From Calocera cornea HHB12733 (taxonomy: Eukaryota; Basidiomycota; Dacrymycetes; Dacrymycetales; Dacrymycetaceae): DNA of 64,000 nt. The stretch spans positions 252,460 through 316,459 of the forward strand of contig KV423921.1 of the NCBI GenBank assembly GCA_001632435.1, written 5' to 3'. Positions within the stretch are counted from its first letter, which is position 1; each line of letters starts with the position of its first letter. Position numbers and translations under genes: made by a program. The notes beneath the pieces are model-generated. The model made no database searches. It was not told where the DNA came from and saw only the letters and a list, made by a program, of their open reading frames with translations. Positions 1 to 64,000 of this stretch are shown here, piece after piece.

Positions 1-72
1 AGTGCCAGACCCAACCAAGAGTAGACTACAGGCACCAACAGCAAGATACTATTCAGGCAGCAGATTCTTTCC

Positions 73-1000
73 ATGCTCAGGTGTGTGCATGGGCTCATTT
101 TGCACTATCTCAATGCTAACAATGAGCAGGTGTCGGCTTTCAGCTCCCAAACTGGTGGGCATGCATGTGGCTTCATTGTGCGGGGTGATATCAAGGATTA
201 CGCCAAGCCTGTCTTTTATGGAGATGAGCTCAGTGCTTGTTTCTTCAGGGAAGTGTTGAGAATAGAGCCGCTGGCAGTTGCACAGAACCTAGAAGTGTTC
301 TGCACCAATGGGGGGGCACAAGGTGTGCAGTGTTCATTGTGCAGTGAAGGGAACCATGGTATTGAAAACAGCATAGGCTTAGCAGCAAATGTGCAACAGC
401 AAATGACTGCCATGAAGTCATACATTTGGTCAACACTGAATGAACACCCTCTTGAGTCAATGAAGATATGGTCATCAGCAATGCTCAATGTTCAATGTAG
501 AACTGATTACAAATAACCCAGCACGGACCATGTCATACAAGTGGTTTAGCCAGGACATTGAAGCTCACTACAGCATTACACTGCAATGCTGGCCCCTGCC
601 ATCCCTGCAAAACCCTTCAGAAGTATTGAACTTAGCCAACCTTTCTAATATCTGCAATGCACTGGATAGTGTGCAATGCTTCTTCAGGCACATGACACAG
701 GAAGAGATTCAAAGACGGAAGATTGCCAAGGAGCAAGAACAAGTCCAGCCACAAGAAAAGCAAGAGGCTGCAAAGAGTCAGGCTACAAGCCCACACAGGC
801 TGAAGAAGAGGCCTTACACAATGCCCAATGCACCCATTGATCCCAACAAAGTTGCAATGCCCAATGTTTTGCCTGTTGCATTCAGAACTTCACTCCCCAA
901 TTTGACAGGTAGGCTCCCCAACAGTAACTTTGAACGTCCAGCAAAGAAACAGAGAATTGAGTTGGTGCCTGCAATACGTGCAGCCACCAAAGCAGAGTGA
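73..1000 (+). CDS. Unrecognised protein, two overlapping reading frames
   Basis: Two plus-strand frames, 73-516 and 488-1000, overlap by about 29 bases and probably belong to one gene joined by an intron or broken by a frameshift. The first is polar and has no domain I recognise. The second contains a stretch reading EAHYSITLQCWPLP, then an NPSEVLNL segment, and ends in a lysine and glutamine rich low-complexity tail with a basic KKRP patch. That middle block resembles a large Agaricomycete-specific family of unknown proteins often found near transposons; this is from memory and inference only. The upstream part may lie outside the window. Neighbouring sequence is transposon-rich, so this may be an element-borne gene rather than a host gene. 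No function is proposed. Confidence 0.35.
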
Positions 1001-1067
1001 CAGCCATTTTTGGACCTAACAAATAGCACTGCACCATTGTTGCAGTTGCCTGGGGATGCAATGTTTG

Positions 1068-1113
1068 ATGGCTGGACTGAGTTATAATAAATGGCTGGAC
1101 TGAGTTATGATAA
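1068..1113. repeat. 23-bp tandem duplication
   Basis: Two adjacent 23-base copies (1068-1090 and 1091-1113) differ at one position. They lie just downstream of the preceding reading frame and include its possible polyadenylation-like AATAAA/ATAAAT sequences. Confidence 0.8.
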
Positions 1114-1395
1114 ATATTGACTTATTCCTATTTACATTGTACATTGTTCATGGTGATAATGGATGATCTTGCCCTTCATTGCTCTTTGCCCACATGGGTC
1201 ATGCTTTGGACACATACATATGATATGAAATAACCAAGGAGGAGTGTGGGTTGTAGCATAGAATGCAGGTTGGAGCAGGAGATGGGTGTACAAGAGTGGA
1301 TTAGCCCATAGGAGACAGGACACGTCAAAATCTGTATGGACCCTATGCCACTCTACGGTACTCTCCTGTACCCTACCGTACTGTCCTGTATTCTA

Positions 1396-2800
1396 CAGTG
1401 GCGCCGAAAAGTTTCGCACACGTCGACCCTGACACGCGAATGACATTAGTACTTGGTGTACGAGCCCTTGGCCTCTACAAGATCTGCAACTCTGTGAGGC
1501 AGCGATGCATACAGGCTCTGTACATAACTATAGCTAAGCCCATCCCATTCCTCTTGCAGTGCTTCCCACAACTGAGTTGTGTTAGTTGGGAGAGGTTTTT
1601 GTGCCCGGACTCGATGGTCCAACTCGTGCCATGCATTCTCTATGACATTCATGTCAGGCGAGTATGCAGGCCAGGGAAGAACATCGATGCCTTCATCCTC
1701 GAAGAAGCGGCGAGTGAACTTGGCCGTGTGGATTGGGGTGTTATCTTGCTGGAACCACACCTGGTGTTTCTGCATGCCATGGTCGACCAGAGTGCCTTGA
1801 AAGGCATCATCAAGAATTGCAACGTAGTCGGCTGCGTTTGCTCGTCCGGTGATCCTGCGAAGGCGTCCAGTCCCCCAGGGGGTAATGCAACCCCACACCA
1901 TCACTGACCCGCCGCCGTGCTTGACAACTTTGATGACATTGTGGGGTAGGAACTCTTCTCCAGGGCGACGCCGGCAGTACAGATGCCCATCCGATCCGAA
2001 GAGGTTGAACTTTGACTCGTCCGAGAAGATCACGGTGCTCCATTCGTCCACCCCCCAGCCAGCAAACTCCTTTGCCCAGGTGAGTCGCTTCTTGACAGCT
2101 TTCTCAGAAAGCCATGGCTTGACTCGGCAGATTCTTCCGTAGAGTCCAATGTCGCACAGAGTCTTCCGCATCGTCGAGGGTGAGAGGTCAGGGAACAGCT
2201 GGCGACAAAGGTCTTCACCGTCGCGTGCCTTTCCAAGGTCGAAGTACTCTTCCATGATTGGATACCAATCCTTGTGGATGGCTTTAGGGCGGCCCATCTG
2301 TGGGGGCTTCCAATAGAATGATTCAGCATCTTTGTATTTTTTGATGTTGCAACGCACAGTGGAAGAATGGCAATCCAGCTTCTCTGCGATCTGGACAGAA
2401 TTCATGCCAGCATCTGAGTATGCAACTGCTCGAGCTCGGTGGGTTGGAGTGAATTTGGTGTAAGGCTTGATGTCCCGCTTGGGAGTAGAGGCCATGAGAA
2501 GGGCTGTTGGATGGGTCTGTCCGGGCAAAAGTGTCCCAGCTTTATAGGCAGAGGTGACGGAAAGTGATAGGGTCACGTTCTGCAATCAGTACCTGTACTG
2601 GTCTGTGCACTCTGGGTCACGTTTCCACCTTTTTCTCTCTTGCAATCAGTATTCAAATTTCATTTACAGGGTTGTGAATAGGGTAACATCCGTTTCTATT
2701 AAGAGACTATCAAGATTCGGCCAGAAGGTGCGGATTGCAACCGCGACTTACATTAGACATCGTTCAGGGTCGTCGTGTGCGAAACTTTTCGGCACCACTG
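1396..2800 (-). mobile_element. Complete Tc1/mariner transposon with terminal inverted repeats
   Basis: The element is 1405 bases long with inverted termini of about 37 bases (1396-1432 and 2764-2800), differing at two positions. It is flanked by TA on both sides (1394-1395 and 2801-2802). The right-hand copia LTR at 5239-5486 preserves the unoccupied site with a single TA, so insertion and boundaries can be read directly. It carries one intact transposase. Confidence 0.95.
1446..2492 (-). CDS. Tc1/mariner transposase
   Basis: A DDE transposase that cuts and pastes the surrounding element at TA dinucleotides. The frame is open from 2585, but the methionine at 2492 (MASTPKRDIKPYTKF) gives 348 residues, the usual Tc1 size, and is preferred. 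The N-terminal third holds a paired helix-turn-helix (TPTHRARAVAYSDAGMNSVQ, then IAEKLDCHSSTVRC). The catalytic core shows the first aspartate in IFSDESKFNLF, the second in WFQQDNTPIHTA, and the third acidic position after LPWPAYSPDMNVIENAWHE. There is no internal stop or frameshift, and the terminal repeats are intact, so the copy could still be active or was until recently. Confidence 0.93.
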   Translation of the reverse strand, partial: ASTPKRDIKPYTKFTPTHRARAVAYSDAGMNSVQIAEKLDCHSSTVRCNIKKYKDAESFYWKPPQMGRPKAIHKDWYPIMEEYFDLGKARDGEDLCRQLFPDLSPSTMRKTLCDIGLYGRICRVKPWLSEKAVKKRLTWAKEFAGWGVDEWSTVIFSDESKFNLFGSDGHLYCRRRPGEEFLPHNVIKVVKHGGGSVMVWGCITPWGTGRLRRITGRANAADYVAILDDAFQGTLVDHGMQKHQVWFQQDNTPIHTAKFTRRFFEDEGIDVLPWPAYSPDMNVIENAWHELDHRVRAQKPLPTNTTQLWEALQEEWDGLSYSYVQSLYASLPHRVADLVEAKGSYTKY

Positions 2801-2908
2801 TACTATGCTCCACCATTGGCTACCATACAAATACCACACAGTACTGGCACTATATGGACCAGTACAGCTCAGTACCAGATTGTCCGGTATCCTCTTGGTA
2901 GTCCATCA

Positions 2909-2918
2909 CCCTCCCTCA
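2909..2918 (-). promoter_or_regulatory. Polypurine tract of the copia element
   Basis: On the minus strand the sequence reads TGAGGGAGGG and abuts the TG that opens the 3' LTR. This is where plus-strand DNA synthesis would be primed. Confidence 0.75.
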
Positions 2919-3523
2919 AGTGGTATGCCCATCTGATTGCCTCTGATACCTAACATCACTGTGAATCTCTCAAGCTTCATTTGTCCAAGTGCCTTTGTGA
3001 AGACATCTGCAATCATGCTGTTGGTCTGGCAGTATTCAACATGCATTGCCTTATTATTTATGACCTGGTGGATATAGTGGAATCTGAGGTCAATATGCTT
3101 TGTCCTTGCATGGTACGTAGCATCCTTGGAAAGCACAATAGCGCCCTGATTATTGCAGTAGAGTGTTGTAGGGTGCTGGAGGATGTCAGATGGAAACAGT
3201 TTAGCTATGAGTTGGCAGAGCCACAGTAATTCCTTGGTAGCATGGGTGAGTGCAACGTACTCAGCCTTGGTGCTTGATAGGCTGATGATTGGTTGCTTCT
3301 TAGAGCTCCATGAGACCATTCCGCAGCCCAGAAAGAACACATATCCAACAATAGAGTGCCGGTGTGGTTGACTGGCCCAGTCTGAGTTGGAGTACCCAAT
3401 AATGCCATTGTTAGTGTCAGGGGACACCAGTTTCGCCCCAACTTCGGCTATTATTGGCAGGTTCACAGGTATTCGGCTACTTTTGACTTCTTCGGCTCTC
3501 AGATGACATCTTTGGTCTACCAA
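2909..3523 (-). pseudogene. Copia Pol C-terminus: RNase H domain
   Basis: The C-terminal RNase H part of a copia polyprotein. Diagnostic segments in order are IIGYSNSDWA, ISLSSTKAEYVALTHA, a NQGAI block, HARTKHIDLRFHYI and ADVFTKAL. It stops right at the polypurine tract beside the 3' LTR, where a complete copia frame should end. Homology begins around 3440; upstream of that the reverse transcriptase core and integrase are gone. The frame itself is uninterrupted, but without the rest of Pol it cannot work alone. Confidence 0.9.
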
Positions 3524-3990
3524 ATACCGACTTTGGATACCTTGGCACAGGATTAGGTAAGGGTAAGCAAGGCTGTGACCTTTTGGCTGTGCGGGGCAGT
3601 ACTCGGCTGTGGTCAGATGAGTAATGCTGTGGTTGGCAGTGCTTCAGGCAGTGTTGGGTCTCACTTCGGAGTGTTCGGGAGAATCTGAGGCTATGTTCAC
3701 TCTTTTTGTATATAACCTTTGGTAGCTTTGGTAGCTTCTCCTTAGATCTGATCTCTGAGGAATCTCCATAGTCTTGTGAGAAAGCCTGGTCATCACATCT
3801 GTCCTCCCACTCTGAACTTCTGAACTCTCTCCAAACTCTGCTTGCTTCATCCGAACTACCTTCAACGTCCCACGTATCTCCTAGTTGGACTTACAAAGGG
3901 TACAATTGGTTGGTTATTGGATACTGTCAGCCACAACCTCCCCCGAATCCCTTGTCTTTGGTCTCTTTGACTCAGTCGGGTTTAGTGGGC
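3524..3990. other. Unassigned filler at the copia deletion point
   Basis: About 450 bases separate the protease remnant from the RNase H remnant. No copia coding sequence is visible. The stretch has several CGGCT-containing motifs and an LTR-like feel (TATA-like sequence near 3710, pyrimidine-rich right part), so it may be a fragment of another retroelement. I cannot place its ends. Confidence 0.4.
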
Positions 3991-5206
3991 AGCCTTGCTA
4001 GACTGTATGCCCTCACAGTCGCCCTGCCCAATGGCACTAAAAGAACGTCCTTTGGCTGAGGTTTGATAGTAGGATAGTTGGTATACAGCGTGCAATCAGG
4101 GCATATGTGTATGTTTGCTCCAGAATCAAGTATAACACTGCGGTAGGAGTCTGTATTGCTCAGTAGTGTGTTGGACAATGTGGTAGTAGGCTGGATGGCA
4201 GTCATAGTGAGTGTGACATTGCCATTGTGTGATGAAGCTGCTGCTCCTGTCATGGATTTCTTGTAATGAAACCATTTTGGTGCTTGGCCCTCCTTTGGTC
4301 TGCCTGGTGCCCAGCAGTCAGCAAGAAGGTGTCCATTGTGGTTGCAGTTGGTACAGTGTTTGTTGCACTTGGGCTTGTCAAACTTGGAATTCTTGGTACC
4401 ATATGGTTTTGTCTTGAATCGGGCATCAGCTGCAAGTGCCACATTGGACTGTGCCTAATCGGCCTCTTTCTCTGAAGCATGTCAGTTGTACCCCTTGTAG
4501 ATGGCAGAAACAATCATATCAGGTGACAGCTTGACAGATGGGTTGGTAGGATGCAGTGCTTGGACTGTGTTCTCCAGTACTTGGATAGCATCTTGGTAGG
4601 ATGCATGAGCAAGTTGTATGCAAGTGATAAACAGCTTGTCATCAACTTTATCACCCATTTGTGCCAGTTGGTCACAGTAGGTGTACATCTCTGATATGGT
4701 CTCGTGCCAATTTTGGTCATTGGTACATCGTATATCTTGCATATGTCAATGCATAGTTGATATTATGTCAAAGCCTTTGTTCTTGTGCATAGCCAATAGT
4801 TGTACCCATAGATTGTGAGCGTAGGAGCCTCCTTGACTTGTATGAGTGTTGTCAGGCTGATTGTCATATAGACAATCTCTCGGGTGGATGCCTCTTTTGC
4901 TTGGTACTTCTCCCAAGCCTCCTCTAGCTTGTCCGGCTCCTCATCTGACAGTACAACCTCTCTGGACTCCTCTGTACCACTCTGATGCTCCATGCTGGTA
5001 GTTGTGGTAGTGGTAGGGATGACCTTGTAGTAGGTACCGTCTCAGATGGTAAAGCTCTGAGGTGGTTTAGCTGAACCGCGGATGTGTCTGCCCAGCATGC
5101 AATGGTCAAAGGCATTGAGCATAATGTCCTTGTATGTTGTCCAGTTGGAGCCATTGTCTTTCAATTGGTCTATCTTCAGATCTTTGAAGTCGGATATAGC
5201 AGACAT
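3972..5206 (-). pseudogene. Copia gag and protease remnant
   Basis: The gag start is an ATG at 5206, about 33 bases inside the 5' LTR, opening MSAISDFKDLKIDQLKDNGS. The frame is then broken by stops, including one near 5044. Later pieces continue the gag helical region (4482-4742), a CCHC zinc knuckle (CTNCNHNGHLLADC, near 4340), and an aspartic protease active site (ILDSGANIHICPD, near 4120). The order is that of a copia gag-pro. Homology is lost soon after the protease. It is clearly degenerate. Confidence 0.85.
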
Positions 5207-5224
5207 TGTAGTAGAAGAGTATGC

Positions 5225-5238
5225 CAGGGCTCATAACC
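5225..5238 (-). promoter_or_regulatory. Primer binding site for a half initiator tRNA-Met
   Basis: The plus strand reads CAGGGCTCATAACC and touches the 5' LTR at 5239. This matches the anticodon arm of fungal initiator tRNA-Met (from memory of the yeast sequence), not its 3' CCA end. The tRNA 3' side faces the LTR, as needed if a tRNA cleaved in the anticodon arm is the primer, the mode known for Drosophila copia and Ty5. Confidence 0.75.
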
Positions 5239-5486
5239 TAGCATAGAATGCAGGTTGGCGCGGGAGATGGGTGTACAAGAGTGGATTAGCCTGTAGGAGA
5301 CAGGACACATCAAAATCTGTACAGACCCTATGCCACTCTACGGTACTCTCCTGTACCCTACCGTACTGTCCTGTACTCTAGTACGCTCCACCATTAGCTA
5401 CCATATGAATACCATGCAGTACTAGCACTATACAGACCATTACAGCTCAGTACCAGATTGTCCGGTATCCTCTTGGTAGTCTGTCA
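5239..5486 (-). repeat. Copia 5' LTR, uninterrupted
   Basis: A 248-base direct repeat of the split LTR on the left. It preserves the empty TA site that the Tc1 element hit in the other LTR (around 5382-5383). Confidence 0.9.
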
Positions 5487-5659
5487 CGTCAGAACCACTA
5501 GTGGGCCAATGCCAAATTCAGTACAAGACTGGGTGGTATATGTGTGGAATGAGAAATCCAGGCAAATCGATGCTCACTAGCCACAGGGTCAAGGGTCAAC
5601 CCTGCAGCCAATTTGTGGTGGGACCAATCAGTCACAGGTCTCCCTCTAGACCCCAAGTG

Positions 5660-5750
5660 GACATAAGGAGATCCGGAAGCAAAGTCCCAACGGGGAAGCA
5701 AAGCGCAGGCGGAAGCAAGACCCCCTTAGCTTACGGATAGCGGAAGCACA
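5660..5750 (+). repeat. Short 18-bp-period CGGAAGCAAA array, locus A
   Basis: Four or five CGGAAGCAAA-like units lie directly left of the Harbinger element, and one more (TTGAAGTAAAAAG) follows its right end at 8949. The Harbinger element therefore inserted into the array. Units read CGGAAGCAAAG, GGGAAGCAAAG, CGGAAGCAAGA and CGGAAGCACAT. Confidence 0.7.
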
Positions 5751-5833
5751 TTAGCCCTGCTCAATTCAAGGGTCGTTTGGGTCGAAACTGGGTCACAGGG
5801 TAGAGCCGAGACAGGTGGACCCTTCTGCCGAAG

Positions 5834-7361
5834 ATGCCGGATGTCTCTCTGCCTCCGCTGTCAGCTCTTCATGTCGACCAGAACGACCCAGCCTGGGAGT
5901 GGGTCGACTGTGGTTCACTGGGTCAACCAGTACTTGTTATGTCACCTTTGCTGGTCATGTCTTCCTTGCGGCATATCCAGCAAGCAGTTCTCTGCGCATC
6001 TGGAGCTCAGCTGGTCGGACTTGGGCTGGAGAACCAGCAGGATTTGGCACCCGATGAGACTGCAGACGACCAGCACATGGAGCTGGCTGTACTGGGTATG
6101 ACCTTGCTGGTCGTTGGCCTCAACCAGCAGTTGTTCATGCAGATGGGGCAACGTGGGAGCTATGACCAGATCCCAAAGTCAAGGGACTGGTTCCCAACTT
6201 CCCTGCAGATGCCAGATCGTTGGTTCAGGTCAATATACCGGTATGACCAGCTGCTGGTCTCTCTGCGCATGCTGATCTGTTTTAGACTGAGCCGAAGAAC
6301 CTTTGACCATATCATTGCTCTTCTTGAAGAGAACCCGATATTCATCTCAACTGGCAAGCGGCCACAGCGCCCAGTCCGGTTCCAGCTGGCCTGCTTTCTA
6401 CTACGTTTTGGCATCCGGGGCTCCGACAGCCTGCAGGCTGCCCAGCGCCTCAGTATTGGTCATGGGACTGTGTTCCTCTACTGCCGTCGAGTATCCCGGG
6501 CACTGCGTGAACTCAAGTTCCGCTATATCAAATGGCCAGAGGGTGACCGGAGGAGAGAGGTTTCCGAGGAGTTTGCAGAGGGGCTGGGGATCCGCCACTG
6601 CCTTGGAGCGGTGGACGGTACACAGATTTGCTTGACCAGCTGTCCGGTCATAGATGGCACTGTGTTCTATAACCGGAAGAAATACTTCTCGGTAAGCTGC
6701 ATGACCAGCATTTAATGTACCTGCTGGTTGTAATGATGTTCAGGTTAATGTGCAGGCTGTATGTGATTCTCGCAAGTTGTTCACGTCCTATGAGCTGGGT
6801 TGGCCAGGCTCCGTCACCGATGTTCAGATATTCAAGAAGTCGCAGCTCTGGCTGCACTGGCCTTCCCATTTCCGTCCCAAAGAATTCATTTTGGCCGATA
6901 TGGGGTACCCAACCACACCCTACACTCTACGACTATTTGCTGATAACGATCTGGGTGCAAGAGGCTCAGCAGAGGAAGCCCGCCAGAAGGCTTTCAACCG
7001 GCACCTTGCTGGCCAGCGAATTATTATTGAGCATGCGTTTGGGGACCTCAAGGGCCGCTTTTGTTCGCTGTGCGACCTTGGTACCATGGACAATATGGAG
7101 GAGTTGTACAAGGTGATTGAGGCCATGCTGGTCTTACACAATATCTGCATTATTCTTGGAGACCGGCCAGAGGAGATTGAGGATTTTGAGCAGGTGATGG
7201 ATGCTGGTCATGATGAGGAAAGCGAGCTTCAGAGTGCACGCTGGGAACAAGGGCTGGATGGTGAAAGCATGACTAGTAGCCAGCTGCACGAGACTGATCT
7301 GTATTTGCGCACCAAAGGACGTCATGTCCAACTCCGTGTATTGAACAAGCTCTTCAATTAA
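5834..7361 (+). CDS. PIF/Harbinger transposase (DDE_Tnp_4 type)
   Basis: Two exons, 5834-6691 and 6744-7361, with a 52-base GT-AG intron, give 491 residues. The splice restores the conserved run YFS-VNVQAVCDSRKLFTSYELGWPGSVTD. The N-terminal part is family-variable. A helical DNA-binding region runs from about residue 140 (RFQLACFLLRFGIRGS). Catalytic residues are the aspartates in GAVDGTQICL and ILADMGYP and the glutamate in IIIEHAFGDLKGRF. All are present and there is no stop, so the enzyme looks intact. The frame is open upstream of 5834; the ATG chosen is the first. Its partner gene lies tail to tail on the other strand. Confidence 0.93.
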
Positions 7362-8557
7362 AACTGAAGCTTATTCAAAAGCAGCGCCTTTGCTTGAGCA
7401 CGGACATCCGGATCAGTACTCTCCTCCTTGAGAAGAGCCTGTGCCAGCGCAATCTTATCCCGCTCTGCCTCCCTCTGCTCTCGCTGGACTTGCAGCTCCA
7501 GCCGTGCCTTATCGTCCTCACCCTTCTTGGTCAGAAAGTCTGCCTGCGCTGCCATAAACTCAGCAAGACCAGCTGCTGGTCCGGCTCCTCCCACACCTCT
7601 CTGCACTCGCTTGTTCTTGAACCGTGGCTCTGGCACTCCTTTGGCATATGACTGCTGGCTAGTCCGCTTTTTCTTGCCCAACGCCTCTGCCTCTGGCTCG
7701 GTTCGCTCAGATACATTGCTGTCACTGAGTGCTGGTCGGTTGAGATCACTGCTACCAGTAGGTGAGAGCGGAGCATTGGAAGCTGCTGGTCGGTCACAAT
7801 GATAGTTCTTCTTGATACCAAGGCTGTTGTTATAGATGAGCATACTGAGTGCAGGCTGAAATGGAAGATGTACGCAGTGACCAGCATTTCGTACCAGTGC
7901 AGTTCATGCCACTGCTGGACCACCCCTGCAGTCAGGCTCCCCACAGCCCGTCCTTGCTCTTTTGCTGCTAGGATTCGGTCCTCGTACTCATCGAGGCTGA
8001 GCACACCAGTTGCCTCAGGCTGGTTGTCACCATCCCCTCCTCCAGTGTGCTTTTCCAGCGCAATAATCTCCCGATAGACCTTGAGCAAGCGGCCAAACTT
8101 GCCCTTGAGGGATTCCGCTGTCCGCTTAGATTTGAATACCTCCTCCGACATCTGCAATCTTGTTAGAAGCGGGACAGACAGTAGATGCTGGTCATATGCA
8201 CACCTGACGAAAGAATGACCTTGTGTTCCGCAGATACTTCTCAACACGTCTGGGATGGTCAACATCACACATCCATTCCAGCATGGCCGTCACCTGCTCA
8301 TCCGTATAGCGCTCACTGCCTGCTCCCTCACCATCATCCTCCTTCTTGACCCGCTTGCCAGCTGGCTTTGCACGACCAGTATCTGCTGGTCGCTTAGCTG
8401 CCTTTGCTGCACCGTTGGTGGCTGCTATGCCAGCATAGCTGCCAGGATCAAAGCGGTCTGGCTGATGCGCAATTTTCCGGGGAGAGGTACGAAGGACTGG
8501 CTGGACAGGCAAGGGAGATGACGAGTACTGAGCAGTGGCTGCATGGACCGGTGTCAT
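7358..8557 (-). CDS. Harbinger partner protein, putative Myb/MADF-like DNA binder
   Basis: Three exons on the minus strand, 8204-8557, 7895-8151 and 7358-7844, join in frame with introns of 52 and 50 bases and give 365 residues. The order is a basic N-terminal region (KRPADTGRAKPAGKRVKKE), a trihelix-like block (YTDEQVTAMLEWMCDVDH ... KSKRTAESLKGKFGRLLKVYREI), then a charged C-terminal coiled coil (KARLELQVQREQREAERDKI). Autonomous Harbingers carry such a second protein to bind DNA and bring the transposase to the nucleus; the role here is inferred from that and from position. The second splice is less certain than the first. Confidence 0.8.
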
Positions 8558-9206
8558 GACTGCTGGGGTAGCATAGATCTAAGCATAGTCTCAGCTGTCT
8601 GCGGGCTCAGGACCAGTGATTTGCGCACCTGCTGGTCGTGCTGGCTCATGCTCCAACCCACATATGGCTGGGAGCCAGAGAAACCATCGTAACTCTCCAT
8701 GATGTCCGGTATCAAGGTCTACACCTGGACATCATGCTCCCGGACCAGCATCTCCTGGTCATGTCTCAGCTCGGCAGAGGTGATGCCGGACAGCTGGCTC
8801 CGCTTCGATGACCCATGGATGACCTGGTGGATGCAATCTGCGCAGTTCATTTGCTGGTTCAGTCCGGTCCCTGTCACGGATGCACTTGGCTCCGCATGCT
8901 CACCAGACAACCCAACGACCCAGCCTCCATGAATTGAGCAGGGCTATTAGTTGAAGTAAAAAGAGCCTCTCTTCGTCATTTTACTTCGCCTCTGAGTGTC
9001 TCTTTGATACAGCTGCTTCGTTCTGCTTCCATTCTGACCCAATGTACCCATTCCCCGCCCATGAAACCCTTCGGAACCTGAATAGACATGCCCCGATGGG
9101 GCGCCACTAATAGAACACAGCCACTTGATCATGTGCCGCGATCTAAACGCGACGCGTTGGAGGGACGCGTGCTGTACCTCCTATCACGACAATCACCAAG
9201 TCTACC

Positions 9207-10155
9207 ATGCCCGAGCCGACCAGTACATCCGCTGCCTCGGCCACGACTTATCGTAACCCTACGCTTCTCACTGAAATTCTTCAATTTCATCCTCAACTAC
9301 TGCTTGATGATGTCGTGAACGTCGCATATGAGACATTGTATCATGCCGTAGAGGCACTGGAAGTATTCCTCTTGCGCTGGGCGGAAGATAGGCCAGAAGC
9401 AGTCGCAAAGGAAGTGGACGGTGTACGATATGTCCGTCTTTCCACAAGATATCAAGATGACAACTGCGTTCGATAGGGACTGTATGCGTTTCAGACACTA
9501 CTCGAGTCATATGCCGATACCGCTTTTGACTTCTTCGAAGTCTGGGCACTACGAAATGTCTTCTCATTTCCACCCTCGGACGCGCCTCTACCCGTCGTAC
9601 TTCCTCATCACGTAGGGCTCACTCTTAAAGCGTCCGAAGACGACGAAGACGAAGTACGCTTGCAGCTGGACGATCTGCGAGCCCGCGTCAGAGAGGTACG
9701 ATGAGAGACAACACCTTCGACACACTCACCTAACCCATCCCGACAGGCCAGAAAGCTGAATCTGCAACTCAAGAAAGCGAATCGCATTGCCGATCGACGA
9801 TTGGCAAAGGCGAAAACCAGACTGGGTCATTACGCATTCCTCCGGGAAACTTCCATGGCAACCACATCCGGCAAGCTACTCCTGCCTACTCGGTTTTGAT
9901 TGCCCTCTGATTTATTTCCTGACTCTAGCCGAAGATCGTGTCGCAGATCTTCTCCAGGCCCTATTCACCTTACCGGCTCCTCACTTCGCCGCCGCCTCCG
10001 GCACTTCGAAACGTGCATGGGAGGAAGGGACAAAAGGGTATGTCAATTGGGGCGTGAGGCGACTCGTGGATCGTGGACGAAGCGGGGCTGTTCTGGAAGC
10101 ATTGGCTGACAAGGTGGACGAAGTCGGTGACTGGGAAGCCGGGGGAGCGATGTAA
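9207..10155 (+). CDS. MIS12: MIS12/MTW1 kinetochore protein
   Basis: A subunit of the MIS12 (Mtw1) complex linking inner kinetochore to microtubule-binding proteins. Exons 9207-9422, 9477-9695 and 9747 onward join in frame and read NPTLLTEILQFHPQLLLDDV, then GLYAFQTLLESYADTAFDFFEVW, the hallmark of the family, then a coiled coil (ARKLNLQLKKANRIADRRL). The C-terminal part (ADLLQALFTLPAP ... KRAWEEGTKGYVNWGVRRLV, to the stop at 10155) is also typical. Joining exon 3 to that tail is uncertain: a 36-base intron at 9893-9928 leaves the frame off by one, whereas a 103-base intron from 9826 is in frame but drops a conserved FLRE segment. A frameshift or sequence error is possible. It lies between the Harbinger element and the inverted-repeat block. 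Confidence 0.82.
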
Positions 10156-10340
10156 AAGCTCGTTCGGTACCGAGATCGGAAACGAGGCGCCTCTGGCTTA
10201 AGAAGTTGTATGAGAATGAGAAGACAGAGGGGGGAGCGGGAGTCGGATGAATTGTGTCTAACGAGCTGAGATCTGCCAGGGTAAATCTACCGTCGATGTA
10301 CACCGCCGTCCACTCATGCCTCCGTCCTTCCTTCGGAGGG

Positions 10341-12160
10341 AAGTACGTCAAAGAGACAATGTGTCTGTTCGTATCTGCCCTGTGAACCTTCCCTGCAGCA
10401 CCTCCTTCATCACAAACCGTCAATGGATCCCCAATTCTTCTTCGGAATGAGCAGGAGCCCAAGGGAAGGCTGCCCATGGAGGGAGAGCGAAAGGCTGTTT
10501 CCCGACATGTTCTTGCAACGAGCTGCCCGCCCCTTGCTTTGCAAGTCGTGCGTCTACAGACTAGAGATTGTAGCCTGGGTTGCGCGCCTTACGCGAATTC
10601 TTCCATCCGCTTGAAGGCGCTTGGGAAGGCTCTTGCTCCCGCCTCGTGCTCTACTTCCGCTCCGGGATTTGCTTCCAGTTCCACATTTGCTTCCGCCCAC
10701 TCATCTGTCTCCACTGCAGATTTTACCCCGCTCTTTCAATTGCCTCCGCGATGTGAGCTGCCTCCGCTTCTTATCTGCCTCTGTGTACCATTTTGCTTCC
10801 GCTTTATAATCTGCTTCCACCACTTTTTTGGCCTCCTCTGGCCGGTTTTGCCTTCGGTAACAATTTTAAAAGTCCGTTATTGCATTTGCGTCTGCCATTA
10901 ACTTTACTTCCGCCCATGGGGGTCATTTCTGCTTACAACTTTGCTTACACTGCTATGCTTGCTTCTGCATTTAATCTTGCTCCCGCTACCTGTTTTGCTT
11001 CCACTGCTAATGTTGCTTCCATTACCTGTTTGCTTTCACTGAGTCTTCTGCTTCCGCAACATGTTCTGCATCTGTCATGTGATCAGATCTGTTTCTTGGT
11101 CAAGAAGTCACTTCCAAATGGGAATTTGCTTCAGCTGCTCAGTGCCAACTCCTGATACCCTTTGCTTCCCTCTGTGCTTCCACATGGTTTTTTGCTTCCC
11201 TTTTTGGAGGCTTGCTTCAGCTTAGCAACTTACCTTCCCCTTTACCATTTGTTACACTCCTCCAGTTCCTTAGTGCACAGCACAGAACACTTCCACAAAA
11301 CCCAGACACCCTGCAATTGTGGGCCTCACAGGAAGGAGTCCCTCTTCTCTACCATGCCTCAATGATTGAGACAGGAAGCAATGTGTTGTGGGTCCACGGG
11401 CCATACCCCTGCTTTCCACCAATTTCCAACAGTTGCTCCCTTTGGTCTGTTCCTCCACCATTTGTGGTCCCCTCATGTTCCCTCTGGTGCCCCCCTTATC
11501 AAATACATCTGACCAATGCAATGTATTACTGCACTTGCCCCAGATGGCATGCTATGGGAGACATATCCAAAGCTTGTAATTGATGCAATTCTACCAAAGC
11601 AACTGTGTGCTGCTCATCCAACATTGGAGGGCCCCTGACAACCCTCTTTGTTTCTTCCTCTCAAATATGTCCTATTGGTTCTCTGCACCAGAGGGACTAA
11701 CACAAACCGCTCCCTGTGAGACCCATGACCAATAGCTGCACTGGAGTTAATTCAGGAAAACTAGCTGTGGTCCATTCATACACCATGCAATCTTACCTGC
11801 TTGATCTTGGTGATTCTTACCCATTCACCATATCTGATTGATGATATCCAGCCACGGGTACTTCATGTATGCAGCCCTGGTAGACATATGACCAAAAGCT
11901 GCAATTACACAGATTGAGTCCAAACAAACTTTTGGCTCCTGCTCACTCAGGATAGCTCTGCTCAAGGTCCTGCTGGGTTCCATGAAGGACATAGGTACTA
12001 TTGATGTGCTCTGAGTGGGGGCACTGTATGACACAGGTTCTGGGAGACATATGACAAAAAGTTGTCATGAAACAGATTGAGCCTAGACAAACTTTTGCTC
12101 CGGCTTGCTGAGGAACACTCTGCTCAGGGTCCTGCTTGTTTTCCTGAATGATGTAGGTAC
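10341..12160 (+). repeat. Left arm of a 1.82-kb inverted repeat
   Basis: This segment is the near-identical reverse complement of 20063-21883. Only a few substitutions are visible over 1.82 kb. It begins AAGTACGTCAAAG just after MIS12 and contains, left to right, the conserved block near 10519-10541, an array of TTTGCTTCCG units (10600-11230), 600 bases of non-repeated sequence, and tandem 163-base units. No convincing open frame spans it. Confidence 0.95.
10600..11230 (-). repeat. 18-bp-period CGGAAGCAAA array, locus B (minus orientation)
   Basis: Dense TTTGCTTCCG-type units, for example around 10665, 10700, 10790-10830, 10920-11040 and 11160-11220. The arm copy at 20985-21600 carries the same array in plus orientation. 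Confidence 0.85.
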
Positions 12161-12235
12161 CATTGATGATCTCCCACCAGGGGTACACCTTGTATGGAGG
12201 CCTGGCAGACATATGACCAAAAGTTATCATGAAAC
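11825..12235. repeat. Tandem repeat of about 163 bp, left part
   Basis: The landmark GACATATGACCAAAAG-like sequence recurs at about 11884, 12047 and 12209, and each unit also carries an AGATTGAGTC motif and a GGTCCTGCT motif. The array resumes at 19698 after the gypsy element and then flips strand at 20063. Confidence 0.85.
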
Positions 12236-12268
12236 TGAAAGGACCTTGGAATAGGTCCCTCACTGATA

Positions 12269-14117
12269 ATGTAGTTTAGCAGTGAGTGGGTCGCAGCAGT
12301 GAATGGGTCAGGTTTGCGCACCCGTGCTGATCAATGTTTGATATTGCACCATCAAAGCAAGATTGCATTAATCAGACTGCTGTACCAGTGTGTTATCTAC
12401 TTGTTCTGCACTTGGGCATGTCCTGGAATTGTGCCCAGGCGGTCTGCAGAGTCTACAATGTTGTGAACACAGATTTTCCTGATTTGACGGATCCTCCCCT
12501 CTGCATTGATCATGCCCATCCAGCTCACCAACATGTTGCTCTGCCATGATCTCACTGGCTTGTGCACCAGTAAGTACTCCAGAGTGCTGGAGATGGACAT
12601 TCTTGATCCTGCAATGTTTGGAAAGGTGGCCAGTCATCTCTTCAAGAACCTGTACTTGTCCGGTCAAGAGTGTCATGCAATGGTCCTGCTCAATTGCATG
12701 CTTTGCAAGCTGGTCGAGTGAGGTGTAGATTGGGGTAGGCAAGCTTCCCTGATGCTGTGAAATTCTGTTCTTGATGAGTGTTGCTTGGGAGACCATCTCT
12801 GCTGCTGTGTATGGTGTCTGTGAGATCCATGGCTGCTCGGATTCCTCATCAATGGATCGAGGTGTAGGTGTCTGTAAGTGTAATGTAAGCTTTGATGTGA
12901 CCACCTGTGCATTCAATGGTGCTAGACCAGCAGCTCAAAATCTGCTCTTGATATTTTGAACCGTAACTGCTGCTGCATAAGCAGTGTGGAATGTGGCAAA
13001 GAACTCAGGTGTTGCAATGCTTGTGACACCACACTGTGATAGCCATGAGATCCGGTTGCAGTATGCCTGCTTCAAAGGGCCAAAAATGCTGACATAAAGA
13101 GGCTGGGTATAATGTGACGAGCATGGTGGTAAGCAGAGGGGTACAATGTTGTGATCCTTGCAATACTGGTTGAACTCAACGGTGATATGGCTCTTGTGAC
13201 CATCAAGGACCAGCATGCAATATTGACCAACTCTCCAGTTCTTGGTATACTTGTTGAAGTGCTGAAGCCATTCCAGACTGGTAGTATTGTCCATCCAGCC
13301 TTTGTTGGTGGGTTTGACAACCCAGTCCTCCAGGATATTGTTGTCCGCATACCATGTTGCAAGGTGGTGCCGCCCAAGCACGCAGAGGAATGGGGGGAGC
13401 ACGTACCCATCTGCTGCATTGCAGCAGATGGGTACTGTCCACTCCCGGTTCCCTGGCTGGATAGCCTTGGGTCAAGCTGTCCGTTCACTGCTTGTCACAA
13501 CAGTTGTCGCTCTGATCATGCCCATGGCATAGCCGGTCTCATTGAAGTTGTAGAAGTCACTGGGCTGAACACCATACTTTGATTGCATATTGGTCAGAAG
13601 CCAGAACCATGCAGCATACACTTGTGGATCTTCCTGCCTTGCTCTCTGGTAGTCAAGGGGACAAGAGAGCCACGTCTTGAGATCTGGTCATTGTTGGATG
13701 AACTGGTCTGCCCATGCCACCCCAACCTTTGCCCCTCCTCTCTTTGCCAGCAAGAGATTGGTCATCCCTTCCAAATCTCTCTTCCTCACTGGAAACCCCT
13801 GCTCCTCCAGCCTCAGGATGTACTCAATGATGACTTCTCCTCAGCTGTGGTCAACTTGGCATGTGGACTGCGGATGTCTGCTTGTGCTTGGATGCTGGCC
13901 ATTCTGTGTTGCAGTGTTGAGTTTGATACATTGTACTGCCTTGCAGCCTCTCGAACAGGTAATGCTGGATTGGTCTTCACAGCAGCAAGAGCTAAGAGCA
14001 CCCGGTCCTCATTGGTGGAGGGAGGCATGGGTACAAGGGAGATGGATGACAATCATGCATTACAAGGTCTGCAAGGTGACCCACTCATACTGCAATGCAC
14101 TTACTGCTAAACTACAT
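12269..14117 (-). mobile_element. pogo-family transposon inside the gypsy 3' LTR
   Basis: Inverted termini start ATGTAGTTTAGCAGT (12269-12283) and end with the complement (14103-14117). TA precedes the left end and CA, probably a mutated TA, follows the right end. The other LTR shows the empty site (CACTGATAGTGATCC near 19421-19435). The element is about 1.85 kb and carries a degenerate transposase. Confidence 0.85.
12368..14052 (-). pseudogene. pogo transposase (DDE_1 type), disrupted
   Basis: Pieces in order on the minus strand: an N-terminal psq-type helix-turn-helix (PVREAARQYNVSNSTLQHRM, 13813-14052), a middle frame around 13072-13488, the catalytic part (12935-13402) with MLVLDGHKSHITVEFNQYC and LPPCSSHYTQPLYVSIFGPLK, and a C-terminal region (12368-12916) ending in a zinc-knuckle-like CSQHCRLCRPPGHNSRTC. 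The pieces lie in different frames with stops between, so the gene is broken, although an intron could account for one break. The motif order matches fungal pogo elements that encode a DDE_1 enzyme with a C-terminal CCHC tail. Confidence 0.82.
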
Positions 14118-14118
14118 C

Positions 14119-14386
14119 AGTGATCCAATTGGTACTGTTGCCCTTGAGTACTGTTAAGACTGATCAGTATTTCAAGATGTTGTGATACAGCACTAGGAGT
14201 AGACAGAGAAAGGATAAGGAAGCAAATGTGGACAGGGTGCAGTAAGATTCCTGGTTTAGGTGATGTGACTCTGAGTGGCATAGCCACTAAGGTTATGGAA
14301 AGAACAACAAGGAGTGGTGGTGTTGGAATGTAGGAGTGTGGTAAGAAAGGTAAGAAAGATAATAACTGTAGTAACCCTCCCCTACT
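14119..14386 (-). repeat. Gypsy 3' LTR, main part
   Basis: This part matches 19428-19692 closely. The first 33 LTR bases (12236-12268) are stranded on the other side of the pogo insertion. A purine-rich tract (minus strand TAGGGGAGGG, about 14374-14385) lies at the boundary. Confidence 0.85.
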
Positions 14387-14455
14387 AAGAACATGCTCAG
14401 TGAGGGTACCTGAAGTCAGAGTATGGTGAAGAGAAGTTTATGTTGTGTATTCTTG

Positions 14456-14520
14456 TTTTAACATGGCCAAGTGGTAAGAGTCTCTAAGAAGTGTAGGGTT
14501 GAATTCTCCCTGAGGGCCAA
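14456..14520 (+). other. tRNA-like promoter boxes, probably a tRNA or SINE relic
   Basis: The sequence TGGCCAAGTGG (about 14464) fits a tRNA A box, and GGTTGAATTCT (about 14497) resembles a B box. The spacing is about 13 bases too short for a complete tRNA, so this is at best a degenerate relic inside the gypsy 3' untranslated region. Confidence 0.25.
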
Positions 14521-14719
14521 ATATGCATTTCTGTTGAGGATGATCAAGCTCTGCCATACAGGGCACTCTTTCTCACACAGGGATGATCCTCACAGAGCAA
14601 TGATTCAGCACTGGCAGGTTGGTTGAGGTCAGAGACTCCGGGGGGTGCGGGGGGAGCTCAGCATAGGGAGTGTGCTGGAGCTTCAAATAAACAAGGGGGG
14701 GTTGCTGAAATTCTTGGCA

Positions 14720-17700
14720 AAAAGGCCTTAATGAGCACATGAAGTAAGTGGTATTGCTGGGTGTTCTTGTTGCCAGGTATCCAGGTGGGTGGTGTTGAGA
14801 TGGTTATCTTCTGGTTCTATTGTCTGCAATGCTCCAATCTGCCCACCAGATAAGAAAGTAGTGCTTATGTCTCTTGACCTTTCCATTGACAATCCTTTCC
14901 GCATGATATTGTTCTTGGTCATTGATGAGGACAGGACCAAGTCATGGGGGATCCCTGTTAGGGAATAGTGTGGGGTCATTGGCAGTATAGAGCTGAAGGA
15001 GGTTACCATGGAACACAGGGTGGACATTGGAGTTGGGCATGCTGAGCTTGTAGAGGGATGTTGCAGGATATACTTTGTTGATAGTCCATGGTCCATCATA
15101 GTGTGGCAGGAACCTTGCAGATCTCTTCTTGCCTTGGACCTTATACTCTGCTTGTTGATTTCAGCATAACCTGATCTCCAACTTTATAGATATGTTTCAG
15201 TCCGCCATGTTGGTTGGCATGGTGTGCCTGTTGGGTTTTGGCAACCAATAAGTTGTCATGAGCTTCTTGGATATCTGCTTGCATGTGCTTCACAAATCCA
15301 GCAGCAGCAGGGACAGTGAGTTCTTGCAGAGAAGCAGATGCAATAGGGGGGAATAGTTGAGGCTGATAACCAAGGGTGAGGTCAAAGGGTGTTTTCCCTG
15401 TTGAGGCATTTGTGGTATCATTGAGACCAAACTCAATGCAAGGCAGGGCCTTGTGCCAGCCTTTCTGATGTTGGTCCACATGATATTGCAATATCTGATT
15501 GACAGTTGTTGGTGTGCTCACTTGCTCCATCCATTTGTGGGTGGTAAGCAGTTGACATTCTGATATCCATTCCAAGGGTTCTGTTGAGGGTTTGCAAGAA
15601 CTTAGAAACAAATAAGCTGTCTTGGTCACATACAACCTCTTGGGGTATGCCCATGCCTTGACAGACCCAGTTGTCAAAGAATATCTGAGCAACTTCTTCT
15701 GCTGTGTTGGTGCCATGCATGGGAAGGATGCGGACTTGGGAGGTGAGATGACAAGGGAGGGTGAAGATAGTATTATGCCCATTTGAGGTAACCAGAGGGC
15801 CAATGAAGTCCATAGCCATGTGGGAGGCTGGCTGTTGTGGGATGCTGAGGGTATGTAGAGGACCTGCAGGTTTTGTGGTAGGGCTTTTGTAGCACTGGCA
15901 TAGATCACAAGACTTGCAGTATTTGTGAACAGTTTGATGCATGTGAGGCCAAAAGAAAGACTTCCAGACAACCTCCAGAACCTTGTCCTTGCCAAAGTGT
16001 CCAAGGGCATCATGAGCATCATGGATGATCTTCTTATGGAGTTCCAGAACATTGGGGATGTATAGTCTTTGGTCAACATAGAGGATGTGATCCCACTTTG
16101 TGGTGTTGAGGATGCTTGCCATATTCTTTTTGAGTTTTGCAAAGAACTCATCTTTCAGGTAACCCTTTTGGATAGCCTTGGTGAATTAGGAGGGCAGAGT
16201 GAGCTGGGTTGTGGTAGCCTTAATCTGGATTTCCGGAGTTGCATCATAGGGGTAGTGAGACAGGGCATCTGCAACAGTGTTGCTCTTGCCTGCAATGTAT
16301 TTCAGGTTGTAGTCATATTCTGCCAGGAACTCCATCCAGCATGAATGTTAGGCAGACATGTCTTTCTGGGATGAGAGATGATGAAGGGACTGGTGATCTG
16401 TGAGGATATGGAAGTGCGTTCCAAGTAGGGGATATTTCCATTTCTTGAGAGCATACACAATTCTTGCTCATGGGTAGGATAGTGTTGTTCTGCAGATGTC
16501 AATTGGCGAGATTCATAGGCAATATGCCAGGAGGTTTCCCATGTGGGGCCTTGGCTGAGTACCACTCCAAACCCAATCTTGCTTGCATCTGTGGTAACAA
16601 ACACCAAATACCCAGAGTCAAAGTCCAAAGGTCGGAGCACTGGGAGTGAGGTCATGTTGTCCTTTATGGCTTGGAAAGCCTTGGCATGGTGTTCCACCCA
16701 TACAAATCTCTGCTTTCTTGGTTGTGAGTGGGCTGAGGATTGCTGTCTGCTCAGCAAGGTGGGGGATGAACTTTCAGAGATACTGGGTGTGTGACCAGGA
16801 ATGCGCGGACATCCTTGGCTCAGCAAGGTGTATGTAGGCCATGCTTGGATCTTGGCAATCTTTCCGGGGTCCGCTCATATGCCTTCTTTTGAGATGACAT
16901 GCCCACAGAACTTTACCCAAGGAGTTCTGTCTTCTTGGGAGAGCAGTAGAGGTCAGCATCATGGAGTGCTTTCAATACTTGGGCACGGTTCTGGCAATTC
17001 ACTTCTAAAGAGTGTGACCATATGATAATGTCATCCATGTAGATGTGGCAGGTCTTGCCAAGCAGTGGGTTCAGTGCCTTAATCATACGGTGTTGATGAA
17101 TGCTGGGTGCATTGCAAAAACCCATTAGCATTACTAGCCACTTGTACATTGCCATTGGGGTAGTGAATGCAGTGTGAGAGATGTTGTCTGGGTGGACACG
17201 AGTTTGAAAGAAGGAGTTGGTCATGTCAATCTTGCCCCACTGCCTGCCAGGTCAAGGATGTAATCAATCTTGGGCAGCGGAAACTTGTCTTTGATTGTAT
17301 TGACATTGAGGGCTTGATAGTCAATAACCAGACATGGGAGGACAGTTGGATCCTTCTTGGGAATGACAAAGGCAGGAGATGCACTGTCAGCTTTGGACAT
17401 CCGGATCTGGCCAGCATCAAGATGTTGTTGGATAAGAGTCTGGAATGCAGCAAGATAGTGATGAGGGCAGGAGTAGATTTTGGGTCAGATCTTCTTCTCA
17501 GGATCCAACAGTTGGATGTGAGCTGTCTCAAGAGCTTCCCAAGGCAGGGAAGGTGGTATAGGTCCCAGATCTGGTATGTTGGCTGGGAACCTGTCTGCAT
17601 ACTCTGAGTTGTTGCTTCATGTTGGAGTTGTTTGAGATCTTTTAGCTCTTCAACACATTGTGTGACAGCACATAAAATGTTGAAGGGTAGGTAGGGCAGT

Positions 17701-19200
17701 GGCCTTGGTCTTGGGTGGTTGAGTTGGGCAAGCAGGAAAGGTTCCAGATAGGAGATCATAGCCCAACCTCTTTAAGATGACTGCTGGGGGATGGAACTCA
17801 AGAACAATGTGATATTCTGTAAGGAAGGGGGTTCCGAGAATAAGGTGGTGTCCATCTAGGTTTGAAGCAGAGTTTGCAAGTGTGGAAGTTGGATTTGGTA
17901 TGGAAAAGTGCCAGCTCAACATATTCCCTCAGTCTGTGTTTCCTCCCCCTCTCATCTTGGAGTGCCTGTTCAACAGGTTCTGAATGTGGAAGGCAATGTC
18001 AAGGCAGACTGAGTTCAGTTGCCAGAAGATCTGAGATAAGCAGAGCAGAACAGTCAGAGTCAATGAGAGCTTCTTGGGAGCGGTGAGAAACATAGAAGGG
18101 CACTGTGATAGTAGCCACATCAGTATTGACATACACATCAGACTCAGCCAAAGCATACTCCTCAGAGCTGATGACAGTATCAGACTCTTCCAAGTTGCTG
18201 GGAGAGGAGGCAATCTTCTTGGGCTTCTTTGATGTGGCTTTGGTGGCTTTGGTCTTCCAGGAAGCATGGGCGCATGCTTCAACCTTGACCTTGACATCAC
18301 TGGTCTTATGAGTTGGTTGGGGTTGGCCATGGGCAATCCATTTGGCTGTCTTCCACAAGACATCCTTAGCTTCTTTGGGGGTTGCAAAGTTGCAGCTTGG
18401 ATGGGTTCTGCCAGTCTTGATCTTGTGGCACTTGTTACACCTATTAACAGTGGCAAGGCACTCCTGCTCAGGATCTGTAAGCTTTGCAGCAAAAACTCTG
18501 TTGTTGCTGGTTGCAGGAGTAGAGTTGTGAGGTGCGCCAGATCAGTTGCTTGTGTTGGTGGGGATGGTAACCTGAGTGCACTTCTGCTCTCTCTTGTAGT
18601 GGTGAGCGGTGGCAGCCTTGATGCACTTGTTGTCAAGGTTCAGGACTTCCTCTAGCTTAGCAAGTCCTGAGGCCAGATCTTCAGGCTTACTGTGGCTCAG
18701 AGGGTAGAGTCCAGGCAGAGTCAAGTGCAAAAATCTTCTTTCACTCCAGACTTGATGATGGTGCAAAGCTTGGCATCAGTAAGTTGGTTGGCAGAGTCCA
18801 GGAGATTGTTGTTGGGCCACAGCTCCCAGACGTAGGTGTCAACATCCTGGTTGCTGGATTGCTTGCAAGTGCAAAGGTCATCCAGCAGGTTGTCAAGGTA
18901 GTTGGCAGGTGTGACATAGTCAATAAGTTTGTTGGACCATAGAGTAAAGGTCATGGCTTGGTAATGCCACTTTGTCAAGTTGGCACCAGGCAACAAGTTC
19001 TGGCTCACAAAGTGCAGCCTGTGCCTTGAGAACCCGCTTCCTCCTCCTCAACCTCCTTTCCCCCCAGCCACAACTCCATAATGCCCAACTATTCCTTCAC
19101 ATCCTCCAGGGCTCTGCTCTCAAGCAGAGGCACACTGTCGGAACCCATGTCAGAACTGCTTGCTGGATAGGGTTGGTGATGTGGGGTGTTTGGATTTGGC
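14720..19200 (-). pseudogene. Gypsy gag-pol with chromodomain, frameshifted
   Basis: Read right to left. Gag covers about 19200-18540 (NLTKWHYQAMTFTLWSNKL), followed by a zinc-knuckle region near 18430. The protease covers about 18180-17990, with ALIDSDCSALLISD replacing the usual DSG by DSD. Reverse transcriptase covers about 17760-16910, with YMDDIIIWS. RNase H lies near 16700-16450 (VFVTTDASKIGFG). Integrase covers about 16120-15430, with a zinc HHCC region (HDALGHFGKDKVL ... CKSCDLCQ) and MDFIGPL. A C-terminal chromodomain lies near 14940-14830 (EQYHAERIVNGKVKRHKHYF). Many frame changes separate these parts, so the copy is dead. The chromodomain places it among chromoviruses, which integrate preferentially into modified chromatin. 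Confidence 0.88.
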
Positions 19201-19386
19201 TGAGGTTGATTGGTCTTGGAAAAGGTCAATAGGATTGGGACTGCTATCCCAAGCAGGGGATTGAGTGCGTGGGGTACAGGTGGCAAGTGGAGTGGATGTC
19301 AAGCCAAGGGGCAGTGACAGGTCCAGTGTGTTGGTGAGTCGGTGTGCAGCACCAAGATGATTGCCAACAGAGGTAACAGTAGAAAG

Positions 19387-19692
19387 AGAAAGGACCTCAG
19401 AATGGGACCTCACTGATAGTGATCCAATTTGTAGTGCTGCCCTTGAGTACTGCTAAGACTGATCTGTATTTCAAGATGTTGCAATACAGCACTAGGAGTA
19501 GGGTTAAGACAGAGAAAGGATAAGGAAGCAAATGTGGACAGGGTGTGGTAACATCCCTGGTTTAGGTCACATGACTCTGGGTGGCATAGCCACTAAGATT
19601 ATGGAAAGAACAACAAGGAGTGGTGGTGTCGGAATGTAGGAGTGTGGTAAGAAAGGCAAGAAATATAATAACTGTAGTAAGGGAACCTTACT
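19387..19692 (-). repeat. Gypsy 5' LTR
   Basis: A 306-base LTR, uninterrupted, adjoining the right GAAAC target duplication. It preserves the empty site of the pogo insertion. Confidence 0.85.
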
Positions 19693-19697
19693 GAAAC

Positions 19698-20062
19698 AGA
19701 TTGAGTCGAGACAACTTTTGCTCCTGCTCACTCAGGACAGTTCTGCTCAGGGTCCTGCTGGGTTCCATGAAGGATGTAGGTACTACTGATGATCTCCAAC
19801 CAGTTGTACACCATGTATGCAGCCCTGGCAGACATATGACCAAAAGTTACAATTACACAGATTGAGTCCAGACAAACTTTTGCTCCTGCTTGCTGGGGAG
19901 CTCTCTGCTCAGGGTCCTGCTTGTTGTCCTGAAGGGGGTAGGTACTATTGATGTGCTCTGAGGGGGCACCAGATGACAGAGGTTCTGGGAGACATATGAC
20001 AAAAAGTTATCATGAAACAGATTGAGTCAAGACAAATTTTTGCTCCTGCTCACTCAGGATAG
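19698..20062. repeat. Tandem repeat of about 163 bp, right part, up to the hinge
   Basis: Landmark GACATATGAC sequences at about 19832 and 19990 continue the left array in the same direction. At 20062-20063 the sequence switches strand in mid unit and the right arm begins. Confidence 0.85.
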
Positions 20063-21883
20063 TGTACCTACATCATTCAGGAAAACAAGCAGGACCCTGA
20101 GCAGAGTGTTCCTCAGCAAGCCGGAGCAAAAGTTTGTCTAGGCTCAATCTGTTTCATGACAACTTTTTGTCATATGTCTCCCAGAACCTGTGTCATACAG
20201 TGCCCCCACTCAGAGCACATCAATAGTACCTATGTCCTTCATGGAACCCAGCAGGACCTTGAGCAGAGCTATCCTGAGTGAGCAGGAGCCAAAAGTTTGT
20301 TTGGACTCAATCTGTGTAATTGCAGCTTTTGGTCATATGTCTACCAGGGCTGCATACATGAAGTACCCGTGGCTGGATATCATCAATCAGATATGGTGAA
20401 TGGGTAAGAATCACCAAGATCAAGCAGGTAAGATTGCATGGTGTATGAATGGACCACAGCTAGTTTTCCTGAATTAACTCCAGTGCAGCTATTGGTCATG
20501 GGTCTCACAGGGAGCGGTTTGTGTTAGTCCCTCTGGTGCAGAGAACCAATAGGACATATTTGAGAGGAAGAAACAAAGAGGGTTGTCAGGGGCCCTCCAA
20601 TGTTGGATGAGCAGCACACAGTTGCTTTGGTAGAATTGCATCAATTACAAGCTTTGGATATGTCTCCCATAGCATGCCATCTGGGGCAAGTGCAGTAATA
20701 CATTGCATTGGTCAGATGTATTTGATAAGGGGGGCACCAGAGGGAACATGAGGGGACCACAAATGGTGGAGGAACAGACCAAAGGGAGCAACTGTTGGAA
20801 ATTGGTGGAAAGCAGGGGTATGGCCCGTGGACCCACAACACATTGCTTCCTGTCTCAATCATTGAGGCATGGTAGAGAAGAGGGACTCCTTCCTGTGAGG
20901 CCCACAATTGCAGGGTGTCTGGGTTTTGTGGAAGTGTTCTGTGCTGTGCACTAAGGAACTGGAGGAGTGTAACAAATGGTAAAGGGGAAGGTAAGTTGCT
21001 AAGCTGAAGCAAGCCTCCAAAAAGGGAAGCAAAAAACCATGTGGAAGCACAGAGGGAAGCAAAGGGTATCAGGAGTTGGCACTGAGCAGCTGAAGCAAAT
21101 TCCCATTTGGAAGTGACTTCTTGACCAAGAAACAGATCTGATCACATGACAGATGCAGAACATGTTGCGGAAGCAGAAGACTCAGTGAAAGCAAACAGGT
21201 AATGGAAGCAACATTAGCAGTGGAAGCAAAACAGGTAGCGGGAGCAAGATTAAATGCAGAAGCAAGCATAGCAGTGTAAGCAAAGTTGTAAGCAGAAATG
21301 ACCCCCATGGGCGGAAGTAAAGTTAATGGCAGACGCAAATGCAATAACGGACTTTTAAAATTGTTACCGAAGGCAAAACCGGCCAGAGGAGGCCAAAAAA
21401 GTGGTGGAAGCAGATTATAAAGCGGAAGCAAAATGGTACACAGAGGCAGATAAGAAGCGGAGGCAGCTCACATCGCGGAGGCAATTGAAAGAGCGGGGTA
21501 AAATCTGCAGTGGAGACAGATGAGTGGGCGGAAGCAAATGTGGAACTGGAAGCAAATCCCAGAGCGGAAGTAGAGCACGAGGCGGGAGCAAGAGCCTCCC
21601 CAAGCGCCTTCAAGCGGATGGAAGAATTCGCGTAAGGCGCGCAACCCAGGCTACAATCTCTAGTCTGTAGACGCACGACTTGCAAAGCAAGGGGCGGGCA
21701 GCTCGTTGCAAGAACATGTCGGGAAACAGCCTTTCGCTCTCCCTCCATGGGCAGCCTTCCCTTGGGCTCCTGCTCATTCCGAAGAAGAATTGGGGATCCA
21801 TTGACGGTTTGTGATGAAGGAGGTGCTGCAGGGAAGGTTCACAGGGCAGATACGAACAGACACATTGTCTCTTTGACGTACTT
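20063..21883 (-). repeat. Right arm of the 1.82-kb inverted repeat
   Basis: Near-perfect reverse complement of 10341-12160. The two known protein-level differences between the arms (K to E and P to L in one shadow frame) are single-base changes. It ends GACGTACTT at 21883. Confidence 0.95.
20985..21600 (+). repeat. 18-bp-period CGGAAGCAAA array, locus C (plus orientation)
   Basis: Inverted copy of locus B. Units such as GGGAAGCAAA, CGGAAGCAAA, CGGAAGTAAA, GGAAGCAAAA and CGGAGGCA recur. The conserved outer block lies at 21683-21705. Confidence 0.85.
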
Positions 21884-22014
21884 CATTCGTTGAACGCGAC
21901 AGTTACAAGAAGGGAGGCTGTACATGGTTGATGGTGGCAGCGACATTACACTGTGCGCAGAGTTTGAAGGACTGGTGGCCGTCTCAGGTTGCTTCGCGGG
22001 AGAAGACGAAGATG

Positions 22015-23097
22015 TTACGTACACGGAGAACCGTGGTTCCACAGCGCCCTTGCGGCGAAGAGCACTATGAGGATAAGGAGACAGATCGAGCGGGCTTCGT
22101 CCGTATTCAACTTTGAACCGTCGGGGTAACTCTTGCTGCCAAGAAACAAGGAAGCGCAGGTATGAAGCAGGCGATTGCGCACAAGGCTCCACCAGGGCTG
22201 CGCGTCTGTCATGATGGCAAAGGCGCTGGTCACAAGGCCAGCTGACCAGAGATCCACTGCTGTCCATCCCCAAGGCCTTAGCTCATTTGGAGTTGCCACC
22301 TTCCAGCCGTGGGGAGAAAGCATCGAAGCGCAACTGACCTGCAACATGAGGTCAGTCCACGATAATGGGGCAGTTGACGCTGAATCGCACCAAGAAGAAT
22401 CCCCCATTGGCTAGAAGTATAGAGGCAAGAATCAGTGCAAGGGGCGACTGAGCCACCTCCCGCACGGGATGCGAGACGATTGGGCCGAAGGCAAGTGTCG
22501 TCAGGAGGCCCACGCGAGTGAATGCATCAAGAACCGATAGTGGCAGCTCTGTAGGCAGGCTTGGTGATGGCAGAGGGGGGCAGAAGTATACAAGTACTTC
22601 CCCTGCCAGGAAGAGAAGCGGATAAGTGGGCGAAAGGAGGAACGATGGCGTTTGTGAGAGAAGGGCACCTGACGGGGCCACAAGACCGATCATAGGAAGT
22701 CAATGAAAAGTCACGAGTGCCCCAATGGCCAGTGCGGCAATATATAATGAGATCACGCACAGAGGATCGTTTCTCCTCCCCAGACTACAGTCCAATTTGT
22801 CCATACGTTACGCAACAGCTCGTTCTCGATTCCTTGTCTGCCTCTGCTGCCCAACGGTGCTGCAAGAATGGCCCGGATTTGCCGCAGCGCGATACTGAGA
22901 CGGAGAGCACCGAATATGTCCAGTGGTGGGATGCCGATAAGCGGCAATGGCTGAGTGATGGTTTTATAGACGACGGTCAAAGTATCCAGGACCATTGTGG
23001 GAGACGACAACACTGGAGGAACAAGGCGTGCGGGACACTGGTGGCGCGACAAGGTAGGAAGGGCAGCGATTCTCATTAATTCGTAAGTCATCTCCAA
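22015..23097 (-). CDS. Multi-span membrane protein, TRIC-like in layout
   Basis: Minus-strand exons end at a TGCGTGATC donor near 22752 and a GTGCGATTC donor near 22396. The second intron is 52 bases. The joined product reads VVWGGETILCALLSQTPSFL and then GGFFLVSCASMLSPHGWKVA. It has about six hydrophobic spans and the motifs LPLSVLDAFTRVG and SILLANGGFFLV. The start may be 23097 or an internal ATG near 22996 (MVLDTLTVVY). The gene at 40602-41638 has the same layout, and both faintly resemble trimeric intracellular cation channels in span order and glycine pairs; that is inference. The gene ends 132 bases from the inverted-repeat block and appears intact. Confidence 0.7.
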
Positions 23098-23206
23098 ACT
23101 CTTATTGCGTACGATTACAAGACGACGAAAAACAGATAAGAATTAAAGAACGAAGCATGCAACCCAAGGATAAGTCAGTCGACGCCATTCACCGCATTGA
23201 TCGTAC

Positions 23207-25058
23207 TCAGTCTTCCATCGCAGCGCCCTCGCCGTCGCTGAGAGCACTCTCGTCGGCGTCCATACGCTGCAGATGCTGCAGGTTCTGCAAGCCGAAGCGT
23301 CCTGCTCCCCTCTCCCGCTCCCTGCCTCTTGACCCACTACCTTCATCGTCCTCTTCTTCTATACCTCCAGACCGATCCGAGGGCGAGGTATCATTGTTGC
23401 GGCCCTCGGTCATAGATGTCGTGTCCATGTTATTTGGTGATCCGGGTAGTGGAGACAGGCGCAGCGAGACTGAGCCGACCTCTCCAGAAAGCATTTTCAT
23501 ATGCTCCATACTCAGCCCGCTAGCCAACAGCAGACCAGCCATAGGGTCATCGACCGATGTGTCCATGCCTTCACCCGGAGGCCGATACTTCCTCAGCTCA
23601 TCCTCCAGGTCACGGTTCCGCTGAGCTTGAGCCTGTACAAGCTGTTGGAGATGCCTGTTGTCTGAGGTGAGCCAGAAACAAGCCCTCAGCTGATGCAGTC
23701 TTACCTGATGTAGTCGACACTCTTGCGCAGAATGATGCCTTTATTTGCCTTGACGGCGGGTGATTCTTTCCCGTCTTCATCCGCCAGGATAATACCGGTG
23801 CTCATGCCGTTGCCTATTGGGAACATGTTCTCGACCTTTCCACCTTCACCTTCCTTGGCCCCCGGATCCAGCATGCCCTCAGGAAGAAGTGTCGCGAGCT
23901 CCGTGATTTTCTCGTTGATGTTGTCCCGCCGTCTCCTTTCGACCGCATTGTGTGATTCCCTGCGGCGGCGTCTTTTCTCGCTGAGGATCTGCGCCCTGAC
24001 CATCCAGTCAGTAATGCAATGCAACGAAGTACGAGCAAGGAATCGTACTGTTTGTGCGCAACCTCCCCCACATTGGTGGTGGTGGTGGTGCTCAGAGCCA
24101 TGTTTTGACCATTTGGCAGGCTCGTACCGAAGTGTTGACTGAACGATTGAGGATGCTGCGGAATAGAGTAACCAGTGTCTTGGCCGGGCATGAACCATCC
24201 ACTCGGTGCAGTCGCGGGGTGCCCAGGAAGGTTGAGACCCAGAGGGGAAGATGGGTGCGCGATACCGATAGCTTGCGCCGAATTGGGGATGACAATGGCC
24301 TGAGGACGGGAGCCGACTGACGATGGAGGCGTGATCAAAGGTGGGGATGGAGGCGAGGTGATCGAGTCCCGTTTTCGGCTCGTACGAGAACGCGAGCCAG
24401 TGATGGCGGCCTTGGACAAACGCGAGCGGGAACGAGACCGGGAAGGCGATGGAGGAGAGTTCTTCTTGATGGCCGAAAAGGTAGCATCCACGGGCGACGC
24501 AATCGACGAGCCAGGAGTATCCGGACGAGGGGCGGCCGAGTTGAGCTGAAGGTTATTGGTGAGAAGACGAGACATGCTGATACCAGTGGAAGACGAGAGG
24601 TAATCGTTGGACGAAGGATCGTAGTAAACCTCGCCATTATGGATCGAGGTGGTGTCCATGGCTGGAAGGTGCTGCCTCGACATGAAGGTATCGCCGTAGG
24701 AGCGGGTAACCGCTTCGAACGATGACGGGGCGGCATGGATGTCCTGCTGGCTGGGGAAGCGAAGGTCCATCGGGGGAGGGTCGTACGAATGGGCGCTGTC
24801 ATGGGAGCCGGATTCGAAAGGATGGTTGACCTCGGACGGTTGGCCCGCATTCGGGTCGGTAATCAGCCCTGCGAGCGTCTCGTCGAAGTCGATTGCACCG
24901 GGATTGTCCTGGAACTTGTTCCTGAAGGCGTCTGGAAACATTGTACCGCCAAAGAAGTTGGAAGGGTCAAACGGCCCTGGGGAGGGTGGATTATTGGGGG
25001 AGTTGTTGGAGGGCGAGTCGGGGTTGAACCCCTCCTGCTTGATGAACGGAGTGAACAT
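23207..25058 (-). CDS. bHLH transcription factor with an extended loop
   Basis: Exons 24049-25058, 23705-23995 and 23207-23654 (introns of 53 and 50 bases) give 582 residues. The first 330 residues are Ser/Pro rich with an RSRSRSR tract and form a likely activation region. The basic region and helix 1 read KRRRRRESHNAVERRRRDNI; the H, E and R positions are those that contact CACGTG. Helix 2 begins KSVDYIRHLQQL and runs into a coiled coil (QAQAQRNRDLEDELRKY), a zipper-like extension. The loop is about 45 residues, far longer than usual. Homologues in fungi are annotated only as bHLH factors. The start ATG at 25058 is followed by MFTPFIKQEGF. The N gap lies 137 bases upstream. Confidence 0.88.
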
Positions 25059-26794
25059 CGCTGTGGGCTTGACGAGGTCAGAGGTTGGGAGGCAGGGATC
25101 AAGGCGATAGGGGAAGGGGCAAGCGTGATGTCGAGCCAGGCCTAGGTGTACTGGTGGTAGTAGGCAGGCGCAGCTGAATGTTACTGGGCAAGAANNNNNN
25201 NNNNNNNNNNNNNNNNNNNNNNNNNNNNNNNNNNNNNNNNNNNNNNNNNNNNNNNNNNNNNNNNNNNNNNNNNNNNNNNNNNNNNNNNNNNNNNNNNNNN
25301 NNNNNNNNNNNNNNTGGCAAGCGGGCAGGTCGACCCGAGAATGACGAGAGCAGAGTTTACCAGAGGTGCGTGGGGGTCGAGGGCGGGTGGGCGAGTGTGT
25401 GTCTCGTATCAAAGGGGGGAAGGCAGGGCGCGCTCTCGGGGTCCTCCCGCTTCCGTCTCTCCCAGGCGGCTCGCTGCGTTTGGTGTGCGCACCTCGGTCC
25501 AAAGCGGGGCAGAGGGAACTGTCTATCTGGTGGGGGGGGAAGGAAGGACGGGAGGGAAGGAAGCAAGGGGAGGAGGGTGCGCAGGGGGGAGGGGGAAGTG
25601 CCGGGCGCAGTGGGCCCTCGGTGGGCGGCTCTCTGGCTCCCCGGGGCCTGGGTGTTTCGGAGGCAAATCCGCCCACGGGCTCGCTCGCTCAATCAGCTTC
25701 TCGTATCGCTACACTGCGGGGCTCCACGGAGTAGAACAAATAGGCACTCACCTCGTCTTTTAATTGGTCAACCCTATGCCCCCCTCACCGCCTCCCCCCT
25801 CTCCATTCCACAATGTTATCCTTTCCCTCCCACACATCCCACCTTGGCAAATTCACACATGTTTAAATAACAAGGCCTGGCTCATGACGCAGGTACCAAT
25901 GGTCTTGATTGCGATGGCTTAACCGCCACGCCCCCCAAGGCGGGCATGAACGCCCCACTGCCCTCACTCGGTCAGGGCTGCTCGCCATGTCCTGCGTCCA
26001 GTAGTCTCGCATAGGCTTCACTGACCCAACTCAGACACACCGCCACGGCCGGACTTTTCGGAATTCGGCAATTTGGCCAACCTCCTCTTTTCCCTGTTCT
26101 TGGCTCGACCCTCTGCCATCATCCAATCCCGCTCCACCCCTTCCGTCCTACTCTCGTTTCGTTCCGTTCGCCAGGCCTTGGCACTTGCTTCGGCACAGTC
26201 GGCGGCAACTGTACAATTTCCATCTCGCAACTTTGGTTGTCCCGCGCCCCATAGATCTAGGCTAGGCTTATCCTTCCTTCTTCTTCGAGTCCAGACTAGC
26301 CCCTGGTGCCATGCTCACGGCAAACGGCAGCTTTTCGCACCACTCTAATCGCAGAAGCTCCCGGACCTTAGGCGTTTCGTTTCCGGCTTATTTTATAGTG
26401 TCCTCCGGCCCTCGCCAATGCTAGGACTGCATAATCTGACGGAGTTTGACAACACAACGGCCAAAAGGACCCCATCGCTAAGGTTTTTGGATTTGACGCC
26501 ATGCACACGGTACACGGCAACACTTCGGCTACATGGCCGGTTGTGCGTACACGATAAGAGTGACGTCTTCGTCGGCAACTCTTCGAGCGTAAGCAGCGTT
26601 TGTAATATGCGATCATGATTCAGTCGGCTTCAATAATACAATACAGCACGATAACAATGAATAGAATGCAGATAATGATGAGTGGGGTTGGTAGGGGCAT
26701 TCCCAAACCAATGGATGCAGCATTAAGCACAAACGCAGCAGTCGCCGACGCTGCGAATGTCAGGTGAAAATGAACGCAAAGCTGAACCGCACGC
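25059..26794. other. Intergenic region with a sequence gap
   Basis: Between the bHLH gene start and the bZIP gene end, both on the minus strand. It includes 120 N at 25195-25314 and a purine-rich stretch at 25500-25600. I see no supported gene; the region probably holds the bHLH promoter and a long leader. Confidence 0.6.
25195..25314. other. Assembly gap, 120 N
   Basis: All bases are N. The round length suggests a measured or default gap. Confidence 1.
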
Positions 26795-28677
26795 CTACCG
26801 CCTCATAAGAGGGGCCTCCCGCCAAACGGACTGAACATGTTGAAACAGACCGCCCATGCCCCTTGCACAGTCCTTCGCACCCATACACCTTGGCCCCATT
26901 TTGCGATGGGCCTCTTTGGTGGCATCCTTCAGCGACATGCTGCCCATCTTCTCGAGCAGTGACTCGGTCGGATCTTCCTCAACCCCCACGACACGAACGA
27001 CCGCCTTGCCTTCCAGGACAGCACGGACTTTATTGGCATCCAGGGGCGATGTGGAACCGGGAGGTCCGGAGAATGCTTCCCAAAATGCGGAACCAAGTTT
27101 GGAAACGAGGGTTTGGGATGCCAAAGTCGCGGCGTAAAAGGCCTCCCGCATTTCGGGCTCCATGACACCAGCCCGAGGGGATTCGGGTGGTGTGGGGAGA
27201 AGTGTCTGCTTGGAACCAGCCTTCTTTGTAGCCTCTTCGCGCGCTTCGGCGTAGAAGAAGGCCGGGCGAAGGGAGCTGGCGAGACTCGTGAGGGTGGGAT
27301 TCGTCTCCAGATCGTCCCGTTCCCGCTGGGCTTGGACGGCACCTGCCTCCTTTGCAAGGCGCGACCATAAGTGCATACGGTAGCTATCAATCGACTTGAG
27401 GTTGAAAGGATTGCCCTCAACGAAGGAGTCAAACGAATTGGGCAGAGGTTCGAGACCCCGCGCCGTTGCAGTGGGAGGCGGTGGAGAGTTAAGGAGGGGG
27501 TTGATGTTGAACGATGAGGTAGGAGGCATCTTGCCGGCGAGGGTGGCGGACAGGCTGCCATTTGAAGCGAGATCCGGCATCAATGTCGTATGAACGGAGG
27601 TGATACCACCGCTCATGGATGCGCCGCCCCAGAAATTGGAGCTCGGTGTGATGTCCTTGAATGGGTTGACCTTGGGCATCGGTGACAGTGTGGGTCGCGG
27701 CACAGCCGCTGGCTCGGCCACCGGCGTCACAACAGCTTTGTTCGCGGACGCACGACCATCAAGCACAGCGGAGCGCAGGGTGGCGATCTCGCTACGAAGC
27801 TCGTTGTTCTCGCGCCTGTACGAAGCCAGTTCATCACGAATGGCCGCGATCATACGATCGCGTTCAGAGACATTCGACTCCAGCTGGGTAATATATTCTG
27901 TAGACAAAATGTTAAATCGGCCGGAGACTCACGACAAGAGTGATACGTACGTTTGCGGCGCTCTCGGAACTTCTGAGCGGAACGCTTATTCCGCTCTTGC
28001 CGTTTCGACTTGGGATCCAGCTTCTTGTACTCCTCCAAACTAAGTTCCTTGCGCTCCTTCTTTGGTTCTTTCCCTTTGACCGAAGAAGCAGTCCTCTTCA
28101 TTACTCCTCCAGCTGGGGCTGCCCTCTTGCCGCTGGAGCGTGCGACAGAGGATCGCTCCTCGTCGTCGTCCTCTTCGTCATCATCGTCGCTTTCCTCCAT
28201 ATCATCGAAGGAAGGAAGACCAGGCGACAGTGTGCCGGCAGAGAAGAGATGAGGGTCGATCCCAGGAACGGAGCCCTGCGACTGAGCGGGAGACGGCATG
28301 TGGTTTGGCCACTTGGGTCCAAGAGCGTTGATCGAACCGGCACCTTGGAGGACACGAGGGTTCAAGCTGTCAAAAGCAAACAGATTGCCGAAACCGTTGT
28401 CGGGATATTCGGGGAAATTGTACTTTGCTAGCTCCTCGTCGAGCCACTGGAGGGGGGCCGTATCGCCACCGGCAGGATTGTAAGGAGGCAGACCGCCGCT
28501 GGGCGAAAACGTCGGGGTGATCAGCTGCTCGGAAGTGACGGAGCTGAGCTGAGGAGAGGGCTCTGACGGAAGAACGTCGGGCGGGGAGGGTTCGGAGAGG
28601 GCGTCGAAGTCAAACAGATGTTCGATAGGCGAGTCCACCGGGAGCGACTGGGGGGAGATGGGCTGTTGAGACGCCAT
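26795..28677 (-). CDS. bZIP transcription factor
   Basis: Two exons, 27951-28677 and 26795-27897, with a 53-base intron, give 609 residues. The N-terminal part is acidic and proline rich, with an acidic run (EESDDDDEEDDDEE). The basic region reads SKRQERNKRSAQKFRERRK, and the intron sits exactly at its end; splicing gives ERRKQYITQLESNVSERDRMI, followed by leucine heptads (AIRDELASYRRENNELRSEIATL). The long C-terminal part is conserved-looking but has no domain I recognise; it includes a possible cysteine motif near the end. The ATG at 28677 (MASQQPISPQSL) is the first in frame after upstream stops. It is a nuclear regulator; targets are unknown. Confidence 0.88.
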
Positions 28678-29406
28678 CGAGTGAACGAGGTGTTGGGGGA
28701 GAGGAGGGGGGCAGATGAAGGAAAGGGGTGACGGGCGCGGGATCACAGGTAGGTTATATGTCTTTGGCAATGCGTGCTGGTGGTGGTACGGGAGGAAGGG
28801 GTGGTGTGGGGGCGTAGGAAGGGATGTATGCGGTCGAAAAGGGCGTAGATCTGGGCTGCTGCGTGGGGGAGGTGCTGAGTCTGCACCGCGGAGGCATCGC
28901 CGCGGGAGAGGGGGAGCGACGGGAGACCCACTGCACAGCCCGTTCTCGAAGCATCCATTGCGCAGGCCCCCCTTTCTTCCACGTCGTCTTAGCCGTCCGT
29001 TGGTGCCACAAGTCAAGTTTCAATCTGATTATTTCTCTCGCTGATTCAATTAGCTCAGCAAGCCAAAGCTGCGGACTTTTCGTCGTCGACGTGTGGTCCA
29101 TGTACTGTAGTTGCGCTATCTGGCTGGTTGAGCTGATGAAGAATAGACCAGCAAGAAATGACTCGTGATTACCTAATCGAGGAGGGACGCGCAAGCCCTC
29201 TGGCAACGCGGCACAGGGGCGGCGCGCGATAAGGCGGCCACGGGCCGGAATCAATCTCACCGTTCGGGCCCAACCGCCTGCGCCCTGCGAAGGGTTCCCC
29301 CGCGCAGTCCCGGAGGGTGGGACAAGCAAGCGGCCAGCCGCATCGCGGGCCAGCGTCGCAAGCCCTCCGGCATCTTCGGCCTCCCCGTCTCCACTCTCCT
29401 GGTTGC
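28678..29406. other. Upstream region of the bZIP gene
   Basis: The leader and promoter of the bZIP gene. Open frames here are weak and GC-rich. I see no supported gene. Confidence 0.5.
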
Positions 29407-29408
29407 TA

Positions 29409-29699
29409 TGGTGCAAGTCAACTGTACACCGCCTATTCTGCCGCTGACTAGGGTCCCGCTATGTACTCCATACCAGCACACCTACAGCATATCTAAGTTG
29501 GCCAATCACTTTATTTTGTGAAACACTTGCGGCTGGCCAAAGCAGACTCGAAATTAAAGCAAAATTGACCGACTTATTCTCCGCGATTGCTCCTCATTTG
29601 GACGCTTGGTGTGAATTTTGAAGGAATTTGCCTCCGTCCCCTAAGTAGATTTCGTTTTGAGATTTGGACAGCTTAGTGGCGTACAGTTGACTTGCACCA
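29409..29699. mobile_element. MITE of 291 bp with TA target duplication
   Basis: The termini are inverted copies of TGGTGCAAGTCAACTGTAC, 19 bases and perfect, flanked by TA on both sides (29407-29408 and 29700-29701). The interior is AT-richer than its surroundings and non-coding. Size, termini and TA duplication fit a Tc1/mariner-derived miniature element. Its termini differ from those of the Tc1 copy at 1396. Confidence 0.85.
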
Positions 29700-29939
29700 T
29701 ACACCGGCCCTCGGCCGCGCGCCTGCACACGCCAAGAGCAGCAGGGTGAACACCCGTAAACCATTCCTATCATAGTCTCCTGTGGCTGAATACATCACCT
29801 CTCAGGAAGCAAGGAGAGAAGAGCATGTAGTTTCCGTAGCCTGACTTCCGTGACAATCACTCTACGCTAGAGCGCAAGCTCACAGATATACCTCCGTTTA
29901 CTCCCGTGTCCCCGGCAACAAATTTCAACGGAGTTCCTT

Positions 29940-30555
29940 CAAAAGCTCGGCGATCTTTGCTCCCGGTTGGTAGGGCTTTTGTCTCTGCTTGGGGTGTCTT
30001 TCTCCGGTTTCAACGGGGTCGTGTTCGCTTCCGTCCCCACCCTTCTTTGCTTCCGGGGGAGCAGTACTGCCCCCTTTTGTGGGGATATTTGCTTCCGCTT
30101 CAGGGGTTTTTCTGCTGCCCCCTAACTTTGCTCTCCCTTGAGATCTACTTCCTCCCACAGAAACACACACAACCCCTAGCGGAAGCAAAACACGGAGCGG
30201 AAACAAAATCTGAGGTGGAAGTAAACCTTGCAGTGGAAGCAAGTTTTGAACGGGCAGTCAATTCCCGGCGGAAGTAAATGTGCAATGGGAAGCAAACTAC
30301 TGTACGGAAGCAAACCAGATTACGGGAGCAACATCTTCCACGGAAGTATAACTGTGAGCGGACCCAAATTAGTCCCCCCGTTCGGAGGCAAACTACTGGA
30401 CGGGAGCAAACAGTACAGGAAAGCAAATAGCACGTTGGAAGCATGAAGTTAGCGGAAGCACATCTGTTAGCTGATACAAATTACAAAGCGGATGCAACTA
30501 GTTGCGGAAGTAAATACGTACGGGAGTAAATGCAAGCCTGGAAGCAACCAAACAT
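29940..30555. repeat. 18-bp-period CGGAAGCAAA array, locus D, bidirectional
   Basis: Up to about 30130 the units are on the minus strand (TTTGCTTCCG forms). From 30180 they are on the plus strand, with core starts at 30180, 30198, 30216, 30234, 30251 and 30269. The switch occurs within about 50 bases. The array lies between the bZIP promoter and the end of LCB3. An outer block at 30791-30813 matches those at the other loci. Confidence 0.85.
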
Positions 30556-30973
30556 GGGGATATATCGAGTCAGCAGAATTTAAAATGGGGAACAGCAGAA
30601 GCAGGGACTCCTTGAGACGGACACGAGAGTTGACGCAGGTATATTGGTAAGCTATGCAGAGTGAGCGACGGTCACGAAACTCGGATGTCTTCAAGCAGAA
30701 TATTCCGCCGTTGCGCGCCCTTCGCTGCGCTCCGACACCCGCGGGAATTGGGTGAAAGGCAGGGTCACGGCCTTTAGACCCAAAACTCCAAAAGCAAGGC
30801 GGCGTGCAGCTCGAATCATGCAACGTAATTTAAACTGTGCAAGAACATGCAGGAAAAACCACCGAGTCCCGACCTTGAGGGCGGTCAGTCCTTTTGAAAC
30901 GCGTTATCATCACCTGAGAGGGAAGTCAGCCGGATCTCCATTTGTTGTGAAACGAACGGCACGCGAACCAGCG

Positions 30974-32753
30974 TCATCCAGCACTCTTCACACCCCAGCC
31001 GAACACTTCAAACATGACGGGAAGGATCTCACAAGCAATCCAACCGATTCCGGCGTAAACCACCACCTTCGTGATCACTGCCAACAGTCTCAGTCACATC
31101 GCATCCTCTGAAAGAAGTGGAGGACCAACCGGATGCATCGTAATGCTTCACCGGGTCTGATCTGTCCACGATCACTTCTACATCGTTCAAGGGACTAGGT
31201 GACCTTTCTTTCCCATTTTGCAGCACCCTTTGTTTCGCAACGCTCCCGCTCGCGAGAGAAGCATGCAAGCTAGGCTTCGGACCAGGCTCGATCTTGGAGG
31301 GCAAGTCGATCAGAGACGGTATGGGGTGCAAACCACTCTCGTGAGGTACGGACGTGTATTGCCTGCAAACACGATCAGCTCCTGCTTCCGTGCTATCGAC
31401 TGGCAGAACTCACGTCGCAGGAATATAGAACCTTCGGTTAGGTAAGGTAATCACCTGGGAGATAACCCGATAGAAAGGTGGAAGTGCGGCCAACAGAATG
31501 GTCTTGGTGACAAGACGCCATAAGAAAATCGAAGCCACGCCAACTACCATTTTTAGCAGAGCGAACGCAGAGAAGGTCAACCAGTCGTTAAGACTCGCCA
31601 ACTGCCATCCTGGCGTCAGCGAAACAAAGAATCCAGAATCTGCGTCCAAGCCCGCTTGTGAACCGTGCCATCGTCCGAGGGTCGTGCCCATAACCACAGA
31701 CACAAACGCGATCGAATCTTCGAAGCAAGGACAATCATCAACCGGCTCCGGATGCTGATTGATGAGTAGAAGTCCCAATAAGACGGTTACAATAGGAACT
31801 GTGCTATGTATCGTAAGCCAGATCACTCAGATACGCTATGAGACTCACCGAAAGGACCCTTCGTGCCCATAAACTGCTCAATCTGGTCTTCCCACGTCCA
31901 CTGCACTGCCCAGATCATAGTACCAATGGTGCAACCGGCGATGCAGTCAGTGAAACTGTGCATCGCGCAGTAGAGCCGTCCGTAAACGATGCTGACAATA
32001 TAGAATGCCAAGAAGATCGAGGCTAAAGCAAGCCCCAGTGGCGGAAGAGAGAGACACAATGAGAATATGTATAACGCGACGGAAACGCTGTTTGTCGAAT
32101 GGGTGGAGGGGAATCCATATTCCAGATGATGTGTACCAATCGCTTCAGAGTCCCGTCAGTATATGTCGTTCTTGGAATTGGATAGTACATCATACTGAGG
32201 CGTGTGACAGGAGGTGAGAATGGACGGGGCGCGCAGATAGAGTCCTTTACAAACGTTGAAGCGTAGACGCCGAATGAAAGCACATGTACCAGTCTGTCCG
32301 TTGAATCTGTCAATGTCCATACTATCACATCGTAAAAGGCTAGGCTTACCCTCTTCCCATCACAGGATAGCCAAAGAAAAAGAATGCAGGCAACACAGTC
32401 ATGAAGAAGGTGTGCGTCCCAAGAGTTGAAGTGTAGACGAAATATGTGTCAAGCCATGGTTTCCGGACAACCTTCTGCCAGCTGCTCTTCAGTACTTTGC
32501 TTGACCTATGAGTGAGCTTAAAGCATGCCTGCATTTGGGTTATCCATTCCGATTCGGTTCTCAGGTTCCTGACGATGAAGCGACGAATTGCTGCCCTCCA
32601 AGGAGGAAGCGCATTGTCGTAGACAGCGTCCGGTTGCGTGCCTGGTTCGACGACCAGTATCGCTGCCTTCTCCCCAGGCGGTGCAGGGGAGGGAGCCCTC
32701 GATGACAAGAGCGGCTGAGTATATGCAGATGTCGGCACTTGCAGCGTAGTCAT
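30974..32753 (-). CDS. LCB3: Sphingoid base 1-phosphate phosphatase (PAP2 family)
   Basis: An endoplasmic reticulum lipid phosphatase that dephosphorylates dihydrosphingosine or phytosphingosine 1-phosphate, the LCB3/YSR3/SGPP family. Several minus-strand exons are separated by introns of about 50 bases. All three PAP2 motifs are present: KDSICAPRP (KX6RP), YGFPSTHST (PSTH) and YGRLYCAMHSFTD (the RX5HX3D part). Hydrophobic spans surround them (FFMTVLPAFFFFG, ALASIFLAFYIVSIVYG, IVTVLLGLLL). The last exon reads VVVYAGIGWIACEILPVMFEVFGW and stops at 30974; that tail is typical of the fungal family. The ATG at 32753 is followed by a cytosolic head. Its 5' end is divergent from SWC5, about 100 bases away. 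Confidence 0.88.
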
Positions 32754-32852
32754 TGCCCAGACGATGCTGAGGAGCTCGTCCCGAGATGGTTCTGGACCGA
32801 GAAGACCGACACTGTAGGGTCGACGACGCCACCGCCTCTCCCTTGATCAATC

Positions 32853-33696
32853 ATGCAAGCTGACGTTTCGGACGAGGAGGATGAGGATTACAAACCTCCC
32901 TCGGTTGGTGAAAGTAAGTTGTTCTTGTCGTATCATGTAGAATGGAAGTTGATATGGCAATCTTTTGCAAGGTTCTGAAAGCGAGGCCGAACGGGCGACG
33001 AAGAAGGCGCGCATTGCCACGCCTCTCGCAACGGTGGACGATAAAGTCAACGCCGAGCAGTACGCCATAATTGCCTCTAGATACCTGCAGACATGTTGAG
33101 CTCTGAGTAGGAGCAGACAAGCGCTGTGGGAAGACTTTCAAACGTCAGTGGGCGGTTCATCTCGCGCAGATACGAAGGATATCCGCATGATTGAGATTGA
33201 GAAACGTTACAAGTTCGCAGGCAGAGAGATCACGTGCGCCCATTTCGACGTTTCTGCGCATTATTTCACTTTCTCACCTTAGCACAGAGAGAAGAAGATG
33301 GTACCTGCTGATTCTGATGAGGCAAAGGAATGGACGGCAAGCAAGACGTTGGGAGATGTGGCGAGCGGCCCAATCGCTACCGACAAGACAGCATTGCCGG
33401 AATCTTCAATTCCATCTCAAGCTGTGACTGTATCTCTATTGAACCGTCCAAAGCCTGGTCCGCGCCGGCCACGTGTCAATCTTACGTCCTCCAAGCCCAA
33501 AAAGTTGACAATGCTCGAGAAATCTGCTATGGACTGGTCAGCCCACTTAGCGGAAACGGACAAGTCAACGAAAGAGGAGCTCGAAGCGAATCGTCGTTCG
33601 GGAGGTTCGTTGGCGAAGCACGATTTCCTGGAGAGGGTGGGCGTTCGAAGACAAGATGAGGTGGAGAAGGATCTGGGAAAGAAGCGGCGACGTTGA
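32853..33696 (+). CDS. SWC5: SWR1-complex subunit SWC5 (BCNT/CFDP1 family)
   Basis: A component of the SWR1 remodeller that exchanges H2A for H2A.Z. The first exon, 32853-32913, is acidic (VSDEEDEDYKPP). The next segment has a KKARIA nuclear signal, and further exons give ALWEDFQ, EIEKRYKFAG and a long last exon with the BCNT domain: KPKKLTMLEKSAMDWSAH, then EELEANRRSGGSLAKHDFLERV and QDEV. Introns are about 50 bases; one donor at GAGCA/GTACGC joins to an acceptor GAGTAG to give EQSRQALWEDFQ. The acidic N-terminus plus a C-terminal BCNT block is the family layout. It is divergently arranged with LCB3. Confidence 0.88.
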
Positions 33697-33780
33697 TGTA
33701 TGAGGATTGTCGCAACATGGCTATAACATTCTGGACGTCATCAGTGCAGTGATCGCGTCCATGATCAGACCCATGACATG

Positions 33781-35032
33781 TTAGGACATATTGATTTGCC
33801 ATATTCGAAGGGATCCATCATCTCCAGTGCTCCCTAAGAGATGCGCACAACCGTCCCGTGGACACCAGGAGACCGCATTCACGTCTGAAACGCCATGGCT
33901 GTTCTCCTGCGTTGCGATCAGGCGAGCTTCTATCGATGCCCCTGGCGTACGCGACTGTGCCTCACTCAGCAGACCGACCTTTCGGGTCAAGGGAACTTCA
34001 ATGCGTACCATGTGCCAAACGTTGATTCTGCCATCGCCTGCTCCGCTGGCCAACCAGCCCAAATCGCCACTTCCAACGCCCCACGAAACAGAGTATATGC
34101 TGCGTTCATGCACACCCTGGAGCACTTCGACCGTCTGCCATTGGTCGCCATTCCGTTCCCAAATTCGGATGGTCAGGTCATCTGAGGATGAAGCAAGATA
34201 GTTTCCACAAGGCGAGAAGGCGAGGGACCATACGGTTGAGGTATGGTCACTTAGGGTTGCGAAAGGGTACCACTCGTCATCATGGTCGTCGTGGTATAAC
34301 TTGATGGTGTCATCGTATGAACTGGATGCCAGAATCTGATCTAGTGGTCAGTACATGCACATGCGGTTATGTTTTTAAAGCGATCCCTACGTCTTCCTTC
34401 GGATGCCAGGCAACACATTTCACGTCTTGTGTATGCTCCATCAGAACGCTACTGACCTCGTAATCATCGGGATATACTGGCCGGCCAACGCAATGAGGGA
34501 CGAGCTGGAAGATGTGCAAAAGAGGTACTCACTTGAAAATACCCAGACTGTCTTATCCCTACTGCATGTCGCGAGGAACTCACCTGACCTGGAGAACGCA
34601 ACGCATTTGCATTCGCTCTCAGGCCCTTCAATTCTCGTGATGCTTTCCCACTCCCCTCCTACTCCTGCGTCATCCTCCTCTTCATCGACCGGTTGCCTCT
34701 CCCACAGAATGATTGAAGAGTCAAAGCTTCCTGTTCCCAGCAGCGTTCCATCTGGGGACCACGCCAGAGTGCGGACGGTCTTGGTGTGTCCTGTGGATAT
34801 GGACGCGGAGAAGGCGAATGTTGGAACCGGGGACGCAGTGTATGAATATATCCGGACGGTCTTATCAGTTGAACAAGACGCGACGATGGGCTCCCCAGGG
34901 TTCCACGCTAACTGCCATGCGCGGTCAATGTGACCTGCAGAGTGAAGGAAGGACGAGTTCAACACGGGGTCGATGAACGTTCGCATTGGGCTTACCGGTC
35001 AGTTCTGCGATTTGTTCAATCGAGCCCGTCAT
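33781..35032 (-). CDS. CIA1: CIA1/CIAO1 cytosolic iron-sulfur assembly protein
   Basis: A seven-blade WD40 protein of the CIA targeting complex, which delivers Fe-S clusters to cytosolic and nuclear enzymes. Exon 1 (MTGSIEQIAELTG, ATG at 35032) joins to HIDRAWQLAWNPGEPIVASC, the family's opening. Blades follow with DKTVRIY, TVRTLAWSPDGTLLGTGSFD, CKCVAFSRSGEFLATCSRDKTVWVF and, in the last exon, SIYSVSW ... LASGAGDGRINVW and LLGSTGDDGSLRIWQINMS. The stop is at 33781. Several introns of about 50-60 bases separate the blades. The gene converges with SWC5 (85 bases) and diverges from HIS5. Confidence 0.9.
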
Positions 35033-35337
35033 CGTAATGAAGAGTGTGCGAGAGGAATCGGCTGGTGCCTCGACAAAGAAGCGCTTTAACTTGGCTGATA
35101 AAGATGGATGGAGCGGATTTCTACAAATCTGCCAGGTTGCAGACGGCCGATGTAAGCCGGTCGGATGGTCAACGTAATGTAGGGACAAGCCAAATCAGAA
35201 AGACCCTAAACTCGTGAAACTTGGATGGGCCATCCCTGACGAATTCCTCCAGCAGGTCGAGTCAGCGGCAAGCGATCCAAAGTCAACTACCTACAATACC
35301 GTACCCCCCTCGAGCAGTAGCAGTCGACCCGACCATC

Positions 35338-36644
35338 ATGCCCATTCATGGAGTCGTCCCGTCAACAAAGCCGACATACCCTCTTCACTTCGATCTCGAG
35401 TCAGTCATTCGGCCCAATATTCTCGCTCTCCATCCTTATCGATGTGCTCGCGATGATTACCAGTCCGGAATATTGCTAGACGCAAACGAGAATGCGCTTG
35501 GGCCCTCTATACCTTCAGCTGCTCTGGACAAAGAGCATCTCGACCTGGAGTTGCACCGCTATCCCGACCCTGCGCAGGTCGACATAAAATCACGGATAGC
35601 CAGGTTGAGGAACCTTCCAGGCTGGGAGTATGTATTCCTCGGCGTTGGGTCAGATGAGGTTCTCGATCTCCTTATGCGCGTCTGCTGCACGCCAGCAAAG
35701 GACAAGGTTCTCACCACTCCACCTACCTATGGCATGTATTCTGTTTGTGGACAGGTCAACGATGTCGCGTTGGTCAAAGTACCGTTGACCGTGGAAGGAG
35801 GAGCGTTTCAACTGGACCTGCCAAAGGTGAGCAAGCTATTGGTGGTATGAAACTACTGGTACTCATGTCCAGTCGTAGATCAAGTCAGCTCTAGAAAGCG
35901 ATCCTTTAATCAAGATGGTCTTCCTGTGTTCGCCTGGTAATCCCACTGGCACATTAATTCCCCTTTCTGACGTCAAGGAAATCCTCGAATTACCGGGTTT
36001 CCGTGGTATTGTGGTGGTAGATGAAGCCTACATTGATTTCGGTGGCGACGATGCCAGTGCAAGCTCGCTAGTGGAATCGTACGCCAATCTATGCGTCATG
36101 CAGACGCTCAGCAAAAGCTTCGGACTGGCTGCCATCCGGTGCGCTGTGCCTTGTTCCCTTGGGAGCCCGCAGACTGACATCTCAGCTCAGGCTCGGGATT
36201 GCCCTGGCACAACCACCTCTCATCCAAGTCTTATCCAATACCAAGGCGCCGTATAACATCTCAACGCCGTCTGCTCACCTGGCTCTGTCCGCCTTGTCTG
36301 ACGAAGCCCTGGATATTATGCGCCAGAAAGTCGCGACGCTTGTAGCATCACGAACAAAGCTACTGGAGGACTTGAAAGAATTGGCACCGCTTGGTCTTGC
36401 GCCTGCCATTGGCGGCAACCACGCCAACTTCTTGTTGGTTCCTGTCCTGAACCGTGCCGCCGGAACGCCGGATAGTGCCCGCGCTCTGAAGATCTACACT
36501 CGCATGGCGGAAAAGGAAGGCGTTGTGGTCCGCTATCGTGGGAACGAGTTCGGATGCGAAGGCTGCCTGCGTATGACAATAGGCACTGAACAAGAGAACG
36601 AGGCGTTGCTGGAGCGATTGAAGCAAACAATGGCAGAGATATAA
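35338..36644 (+). CDS. HIS5: Histidinol-phosphate aminotransferase
   Basis: A PLP enzyme making histidinol phosphate in histidine biosynthesis. Exons 35338-35826, 35879-36138 and 36191-36644 give 400 residues. It shows the family opening (FDLESVIRPNILALHPYRCA, LLDANENALGP), TTPPTYGMY, CSPGNPTGT, VVVDEAYIDF, the PLP-lysine segment TLSKSFGLAAIR (which spans the second intron), and the arginine-containing C-terminal FGCEGCLRMTIGT. The frame is open upstream to an ATG at 35221, but 35338 (MPIHGVV) already gives a longer leader than yeast HIS5, so it is preferred. Its upstream neighbour CIA1 is divergent. Confidence 0.92.
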
Positions 36645-36791
36645 AGAGGCTTAGCAGGTAACAGCATAGACAGGATATACATAGATGTCTGGTGTGTTGC
36701 ATAGATCTATAGAGAAAGTAGTGGAGAAGACGATGTCAGTGCATACAATGGTCCGCCCAGGATATAAGGGTATCACTTCACAAATGGTGGT

Positions 36792-39700
36792 CTAGTTGTA
36801 CAGTCTCTCATAGAAACACAGGTATGCCTTTGCCTTGAGAACTTCGTCGAAAGAAACCTGTTTCACAGTCGTATCGCTGATGTAGCACCATTGTCGATCC
36901 GACTTCTTCGAAGGTTCCTTCTCCTTCTCCTTCGCTTCAGCGGCAGCTCCAACTGCGGCTACGTTGGAGCCTGGGAGTGCTGTATATGCGATGTAGTGAC
37001 CCCCGAGCTGGATATCATAAGCACCAAGCTCCGTTGGACAAATATGGGTACGTACCATGCTACCAATATGAACAACCACCCCGTAAAGGCGGTACATGAG
37101 TGGTTCATCTTCTCGTCGGCCAGGCGGTGGCGCACGTCCCCTTCCGCTCTTCAGACCATAGTCTTCTCGACGGGGGGCCATAAATGGACCCATGTCAAGC
37201 ATCTCGGGAAAGCTGATGAAATCTTCGATCTTTTTGAGATTCCCAAAGAACGGAGTGGATGACTTGGACAGCTGCTCGAACCGCTTCAGATGTATCACCA
37301 GAATAGGAGGCGGAGAGGATATCAGATAGCGTTTGAGAGCGCGACGGTGAATGACTTGTTGTGACCGTGGAACACGTGGCTTGCTCGACATACGATCGAG
37401 GGGCAGGGGTGGGGTGGATGGCCGAGAAGCAGGCCTAGAACCCGATTCCGAAGGCGGCGCTGACGGCTCCATTTCCGATTCCACATAGTCACTATCCGAT
37501 GTCACGCCGCTATCCATATCTGACAATGGGCTGGGTCGGTGGGGGCGACGTCCCGTTTGTGGGACTGCGGGGAACAGGAAAGGGTTGCGCAAGTAGGTCT
37601 GGGGAGTTGGCGTGGACGGGTCGGTTATCGTTGGGCTGGGAGAGTGCTCGTCTGAAGTGTGTGTGGTCGTGACCTGAGGAATTCGGAACCCTCCCGGGAG
37701 CCCCGACGGCTTAGAGGGGGCCTGGGCGGTGTCGACGGCCATTCGGACATGGGAAGCGGGGAAACTCGAAGGAGACGAAACGACCGACGCGGCGAGATCA
37801 TCCTCGGAGTCGGCCATGGATATGGCCGACTGGGAGATCACCGAAGGTGGACGACTCGGAACGCTGATAAGAGACAGCTCACCCGAGTCTGCCCGCACCA
37901 TGGGCGGCGAGTGAACAGTAGTGAACGGCTCTTGGGGAGGTGAGGGAGGCGTCGCCGGTCGGCTGACAACGATCAGGTCGTTATCGTTATCCACAGCCAT
38001 CTCGTCTTCTGCGTCATCGTCATCATCGTCATCATCATCATCGTCGTCTTCTCGATCTTCGGACTTGCGTTTGTTCCCAGCGGCGTGAGCGATTTTCCAA
38101 CAGCGCCGGCAAGCGAAGGCGTTGTCCCCCTCCAAGACTTCCACAGCGGTGAACTGACGGAGACAATCCACAAGACCGTGACCGGAACCACCGAGTCTGA
38201 GCCAGGAAGTCTGCGAATGCTGCGGCAGTCCAGGCGGTATTGGCAATGCAGGGGCAGTGTCGGCCAATATACGAGTAATGTATGCGGCTTCGTCGTTAAC
38301 CTTCCTCCGAGCCGGTATGATTGTAGCGGAAGAACCTTTCGTTCGAGAATGTAGGCGTAAAGGATTGGGTCGCCTCGGAATGCTCTCTCTTGAGCGCCTC
38401 TCGTCGTCCGTAACGTGGCCGCTGGAAGGGGGCCGCAGAGAGGCGGAGCGCCTTACCTCCACCGTCCGAAGGACTTGCTCCCAGTCCGATTCCACTTCTC
38501 GATCGTCGCCCGTCCCGCCTTCCACCTCCGAGTGAGCCGCGCTTTTGTCATGTTCGTCACCGTGAGCCTGTCTGTCCTTCGGTCTGCCCTTGCCCCAGCG
38601 GATCGACAAACGCTTGGCCATTTTCTTCGCATCTGGCGCTGATCCGCCCAACAATCCGCCACCATTCGCCGTCGGTCTGGGCTCGTTAGAGGGCGCGGGC
38701 TCGACATCAGACTCCGCATTCCTGTCTTCGCCGTGCCGTTCGAGTCCAGCCAGAACCTCTGCAGAGTAGTGATCCGGGGGTAGAGAAAGAGGACGTCCAG
38801 ATCTGGCCGGTAGTCGGAAGAGCTGGCTGATGTTCTTTATGCGATCGCGCTAAAACAGTATTAACCGCCGTCATGAATGCGAAGAGCAAATGTAAGCGTG
38901 CCTTCCGCAGCTTCTCGTCGGACCGTATCGACAGAGACAGATCGGTGAAATCTTCGTACGTGTGGGAGACATGCTTGCACGTCTCGCATACGACCATGCT
39001 TGCGAGCGTGCCGCCGAAGACCTGGTCCACAAACGGGCGCAACCTCTCTTCCTCGGGGATGGGCATGGGCAAGGTCGGTATATTGCCGGAAGAGTCATTT
39101 CGCCGCAGCTGGGGTACTTCGCGCACGCTTCGTTTGGCCTTCTTGTTGGGCTTGGGAGGCGGCGGCTGGCGCTTCTTGATCACCTAAGCTGGGGTCAGAT
39201 TGCGCGACATGTGGCACGACGACGTAGTGCGCACATCATACTCTTCCATATGCATTGCATCAAGAAGGTGGCAGTAGAGCTCGTGGGCGTCTTGTTGCCG
39301 GAACTGCGAGACAGGGGTAAGAAGCAGTCAGGGCATGCCGTAAGCGGGGAACGCACGTCGAGATACTGCTCATACTTGTTGCCGAGCTGCTGCAGCACGC
39401 TTCTGCAGCCACGTCAATATATTGGCTTAGAAGAAGCATCGATGAGCACGGCTCACCTGGGAACGAGCGACCGCCTATCGCCGCCGTCTCTGGCCTTCCA
39501 AGACTGCTCCAGGAAGGTGATGTAGGACATACTTATCGGCATGGCCTGCCTGTCCGCATTCGGCGCACCATGTACCTCGGTAAGTGCGGGGCTCTTGTCG
39601 GGATGGACGGTGACGGGGAGGGAGTTGGCCAGAGCCTCGACTGTGGATTGGAGGAGGGAGCTTGCGATGAACTATTTCGAAGCCGGCGAAGTGAGCGGCG

Positions 39701-39830
39701 GCAGGCGAATGGGGAATGCATAGACCCTACTCACACATTGCATGACCGAGTTGAAGAAGCATGTGTTTGAGGTATTAACGAGGCCCGGTGGGTAGAGCGG
39801 GTCCTCCCTCGTCTCCTTCTTGGTGGCCAT
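36792..39830 (-). CDS. Ubiquitin carboxyl-terminal hydrolase (USP16/UBP-like, C19)
   Basis: A cysteine protease that removes ubiquitin. The ATG at 39830 starts MATKKETREDPLYP, followed by the Cys box GLVNTSNTCFFNSVMQC. Later exons give ANSLPVTVHPDKSPALTE, LGNKYEQYLDVR, VFGGTLASMVVCETCKHVSHTYE with DLSLSI, and a long last exon (36792-38654). The His box is QLGGHYIAYTALPG near the C-terminus, followed by RQWCYISDTTVKQVSFDEV, a standard ending. A CRRCWKIAHAAG segment suggests a zinc site. The middle is a disordered insert with a run of about a dozen aspartates (near 38015-38060) and many Ser/Pro. The order and the large insert fit the USP16/USP45 group. Several introns are about 50-60 bases. Confidence 0.87.
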
Positions 39831-40601
39831 GTTGGGCCGAGTTGGGCGCGGAAGGGAGAGGGAGGAGGAGGAGGAGGAGGTCGCCGTGCTCGTGGAGGAG
39901 GGGAGTGTATGGCCGGGGATGTGAAGCCGAGGATGGGGTAGTATAAACCCGAAGGGGCGGTGGGAAGCGGACCCTACTGCTGATGGGGCAGGCGATCCAG
40001 CGCGCTGATTGGCGTGCAGCGTGTGGGCCGAAGCGAGACGCGCCCTTTTGCTTTCCCCTTCGGCCCCCTGAAAGCACGAAGGGACGAAAGGGACAGTCAC
40101 ACACACGCACACGTCACCCAAGGCACCGAACCGAGCCCGGTCTCGTGGCTCCCATTGAACGTCCGCTCTGCTTCATATCATAGGGGACCGCACACCGACA
40201 ACCCCGTCACCGCAGCCTTCATCCGCTCCCCTCATCCTTACCTTTTCCGGCGCATCCTCCTCGTAATCCCAACGGCACAGCGCGTTGGGGCTGCGCCGCA
40301 TTCACCGCAGGATGAATACACCCGCCTTGGGTCATCACGCAAGGATAAGACCGGGCACGCGCAATCAACCCACTTGCCCTTGGCAGGCATGTGACCTTTC
40401 CTCGAGACGTGACGCGGTGGCATATAACCCCACAAGCCCGCGTGTGGAGAAACGCACAAAACCTTTGGGGTGTCTTTATCCAACTGAGCGAACCTGCTCG
40501 TCTTTTATGGCAGCAAGCAAGTAATGCGGCTGTCTATCCAAGAACATCTGGGTATCATGACCGAAGTTTAGAGTTCCGGCGGCGCCGCACCAGCTTCTCA
40601 A
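39831..40601. other. Intergenic region
   Basis: Upstream of the ubiquitin protease and downstream of the next minus-strand gene. A pyrimidine/purine-rich run lies at 39850-39900. I see no supported gene. Confidence 0.5.
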
Positions 40602-41638
40602 TCAACCCGTCTTGGACAATTCCTTCGCTGCTCTTCTCCTCTTCTTTGGCGAGGACGATGAAGTGACAGAGGTCGATGATGGCGCGGGAGAAGGGCTCAT
40701 CTCGATCTTCTCCTTCGGCTCGTGCCTTTTTTCCGCCGCTTTCGCGGTCTTCGCCTTGCTCGCGGGTTTTGCAGCTGGCGGGTTGGTGGAGCGCGCTGCA
40801 CGCGCTGAGAAGATGATGATGCCAACGACGATGGCAATGACTTTTGCCTCGGCCTCTGAGAACCACGGATGTGGGCGGCCCTTGAAGTCCTGCGTCGCTG
40901 GAATCCCGAGCAAACGAAGGTTGAGACCGGGGTGCGCCTCGCTGAGGAATGCATAGACAGCAACGACTGCCGAGCCTGCCCAGAGATCAAGCGTCGTCCA
41001 AATGTTGCCCCTCAGCACCGGCGGGGTACGGAGCGTCCAGTCGCGCTCAGCCAGGCCGAACGTAGGGAGAACCAGCGTACCCCCACCCGAGGTGATAGCG
41101 CCCAGGACGAGCGCGGATAGCCACGATGTTCGAAGGCCGACGCTCGGGTTCTTCTGCGCCAGCTGCATGGTGCCGATCGCGCCGCTCGTGCGGTAGAAGC
41201 CGTCCAGGATCGCCAGGGCCTCACTAGGGATTTGGCACAGCAGGTCGGGGATGGGCCCGATGGAGAGGAGTGTGAAGGCAGCGACGTAGGTTAAGAAGAA
41301 CTGTGCGTTGTACATCCATACCGGCGGGACAGCGAGGAGGATACAGGACATTGTCATACCGCTCCCTACGATCCACATCAGTTCCCTTCGATACAGCACA
41401 ACCAGGGATACTCACACGATGTAACGAGGTATCCAAACAACCCTTGTAGGTATCCGAGCTTGCCATATGCCCCGTTGGCTTTTGTCGCCTGGGTCCAGGC
41501 GATGAACGTACGCAATGAGTGGACGACGGTGAAGACAGGGATGGGCACGTATCCCGGGTATAATGGCACGGTGGAGTAGGATTGTATGAGCTTCTCGAGG
41601 CGCACGAGCGCGGGATTGGTAAGGCGCGGGGCGGCCAT
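40602..41638 (-). CDS. Multi-span membrane protein, second TRIC-like gene
   Basis: Exon 1 (from 41638: MAAPRLTNPALVRLEKLIQS ... LQGLFGYLVTS) joins through an intron of about 50 bases, starting near 41419, to the remainder, ending at 40602. There are about six hydrophobic spans. The segments VPLYPGYVPIPVF, GPIPDLLCQIP, LDGFYRTSGAIG and ALVLGAITSGGGTLVLP line up with the layout of the gene at 22015-23097 and, more loosely, of TMEM38/TRIC channels, including a lysine-rich cytosolic tail (SSPKKRRRAAKE). The tail suits an ER membrane protein. Function is inferred only from layout. It is divergent from SRE1 across array E. Confidence 0.72.
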
Positions 41639-41829
41639 GTTCCTGCTCCTGTTGCGTTTTGCCCCTGGTTGCAGGTTACGACTTCCTGCAGCAGCTCTTG
41701 TGCCACTGAGGACGCGCTCCTCAGGATGCGCTGGAGGGCGATATGAACGGGCCTCGTCGCCCGATAGACATGTCGGGTCGCCCGTTACGTGAGAGCACGT
41801 GCCCGTAACAACCTGGGGCCTAGCATAAC

Positions 41830-42210
41830 TCAGTGCGGAAGTAAATGTAACGGAGCCAAATTAGAAAGCGGAAGCAGCTGCCAATGCGGAAGTAAATTCT
41901 CGATAGAAGCAAAGCACTATGCAAAACACAATGCGGAAGTAAAATATAGCGCGGAAGTAAGCACGGCTGGCGGAGGCAAAACCAGGCAGCGGATGCAAAT
42001 GGAACAGGGGATGCAAATCCGAAGAGCGGAAGCACATGTGAGAACGGAAGCATAGCATGCCACGGAAGCAAATCACAGAACGGAAACAAAAGCCATAGCG
42101 GAAACAAATGATGAAGCGGCAGCAAAATACGGAGCGGAGGCACAGCTTAGAGGGGTGGAACAGGGACCTACAAGCGGGAGCAAAGAAGACCTCCAAACGG
42201 AAGCAAGAGC
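41830..42210 (+). repeat. 18-bp-period CGGAAGCAAA array, locus E
   Basis: About 18 plus-strand units, for example CGGAAGTAAA, CGGAGGCAAA, CGGATGCAAA, CGGAAACAAA and CGGCAGCAAA. The outer block is at 42393-42415. The array lies between two divergent genes. Confidence 0.85.
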
Positions 42211-42479
42211 ACATGCCGACGGACACGGGAGTAAAGGGTGGTATATCTGCCACGTACTCTGAGCCATTGTTAGAATCTCGGAAGTCATCCAGCAAAGTGT
42301 GGCACCGGCCGCCGGGCCCACAGTCGGCGGGAAACAAGGGGAACGAGGTGAAAAGCAAGGTTACGACCTCCCTCTAGACCCAAACTCGCTTACGAAGCAA
42401 GGGTACGTGCGGCTCATACCCTTGAATGGAAGCAAATACACTCACACAGAGCCCCGAACGGTAGCAACGGCACAGGCAG

Positions 42480-44202
42480 ACTGAAATAAATCCAGCCCCA
42501 GAGATTCCCTTACGCGGGCGCGGAAGTCCACGGAATCAAATATCTCAGCTCTGAACCCTGTTTAGGGGGTTCTGAATTTGACCCTGGGCCCTGGCGAGTC
42601 CGGTCGGGCCGCTGTCCCAGCCAGGGATTGCATACAGTGCTGCGCATCATCGCCACGCACGGGCAACAGCACCGGTGATTGCATTGTTGGGCAAGGCCGT
42701 TGTATTCTACCCTCCACGCAAGAAACAAGGCTGTGCGCGAGGGTTGTCTAAGCTGCCTAATGGCCCCGAGAGCGCCCGGCACCCCCGCTGGAATTGTAGA
42801 GGAGGCGTCTCCCCTCATCGATGATCGCAGAGCAAGGTAAAACCCAGAGCCGTGATCAGTAGGATTGCTGAGCGTGTTCGCGTGCGCGCTCTGTCAGCGC
42901 TCTGCTGCGCAGGGGCGGCCACCACGCGATCTGTCGGCGTGCTGGCAAGCCGGAATTGGGAGCTCCACCGCTTCTCGCTCTGATATGTATACTCGTGCGC
43001 CGGGCAGTTGATGCACGGCGAGGTGCGAGGTACGAGCGACGAACGCGCATCACCCGCATGGCGACATCTGCATGAGATGCTGCTCTGCCGCGGCGTTTCG
43101 CGAAACCGACGCGCGCGGGATTAGGGAGAGAAGCACCGGAGAGGCACGACTAAGGGTGAAGCGGCGGGCGAGGGGCCATGGCGTCCTCGGGGTGACTGTG
43201 CAGAGGGAGGACAGCATGGTCTAATGTCCATCGGGGATGCCAAGCTGTGGTGGCGGCCGGGCGGCGAGGGCAATCGGGGGAGACGTCTGGGATGACTGCG
43301 GAAAGCGGTGAGGTGTATTGGAGTTGAGGGGAGTGCGCGGGAAAAAGAGTGGCAATTCTGATCGGACACTGTGTTGGTTCTGAATGCGACTGCACCGAGT
43401 GCGAGTTGCGAGCGGGAGACGAGTGTCTCACGTGGTTCCTGTGACATCAACGGTGTGCGCCGGGTGGCTGGTCGCTATGTTCGGAAGGGGGAGGGGGTCC
43501 AGCCCAGAGGCCAATCAACGATGGATGAGCCAAATTTTGCGGGCTTGGATATCAGGTCGAGGACGTCAGTGTTCATTTCGCGGCGAGCTCCAACGCGATG
43601 GTGGCGAATACAGGACGAGGGAAGCATGTTACGTACATGCGGGCCTCGTCCTTCTCTGGAGGGTGTGCGTCTTTGTGGATTTTGTGCATCTGGAAGCAAA
43701 GAAGGGTGGTTCGACACCCCGAGCGATCGTCGTGGATTGGCAGCCGGGTGGTACGACGTGCACAGCCTTCAGCCTCCGAGGTGCGCTGGTGCGTGTCATG
43801 GCGCCTCCCCCGTCCTCTCCCCCCCCTCTCCCCCCCCCTGTTGTGCTGCACCCAGCCCCCGTGCCGTTGTAAGGCCCTGCCTGCGTAGACTCAGCCTCTT
43901 CTCTTCTGTCCCCTCCCTTGAACCCGCAGCCAGCAACCAGCCCTTTGCCCGCCTGTCACTCTGAACCCCGCCCATCCATCCTCATCAAGCAGCACACGCC
44001 CATCGGCCGGAAGTGAAGGGGAGCCGTCGTCATTTGCCCGCCTCGCACCCTCTCTCTCCCTCCTCACGGCCCTCTTAACGCGTTCCCAGCCCACACACAA
44101 CACAGTTCCCTCCCAGCTCCTCCTCCTCCATCCACCCAACTCCCTCCTCCGCTAGGCCGAGATCCCCGCCCCTCCCCCTCCCCGTAGGAGTGATATATAG
44201 GA
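42480..44202. other. Upstream region of SRE1
   Basis: About 1.7 kb without a supported gene. It has a strongly pyrimidine-rich stretch (43800-44190), a CACGTG E-box near 43428, and an ATCACCCGCA near 43047 that resembles a sterol response element. Self-regulation by Sre1 is possible but unproven. Confidence 0.4.
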
Positions 44203-47200
44203 ATGGACGGACCCATCTTCACAGCAAACCCCGCCGAGGATCACCTCCATCCCTTCTACTCCCCCCCGGACAGCAACCAGTACGCCTTCACCCCCGCACC
44301 CAATCACCTGCACCACACCCAACAGCACAACTCACACCACTCCTCTCCCGCCTCGGGCTCCACATCGGGTGCCTCCACCACCGACGACTCGGTCGGCGGC
44401 ATACACCCACGCACCCCTTCCCCCCCCGACCTCACCACACCGCTGGACCTCGACTCGTTCTCCTTCCCCTCCTTCCCCTCCACCGCTCCCCTCTCCGACG
44501 AGGCCTTCGCCGCCGGCCTCGTCAACTGGGACGGCCCCGTCGATCCCGTCTGGGGAAAATTCCTCCAGGCACAACCCCAGGTGCACGACATGCTGCCCAC
44601 CAACCGCCAGCAGCTGCCCAAGCAGGAGCAACAGCACCCTCCCCAGCAGCAGCACCAGCAGGGTGCGTTCAACCCCCAGCTCAGTCTGGGATCCTTCTCC
44701 CCGCATGATGACCAGTTCGTGTTCCCCCCGGACTTGAACGCGTTCGATTTCACCACCGCCCAGTATCCCGGCGGGCCTCCCTCCGCCAGCTCCAACGCCG
44801 ACATGCGCTTCCCGCTGTCTGGCTATCCCGACCCTGCCCGACACTCATCCGTCGGGTCGTCCACATCGGCCCACGCGTCTCCACCGTCGGCTCAGAGCTT
44901 AACCGGCCAGCAGCAGCAGCCCGGATATACCATGAACGCGCCAGGCTCGGGGGGCACACAGGCGCAACCCCTGCCCACCCCTTCGTCCGCCATGCCCATC
45001 ATGAAGTCCAGCCAATCCCCGCCTAGCCAGCCGACGGTTTCCTTCAATCTCCCCGCTGGCGCACAGGCCGGGCAGCAGGGCATCCCTGGCCAGAAGCAGC
45101 CAGCAAAGCGGAGGCTTACCCCGCACAACACGATCGAGCGTCGCTACCGGCGGAACCTCAACAGCTGTATCCAGTCACTCCGCGATGCGGTGCCAGCGGT
45201 TGCCATCCTAGACCGCGAGAGGTGGGGTGACCGCTGGGTGCCTGATGAGAGGGGCTATGTCGACGGCGTCCGGCGCGCTGGCAAGAACAGCAAGAGTGTC
45301 GTGCTCGAGAAGGGCGTCGAGTACATTGGGTATGCATTTCTACGCTATCAGACGTGTTACCGCGCTCACCTGCATACAGGGTCCTCAACCGCCGGGCCGC
45401 CCGTCTTGCGCGTGAACGTACCGCACTTCAGGCTCTGCTTTGTTCCTTCCCTCAGGGGCAGATGCTTTACAACCAGTGGGAGCACAGTTTCCTCCCCATG
45501 GACCGTCACATGTACGGTGCCGATGAGCTGTATCGCATCCCACACGGCATCCTTCTCGCCGAAGCCGGCATGAGCGAAGGCGATGCGCTTGCCCAAGCCG
45601 AAGAAGATGAGGAAGATGGCGAAGATTGGGATGATGAAGGCGACGACGAGGACGATGGTGGTCGCCGTGGCAAGCGTCAGCGCGTCAGCATGGCGGAAGT
45701 CGACGCCAGTGGCATGGTCGTACCCGCTCCGCCGCCTATGAACGGTGCCGAGGCCGAGCGCCGCAAGCGTGGTCGCCCGCGGAAGAACACCCAGCCTTCC
45801 CCGCCTCAGCAGCCGCTCCCCTCGCCATCGGGGATCAAGACGTCTCCGCCTTCGCTCAACCGTCTCTCTCCCGAGCAGCAGATGGCCGTTCAGCACCAGC
45901 AGCAACTCCAGATGCAACAGTTTGTACTCCAGCAGAGGCAGGCGCAACACCTGCAGCAGATGGCGGCTATGCAGCAGCAGCACGTTCAGCACGTGCAGTC
46001 ACAACTGCAGCCTGGTGCCAGTGCCGCCCGCGCGTTTGCTCAGGCCCAGCAGCAGCAGCAGCAACAACAGCAGCAGCAGCCCGGTGCTGCACAGCAGGCG
46101 CCCCGCTACCTCCTTGCGGCGTTCCTGTGCTTCTCTATCTTCCGCACCGGTGGTCCCTTCTCGCCAGCTCCTGCTGAGGCAGGTACGCAGACCGGAACTG
46201 TTCTCTCGCCCACGTGGGCCAAGACCGCGCTTGGCGCTTCGCCTTCCGTGCCGTCCCTGGGCGTGTACAACTGGCTCGATGTTGCGCAGCTAGCGGTCAT
46301 CCTCACTCTTTGCGTTACCCTTTGGTTCGGTGGCGGGATGAGCTGGACGCGTCCTCGGCTTACCAAGGTCGTTACGAAGGATGAAAAAACCGAGTATGCC
46401 GAACGCGCAATCCTGCGGCAACGTGGTAAGCGAAGACCATTTACCTCTGACCCACATTTCCTGATCAGCTTTCTTTGTAGGCCTCTTCTCCCGCGGTTAC
46501 GCTGCATTCTCGCTTCTTCCGGCGCTGTTCTTCCCGAGTTCGGTCGAAGAGCGTGCTCTGCTTGCACTTCTGCTCCCTAACTGGCCTGTAATACGATCTA
46601 TGGCTGCCTCTCTTTGGAGTGGAGCCGCTGCAGACATCGCCGACGAGGAAGACCAGTCCGGCATCGTCGACCCCGTTCTGCACGCTGCCTTCCACCTCGA
46701 GTTTCCCGAAGCCAAGGAGATCATCCGCCGCGCTACCCTGACTAAGGCCACTCAGAATGAGCAGCCTGGTCTATTCAACATACTCGCCCGCACTGCCATT
46801 CAGCAGCACTTGGCGGAGCAGGCCACCAGCCGATTCATCAGCGTTGCAAACATCGCGTTCAACCCCAAGGCTGCAGATGCCGAGGATACCGACTACGAGC
46901 TCGCTCACTGGGCAGAGAAGTCCGCCATGCAGCTCGGCGGCGATAGTCGGAAGCTCGTCGAGTTGTGGGACGATCTCGAGTTTGGCGTCGAGGCTGACGA
47001 TGTGGAGACTTCCATTTCGAACGGTCGACCGGACGAGGCGCGGTTGATGCTTGACGCTCTGGCGCTTCTGTACTCCTGCATCACACCCGAAGAGGAGCCC
47101 GAGGCCGCATCACGAAGGAGCATTGATACGTTGCGCCTCCGCCTCCGCCGCATCCTTGGCAATAAGACGTTCGACTCATCGATCCGTCTCGCGGATGCCC

Positions 47201-47244
47201 GTGATCGCGTCGTAGATCTCCTGGACCCGCGCCGGCGGCGGTAG
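44203..47244 (+). CDS. SRE1: SREBP homologue, membrane-bound bHLH factor Sre1
   Basis: A sterol- and oxygen-responsive factor that is membrane-tethered until cleaved. Exons 44203-45329, 45380-46425 and 46481-47244 give 978 residues. A Ser/Pro/Gln-rich N-terminal activation region is followed by the bHLH at about residues 306-380: HNTIERRYRRNLNSCIQSLR has the tyrosine in ERRYR that marks SREBPs, an extended loop, then KSVVLEKGVEYIG-VLNRR. Then come an acidic stretch, an AT-hook-like KRGRPRKN and polyglutamine. Two hydrophobic spans (YLLAAFLCFSIFRTG and LDVAQLAVILTLCVTLWFGG) fit the hairpin. The C-terminal domain is long, so regulation by a Scp1-type partner is plausible. Introns are 50 and 55 bases. 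Confidence 0.92.
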
Positions 47245-47569
47245 TCAATACCCCTTGATACCTCTACCGCCTTTTCCCCGGAACCCTGCCTTTTTGTATT
47301 ACCATACAATCGAACGGTTCCTCCGTGTGCCGCTGTATCGCTGTCTCTCCCAGGATATTTCATGTTTGCTCCAGGCGGTTGAAGAGCCTGCGGACTGTCG
47401 TAGCGTAGTTATGTGACTATGAACTGTTTCCGTAATCGTGTTCGCGAACCAAAGTATACCCACAAGGCCTAATCTGGCTGTGGACTCTCTGCTGAGGCGA
47501 TTTACCTACAGAACAACTACAACAGTTCCAAGCGAAGGCATTCGCTCAGTCGAGAACGGCAGACCGAAC

Positions 47570-48245
47570 CAAGTTTAGAGCGGAAGCAACGGAAGTAGTG
47601 TGTTGCACGGAAGCAGATTGAAATACGGAAGCAAATGCGAGGCGGAGTCAACTCCAGTCGGAGGCAAACAGCTCCACGGAAGCAGATTTGGGAGCGGGTG
47701 CAGACCATCGAGCGGAGGCAAAAAAGAGACAGGAGTAAACGGAAGTACAGTGCACAGCCCCAGCGGAAGGAAAATGCTGTCAAGTGGAAACAGGGACACC
47801 TTCAGAGGGACACAGCAGTGAAGGGAAGCAGACATGTCTTTGGGCTATGTTGTGGGGTAGAGGGCAGCCTATGCAAAAGGGAGCAATGATAAAAGCGGAG
47901 GCAAATGGTATAACGGAAGCAAAGTGGTCCACGGAAGCAAGCAACTGCCCAGCGGATGGAGATATTGTAACGGAGGCAAATGGCTTAGGGGAGGTAAAGT
48001 GAGAGTCAACGGAAGCAAACCCCCTCCCCCGGAAGTACATTTTACCGCCGATCCAGATCCGGCCGGAGACAAATGTTGCGGCGGCTGCGAACATACCTCC
48101 GGAAGCAATGCTTCTACTGAAGTAAAGAAGTAGCAGCGGAAGTAATTCTGTGAGCGGACGCAAACCAGAGTACGGAAACAATTTCATGCAACGGATGCAG
48201 ATATGTAACGGAGGCAAACCCTGGAGCGGATGCGAACATTATCGC
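47570..48245 (+). repeat. 18-bp-period CGGAAGCAAA array, locus F
   Basis: More than 20 plus-strand units lie between the convergent ends of SRE1 and the gene at 48615-49303. The outer block is at 48283-48305. Variants include CGGAGGCAAA, CGGAAGTAAA, CGGATGCAGA and CGGAGACAAA. Confidence 0.85.
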
Positions 48246-48614
48246 GGAGTCATGGCCTTAGTAGCCAAACCCAAAACCCCTGTCGAAGCAAGGGACGTGC
48301 AGCTCGATCGTCTTCATTATAATGCACACCGTCCATCCAGCAAATGCCTTAAATTCACGTGCCCAGCTATTCTCGATGCATGCAAGTGTCGTCGTGAGAA
48401 ACAAGACAGATCAGAAAAACGAAAGGAGACACCACTTATTGAGAAGCACGTCGCGCGTTTCGGCACGCCCATCCCCAACGTGCTTGTCCGAACGAATGGC
48501 TTCTTCCTCCGGGCCTTCGCGACTCGCTCGGGCACCTGATCTCACAAAGTCCACCATCCACAGCACGTATCCAGACGAACGTAATAAGTCATTTCCGAGG
48601 TCGTGAACCGCCTG

Positions 48615-49303
48615 CTAGCCATTCTGCCAACCGGTACCTCTCACCAGCCCTATTCGCGCGACTAGCTGTCGGTATTGAAGTGCTGCAAGCTTCCTGCTCC
48701 TCACTAGGTAGACAGTGCCCGCCACAGCGAGAAACACCAGGTTACACATCTACCCGTTCAATTAGGGGGTGTCCGATTACGACAAGCGCTGAAGAGAAGC
48801 GTACCACGAACTCCCAGTAGTCCGCCAACTCCTTGCTCACCACCTTCCCGCATGCTTCCCAAGCTGGCGTCTCTCCCACAATCTCTCCGTCCTGTCCAGT
48901 TCTCGGAAATCCCTCTTCTGTCGGCGGTAGTGACGAGTACGGTAAACAGTGTATTAGGCGGCGGTTACCAAAGGGTTGGCAATAAGGTTGGTCCAGCTGT
49001 TGCTCGCGTTAGGGCTCGGCTCAACAGGCACGAAGGCATGGACGCATACCGCTTCTTCCGGACATGGTTCGCACATACCAAACGGTCTACATACGACTGC
49101 TCCTGGCTCTATCTCAGACTGCGGCGGTAGTGAAGGCATGTGGCCGTCTATTGCATCGGCGCGGCGAAATAGGGAGCGAAGCGGGAGAGACAGAGATGTT
49201 GTGGGGCCTGGCGTGAGCAATAGTAATAGTCTGAAGGCCCATGTCAGGACACAATATCCCAGTGAGGTAAAACCACATACGTTAACAGTGGTAATGGCAG
49301 CAT
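48615..49303 (-). CDS. Small cysteine-rich membrane protein with signal peptide
   Basis: Four short exons on the minus strand, 49281-49303, 49050-49230, 48805-48996 and 48615-48749, with introns of 50, 53 and 55 bases, all join in frame and give 176 residues. The product opens MLPLPLLTLLLLLTPGP, a signal peptide. The lumenal or outer part has paired motifs, CRPFGMCEPCPEEA and YCQPFGNRRLIHC, then GETPAWEACGKVV. Near the C-terminus a hydrophobic span (CNLVFLAVAGTVYLV) is followed by a basic tail. I do not know its function; similar CQPFG...CEPCP proteins seem familiar from other fungi but I cannot name the family. The clean splicing and signal peptide make it a convincing gene. It converges with SRE1 and is divergent from SEC65. 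Confidence 0.78.
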
Positions 49304-49451
49304 TGTGGGTATCGCATGTGGTGAGGACGTCGGAGAGGGAGCCTGGCGCGTCAACCCCTCGGCGCCCAAATGAACTGCTCCCGCCGCACACGACCCTTCC
49401 TTCGGCCTGCACTGTCGTCGTTAAGCTCGCCGTCTCAGCAGTTCAGCCATC

Positions 49452-50432
49452 ATGGCCGCCCGCGCCTTCATAGAAGAGGAGTTCGATGATGATACCGACC
49501 TTCCGCTGCCCACGCATTCTCTGCCCAATACGGGTATGAGGGGCCCACTCTTGCAGGAGATTGACGATGAGGACGACGATGCGACCGCTGACGCGGACGA
49601 GGACGATGAGGAGGAGTACGATCCGAGGGAGGAGGTCGTTGCTAGCGGCAGCGGGAGCCGCCCCCCTGTGTCCACGCAACAAGCTCCAAGAGGACCAATC
49701 ATTAACCGAGAGACGACGAAGAGGTGCGTTCTTGCTCTCCTTCGACCTCTGTGAACCCTTCGCTCAGCGAGGTTGATCTAGGTGGACAACTCTGTATCCT
49801 ATATACATCGATGCGAAGCGACCGCTGCATAAGAACGAGCGTCGCGTACCGCGTACAGCCTCTGTGTGGTGGCCATTGAGCTCGGACATGGGCGAGGCAT
49901 GCGCGCGGATGGGCTTCAGCACCCTTCATGATGTGCGTGCTCCAGATCGTGCCAGTGACTGCAACTGACCGATGCTCGATAGCAAGGAAAGCGGCATCCG
50001 AAGGACTGGGAGAACCCCGGGCGTGTAAAAGTGCAGTTTAAGAAAGACGGGAAGCTGGTCAATCCAGCGATCAAGACGAGTGTGTACTGTGTGTTTTGAG
50101 CTTCCAACTCCCTGACCTCTGGTGTAGAAAAGCAACTCCTTCTGCGCGTCAGCGCCTACATCCACAACAAGCGCCCCGAGTCCGTGCCGACGCCCGAGAC
50201 TTCCGCACCCACCAAGAATGTCAAAGGCATCACGAAGACACCCAGGCCGCCCGAACCCGTCCCGCCGATGAACTTGCGCCTGCCAGCCAACTCCCCCCTC
50301 GTGGAGACGGGCATGCTGGTGGAGAGTATGAAGCAGAGCCTGGCGAGTGAGAAGGGCCAGCCGGGGCCGGGGCAAATTGAGGGGGGTGGGGCTGGGAAGG
50401 GGAAGAGGAAGGTCATTAGGGTGAGAGCGTAG
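49452..50432 (+). CDS. SEC65: SRP19/Sec65, signal recognition particle subunit
   Basis: Binds 7S RNA and promotes SRP54 loading during SRP assembly. Exon 1 (49452-49723) encodes an acidic head (EEEFDDDTDL ... IDDEDDD). The next exons read TTLYPIYIDAKRPLHKNERR, SVWWPLSSDMGEACARMGFS, QGKRHPKDWENPGRVKVQF with KKDGKLVNPAIKTKKQLLL, the SRP19 fold. The C-terminus ends in a lysine/arginine-rich tail (GKGKRKVIRVRA). Introns are about 50-55 bases. Fungal Sec65 proteins have extended ends like these. It is divergent from the preceding small membrane protein, with starts about 150 bases apart. Confidence 0.9.
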
Positions 50433-50638
50433 TACGCCGACGCTGATGGTTGGACGTGGCAGAATTGAGCAATGCCCTACTATGTAACTTCGCTGTTAAG
50501 ATGAAACGCGCACCCCATCAAATGCATGACATTGAATCCCGAACTACCTGAACGACATCAAGATCGTAAAACCGCAGATAGACCGCAAATAAACATCACC
50601 ACTCTCCTTGGCTCAACGGTGTTGCACACCGGGCCTAC

Positions 50639-51170
50639 CTACTCCTTCTTTGTCACCGTCTCTGCAGGAACACCAGTGAAAAGGGTATGCACTACGGCGC
50701 CCCAGCAAGCGACATATATGAGACCTCCGACCGCATGAGCACCTGTAACAATGGCCTCCTGCCAGGCCGTCGCGCCGGTGGAGCCGGACAGTTGAGCCGC
50801 CTTGCGAACGCCGATCAGGTTAACACCCTACACAGCCGCGACCATGACTCACGATAGGGAGGATGCCTTTGGCACCCCAAGCGGCGTTCGCACACTCGCT
50901 CAGTACGCTCGCCCATAGCCACCAAGGCGAGATTTGGAGGATGATCCTCTTCCACGCTCCCTTCAGCTTGACGACGTCCTCGAAGCAAAGGATGACCCCG
51001 ATCAGCATGAGCGACATCGAGTTGCCGGTCGCGCCGATGTGGGCTGTGAGCGCCATCCGGGGATAAGGCCAGTTGGGAACGGTAAAGCCCCAGCAGAGGC
51101 CGAAGAGCATAAGGCTGGATCCATGCCGCAGGGCGGAGAGTGCGAGGACACGTTGGGCAGAGACCGGCAT
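50639..51170 (-). CDS. Hydroxylaminobenzene mutase-like membrane protein
   Basis: Two exons, 50853-51170 and 50639-50800, with a 52-base intron, give 159 residues with four hydrophobic spans. It reads SSLMLFGLCWGFTVPNWPYP, then PRMALTAHIGATGNSMSLML, then ANAAWGAKGILPI-AAQLSG and GATAWQEAIV. These match bacterial HabA/HabB in order: the NPRMGLSAHLE-like block, and AAVWGAG..MMPIAG followed by AWQE. HabA-type enzymes rearrange hydroxylaminobenzene to aminophenol; whether the fungal protein does so is unknown. It converges with SEC65 (about 200 bases) and is divergent from the aldolase gene across array G. Confidence 0.8.
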
Positions 51171-51764
51171 CTTCGCTGGCGTCGTGTGCTGCGCCTTGAT
51201 CAGTTATCGAGATGGTCTCCGGGATCAGGAATTGGCGAACCCCTGGAAGACTCGAACCAGTACCTGAGCAGCTATTTGAGGTCCAAAGGACATAGCAATA
51301 GACTCGCATCACATGCCAGTTTATCCAGACAGAATCAGGGCCGGAGCAACACAGAAGACCACCGGAAACAGCATAGAGCCGTGCGCCAGTGAGCAGCACC
51401 CTTTGTGGCTGCTGCTAAGACAGTTCTCATGCAGTGATCCGGAAAGGGGCTGCTTCCATGAACCTTGGGGCGCTGACAGGGGAGTCCAATGAGATCGACA
51501 ACATGACACTGAGCAGGGTCTCCGCCAAGCAAAGCCTCGGGGTCGGAGCCTGCGAGTGCTATGCGTGCCGGCGACCGTGAAGAAGCAATGCCAACCCTGT
51601 AGGCAACAGGCCGCCCATCAACACTGGTGCCATGGAAGCAAGTAGTCCATGTCCCAATGTCACCAGTGAGCAAGAGCGGATTTGTTGTACTGCTAACTGA
51701 GGCTGTTGCCCGCTATACTGTATGTAGCATGTCAACTTGTGTCCGCCGGGAAGTGCACTGCCCC
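51171..51764. other. Intergenic region
   Basis: About 600 bases with only weak open frames. I see nothing supportable before array G. Confidence 0.5.
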
Positions 51765-52480
51765 AGCAAGCGGAAGCGGAAGCAAAAGAACTGAGCGGAA
51801 GCAGAGTACTGATGCCGGATTCGACTGATTAGACAGAAGCATCCATCAGATGATTTGCTTCCTCCCTTTGCTTACACCTCAGCAAAGAAAAGAAGCAAAC
51901 TCAGGGGAGGCAAAGAGTACCACGGACACAGATCTCAGGGCGGGCAGAAGGCGGAAGCACACATTGTATCGGAGGCAGATGATTAGCAGAGGAAAAGAAT
52001 TTTGGAGGCAGATATTTTGTGACAGAGGTCTTCTCGTGACGGAGGTAAACTTTGGAGAGCAAGAGGAAACCTTGGCGGATACAGATTTTTAGCGGAAGTA
52101 AATGGGAGAGCGGACGCAAATGACATAGCGGAAGTAAAGAAGATAGCGGAGGCAAAGGTCAGTGCGGACGCAAAAATGCAGCGGAAGCAAAAGAAACAAT
52201 GGATGCCAAAAATTCGGAATCAATTAATCTGGCGGAAGCAGATCTTCTTGGCAGAGGCAATTCTCGTAGACCCTGCAATTGGGAACGCAGATGCAAACCG
52301 CAGCCCCAAACAACGTCACTGGCGGAGGGCAAAGACCAACCCGGAGCCAAACCATCCATAAAGGAAATAAGGACCACCAGCGGTGATAAAAATGCGGGAG
52401 CGGAAGTCTCATTCTGCTTCCGTCTGGCCCCTTCTGCTTCCGCTCATGCTCTGTCCAAAGAGCCCTTTGCTTCCGCTCGA
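51765..52480. repeat. 18-bp-period CGGAAGCAAA array, locus G, bidirectional
   Basis: Plus-strand units run to about 52400, with core starts at 52093, 52111, 52129, 52147, 52165 and 52182 (steps 18, 18, 18, 18, 17). From about 52415 the units are on the minus strand (CTGCTTCCG, TTTGCTTCCGC). The array lies between two divergent genes. Confidence 0.88.
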
Positions 52481-52749
52481 CTCTCCCTTGTGGGGAAAAT
52501 GCCTCCATGTCGGAGGCCCGTCGGGCCGGAGGGGGTCGGCCTAGGCACGGCGGGAGGGCCGGGCGGAGGTGGGGAAAGCAAGGTTCGGCCCTCCACTCCG
52601 CCCGCTGGCCGTCTCCAGATGACCGACAGGGAAAATGGACACACGAACAAGTCCACCTCAATTACTACCTCTCTCCCCTCTTGGACTATTGACTTGAAGT
52701 AATAATCTGCCGCGAAGGTCGAATTGCAATCGAGACTGCAGCCGCCATC

Positions 52750-53973
52750 ATGTCCTCTACCATCGTAAACCCCACCAACAACCGCACCCTTGCCATCCTC
52801 CAGAAGGCCAAGGAGGGCAACTGTGCGTCCCCTGCCTTCTCTACGGACTGTCGCCTGTCTTTCTAACGCATTCTGCCAGATGGTGTCATCGGTATGGTCT
52901 GCTACGACATGGACAGCGTGATGGGCTTCCGAGACGCATGCGAGAAGGCAAACGCTCCGGGCATCATCATGCTCTTCCCCATCTCGGCGCGCTACGGCGG
53001 CAGCCAGTTTGTCGCCTTCTGCCGTGACATGTGCGTGGTACTTTCCCTGCCGCCGAACTGGACATTCTAACTCGATCTGCTGTTTGCACGTGCAGTGCCC
53101 ACCAGGCAAAGGTGCCTATGTCTCTCCATATGGACCACGCCGTAGAGATCGCAGACATCGACTTCATGTTCGACATCGCCGAGAAGCAGGACATCAAGCT
53201 CGACAGCATCATGATCGATTCCTCGCGATGCGACGTGCGTCCCGTTCTTGCGTCGAAGCCGGGTGCACCTTCTGACTTATCCATGTAGACCGAGGAAGAG
53301 GGCATTGCGATGGTCAAGAAGTACGTCGACCGCGCGAACAAGCTGGGGATGGCTATCGAGGTCGAGCTTGGTCGCCTGGAGGGAGGCGAGGCGGGCTTGG
53401 CTGCTATTGCGGAGGGCAAGCAGACCGACCCGGACGATGCGGAGCACTTCATCAAGGAGTGCGTGTCCTCCTTGAGACCGTGACATTGGGACTGACAGTG
53501 ATGCAGAACTGGCGCCCAGATTCTCGCCCCCAGTATCGGCAACCTGCACGGGCACTACATCAACCCTCCAAACTTCAACCAGGATATGTATGGCGCTGTT
53601 TCTCCGTATCTTCTGTGTCGTGCTGACCAAGTATTTCCAGTCTGAAGACGCTCAAGTCGGCATATGCGCACTCGAACACTTACATCTGCCTGCATGGAAC
53701 GGACGAGCTCCCAGACTCGCTGTTTGTGGAGTGTGTCAAGAACGGCGTGACGAAGGTTTGTTGGCTGTCTTTCGCCGCACAGAGAGCAAAGTTGATATAT
53801 CCCTCTCGTAGATGAACATCAACAGCTGGATGCGCGACCCGTACATGGCCGCGTACAAGCAGGCGCTAATCGACGGCAAGCCTCTGCCCGACGTGCACAA
53901 CATCGGTGTCAAGGCATTCGCCGATGCCGCGGAGAGATTCTTCACTTTGTTTGGCAGCGCAGGTAAGGCGTGA
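52750..53973 (+). CDS. Class II ketose-bisphosphate aldolase-like protein
   Basis: A zinc-dependent aldolase fold of the fructose/tagatose-bisphosphate type, not the main fungal Fba1. Multiple exons are separated by introns of 50-60 bases. In order: NRTLAILQKAKEGNYGVIG, a substrate segment FCRDMAHQAKVPMSLHMDHA (with the zinc-binding His), DSIMIDSSRCD, AIEVELGRLEGGEAG, APSIGNLHGHYINPP (second metal His), YICLHGTDELPDSLF (third His), and MNINSWMRDPYMAAYKQAL. The start is ATG 52750 and the stop TGA 53973. The first metal motif reads HMDHA, and the conserved GGSG after the third His is replaced by GTDELPD, so the substrate may differ from fructose 1,6-bisphosphate. Confidence 0.85.
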
Positions 53974-54334
53974 GAATGTTGGACGAAGGAAATGAGAGAG
54001 AACGCGTATGGACCTGAATCGTATCAATCAATGTCGTTTCCTCGTGTTTGGCAACGAAGTGTGCAGGACATGCATTGAGAGAGTACAAAATCCAGCGTAG
54101 GCACGGCTTCAACGGGAACTTTGCATCGCAGACACGGCTGAGCCGTTGCAGTCATCCTGTTCAAAGGAGACCCTGGGAAGGTGACGTTAAGCCGCGGTCG
54201 GGGTAAGCATAACTGATGACTGATATGCTCAGCAGACTAGAGTAGCCGGTGAGCCAGCCCATGCTTCGCCACGTGTAGCTAGCTACACGGCGTCGGGGTA
54301 TGTCGCCCGGAATGTCGATCGCTTCCCAAGTAGA
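53974..54334. other. Intergenic region
   Basis: Between the aldolase and CGI121 ends, which converge. A CACGTG lies near 54271, with an adjacent short palindrome TAGCTAGCTA near 54278. No gene is seen. Confidence 0.5.
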
Positions 54335-55084
54335 TCATGCCGCGACAGACTTCATGGCGACAATACTGACGACCGTCTGGTCCATCATTTCGTTGGTCTC
54401 CTTCTCCTTTACCTCCTTCGACGCCGCGCTCTGTTGTATCTGTGACAAAGACGCGTCGGACGCGAGCTTGTACACCTATGATGGATCAGCATACTTTCAA
54501 CGCGTCCGGAACGAACAAGCACACTTTGCGGATGGCCGGCCAGTCCGTCACACTAATCAATGTGTCAAGAGGTACCAGCTGGCCTTGTATAACATCCCGC
54601 ATCCGGGCTTCAACGTTTGCGGCTAATTGCGGATCGTCGGGTGCGGCATCCTGCGCTGCAGTGGGGCAGATGTGAAGAACAAGGAGCGATTTGCTCTTCC
54701 CCGAGAGACCAAAGTATCGCAGAGCATCCGTTATCTATCTCTATATGTGAGGTGTAATCGAATCTACAGCGGAGAATCACGCACGTTACGTCCCGGACTC
54801 AAGCACCAGAGTACCTCCGAATGCACCGTCTTCGTCTTCATCGTTCCTTCCCACTCTGCGATGCACGCCTGGTACGCCGCCGTCAGCAGCACCAACTTGC
54901 TGGTGACCATAGCTGCATCGATGAAAGCAAAGTTGACTGCGTCGCGCGCGGCTTCACCTTCGGGCGTGGGAGGTAACGTAGAGGCATGGATGAGTCGCTG
55001 TAGGAGGGCGGTCGGCTCCGAAAGTGACGTAAATAATGCGATATGGAATGTGAGCCCAAGGTGCGGATATGGATATGACTCCAT
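54335..55084 (-). CDS. CGI121: EKC/KEOPS complex subunit CGI121
   Basis: A subunit of the KEOPS complex that makes t6A in tRNA and supports telomeres; the human homologue is TPRKB. Minus-strand exons read HLGLTFHIALFTSLSEPTAL, then AAMVTSKLVLLTAAYQACIA, then KTKTVHSEVLWCLSPGRN joined through a 50-base intron to ITDALRYFGLSGKSKSLLVL. The last exon (VYKLASDASLSQI ... SIVAMKSVAA) stops at 54335. The start is ATG 55084 (MESYPYPHLG); the frame stays open further up but has no ATG. A nested miniature transposon begins 86 bases upstream, so the gene's promoter now lies in transposon DNA or has been moved. Confidence 0.87.
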
Positions 55085-55447
55085 GCTGATCGCTTCCAGG
55101 GTACAAAGGAGAGTTGCGGGAGTTGGAGTGAAAGAAACCGAAAGAATTAGGCCTTGGACGGACGACAATGGATGACTTGCCGTAGCACAGATACACAGAT
55201 CTGGGCAATTTTCGGAAGCAAAATCCCAGATCCCAGATGAGCACCCAAACCGTAAGATGATTGCGCAGACCGACCCAGATACATATTCTGGTCACGTGCC
55301 AGACACAGATCACGTCATGAGTAAGCTAGGGGTCTTGGGGAGGCTGTGCCATTGTTTACTCCGGGACCAAATGAGGGCCGCAGTTTGTATGCCCAGGCAA
55401 GCACTCCGCGTGAACTCTGCTCCCGTGAGAGTCTGGGTCGGCCAAAA

Positions 55448-55483
55448 AATCTGGAAGAGGGGGTCGACCCCCTCTTCCAGATT
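55448..55483. repeat. Perfect 36-bp palindrome
   Basis: The two 18-base halves are exact reverse complements, centred on GTCGAC. A related AATCTGGAAG copy follows at about 55508. It lies inside the 716-bp element. Confidence 0.95.
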
Positions 55484-55562
55484 CGCAATCTGGGATTGTG
55501 CTGCATAAATCTGGAAGGGTTTCGGAGTCTGAATTGTGACAGCGGCACCTCGGCAGACCCTA

Positions 55563-55828
55563 CTGTACGCGTCTGCGAAGGTGCTCATTAAGTGACCATT
55601 TGCCTCCGATGCGGAGGCAAAACAAGTGCTCGCTGGCACAAAATGGGCGGTGACAACTGGCAAAAGTGCTCGTCAGAGCTGATATTAAGGCTGTCGGAGT
55701 TTGTATTAAGCCGATGACAACAATCCCGGCAGTGCTCGTTGCCCCGAAAAATGTGGTGACACAGTCAGATTTGAGCGCTCAGAAGGGCCGGTGACCAGTG
55801 ACACGAGCACCTTCGCAGACGCATACAG
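55563..55828. mobile_element. MITE of 266 bp with TA duplication, nested
   Basis: The termini CTGTAYGCGTCTGCGAAGG (Y is the one mismatch) are inverted at 55563 and 55828 and flanked by TA (55561-55562 and 55829-55830). It holds an internal hairpin TTTGCCTCCG-ATG-CGGAGGCAAA (55601-55623), whose arm matches the 18-bp array core, and several AGTGCTCG motifs. Confidence 0.88.
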
Positions 55829-55888
55829 TATGTGGCGCATCTGGGAGCCCAAAATCTGGGTTTTTATGTCTACGGCAAGTCATCCAAT

Positions 55889-56579
55889 GATGAAGGGGAC
55901 GGTTTGGCGGCTCAATGAAGCCTTGTAGCGCGGGTGCTTTTTCTTCGGCGCTTCGGTCCCCCGAACGGCCACACACCCAATTGCAGCCTTCTCACGGTGT
56001 TGTCCTGGGCGTCACAAACTCGATTAGGCCAAATCATGGCACTAGATGACCACCTGACCAGGGACTATGCGTCCAGATCTACACGTGTCTGATGGGAAAC
56101 CACTTGTCCATTGGTTCGGCACAAGTTCCTGAAGCAGGTTGACACACTCGTGCCTGTTGCCTGGCTGGATTTGTAGACCGGGCCGCTGGTTATCTGGCTT
56201 TCCGCGAAACAATCCCGTGCCTCCACCCATACCTGGGCTGGTCTAACTTGATAAGCTTGTGAGAAGGCGTCGCTGTGAACCCGACGTGCACAGGTGTACT
56301 TATTCGCCCACTCGCCGCTGGCGTGGAAGGGCACCCCGGGTTTGCTTGATTTCGATAATCAAACCTGGGCGTTCGAGGGTATTCATGGCATATAAGAATT
56401 TGAATATATATATATCGCATTTTCTGCCCCCTCTATTCAGATCTCCACCAACCAAGCGTCATTTGCTCCCCCCGGTCCACACGATCCGCGCCTGTTTGCC
56501 ACATCTGTGAGTGATGATTCAAATACATAATGTCGAAGCTTGCCGCTGAGCTCCAAGCCTCATCAGACCTCTCAGAGCA
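55889..56579. other. Intergenic region
   Basis: No supported gene. A TATATATATA tract lies near 56403, and a hairpin (GGTTTG ... CAAACC) lies near 56338-56366. Confidence 0.5.
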
Positions 56580-56927
56580 ATGTCCGGCCTATCCTGGCAC
56601 CTGGGGCTCAACCAGGAAGTGTTCATCGTAGCGCTGGGCATCGTCGGCGTGTGCATGACGGTGACCCAGGCGATCCAGAACGGGCGCGTCGCCGTGGCGT
56701 ACCGAGTCCGGGTGCAGGGCGACGCCCACGAGCAAGAAGTCATCATGGAGTATTACCCGAATGAGCTCCGCGCACCACCTCCCCTTGACAGACCGGTCCA
56801 GCGGGTCCTTGTGGTCGCCCCGCCCCGCCAGCCAGCTGCGGCGCTCGCTGAAGACCAGGAGGACAAGCCCAACCCTCATAGCCGTCGCTCAGAAGCAACA
56901 CACAGCAATGATCGTAGGTACCAGTAG
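56580..56927 (+). CDS. Possible small one-span protein
   Basis: An open frame of 115 residues with one hydrophobic stretch (VFIVALGIVGVCMTVTQAI) near the N-terminus, followed by a polar, proline- and charge-rich tail. A TATA-like tract lies about 175 bases upstream. A second exon might follow: the tail RDPEEYEREAEPTREYAPMY, ending at 57024, looks protein-like, but I could not find a splice that keeps frame. No family recognised. Confidence 0.35.
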   Translation: MSGLSWHLGLNQEVFIVALGIVGVCMTVTQAIQNGRVAVAYRVRVQGDAHEQEVIMEYYPNELRAPPPLDRPVQRVLVVAPPRQPAAALAEDQEDKPNPHSRRSEATHSNDRRYQ

Positions 56928-57086
56928 GACCAGGGGAATGCGGAATTGTCTGGCTGTTGAGCGGGATCCCGAGGAATATGAGAGAGAAGCGGAGCCGACA
57001 CGGGAATATGCACCTATGTATTAATGGTATGAGCAACCGTGTACAATGACACTAGCACCTCCTTCTGTATATCCTTCATGCTATGC

Positions 57087-58613
57087 TCACCGCCTTCTTG
57101 TCCCCTTCCCCCCTCTGCGCAACAAGCTCCCAACAGCATCCGACATCCACCCCCCGCCCTCGGCCTTGTCAGCCCTCTCCTTCTCCCTGCGCTTCTTCCA
57201 CAGCTCAAGCCACTGCTCCCTCTCGTACGTCGCATTCCACGGCTGGGTGACCACCTCGACCAGCTCGCGCGAGACGTCGTACCGTTCCTGCAGAGCCGTG
57301 CGCAGCAGCCCGTCCGAGTCTAGCCGGAGCAGCTCCCCGCGCATGATCTCCTGGTACCGCCTCTTGTCCGCTTCTGGGCGGTAGTCCCGCCCACCCCGGA
57401 TGGAGATGAAGTCGGGCCAGCGGACAACACGCCAGATGGGCGTGACGATCGCGCCGTCCCAGTCGATGACGGCTACTATCCTGCCGGCATCTGCACCGCG
57501 TGTGGAGATCATTATATTCCTACTCCCGAGTCAGCCCCGGAACGACCCACAAGCTGCGCCGCTCACCCGCTATTAAGATCGTAGTGCCACAGACACAGGA
57601 TCTTGGACAACGGCCCCGTATCGCATGCCCGCGGGATCTCCTTGATAACCGAGCGCAGGACAGTGCAGACGATCTCGACGACCTCGTTGAGGGACTTGCC
57701 CGCAAAGAAGTTGGACCACTCTGCGACCCTCTCCGGGTGCGCGCGCACAAACCGCAGCTCGTCCTCCTCCATCGCCAGGAGCCAGGGGACGACCGCCGTA
57801 AACGGTCGCTCGAGCGCCGTGTGCGTGCGCTGGCCCGCCCGCTCCGAGTGGTTGCTCCGCACCATGCTCGGCCCGGCTACGGTGTACTCGGGCTCACCCC
57901 TGCCGGGCGCGGGGGTGCGCAGGAGCGAGCCGATGCGCGAGAACCGCAGCTGGGAGAGCCTGTGCACTACCCCAGCGTACTCGCGGATCGCACGGGCCCG
58001 CCCGGCCTCGTCCAGCAGCTCGAAGGCCTCGCGCATCCGCTGCCCTGTTGTCTGCCATGTGCCAGTTGGTTACAGTGCCAAGGGAGGTCTAAGGCGGGAC
58101 ACTCACGATATGCTCCAGGAACATGTATGTCTGGGAGAGCACGTTCCCGTTGGTGCAGTACGCGTAGATCTTGGGGATGGGGATCCTGGTCCGCCCTAGC
58201 ACGTACATCATCGTGTCCACCTGGTCTGTGTTATCCCACAACTTATTGAGGAAGGAAGGCTACTGCACCTCTGATTGGATGGAGAGGCACGAGTCGGTCT
58301 TTGCTGCGAGGGAGACACGGCACACGACCGTCTGGGGGATATACGGCGGCCTTGGCTGAGTGAGAGTGACCACGTACACCTGCTCTCATCCATCAGCACC
58401 TGCTCCCCCCCTCCCAGCAAGCACACTAACAGTATTCCACGCGCCATTGGCCAGATGCCGCACAGCGCAGTCCGAGGCGAAGAGCGAGCGGGTGACGACG
58501 GCGATGAGCTGCTCGACGGGGGAGTCGCGCCTGAGCGAGGTGGCGGGGAAGTCGAGCTCGTCGAGGCAGACGGGGGACCCGCGGTAGACGGGGTTGGGGG
58601 AGGGGTGGGCCAT
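57087..58613 (-). CDS. Aminoglycoside phosphotransferase-fold kinase (APH family)
   Basis: A kinase-like protein common in many copies in fungi; substrates are mostly unknown. The ATG at 58613 starts MAHPSPNPVYRGSPVC. Short exons follow: HLANGAWNTV-YVV, VVCRVSLAAK, VDTMMYVLGRTRIPIPKIYAY, TYMFLEHI. The exon 57563-58036 ends LCLWHYDLNSG, which splices to NIMISTRGADAGRIVAVIDW in the last exon: together the HxDLNxxNIM catalytic loop and the IDWD metal site. The N-terminal ATP lysine region is in the ACRVSLAAK-like segment. Introns are about 50 bases. The start is the first ATG after upstream stops. The end at 57087 has a polybasic tail (RRREKERADK). Confidence 0.82.
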
Positions 58614-59179
58614 GCATCTGCGTGTTGTTTCCAGGGTGGTTGGGCTGGGGTGGGCTGGTGGGGCTCTGAGCCCCACGCTTTTGACCAGGAAGAGAATATC
58701 GAGTCAGGGCTGGAGCATCCCATTCAAGACCGCCCTTCGAAATCTTCCATGACCCCCGGCAAGCTTTCGGAAGATACCGTGAGATAATCAATAGGCAATC
58801 ATCTGTCAGGGAGCAGCGAGTAAGAGGTTATTTGAGGTGCGGGTGATGGTGAAGTCAGAGTTAGAGGCGCGTGGGAGCGGGCTGCATAGGTTGTTCGTGG
58901 TCCGATTTAGCATTTCCGACGTGGTGGAATCGCTGTAACGACGGTGAGAGCAGTTTGACTCAGTCGTGCGAGCAGTGTGCGAAGGAGAAGAGAGGTCGTA
59001 TCAAACTCTAGATAGTGGCTTGTATGCAGGTGACATGCAGGGGTATCGCGACGGATGACTCGATTGCCATCACTGACCTAGACAATGGGGAGAGGGCGTG
59101 CTCTCCACGTTGTCTAGGCGCACAATGATGCGAGTGGAAGTGCAACCCGCGACAGCTCGTCAATCCCTGGCCAACGGAG
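58614..59179. other. Intergenic region with a hairpin
   Basis: No gene seen. An imperfect hairpin of about 38-40 bases at 59080-59120 has 9-base perfect outer arms (CCTAGACAA/TTGTCTAGG). Confidence 0.5.
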
Positions 59180-59846
59180 TTGAGCCAGGTCTCGCAGGGC
59201 AAAAGTGGGATAAGATTAAGGGTCCAGCCAAGTAGGAGTCCGTCCTTGCCTTCTAGAACTTTCTCTAGACTCGATCGATGTTATTATTGCTTCCGTTCGC
59301 GTCTTGTAGCGGATGCGATGGCTGTATCTGCTGGTTGTACTTCTACTACGACCTTGCAATTCTCCATGCCTCCTCATGTCGTTATAGAGGACGTTCAGGA
59401 TGTCGATGCCGCCTCTCCGCCGTACGACAGCGCATCCGATCCTCTCCTGCAATGTCTCATTGGAGAGAACAGCGAGCGAGGGTGTTACGCAAGGGCTTCC
59501 CTTGCACGGCAACAATACTGGACAGTTGAGGATTCGAAGTTGGTGGAGGCTGCTGTCTTGGCTGGGGACGGGGAAGCATCCGTGGAGCGCCTTGTTGCTG
59601 TAGTGGAAATGCGCTCTATGAACCGTTTGAGGTCCGTCTGTGTGCACTGTTACGGCTTCTCTTTTTGACCTGTGCCTCTCAGATCCACTAGACATGTTGT
59701 GTCATCTGTCAACCTACGTACGTGCTTGTTAACAGCAGTGTCCTTCCGTACTGACTGTGTACATCTCTCTTCCGTTCTGTCATTCTGTATGTCCCATGCT
59801 GCCCACCGGTTGATGCTCGATGCTCGATGCTCGATGTTGATGTATC

Positions 59847-62800
59847 ATGCTCGATGTCGATGAACATAATATGTTGATGAATCGCTCAGTCGGAGCCATT
59901 GGAGACCGGAACTTGTCTCATGGGCCCATCCGTTTGACGGCTTCTCGTAATGCAGATAGAGGCTATATTACAGAGAACGATTTGTCAAGCATGTACGGGT
60001 ACATCTGTTGCTTCCAGTCTGCCGATGATGCGCGCGCTTCGTATCCGTACTGGGAGGATGGGTTCGTGCTGATTCTTGAGGTGTCACTCCCGCGAATGTT
60101 GCATGCTTATCCATATTTCCGTCGAACCGATCTCCTTAGTATTTGTGATATGCATCGCATACCTTGTAATAAAAAGAACGCTACCATAGATAGGCTGAAA
60201 TCTCTCTTGAATAACCATATTTGCAGGTCATGCTCGCGGGCTATCGTGCACGTCTTTCGTGCAAATCGAGTCCCACGGTCAGCCACCATCGTAAATCGCA
60301 GCCGTAAACGAAAGTCACCTCAACTCATACAGGAGACGCAAAAGAGGCGCAAGGTAGGTTGTGCGCTGCACGATGACGCCGAATTCCCTCCGCCGTATGA
60401 TGTCGACCTTGTAAGCCGTATTATTCGAGAATTTCAATTGAGATGTAGCGCGTCCTGGTTGCAGGAGGTTGCTTGTGCTGTATGTGGTGAGAAGGTCAGC
60501 ACGGGAGATGTTGTCCTTGTAGCAGCGACCGCGCTTCCTCTTCAGTTGTTGTTGCCGGACGCCGAGTTCCCTGCAGAATTGTATCCGTGCAGTTATAACT
60601 TAGCAAACTATGAAGGGGCGTTTCTACACCCTGCCGGGTTATCTAATCATGAGGAGCGCCGTGGAGATGTAACGCTTTGTCGCACATGCAATGTGGATTT
60701 GATGCAGAAGAAAACTATGCCACCACTTGCTTTATGTAACCGGTTTTACTATGCGCACGATCATTTGCCGAGGGATGTAAAGAATGCATTTTCTGAAGCT
60801 ACATTTGTTGACCTTCGTTTGATTGCACGATATAGTGCAAGTAATATCTGCTACAGCTATAAAGATGATCCAGATAAGGTGGGTTTGTATGGCTCCCAGT
60901 TGGCGGGTTCACAGAGGTTTTCCCGGGGAAATACGGTGGTCCTCCCACGAGACCATGTACGAACGGAGCAGGTACTTCCTCCGTCCCCTGATGTGCTCAG
61001 GTCTGCATTCACAACCGTTTTCGCAAGCGGTGTGCGGTTGGACGAACGTGCATTGAGACGCATGGCTCCTTTACAAGCTTCTTCCACCCGTGTGCGTGTT
61101 CTTCTGCGGTTCCTGTTGGCCCACAATCCCGTATACCGTCTTGGAGCTCAGGGGGAGGGGCCTGTCGTGTACAGCGCAGACAACATGACTTCTATATTTG
61201 GAGCTGAACAGCCTCACGGAGAGAACTCCCTACCTCCTTGTATTGAAATCGGCCAGTTGCATATGACAGGTCTGGACATGTCCAGTGACGTCGCTGGTCG
61301 GAATGAATTTGTCAATGCGGAGCCAGGCAACTTCTATATGGAAGCATGTGGTTTTGTTCGAGGAGATCAATCATCAGAGAAATACCGGGCAATGAAGGCA
61401 GAGTGCTTGCATCATTGTCTGTCAGGGCACGCTTTCTTGCTCAGTCGCGCCGGTAGTGAGCCTGTAAGAGACCGCCGCAATCATCTCCTGTTGGGTGGAC
61501 TCTTTCCACACCTGGACCCTTTTAACCTGGGCGGCTTCGAGCATCCACATCGGAAGAAAAAGGTCGACGTAGCAAAACATTTGGCGCATCTTCTCATGCT
61601 ATATGACGGACCATTTGAAAGGGACCCGCAGTTTGCGTTCGTGTGTCATAATATGGTGGAAAAGAGACGCTCTACCGCGGATGCTTTTTTTCGTGTGAAA
61701 GAGCGTGATGTCGTGGGGATCGTCAGTGAGCTTAGTAGTCTCTCTGCTAGACTGTTCAATGAGTTGTCGGAGCGTATACAGCGTGAACCGGACTATAGGG
61801 CTTCATCTGAAGAGGAGAAACGTGCGCTTCGCGTTCTCGCCAAGATTAATGTTGTTCGAAAGGATGCGCCAGGTTCCAACGGATACAAAACCGCGCGGCG
61901 GAACGAGATTCGTGGCCTTATTCAGAGGTTGGGGGCGCCTGCCCTGTTCCTTACCGTCACCCCAACCGATATAGACAGTCGTTTGCTGCGGTTGTTCAGT
62001 GGAGAACATTTGACCGACGAGGAGGACTCCATGGGGGAGTCGTATGGGAGTAAGATGTATCGAGCCGCACGGGTCGCACGTAATCCTGCTGCCGCCGCTC
62101 GCTCTTTCCATCATGTCATGCGCAACGTCATTGAAGTGATCTTGAGGTACCGCCGTGGCCCCGGTCTGTTTGGGGAATGCACTGGTCTATATGGTATGGT
62201 TGAGGCCCAAGGTAGAGGTACGCTACATTGTCACATGCTCATATGGATAAAGGGGAACCCTGGCCCGCAAGAGACAAGGGATAGGCTGGCAAGTGACGAG
62301 ACTTGGAAATGCAAGTTGGTAGACTGGATGGAGCGTCATATTCATTGCGAGCATCTTGGTACCGACTATGCACTGACTGAAGAAGGTGGTGTACCTTTGC
62401 AAAAGCCACGTAAGCTTCCCACCGACATCAATCCGTGTACGATTCGCGGTCCATTGTTGGACGGCACTGAAATGGAAGAGTTTGACGAGCTGTACCGTGC
62501 GCATGTGCGAGAGCTTGTGAACGAGTGTAATTGGCACGAGCACAAGCGGACTTGCTTTAGCCACCTGAGGAAGGGGGAACTGGAAGGAGACACTACATGC
62601 CGAATGGGCATAAACGGGGTCACCCGTCAGCAGACGGTTGTAGACGCAGACAGTGGTGCTATTCTCTTGAGAAGAAGACACCCTCGCATAAACGAGTACA
62701 ACGATGTCATGATGTTTCTCTTGAAGTGTAATATGGACATACAGTACTTGGGCTCCGGGGAAGAGGCTAAAGCTGCTATATACTATATAACGGACTACAT

Positions 62801-64000
62801 CACAAAGTCATCGCTTCCAACCCATGTGGCCTTGAATGCATTGGCCCTTGCCCTACAGCGCAATGCAGAGCGGATTGGAAGAGCTGACCTTGTAGGGGAT
62901 CGTCAATTGCTGAATCAGGTGGTTAATATGATGATGTCAAAGCAGGAAATGTCCCACCAGCAGATTATGAGTTTCTATGTGGGTGGCGGCGATGTATATA
63001 GTAGCCACCAATTCAAGGTCTTGCACTGGGGCGCCTTCGATCGTTTAATCAAACGCTGGGAGGAGGCGCGTTCTCACCCCGATGCCATCCGCGCACATCG
63101 CGGTACAGAGAGCTTACGTGCTCGTTACCACGCCTCGGCGACGCCCAACTCCGTCGAAGAGCGCAATGAAGAGTTCCAGGTCCAGCTTGAGGTGGTTCAG
63201 ACTGATGAGGCAGATGACGGTGACGTACTCCTGAATGTAGGTAGACGGACCTCATCAGGCGGCAATCAAGAAATGGATTACACGGCAAGGCCAGAAACAG
63301 AGGCCTTCGAATGTTTGTGTTTGTACGACTTTGTGGCTTCTACGTACAAAGAGCTGGCAAGGGAAAGGACTGCACCTCCCGGTGGTATCCCCCACATAGG
63401 ACGTCCTAGACTATCCAGAGGCAGGTTTCGTCCTGAGCATGTTCAGGCAGTCACACACCAGTTAAGACTTAGTCCTGATGCATTGGTGCCTGTCCTTCTC
63501 GGGCCAACTCTACCGAGAGCGGATCGCGGTGAAGAGGAACGTGCGCAGTGGTGTAGAACGATGCTGATCTTATTCAAACCTTGGCGTACATTGAATGATA
63601 TCTTACCAAGTCAACGGTCGTGGACCGAGGCATTTGAGGAGTACAGGTTTGACAGTCGTCTGGAGGAGATCATGAGTCATATTGGTGTATTGAATCAATG
63701 CAGGGATGCCAGAGGGAAGCGTAATGCCACGGCCGTCTCAGCACCAGTGGATCAGGTTATGGAAGAAGAAGATTTGTCCGCGGTGGCAGACCCTACTGTT
63801 CTATCCCGACGAAAGTGTCTGGCTCAAGAAATGAGTAACAACTACGTTAATGTCCTGATGGGCGATTCCTCGGCACCAGTGCTTCAACGTAAGGAAGGTG
63901 CCGGTCTGAATCAGTACATGTCAATCTGCCACAGCGACGTTCGAGAGAAAGCTGATGTTACACGATTCGTTTCTGTGATGTCTGAGCTGCGGCGTCAAAG
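59847..64000 (+). CDS. Helitron replication initiator (Rep) protein, continues past the window
   Basis: An uninterrupted frame of at least 1384 codons from the ATG at 59847 to the window end. An in-frame stop lies just upstream, beside a short GATGCTC microsatellite. Around residues 790-800 it reads GRGTLHCHMLIWI, the HUH motif of rolling-circle Rep nucleases. Around residue 975 it reads AAIYYITDYITK, carrying the catalytic tyrosines. Together they define the Helitron N-terminal domain. The N-terminal third has zinc-finger-like Cys pairs (CRSC; CAVC and CRTC). The PIF1-type helicase expected downstream is outside the window. An upstream frame at 59180-59668 may be a 5' exon or a separate frame. 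The frame is intact, so the element looks young. Confidence 0.9.
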   Translation, partial: MLDVDEHNMLMNRSVGAIGDRNLSHGPIRLTASRNADRGYITENDLSSMYGYICCFQSADDARASYPYWEDGFVLILEVSLPRMLHAYPYFRRTDLLSICDMHRIPCNKKNATIDRLKSLLNNHICRSCSRAIVHVFRANRVPRSATIVNRSRKRKSPQLIQETQKRRKVGCALHDDAEFPPPYDVDLVSRIIREFQLRCSASWLQEVACAVCGEKVSTGDVVLVAATALPLQLLLPDAEFPAELYPCSYNLANYEGAFLHPAGLSNHEERRGDVTLCRTCNVDLMQKKTMPPLALCNRFYYAHDHLPRDVKNAFSEATFVDLRLIARYSASNICYSYKDDPDKVGLYGSQLAGSQRFSRGNTVVLPRDHVRTEQVLPPSPDVLRSAFTTVFASGVRLDERALRRMAPLQASSTRVRVLLRFLLAHNPVYRLGAQGEGPVVYSADNMTSIFGAEQPHGENSLPPCIEIGQLHMTGLDMSSDVAGRNEFVNAEPGNFYMEACGFVRGDQSSEKYRAMKAECLHHCLSGHAFLLSRAGSEPVRDRRNHLLLGGLFPHLDPFNLGGFEHPHRKKKVDVAKHLAHLLMLYDGPFERDPQFAFVCHNMVEKRRSTADAFFRVKERDVVGIVSELSSLSARLFNELSERIQREPDYRASSEEEKRALRVLAKINVVRKDAPGSNGYKTARRNEIRGLIQRLGAPALFLTVTPTDIDSRLLRLFSGEHLTDEEDSMGESYGSKMYRAARVARNPAAAARSFHHVMRNVIEVILRYRRGPGLFGECTGLYGMVEAQGRGTLHCHMLIWIKGNPGPQETRDRLASDETWKCKLVDWMERHIHCEHLGTDYALTEEGGVPLQKPRKLPTDINPCTIRGPLLDGTEMEEFDELYRAHVRELVNECNWHEHKRTCFSHLRKGELEGDTTCRMGINGVTRQQTVVDADSGAILLRRRHPRINEYNDVMMFLLKCNMDIQYLGSGEEAKAAIYYITDYITKSSLPTHVALNALALALQRNAERIGRADLVGDRQLLNQVVNMMMSKQEMSHQQIMSFYVGGGDVYSSHQFKVLHWGAFDRLIKRWEEARSHPDAIRAHRGTESLRARYHASATPNSVEERNEEFQVQLEVVQTDEADDGDVLLNVGRRTSSGGNQEMDYTARPETEAFECLCLYDFVASTYKELARERTAPPGGIPHIGRPRLSRGRFRPEHVQAVTHQLRLSPDALVPVLLGPTLPRADRGEEERAQWCRTMLILFKPWRTLNDILPSQRSWTEAFEEYRFDSRLEEIMSHIGVLNQCRDARGKRNATAVSAPVDQVMEEEDLSAVADPTVLSRRKCLAQEMSNNYVNVLMGDSSAPVLQRKEGAGLNQYMSICHSDVREKADVTRFVSVMSELRRQ

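What the first reader, a model, noticed from the sequence alone, without database searches (positions are those of the whole stretch)
29940..52480. An undescribed repeat family: 11-base CGGAAGCAAA-type core every 18 bases, spacers unrelated
Seven intergenic loci carry arrays in which a core (C-G-G-[AG]-N-[GA]-[CT]-A-[AG]-A) repeats at 18-base steps while about seven intervening bases differ in each unit. Steps measured at locus G are 18, 18, 18, 18, 17, and at locus D 18, 18, 18, 17, 18. The core varies by single substitutions, most often at its fourth to sixth bases. Ordinary minisatellites drift evenly over the whole unit; here the core is held while the spacer is free. This suggests selection on a bound core, or an array built by repeated copying of a short motif. 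The arrays are about 400-700 bases and none lies within a gene.
Basis: seen in the sequence. Interest (0 to 1): 0.88.

Follow-up and report, generated by a model that had tools for sequence, protein, structure and literature searches.

The report
Binding-site arrays in fungal transposon ends
The 18-base-step repeats are real and scattered through this fungus's genome; they are best read as the inner parts of non-coding jumping elements that share their ends with KDZ-type transposons, the repeated core probably being the site their transposase grips.

Summary
A core close to CGGAAGCAAA recurs at 18-base steps with unrelated spacers: lag-18 self-match 0.433 against 0.282 in shuffles. The double core is found 1,250 times in the 32.1-Mb genome, 7 for the reversed pattern. 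The fungus is close to Calocera.

The arrays are not free-standing. Neighbouring opposite arrays run minus-then-plus in 11 of 12 cases. Outside them lies a ~105-base inverted end. The same end bounds two ~10-kb elements that carry a CxC5 cysteine cluster (the KDZ-associated type), with exact 8-base target duplications. One of four two-ended array elements inspected, 837 bases long, shows a 7-of-8 duplication. The array core sits inside 6 of 6 CxC5-linked ends, once letter for letter.

Best reading: non-autonomous, foldback-like relatives of CxC5/KDZ transposons whose subterminal arrays multiply a motif of the end, most likely the transposase's binding site. Shown: shared ends, duplications in three elements, orientation, kept core. 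Inferred: binding and mobilisation. Arrays lie near transposase genes no more often than by chance. New variant of a known kind.

The parts
29839..30696 (.). Non-autonomous inverted-repeat element: end, minus array, plus array, end
   Evidence: Inverted ends 29843-29911 / 30619-30682, 71%; model hits 29839-29911 (-) and 30620-30696 (+) (both were among the model's training sequences); minus cores then plus cores. No target duplication recognisable.
29839..29911 (-). Left CxC5/KDZ-type terminal inverted repeat
   Evidence: R1 model 57.7 bits (training sequence); contains GGACACGGGAGTAAACGGAGGTATAT without mismatch
29956..30097 (-). Left array, 4 cores pointing left
30180..30548 (+). Right array, 18 cores, mostly 18-base steps
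30620..30696 (+). Right CxC5/KDZ-type terminal inverted repeat
   Evidence: R1 model 52.3 bits (training sequence)
30697..30813 (+). Distal tail (about 115 bases) shared with other copies, ending in the motif GCAAGG..CGTGCAGCTCG
   Evidence: alignments A3, A4
41836..42235 (+). Array of 20 cores; half element, no left end found
42221..42293 (+). CxC5/KDZ-type terminal inverted repeat, followed by the distal tail to about 42415
   Evidence: R1 model 40.1 bits (training sequence)
47581..48236 (+). Array of 24 cores
48262..48306 (+). Distal tail of the preceding array; no terminal repeat recognised between
   Evidence: Alignment A3; this copy supplied the motif and has 1 mismatch to the pattern
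51890..52351 (+). Array of 15 cores, followed by three minus cores (52413-52475) in the unexpected order; decayed element
10632..11220 (-). Array in the left arm of a perfect 1821-base inverted repeat (10340-12160)
21004..21592 (+). Array in the right arm (20064-21884) of the same inverted repeat

Best explanation
The arrays are subterminal repeats of non-coding DNA transposons (MITE-sized to foldback-like) that are parasitic relatives of CxC5/KDZ-type transposons of the same genome. SHOWN: (1) two CxC5-carrying elements, 9.79 and 10.58 kb between their ends, have ~105-base inverted ends and exact 8-base target duplications. (2) The same ends, pointing outward, flank arrays far above chance. 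(3) One array element is bounded by these ends and a 7-of-8 duplication. (4) The ends of CxC5 elements themselves hold the array core, followed at a 10-base step by a second, weaker copy. (5) In arrays the core is held and the spacer is free. INFERRED: the core is the site bound by the transposase, perhaps through a zinc-binding cysteine cluster. Tandem duplication in 18-base steps multiplied the site inward from the end. Each successful jump selected for copies with many intact cores, while spacers drifted. Many sites at each end would raise the affinity and specificity with which a transposase supplied in trans gathers the ends, as proposed for Galileo/Foldback elements and known for maize Ac/Ds.
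For: CxC5 elements: C5 194450-204239 with duplication GCACACGA 8/8; C90 25196-35772 with GGAGATGT 8/8. A CxC5 hit lies inside both; C5's is E = 9e-26. Two more CxC5 loci, C18 and C75, have one such end at the matching side, 7-9 kb from CxC5. Array element L020:8913-9749 (837 bases, 15 minus then 10 plus cores): duplication TAAACTCG/TAAACCCG, 7/8. Of 36 distinct end-motif hits in the genome, 15 lie within 1.5 kb of a listed double core (0.30 expected) and 15 of 15 point outward. Seven of the 15 come from loci already seen when the patterns were written; eight are new, two of these being the two copies of one inverted pair (C143). Five more of the 36 belong to four CxC5 elements. Minus-then-plus order: 11 of 12 neighbouring opposite arrays at 4 or more cores, 9 of 10 at 5, 7 of 7 at 6. 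Core with at most 2 mismatches in 6 of 6 CxC5-linked ends, 0 of 5000 shuffle sets (the six ends are related, so not independent); exact core in C90_left, 1 of 5000 shuffles. Core held, spacer free, step 18.
Against: No CxC5 or KDZ gene lies among arrays beyond chance: 2 of 31 KDZ loci and 1 of 27 CxC5 loci are within 12 kb of a listed array place, 1.5 and 1.3 expected. No run of cores at 17-19-base steps occurs in the stretches of CxC5 elements read (nine loci, about 22 kb, of which about 4.3 kb masked). Only 4 of 27 CxC5 loci have a recognised end within 11 kb. Sixteen of the 36 end hits are near neither a listed double core nor a CxC5 locus. Only 14 of 33 array blocks have a recognisable end within 300 bases, and the model used was partly trained on such loci. 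Of four two-ended elements inspected, one shows a target duplication (L020 yes; L015, L046 and the window's not). KDZ duplications are not always 8 bases: 4-8 for Cryptococcus KDZ2/3, 7 for Laccaria Kyakuja, which has no inverted ends. The distal tail beyond the end in some copies is unexplained. The catalytic KDZ domain is seen only weakly beside CxC5 (E = 0.03, under the Pfam cut-off). The interiors of the C5 and C90 elements were read only in part or not at all. No binding was measured.
Confidence: 0.75

Rival explanations
1. The array elements belong to a different, unidentified transposon family (perhaps the large inverted-repeat elements with 1.8-kb arms). They picked up a CxC5/KDZ-like end by recombination, and the arrays serve that other transposase.
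For: Arrays are not found at CxC5/KDZ genes beyond chance. Some arrays run into the distal tail without a recognised KDZ-type end (47581-48306; the arms of the 10340-21884 inverted repeat). Paired inverted copies of the arm repeats recur at C73, C63 and C143, and identical inverted array pairs at C37, C65 and C143.
Against: The core is inside the CxC5 elements' ends and 15 of 15 array-linked ends point outward. One array element has the 7-of-8 duplication exactly at the KDZ-type end. In eight ORFs scanned between the window's arms only RNase H-like (reverse transcriptase) and DDE-type transposase domains were found above Pfam's cut-off.
Confidence: 0.13
2. Plain minisatellites spread by slippage and unequal crossing-over, with no function for the core.
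For: One array carries perfect 18-base tandem copies (C8:199718-199853), and adjacent spacers are slightly more alike.
Against: Spacers do not align between arrays (0.30) while the core is kept; the core recurs inside transposon ends; orientation is fixed relative to the ends.
Confidence: 0.06
3. The arrays bind a host factor (transcription, silencing or replication) and were spread by transposons, the binding being the host's use or a silencing target rather than transposition.
For: As far as tested the arrays hold no gene, and a regular array of sites is a typical landing platform. No protein-binding data exist either way.
Against: The same core lies at a fixed place in the ends of CxC5 elements, where a transposase site is expected.
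Confidence: 0.06

Closest known systems
KDZ (Kyakuja-Dileera-Zisupton) transposons of fungi, e.g. KDZ1-3 of Cryptococcus (PMC12810828 and PMC12730594, passages seen)
   Same: 8-bp target duplications (KDZ1, Zisupton), inverted ends over 100 bases (139-241 bp there, ~105 here), ~9-11 kb copies, cysteine-cluster protein
   Different: 'Subterminal' and 'tandem repeat' occur 0 times in the main texts of both papers; the cluster there is CxC1, here CxC5; KDZ2/3 give 4-8-bp duplications and Laccaria Kyakuja 7 bp without inverted ends
CxC5/CxC6 'insert' in Pleurotus ostreatus MSH4 (PMC7641404, passages seen)
   Same: CxC5-encoding mobile DNA, including identical copies in inverted orientation some kb apart
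   Different: The authors found no KDZ transposon beside CxC5/CxC6 and suspected Copia involvement; here two CxC5 copies are bounded by inverted ends and 8-bp duplications
Galileo / Foldback elements of Drosophila (PMC3688188, abstract and passages seen)
   Same: Long internally repetitive inverted ends with several transposase (THAP) binding sites; proposed to give specificity
   Different: P-element superfamily transposase; two further sites within long direct repeats, not tens of short cores at an 18-base step
Maize Ac/Ds (PMC3260210, passages seen)
   Same: Non-autonomous elements sharing terminal repeats and a short subterminal motif (AAACGG) that the transposase binds cooperatively
   Different: hAT superfamily; no regular array of fixed step described in the passages seen
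Ordinary minisatellites
   Same: Tandem arrangement, some slippage copies
   Different: Only about 10-12 of 18 bases are kept, and the arrays sit at transposon ends

Membership tests
KDZ transposon (the CxC5 elements at C5 and C90) | 8-bp target site duplication (usual, not universal, in KDZ) | tested here: met
   GCACACGA at C5 and GGAGATGT at C90, both 8/8; published lengths
KDZ transposon (the CxC5 elements at C5 and C90) | Terminal inverted repeats | tested here: met
   C5 ends 73% over 103 columns, C90 ends 81% over 99
KDZ transposon (the CxC5 elements at C5 and C90) | KDZ transposase catalytic domain (PF18758) | tested here: inconclusive
   Only at C75: E = 0.03, 14.5 bits against a cut-off of 26.6, beside CxC5 with E = 3.3e-24; no PF18758 hit within 10 kb of any of the 27 CxC5 loci in the genome search
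Non-autonomous KDZ-related element (the array elements) | Shares terminal inverted repeat with a CxC5/KDZ-type element | tested here: met
   recognisable for 14 of 33 array blocks
Non-autonomous KDZ-related element (the array elements) | 8-bp target duplication at the ends | tested here: inconclusive
   1 of 4 two-ended elements (L020, 7/8); not seen in the other three, which are decayed or carry the distal tail
Non-autonomous KDZ-related element (the array elements) | No transposase gene of its own | tested here: met
   The four two-ended elements are 299-854 bases long; large inverted-repeat elements were not tested beyond
Foldback/Galileo-like element | Long inverted ends made of internal repeats that bind the transposase | tested here: inconclusive
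   Structure met (minus-then-plus arrays; 1.8-kb arms); binding not testable here; superfamily differs
Plain minisatellite | Whole unit, spacer included, is related between copies | tested here: not met
   Spacer identity 0.30 between arrays

The most novel reading that the evidence does not exclude
A genome-wide population of foldback-like parasites of a CxC5/KDZ transposon has evolved 'super-ends': 10-30 copies of the transposase's own binding core at a fixed 18-base step. This lets a multimeric transposase complex form on each end and outcompetes the autonomous element for its enzyme. The same arrays build large inverted-repeat elements (10 kb and more) with kilobase arms kept identical.
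Probability: 0.35. Interest if true: 0.65.

Novelty: new variant of a known kind. Interest (0 to 1): 0.52.

Why it matters
As far as I know (recall), the DNA site used by KDZ transposases is not established. Subterminal arrays of this kind did not turn up for KDZ in my literature searches (open-licence papers only, and the original Zisupton paper is not held). The arrays are a natural selection experiment that points at the site: a ~10-12-base core. Two CxC5 copies here sit between inverted ends and 8-bp duplications, which bears on the doubt in Pleurotus about what moves CxC5 genes (PMC7641404). The reading also accounts for at least 89 clusters of otherwise anonymous repeats listed in this genome (a lower bound, and ends were recognised at only part of them).

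Tried and rejected
Free-standing repeat family or minisatellite: rejected on spacer divergence and on the shared ends. The 10340-21884 inverted repeat as the autonomous partner: of eight ORFs scanned there, one matches RNase H-like domains of reverse transcriptases and one DDE_1, and no CxC5 or KDZ hit falls in it; the arm borders show no convincing target duplication by eye. CACTA/Plavaka or Helitron origin: considered from the hairpin-like distal tail, dropped once 8-bp duplications and CxC5 appeared. Distal tail as the true end: no target duplication found by eye; left open. Helical phasing of the 18-base step: 18 is not a multiple of 10.5, so no simple phasing. Structure of the ends: RNAalifold gave no pairs on 16 mixed ends; on six CxC5-linked ends it predicts 25 pairs, 2 with a two-sided change, so no RNA is claimed. 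Literature search for the core letters: 78 papers hold the ten letters; the 20 listed titles are unrelated.

Selection to bear in mind: the twenty 10-kb loci L009-L028 are the first places's list (contigs C3 to C21), not a random sample; one of them (L014) gave no array. In one search the window's minus array (10632-11220, identical to the other arm) was dropped. In one search two hits in the C5 element (L049, L050) and two with E above 1 were left out. For some searches I collapsed the 79 places by hand to about 60 clusters, the 51 KDZ matches to 31 loci and the 31 CxC5 matches to 27. One search prints only its first 100 places, so 15 of 36 is a lower bound. At a threshold of 4 cores the three minus cores after the 51890-52351 array do not count in the order test; they are a further exception.
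Full report
WHAT IS THERE. The window (G000:C8:252460-316459) belongs to a 32.1-Mb, 302-contig assembly. A 620-aa stretch is 84% identical to a Calocera viscosa ubiquitin hydrolase, so the source is a Calocera-like basidiomycete (class Dacrymycetes from recall). The core CGGAAGCAAA occurs 89 times with at most one mismatch against 3-6 in five shuffles. It forms six arrays and a relic in the window, four of the arrays in the finding's interval. In 39 arrays of the window and twenty further loci, self-match peaks at lags 18, 36 and 54 (0.433, 0.394, 0.366; shuffles 0.28). Units that were not selected by their own letters keep the ten core positions, while spacers are near background. Genome-wide, the double core with eight free bases is found 79 times strictly (control 1) and 1,250 times with up to three mismatches (control 7).

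WHAT THE ARRAYS BELONG TO. Arrays are oriented. Where two opposite arrays are neighbours, the order is minus then plus in 11 of 12 cases at four or more cores, 9 of 10 at five and 7 of 7 at six: the layout of an inverted-repeat element. Beyond the arrays lies a conserved stretch, about GGACACGGGAGTAAACGGAGGTATAT...palindrome...TTGTCACGAAACTCGGAAGTCCTC. In the window it bounds the 29839-30696 element on both sides and the 41836-42235 array on the right. In the held loci 18 of 20 hits of a model of this stretch lie within 300 bases of an array block, 17 of them pointing outward; the blocks with such margins make up 13% of the sequence, and 14 of 33 blocks have such a hit (the model was partly trained there). 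As a less circular test, two short patterns of the stretch were run over the whole genome: 38 hits against 0 in controls, or 36 distinct ends. Of these, 15 lie within 1.5 kb of a listed double core (0.30 expected) and 15 of 15 point outward. Seven of the 15 are loci I had already seen when writing the patterns; eight are new, two of them the two copies of one inverted pair. Five further ends belong to CxC5 elements. Sixteen are near neither; at least two of these loci do have weaker cores inside (C13:201976, the L020 element, and C105, L046).

THE PARTNER. Two arrayless ends led to genes with a CxC5 cluster, the Pfam family described as associated with KDZ transposases (C75; C18). At C5 and C90 both ends could be read. 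C5: 194450-204239, ends 73% alike over 103 columns, flanked by GCACACGA on both sides. C90: 25196-35772, ends 81% alike over 99, flanked by GGAGATGT on both sides. A CxC5 hit lies inside each; of the C5 interior only 1.75 kb with CxC5 was read besides the ends, partly masked, of the C90 interior only what lies next to the ends. Of 27 CxC5 loci, four have a recognised end within 11 kb. Eight bases is the duplication length reported for Zisupton and Cryptococcus KDZ1; KDZ2/3 give 4-8 and Laccaria Kyakuja 7 (PMC12730594, PMC12810828; passages seen). KDZ1-3 are about 9-11 kb with 139-241-bp ends. The array element at L020:8913-9749 has the same ends and TAAACTCG/TAAACCCG as flanks, 7 of 8; three other two-ended elements (L015, L046, the window's) show no recognisable duplication, though all four have minus cores on the left and plus cores on the right (the window's left half holds one stray plus core, and the L015 element a single plus core).

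THE LINK BETWEEN CORE AND END. At the inner edge of the CxC5 elements' ends stands the core, followed at a 10-base step by a second, mostly weaker copy, for example CGGGATCAAA-CGGAGGTAAA (C18) and CGGAAGCAAA-CGGGATTAAA (C90 left), the first of the latter being the array consensus exactly. A core with at most two mismatches is in 6 of 6 ends examined and in 0 of 5000 shuffle sets; the six ends are related to each other, so this is not six independent findings. No run at 17-19-base steps occurs in the nine stretches of CxC5 elements that I hold.

HOW IT PROBABLY WORKS. The motif in the end is most simply the transposase's recognition site. Non-coding derivatives that duplicated it in 18-base steps offer many sites per end. 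Cores are kept because only copies with working ends are moved, while spacers drift. Perfect 18-base tandem copies in one array (C8:199718-199853) show the duplication step. Galileo (several THAP sites within long, repetitive ends; PMC3688188) and Ac/Ds (cooperative binding to subterminal AAACGG; PMC3260210) are precedents in other superfamilies. Binding and mobilisation are inferred here, not shown.

WHAT DOES NOT FIT OR IS OPEN. Arrays do not favour the neighbourhood of KDZ and CxC5 genes: 2 of 31 and 1 of 27 within 12 kb, 1.5 and 1.3 expected. The catalytic KDZ domain next to CxC5 is recognisable only weakly, and genome-wide no PF18758 hit lies within 10 kb of a CxC5 locus; Pleurotus was reported to look alike in this respect (PMC7641404). 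Some copies carry a further ~115-base distal tail ending in a hairpin-like motif, some of them without a recognised KDZ-type end. The 51.9-52.5 kb array has three minus cores after the plus cores, against the rule. The identical 1.8-kb arms around 10340-21884, and inverted pairs at C37, C65, C143, C63 and C73, may be large foldback-like elements, homogenised arms or an assembly effect; I could not decide.

VERDICT. This is a new variant of a known kind, interesting mainly because it points to the DNA site of a transposase group whose site, as far as I know, is not established.

Noticed in passing
10340-12160 and 20064-21884: Perfect 1821-base inverted repeat, arms 7.9 kb apart, around broken frames with RNase H-like and DDE_1 domains; identical arms around old DNA suggest recent conversion, recent inverted duplication or an assembly effect. 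Inverted pairs also exist at C37, C65, C143, C63 and C73.
   Followed up: partly
11837-12235 and 19690-20387: About 160-base tandem units at the inner ends of those arms, with relatives of 68-87% identity on 15 other contigs, some within about 3 kb of arrays (C5, C39, C143).
   Followed up: partly
30697-30813, 42294-42415, 48262-48306: Distal tail shared by several copies beyond the KDZ-type end, ending in a CCCCTTGC-GAA-GCAAGGGG-like hairpin and GTGCAGCTCG; nature unknown.
   Followed up: partly
L049, L050, L052, L053, L030, L032 (ends of CxC5 elements): The ends contain a predicted palindrome (about CTCTGCRCCTCTGC..GCAGAGGYGCAGAG) between the cores and the tip; least regular in C5_right.
   Followed up: partly
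G000:C8:199718-199853: Array with perfect 18-base tandem copies including the spacer, a snapshot of recent duplication.
   Followed up: no
whole genome: CxC5 loci (27) and recognisable KDZ transposase loci (31) are at different places, the closest pair 10.7 kb apart (C238): at least two groups of KDZ-like elements.
   Followed up: no
1350-1432, 2764-2802, 5335-5380: Other short repeats (ACTCTACCGTACTCTCCTGT units; an inverted pair of 39 bases at 1394-1432 and 2764-2802), perhaps another small element.
   Followed up: no
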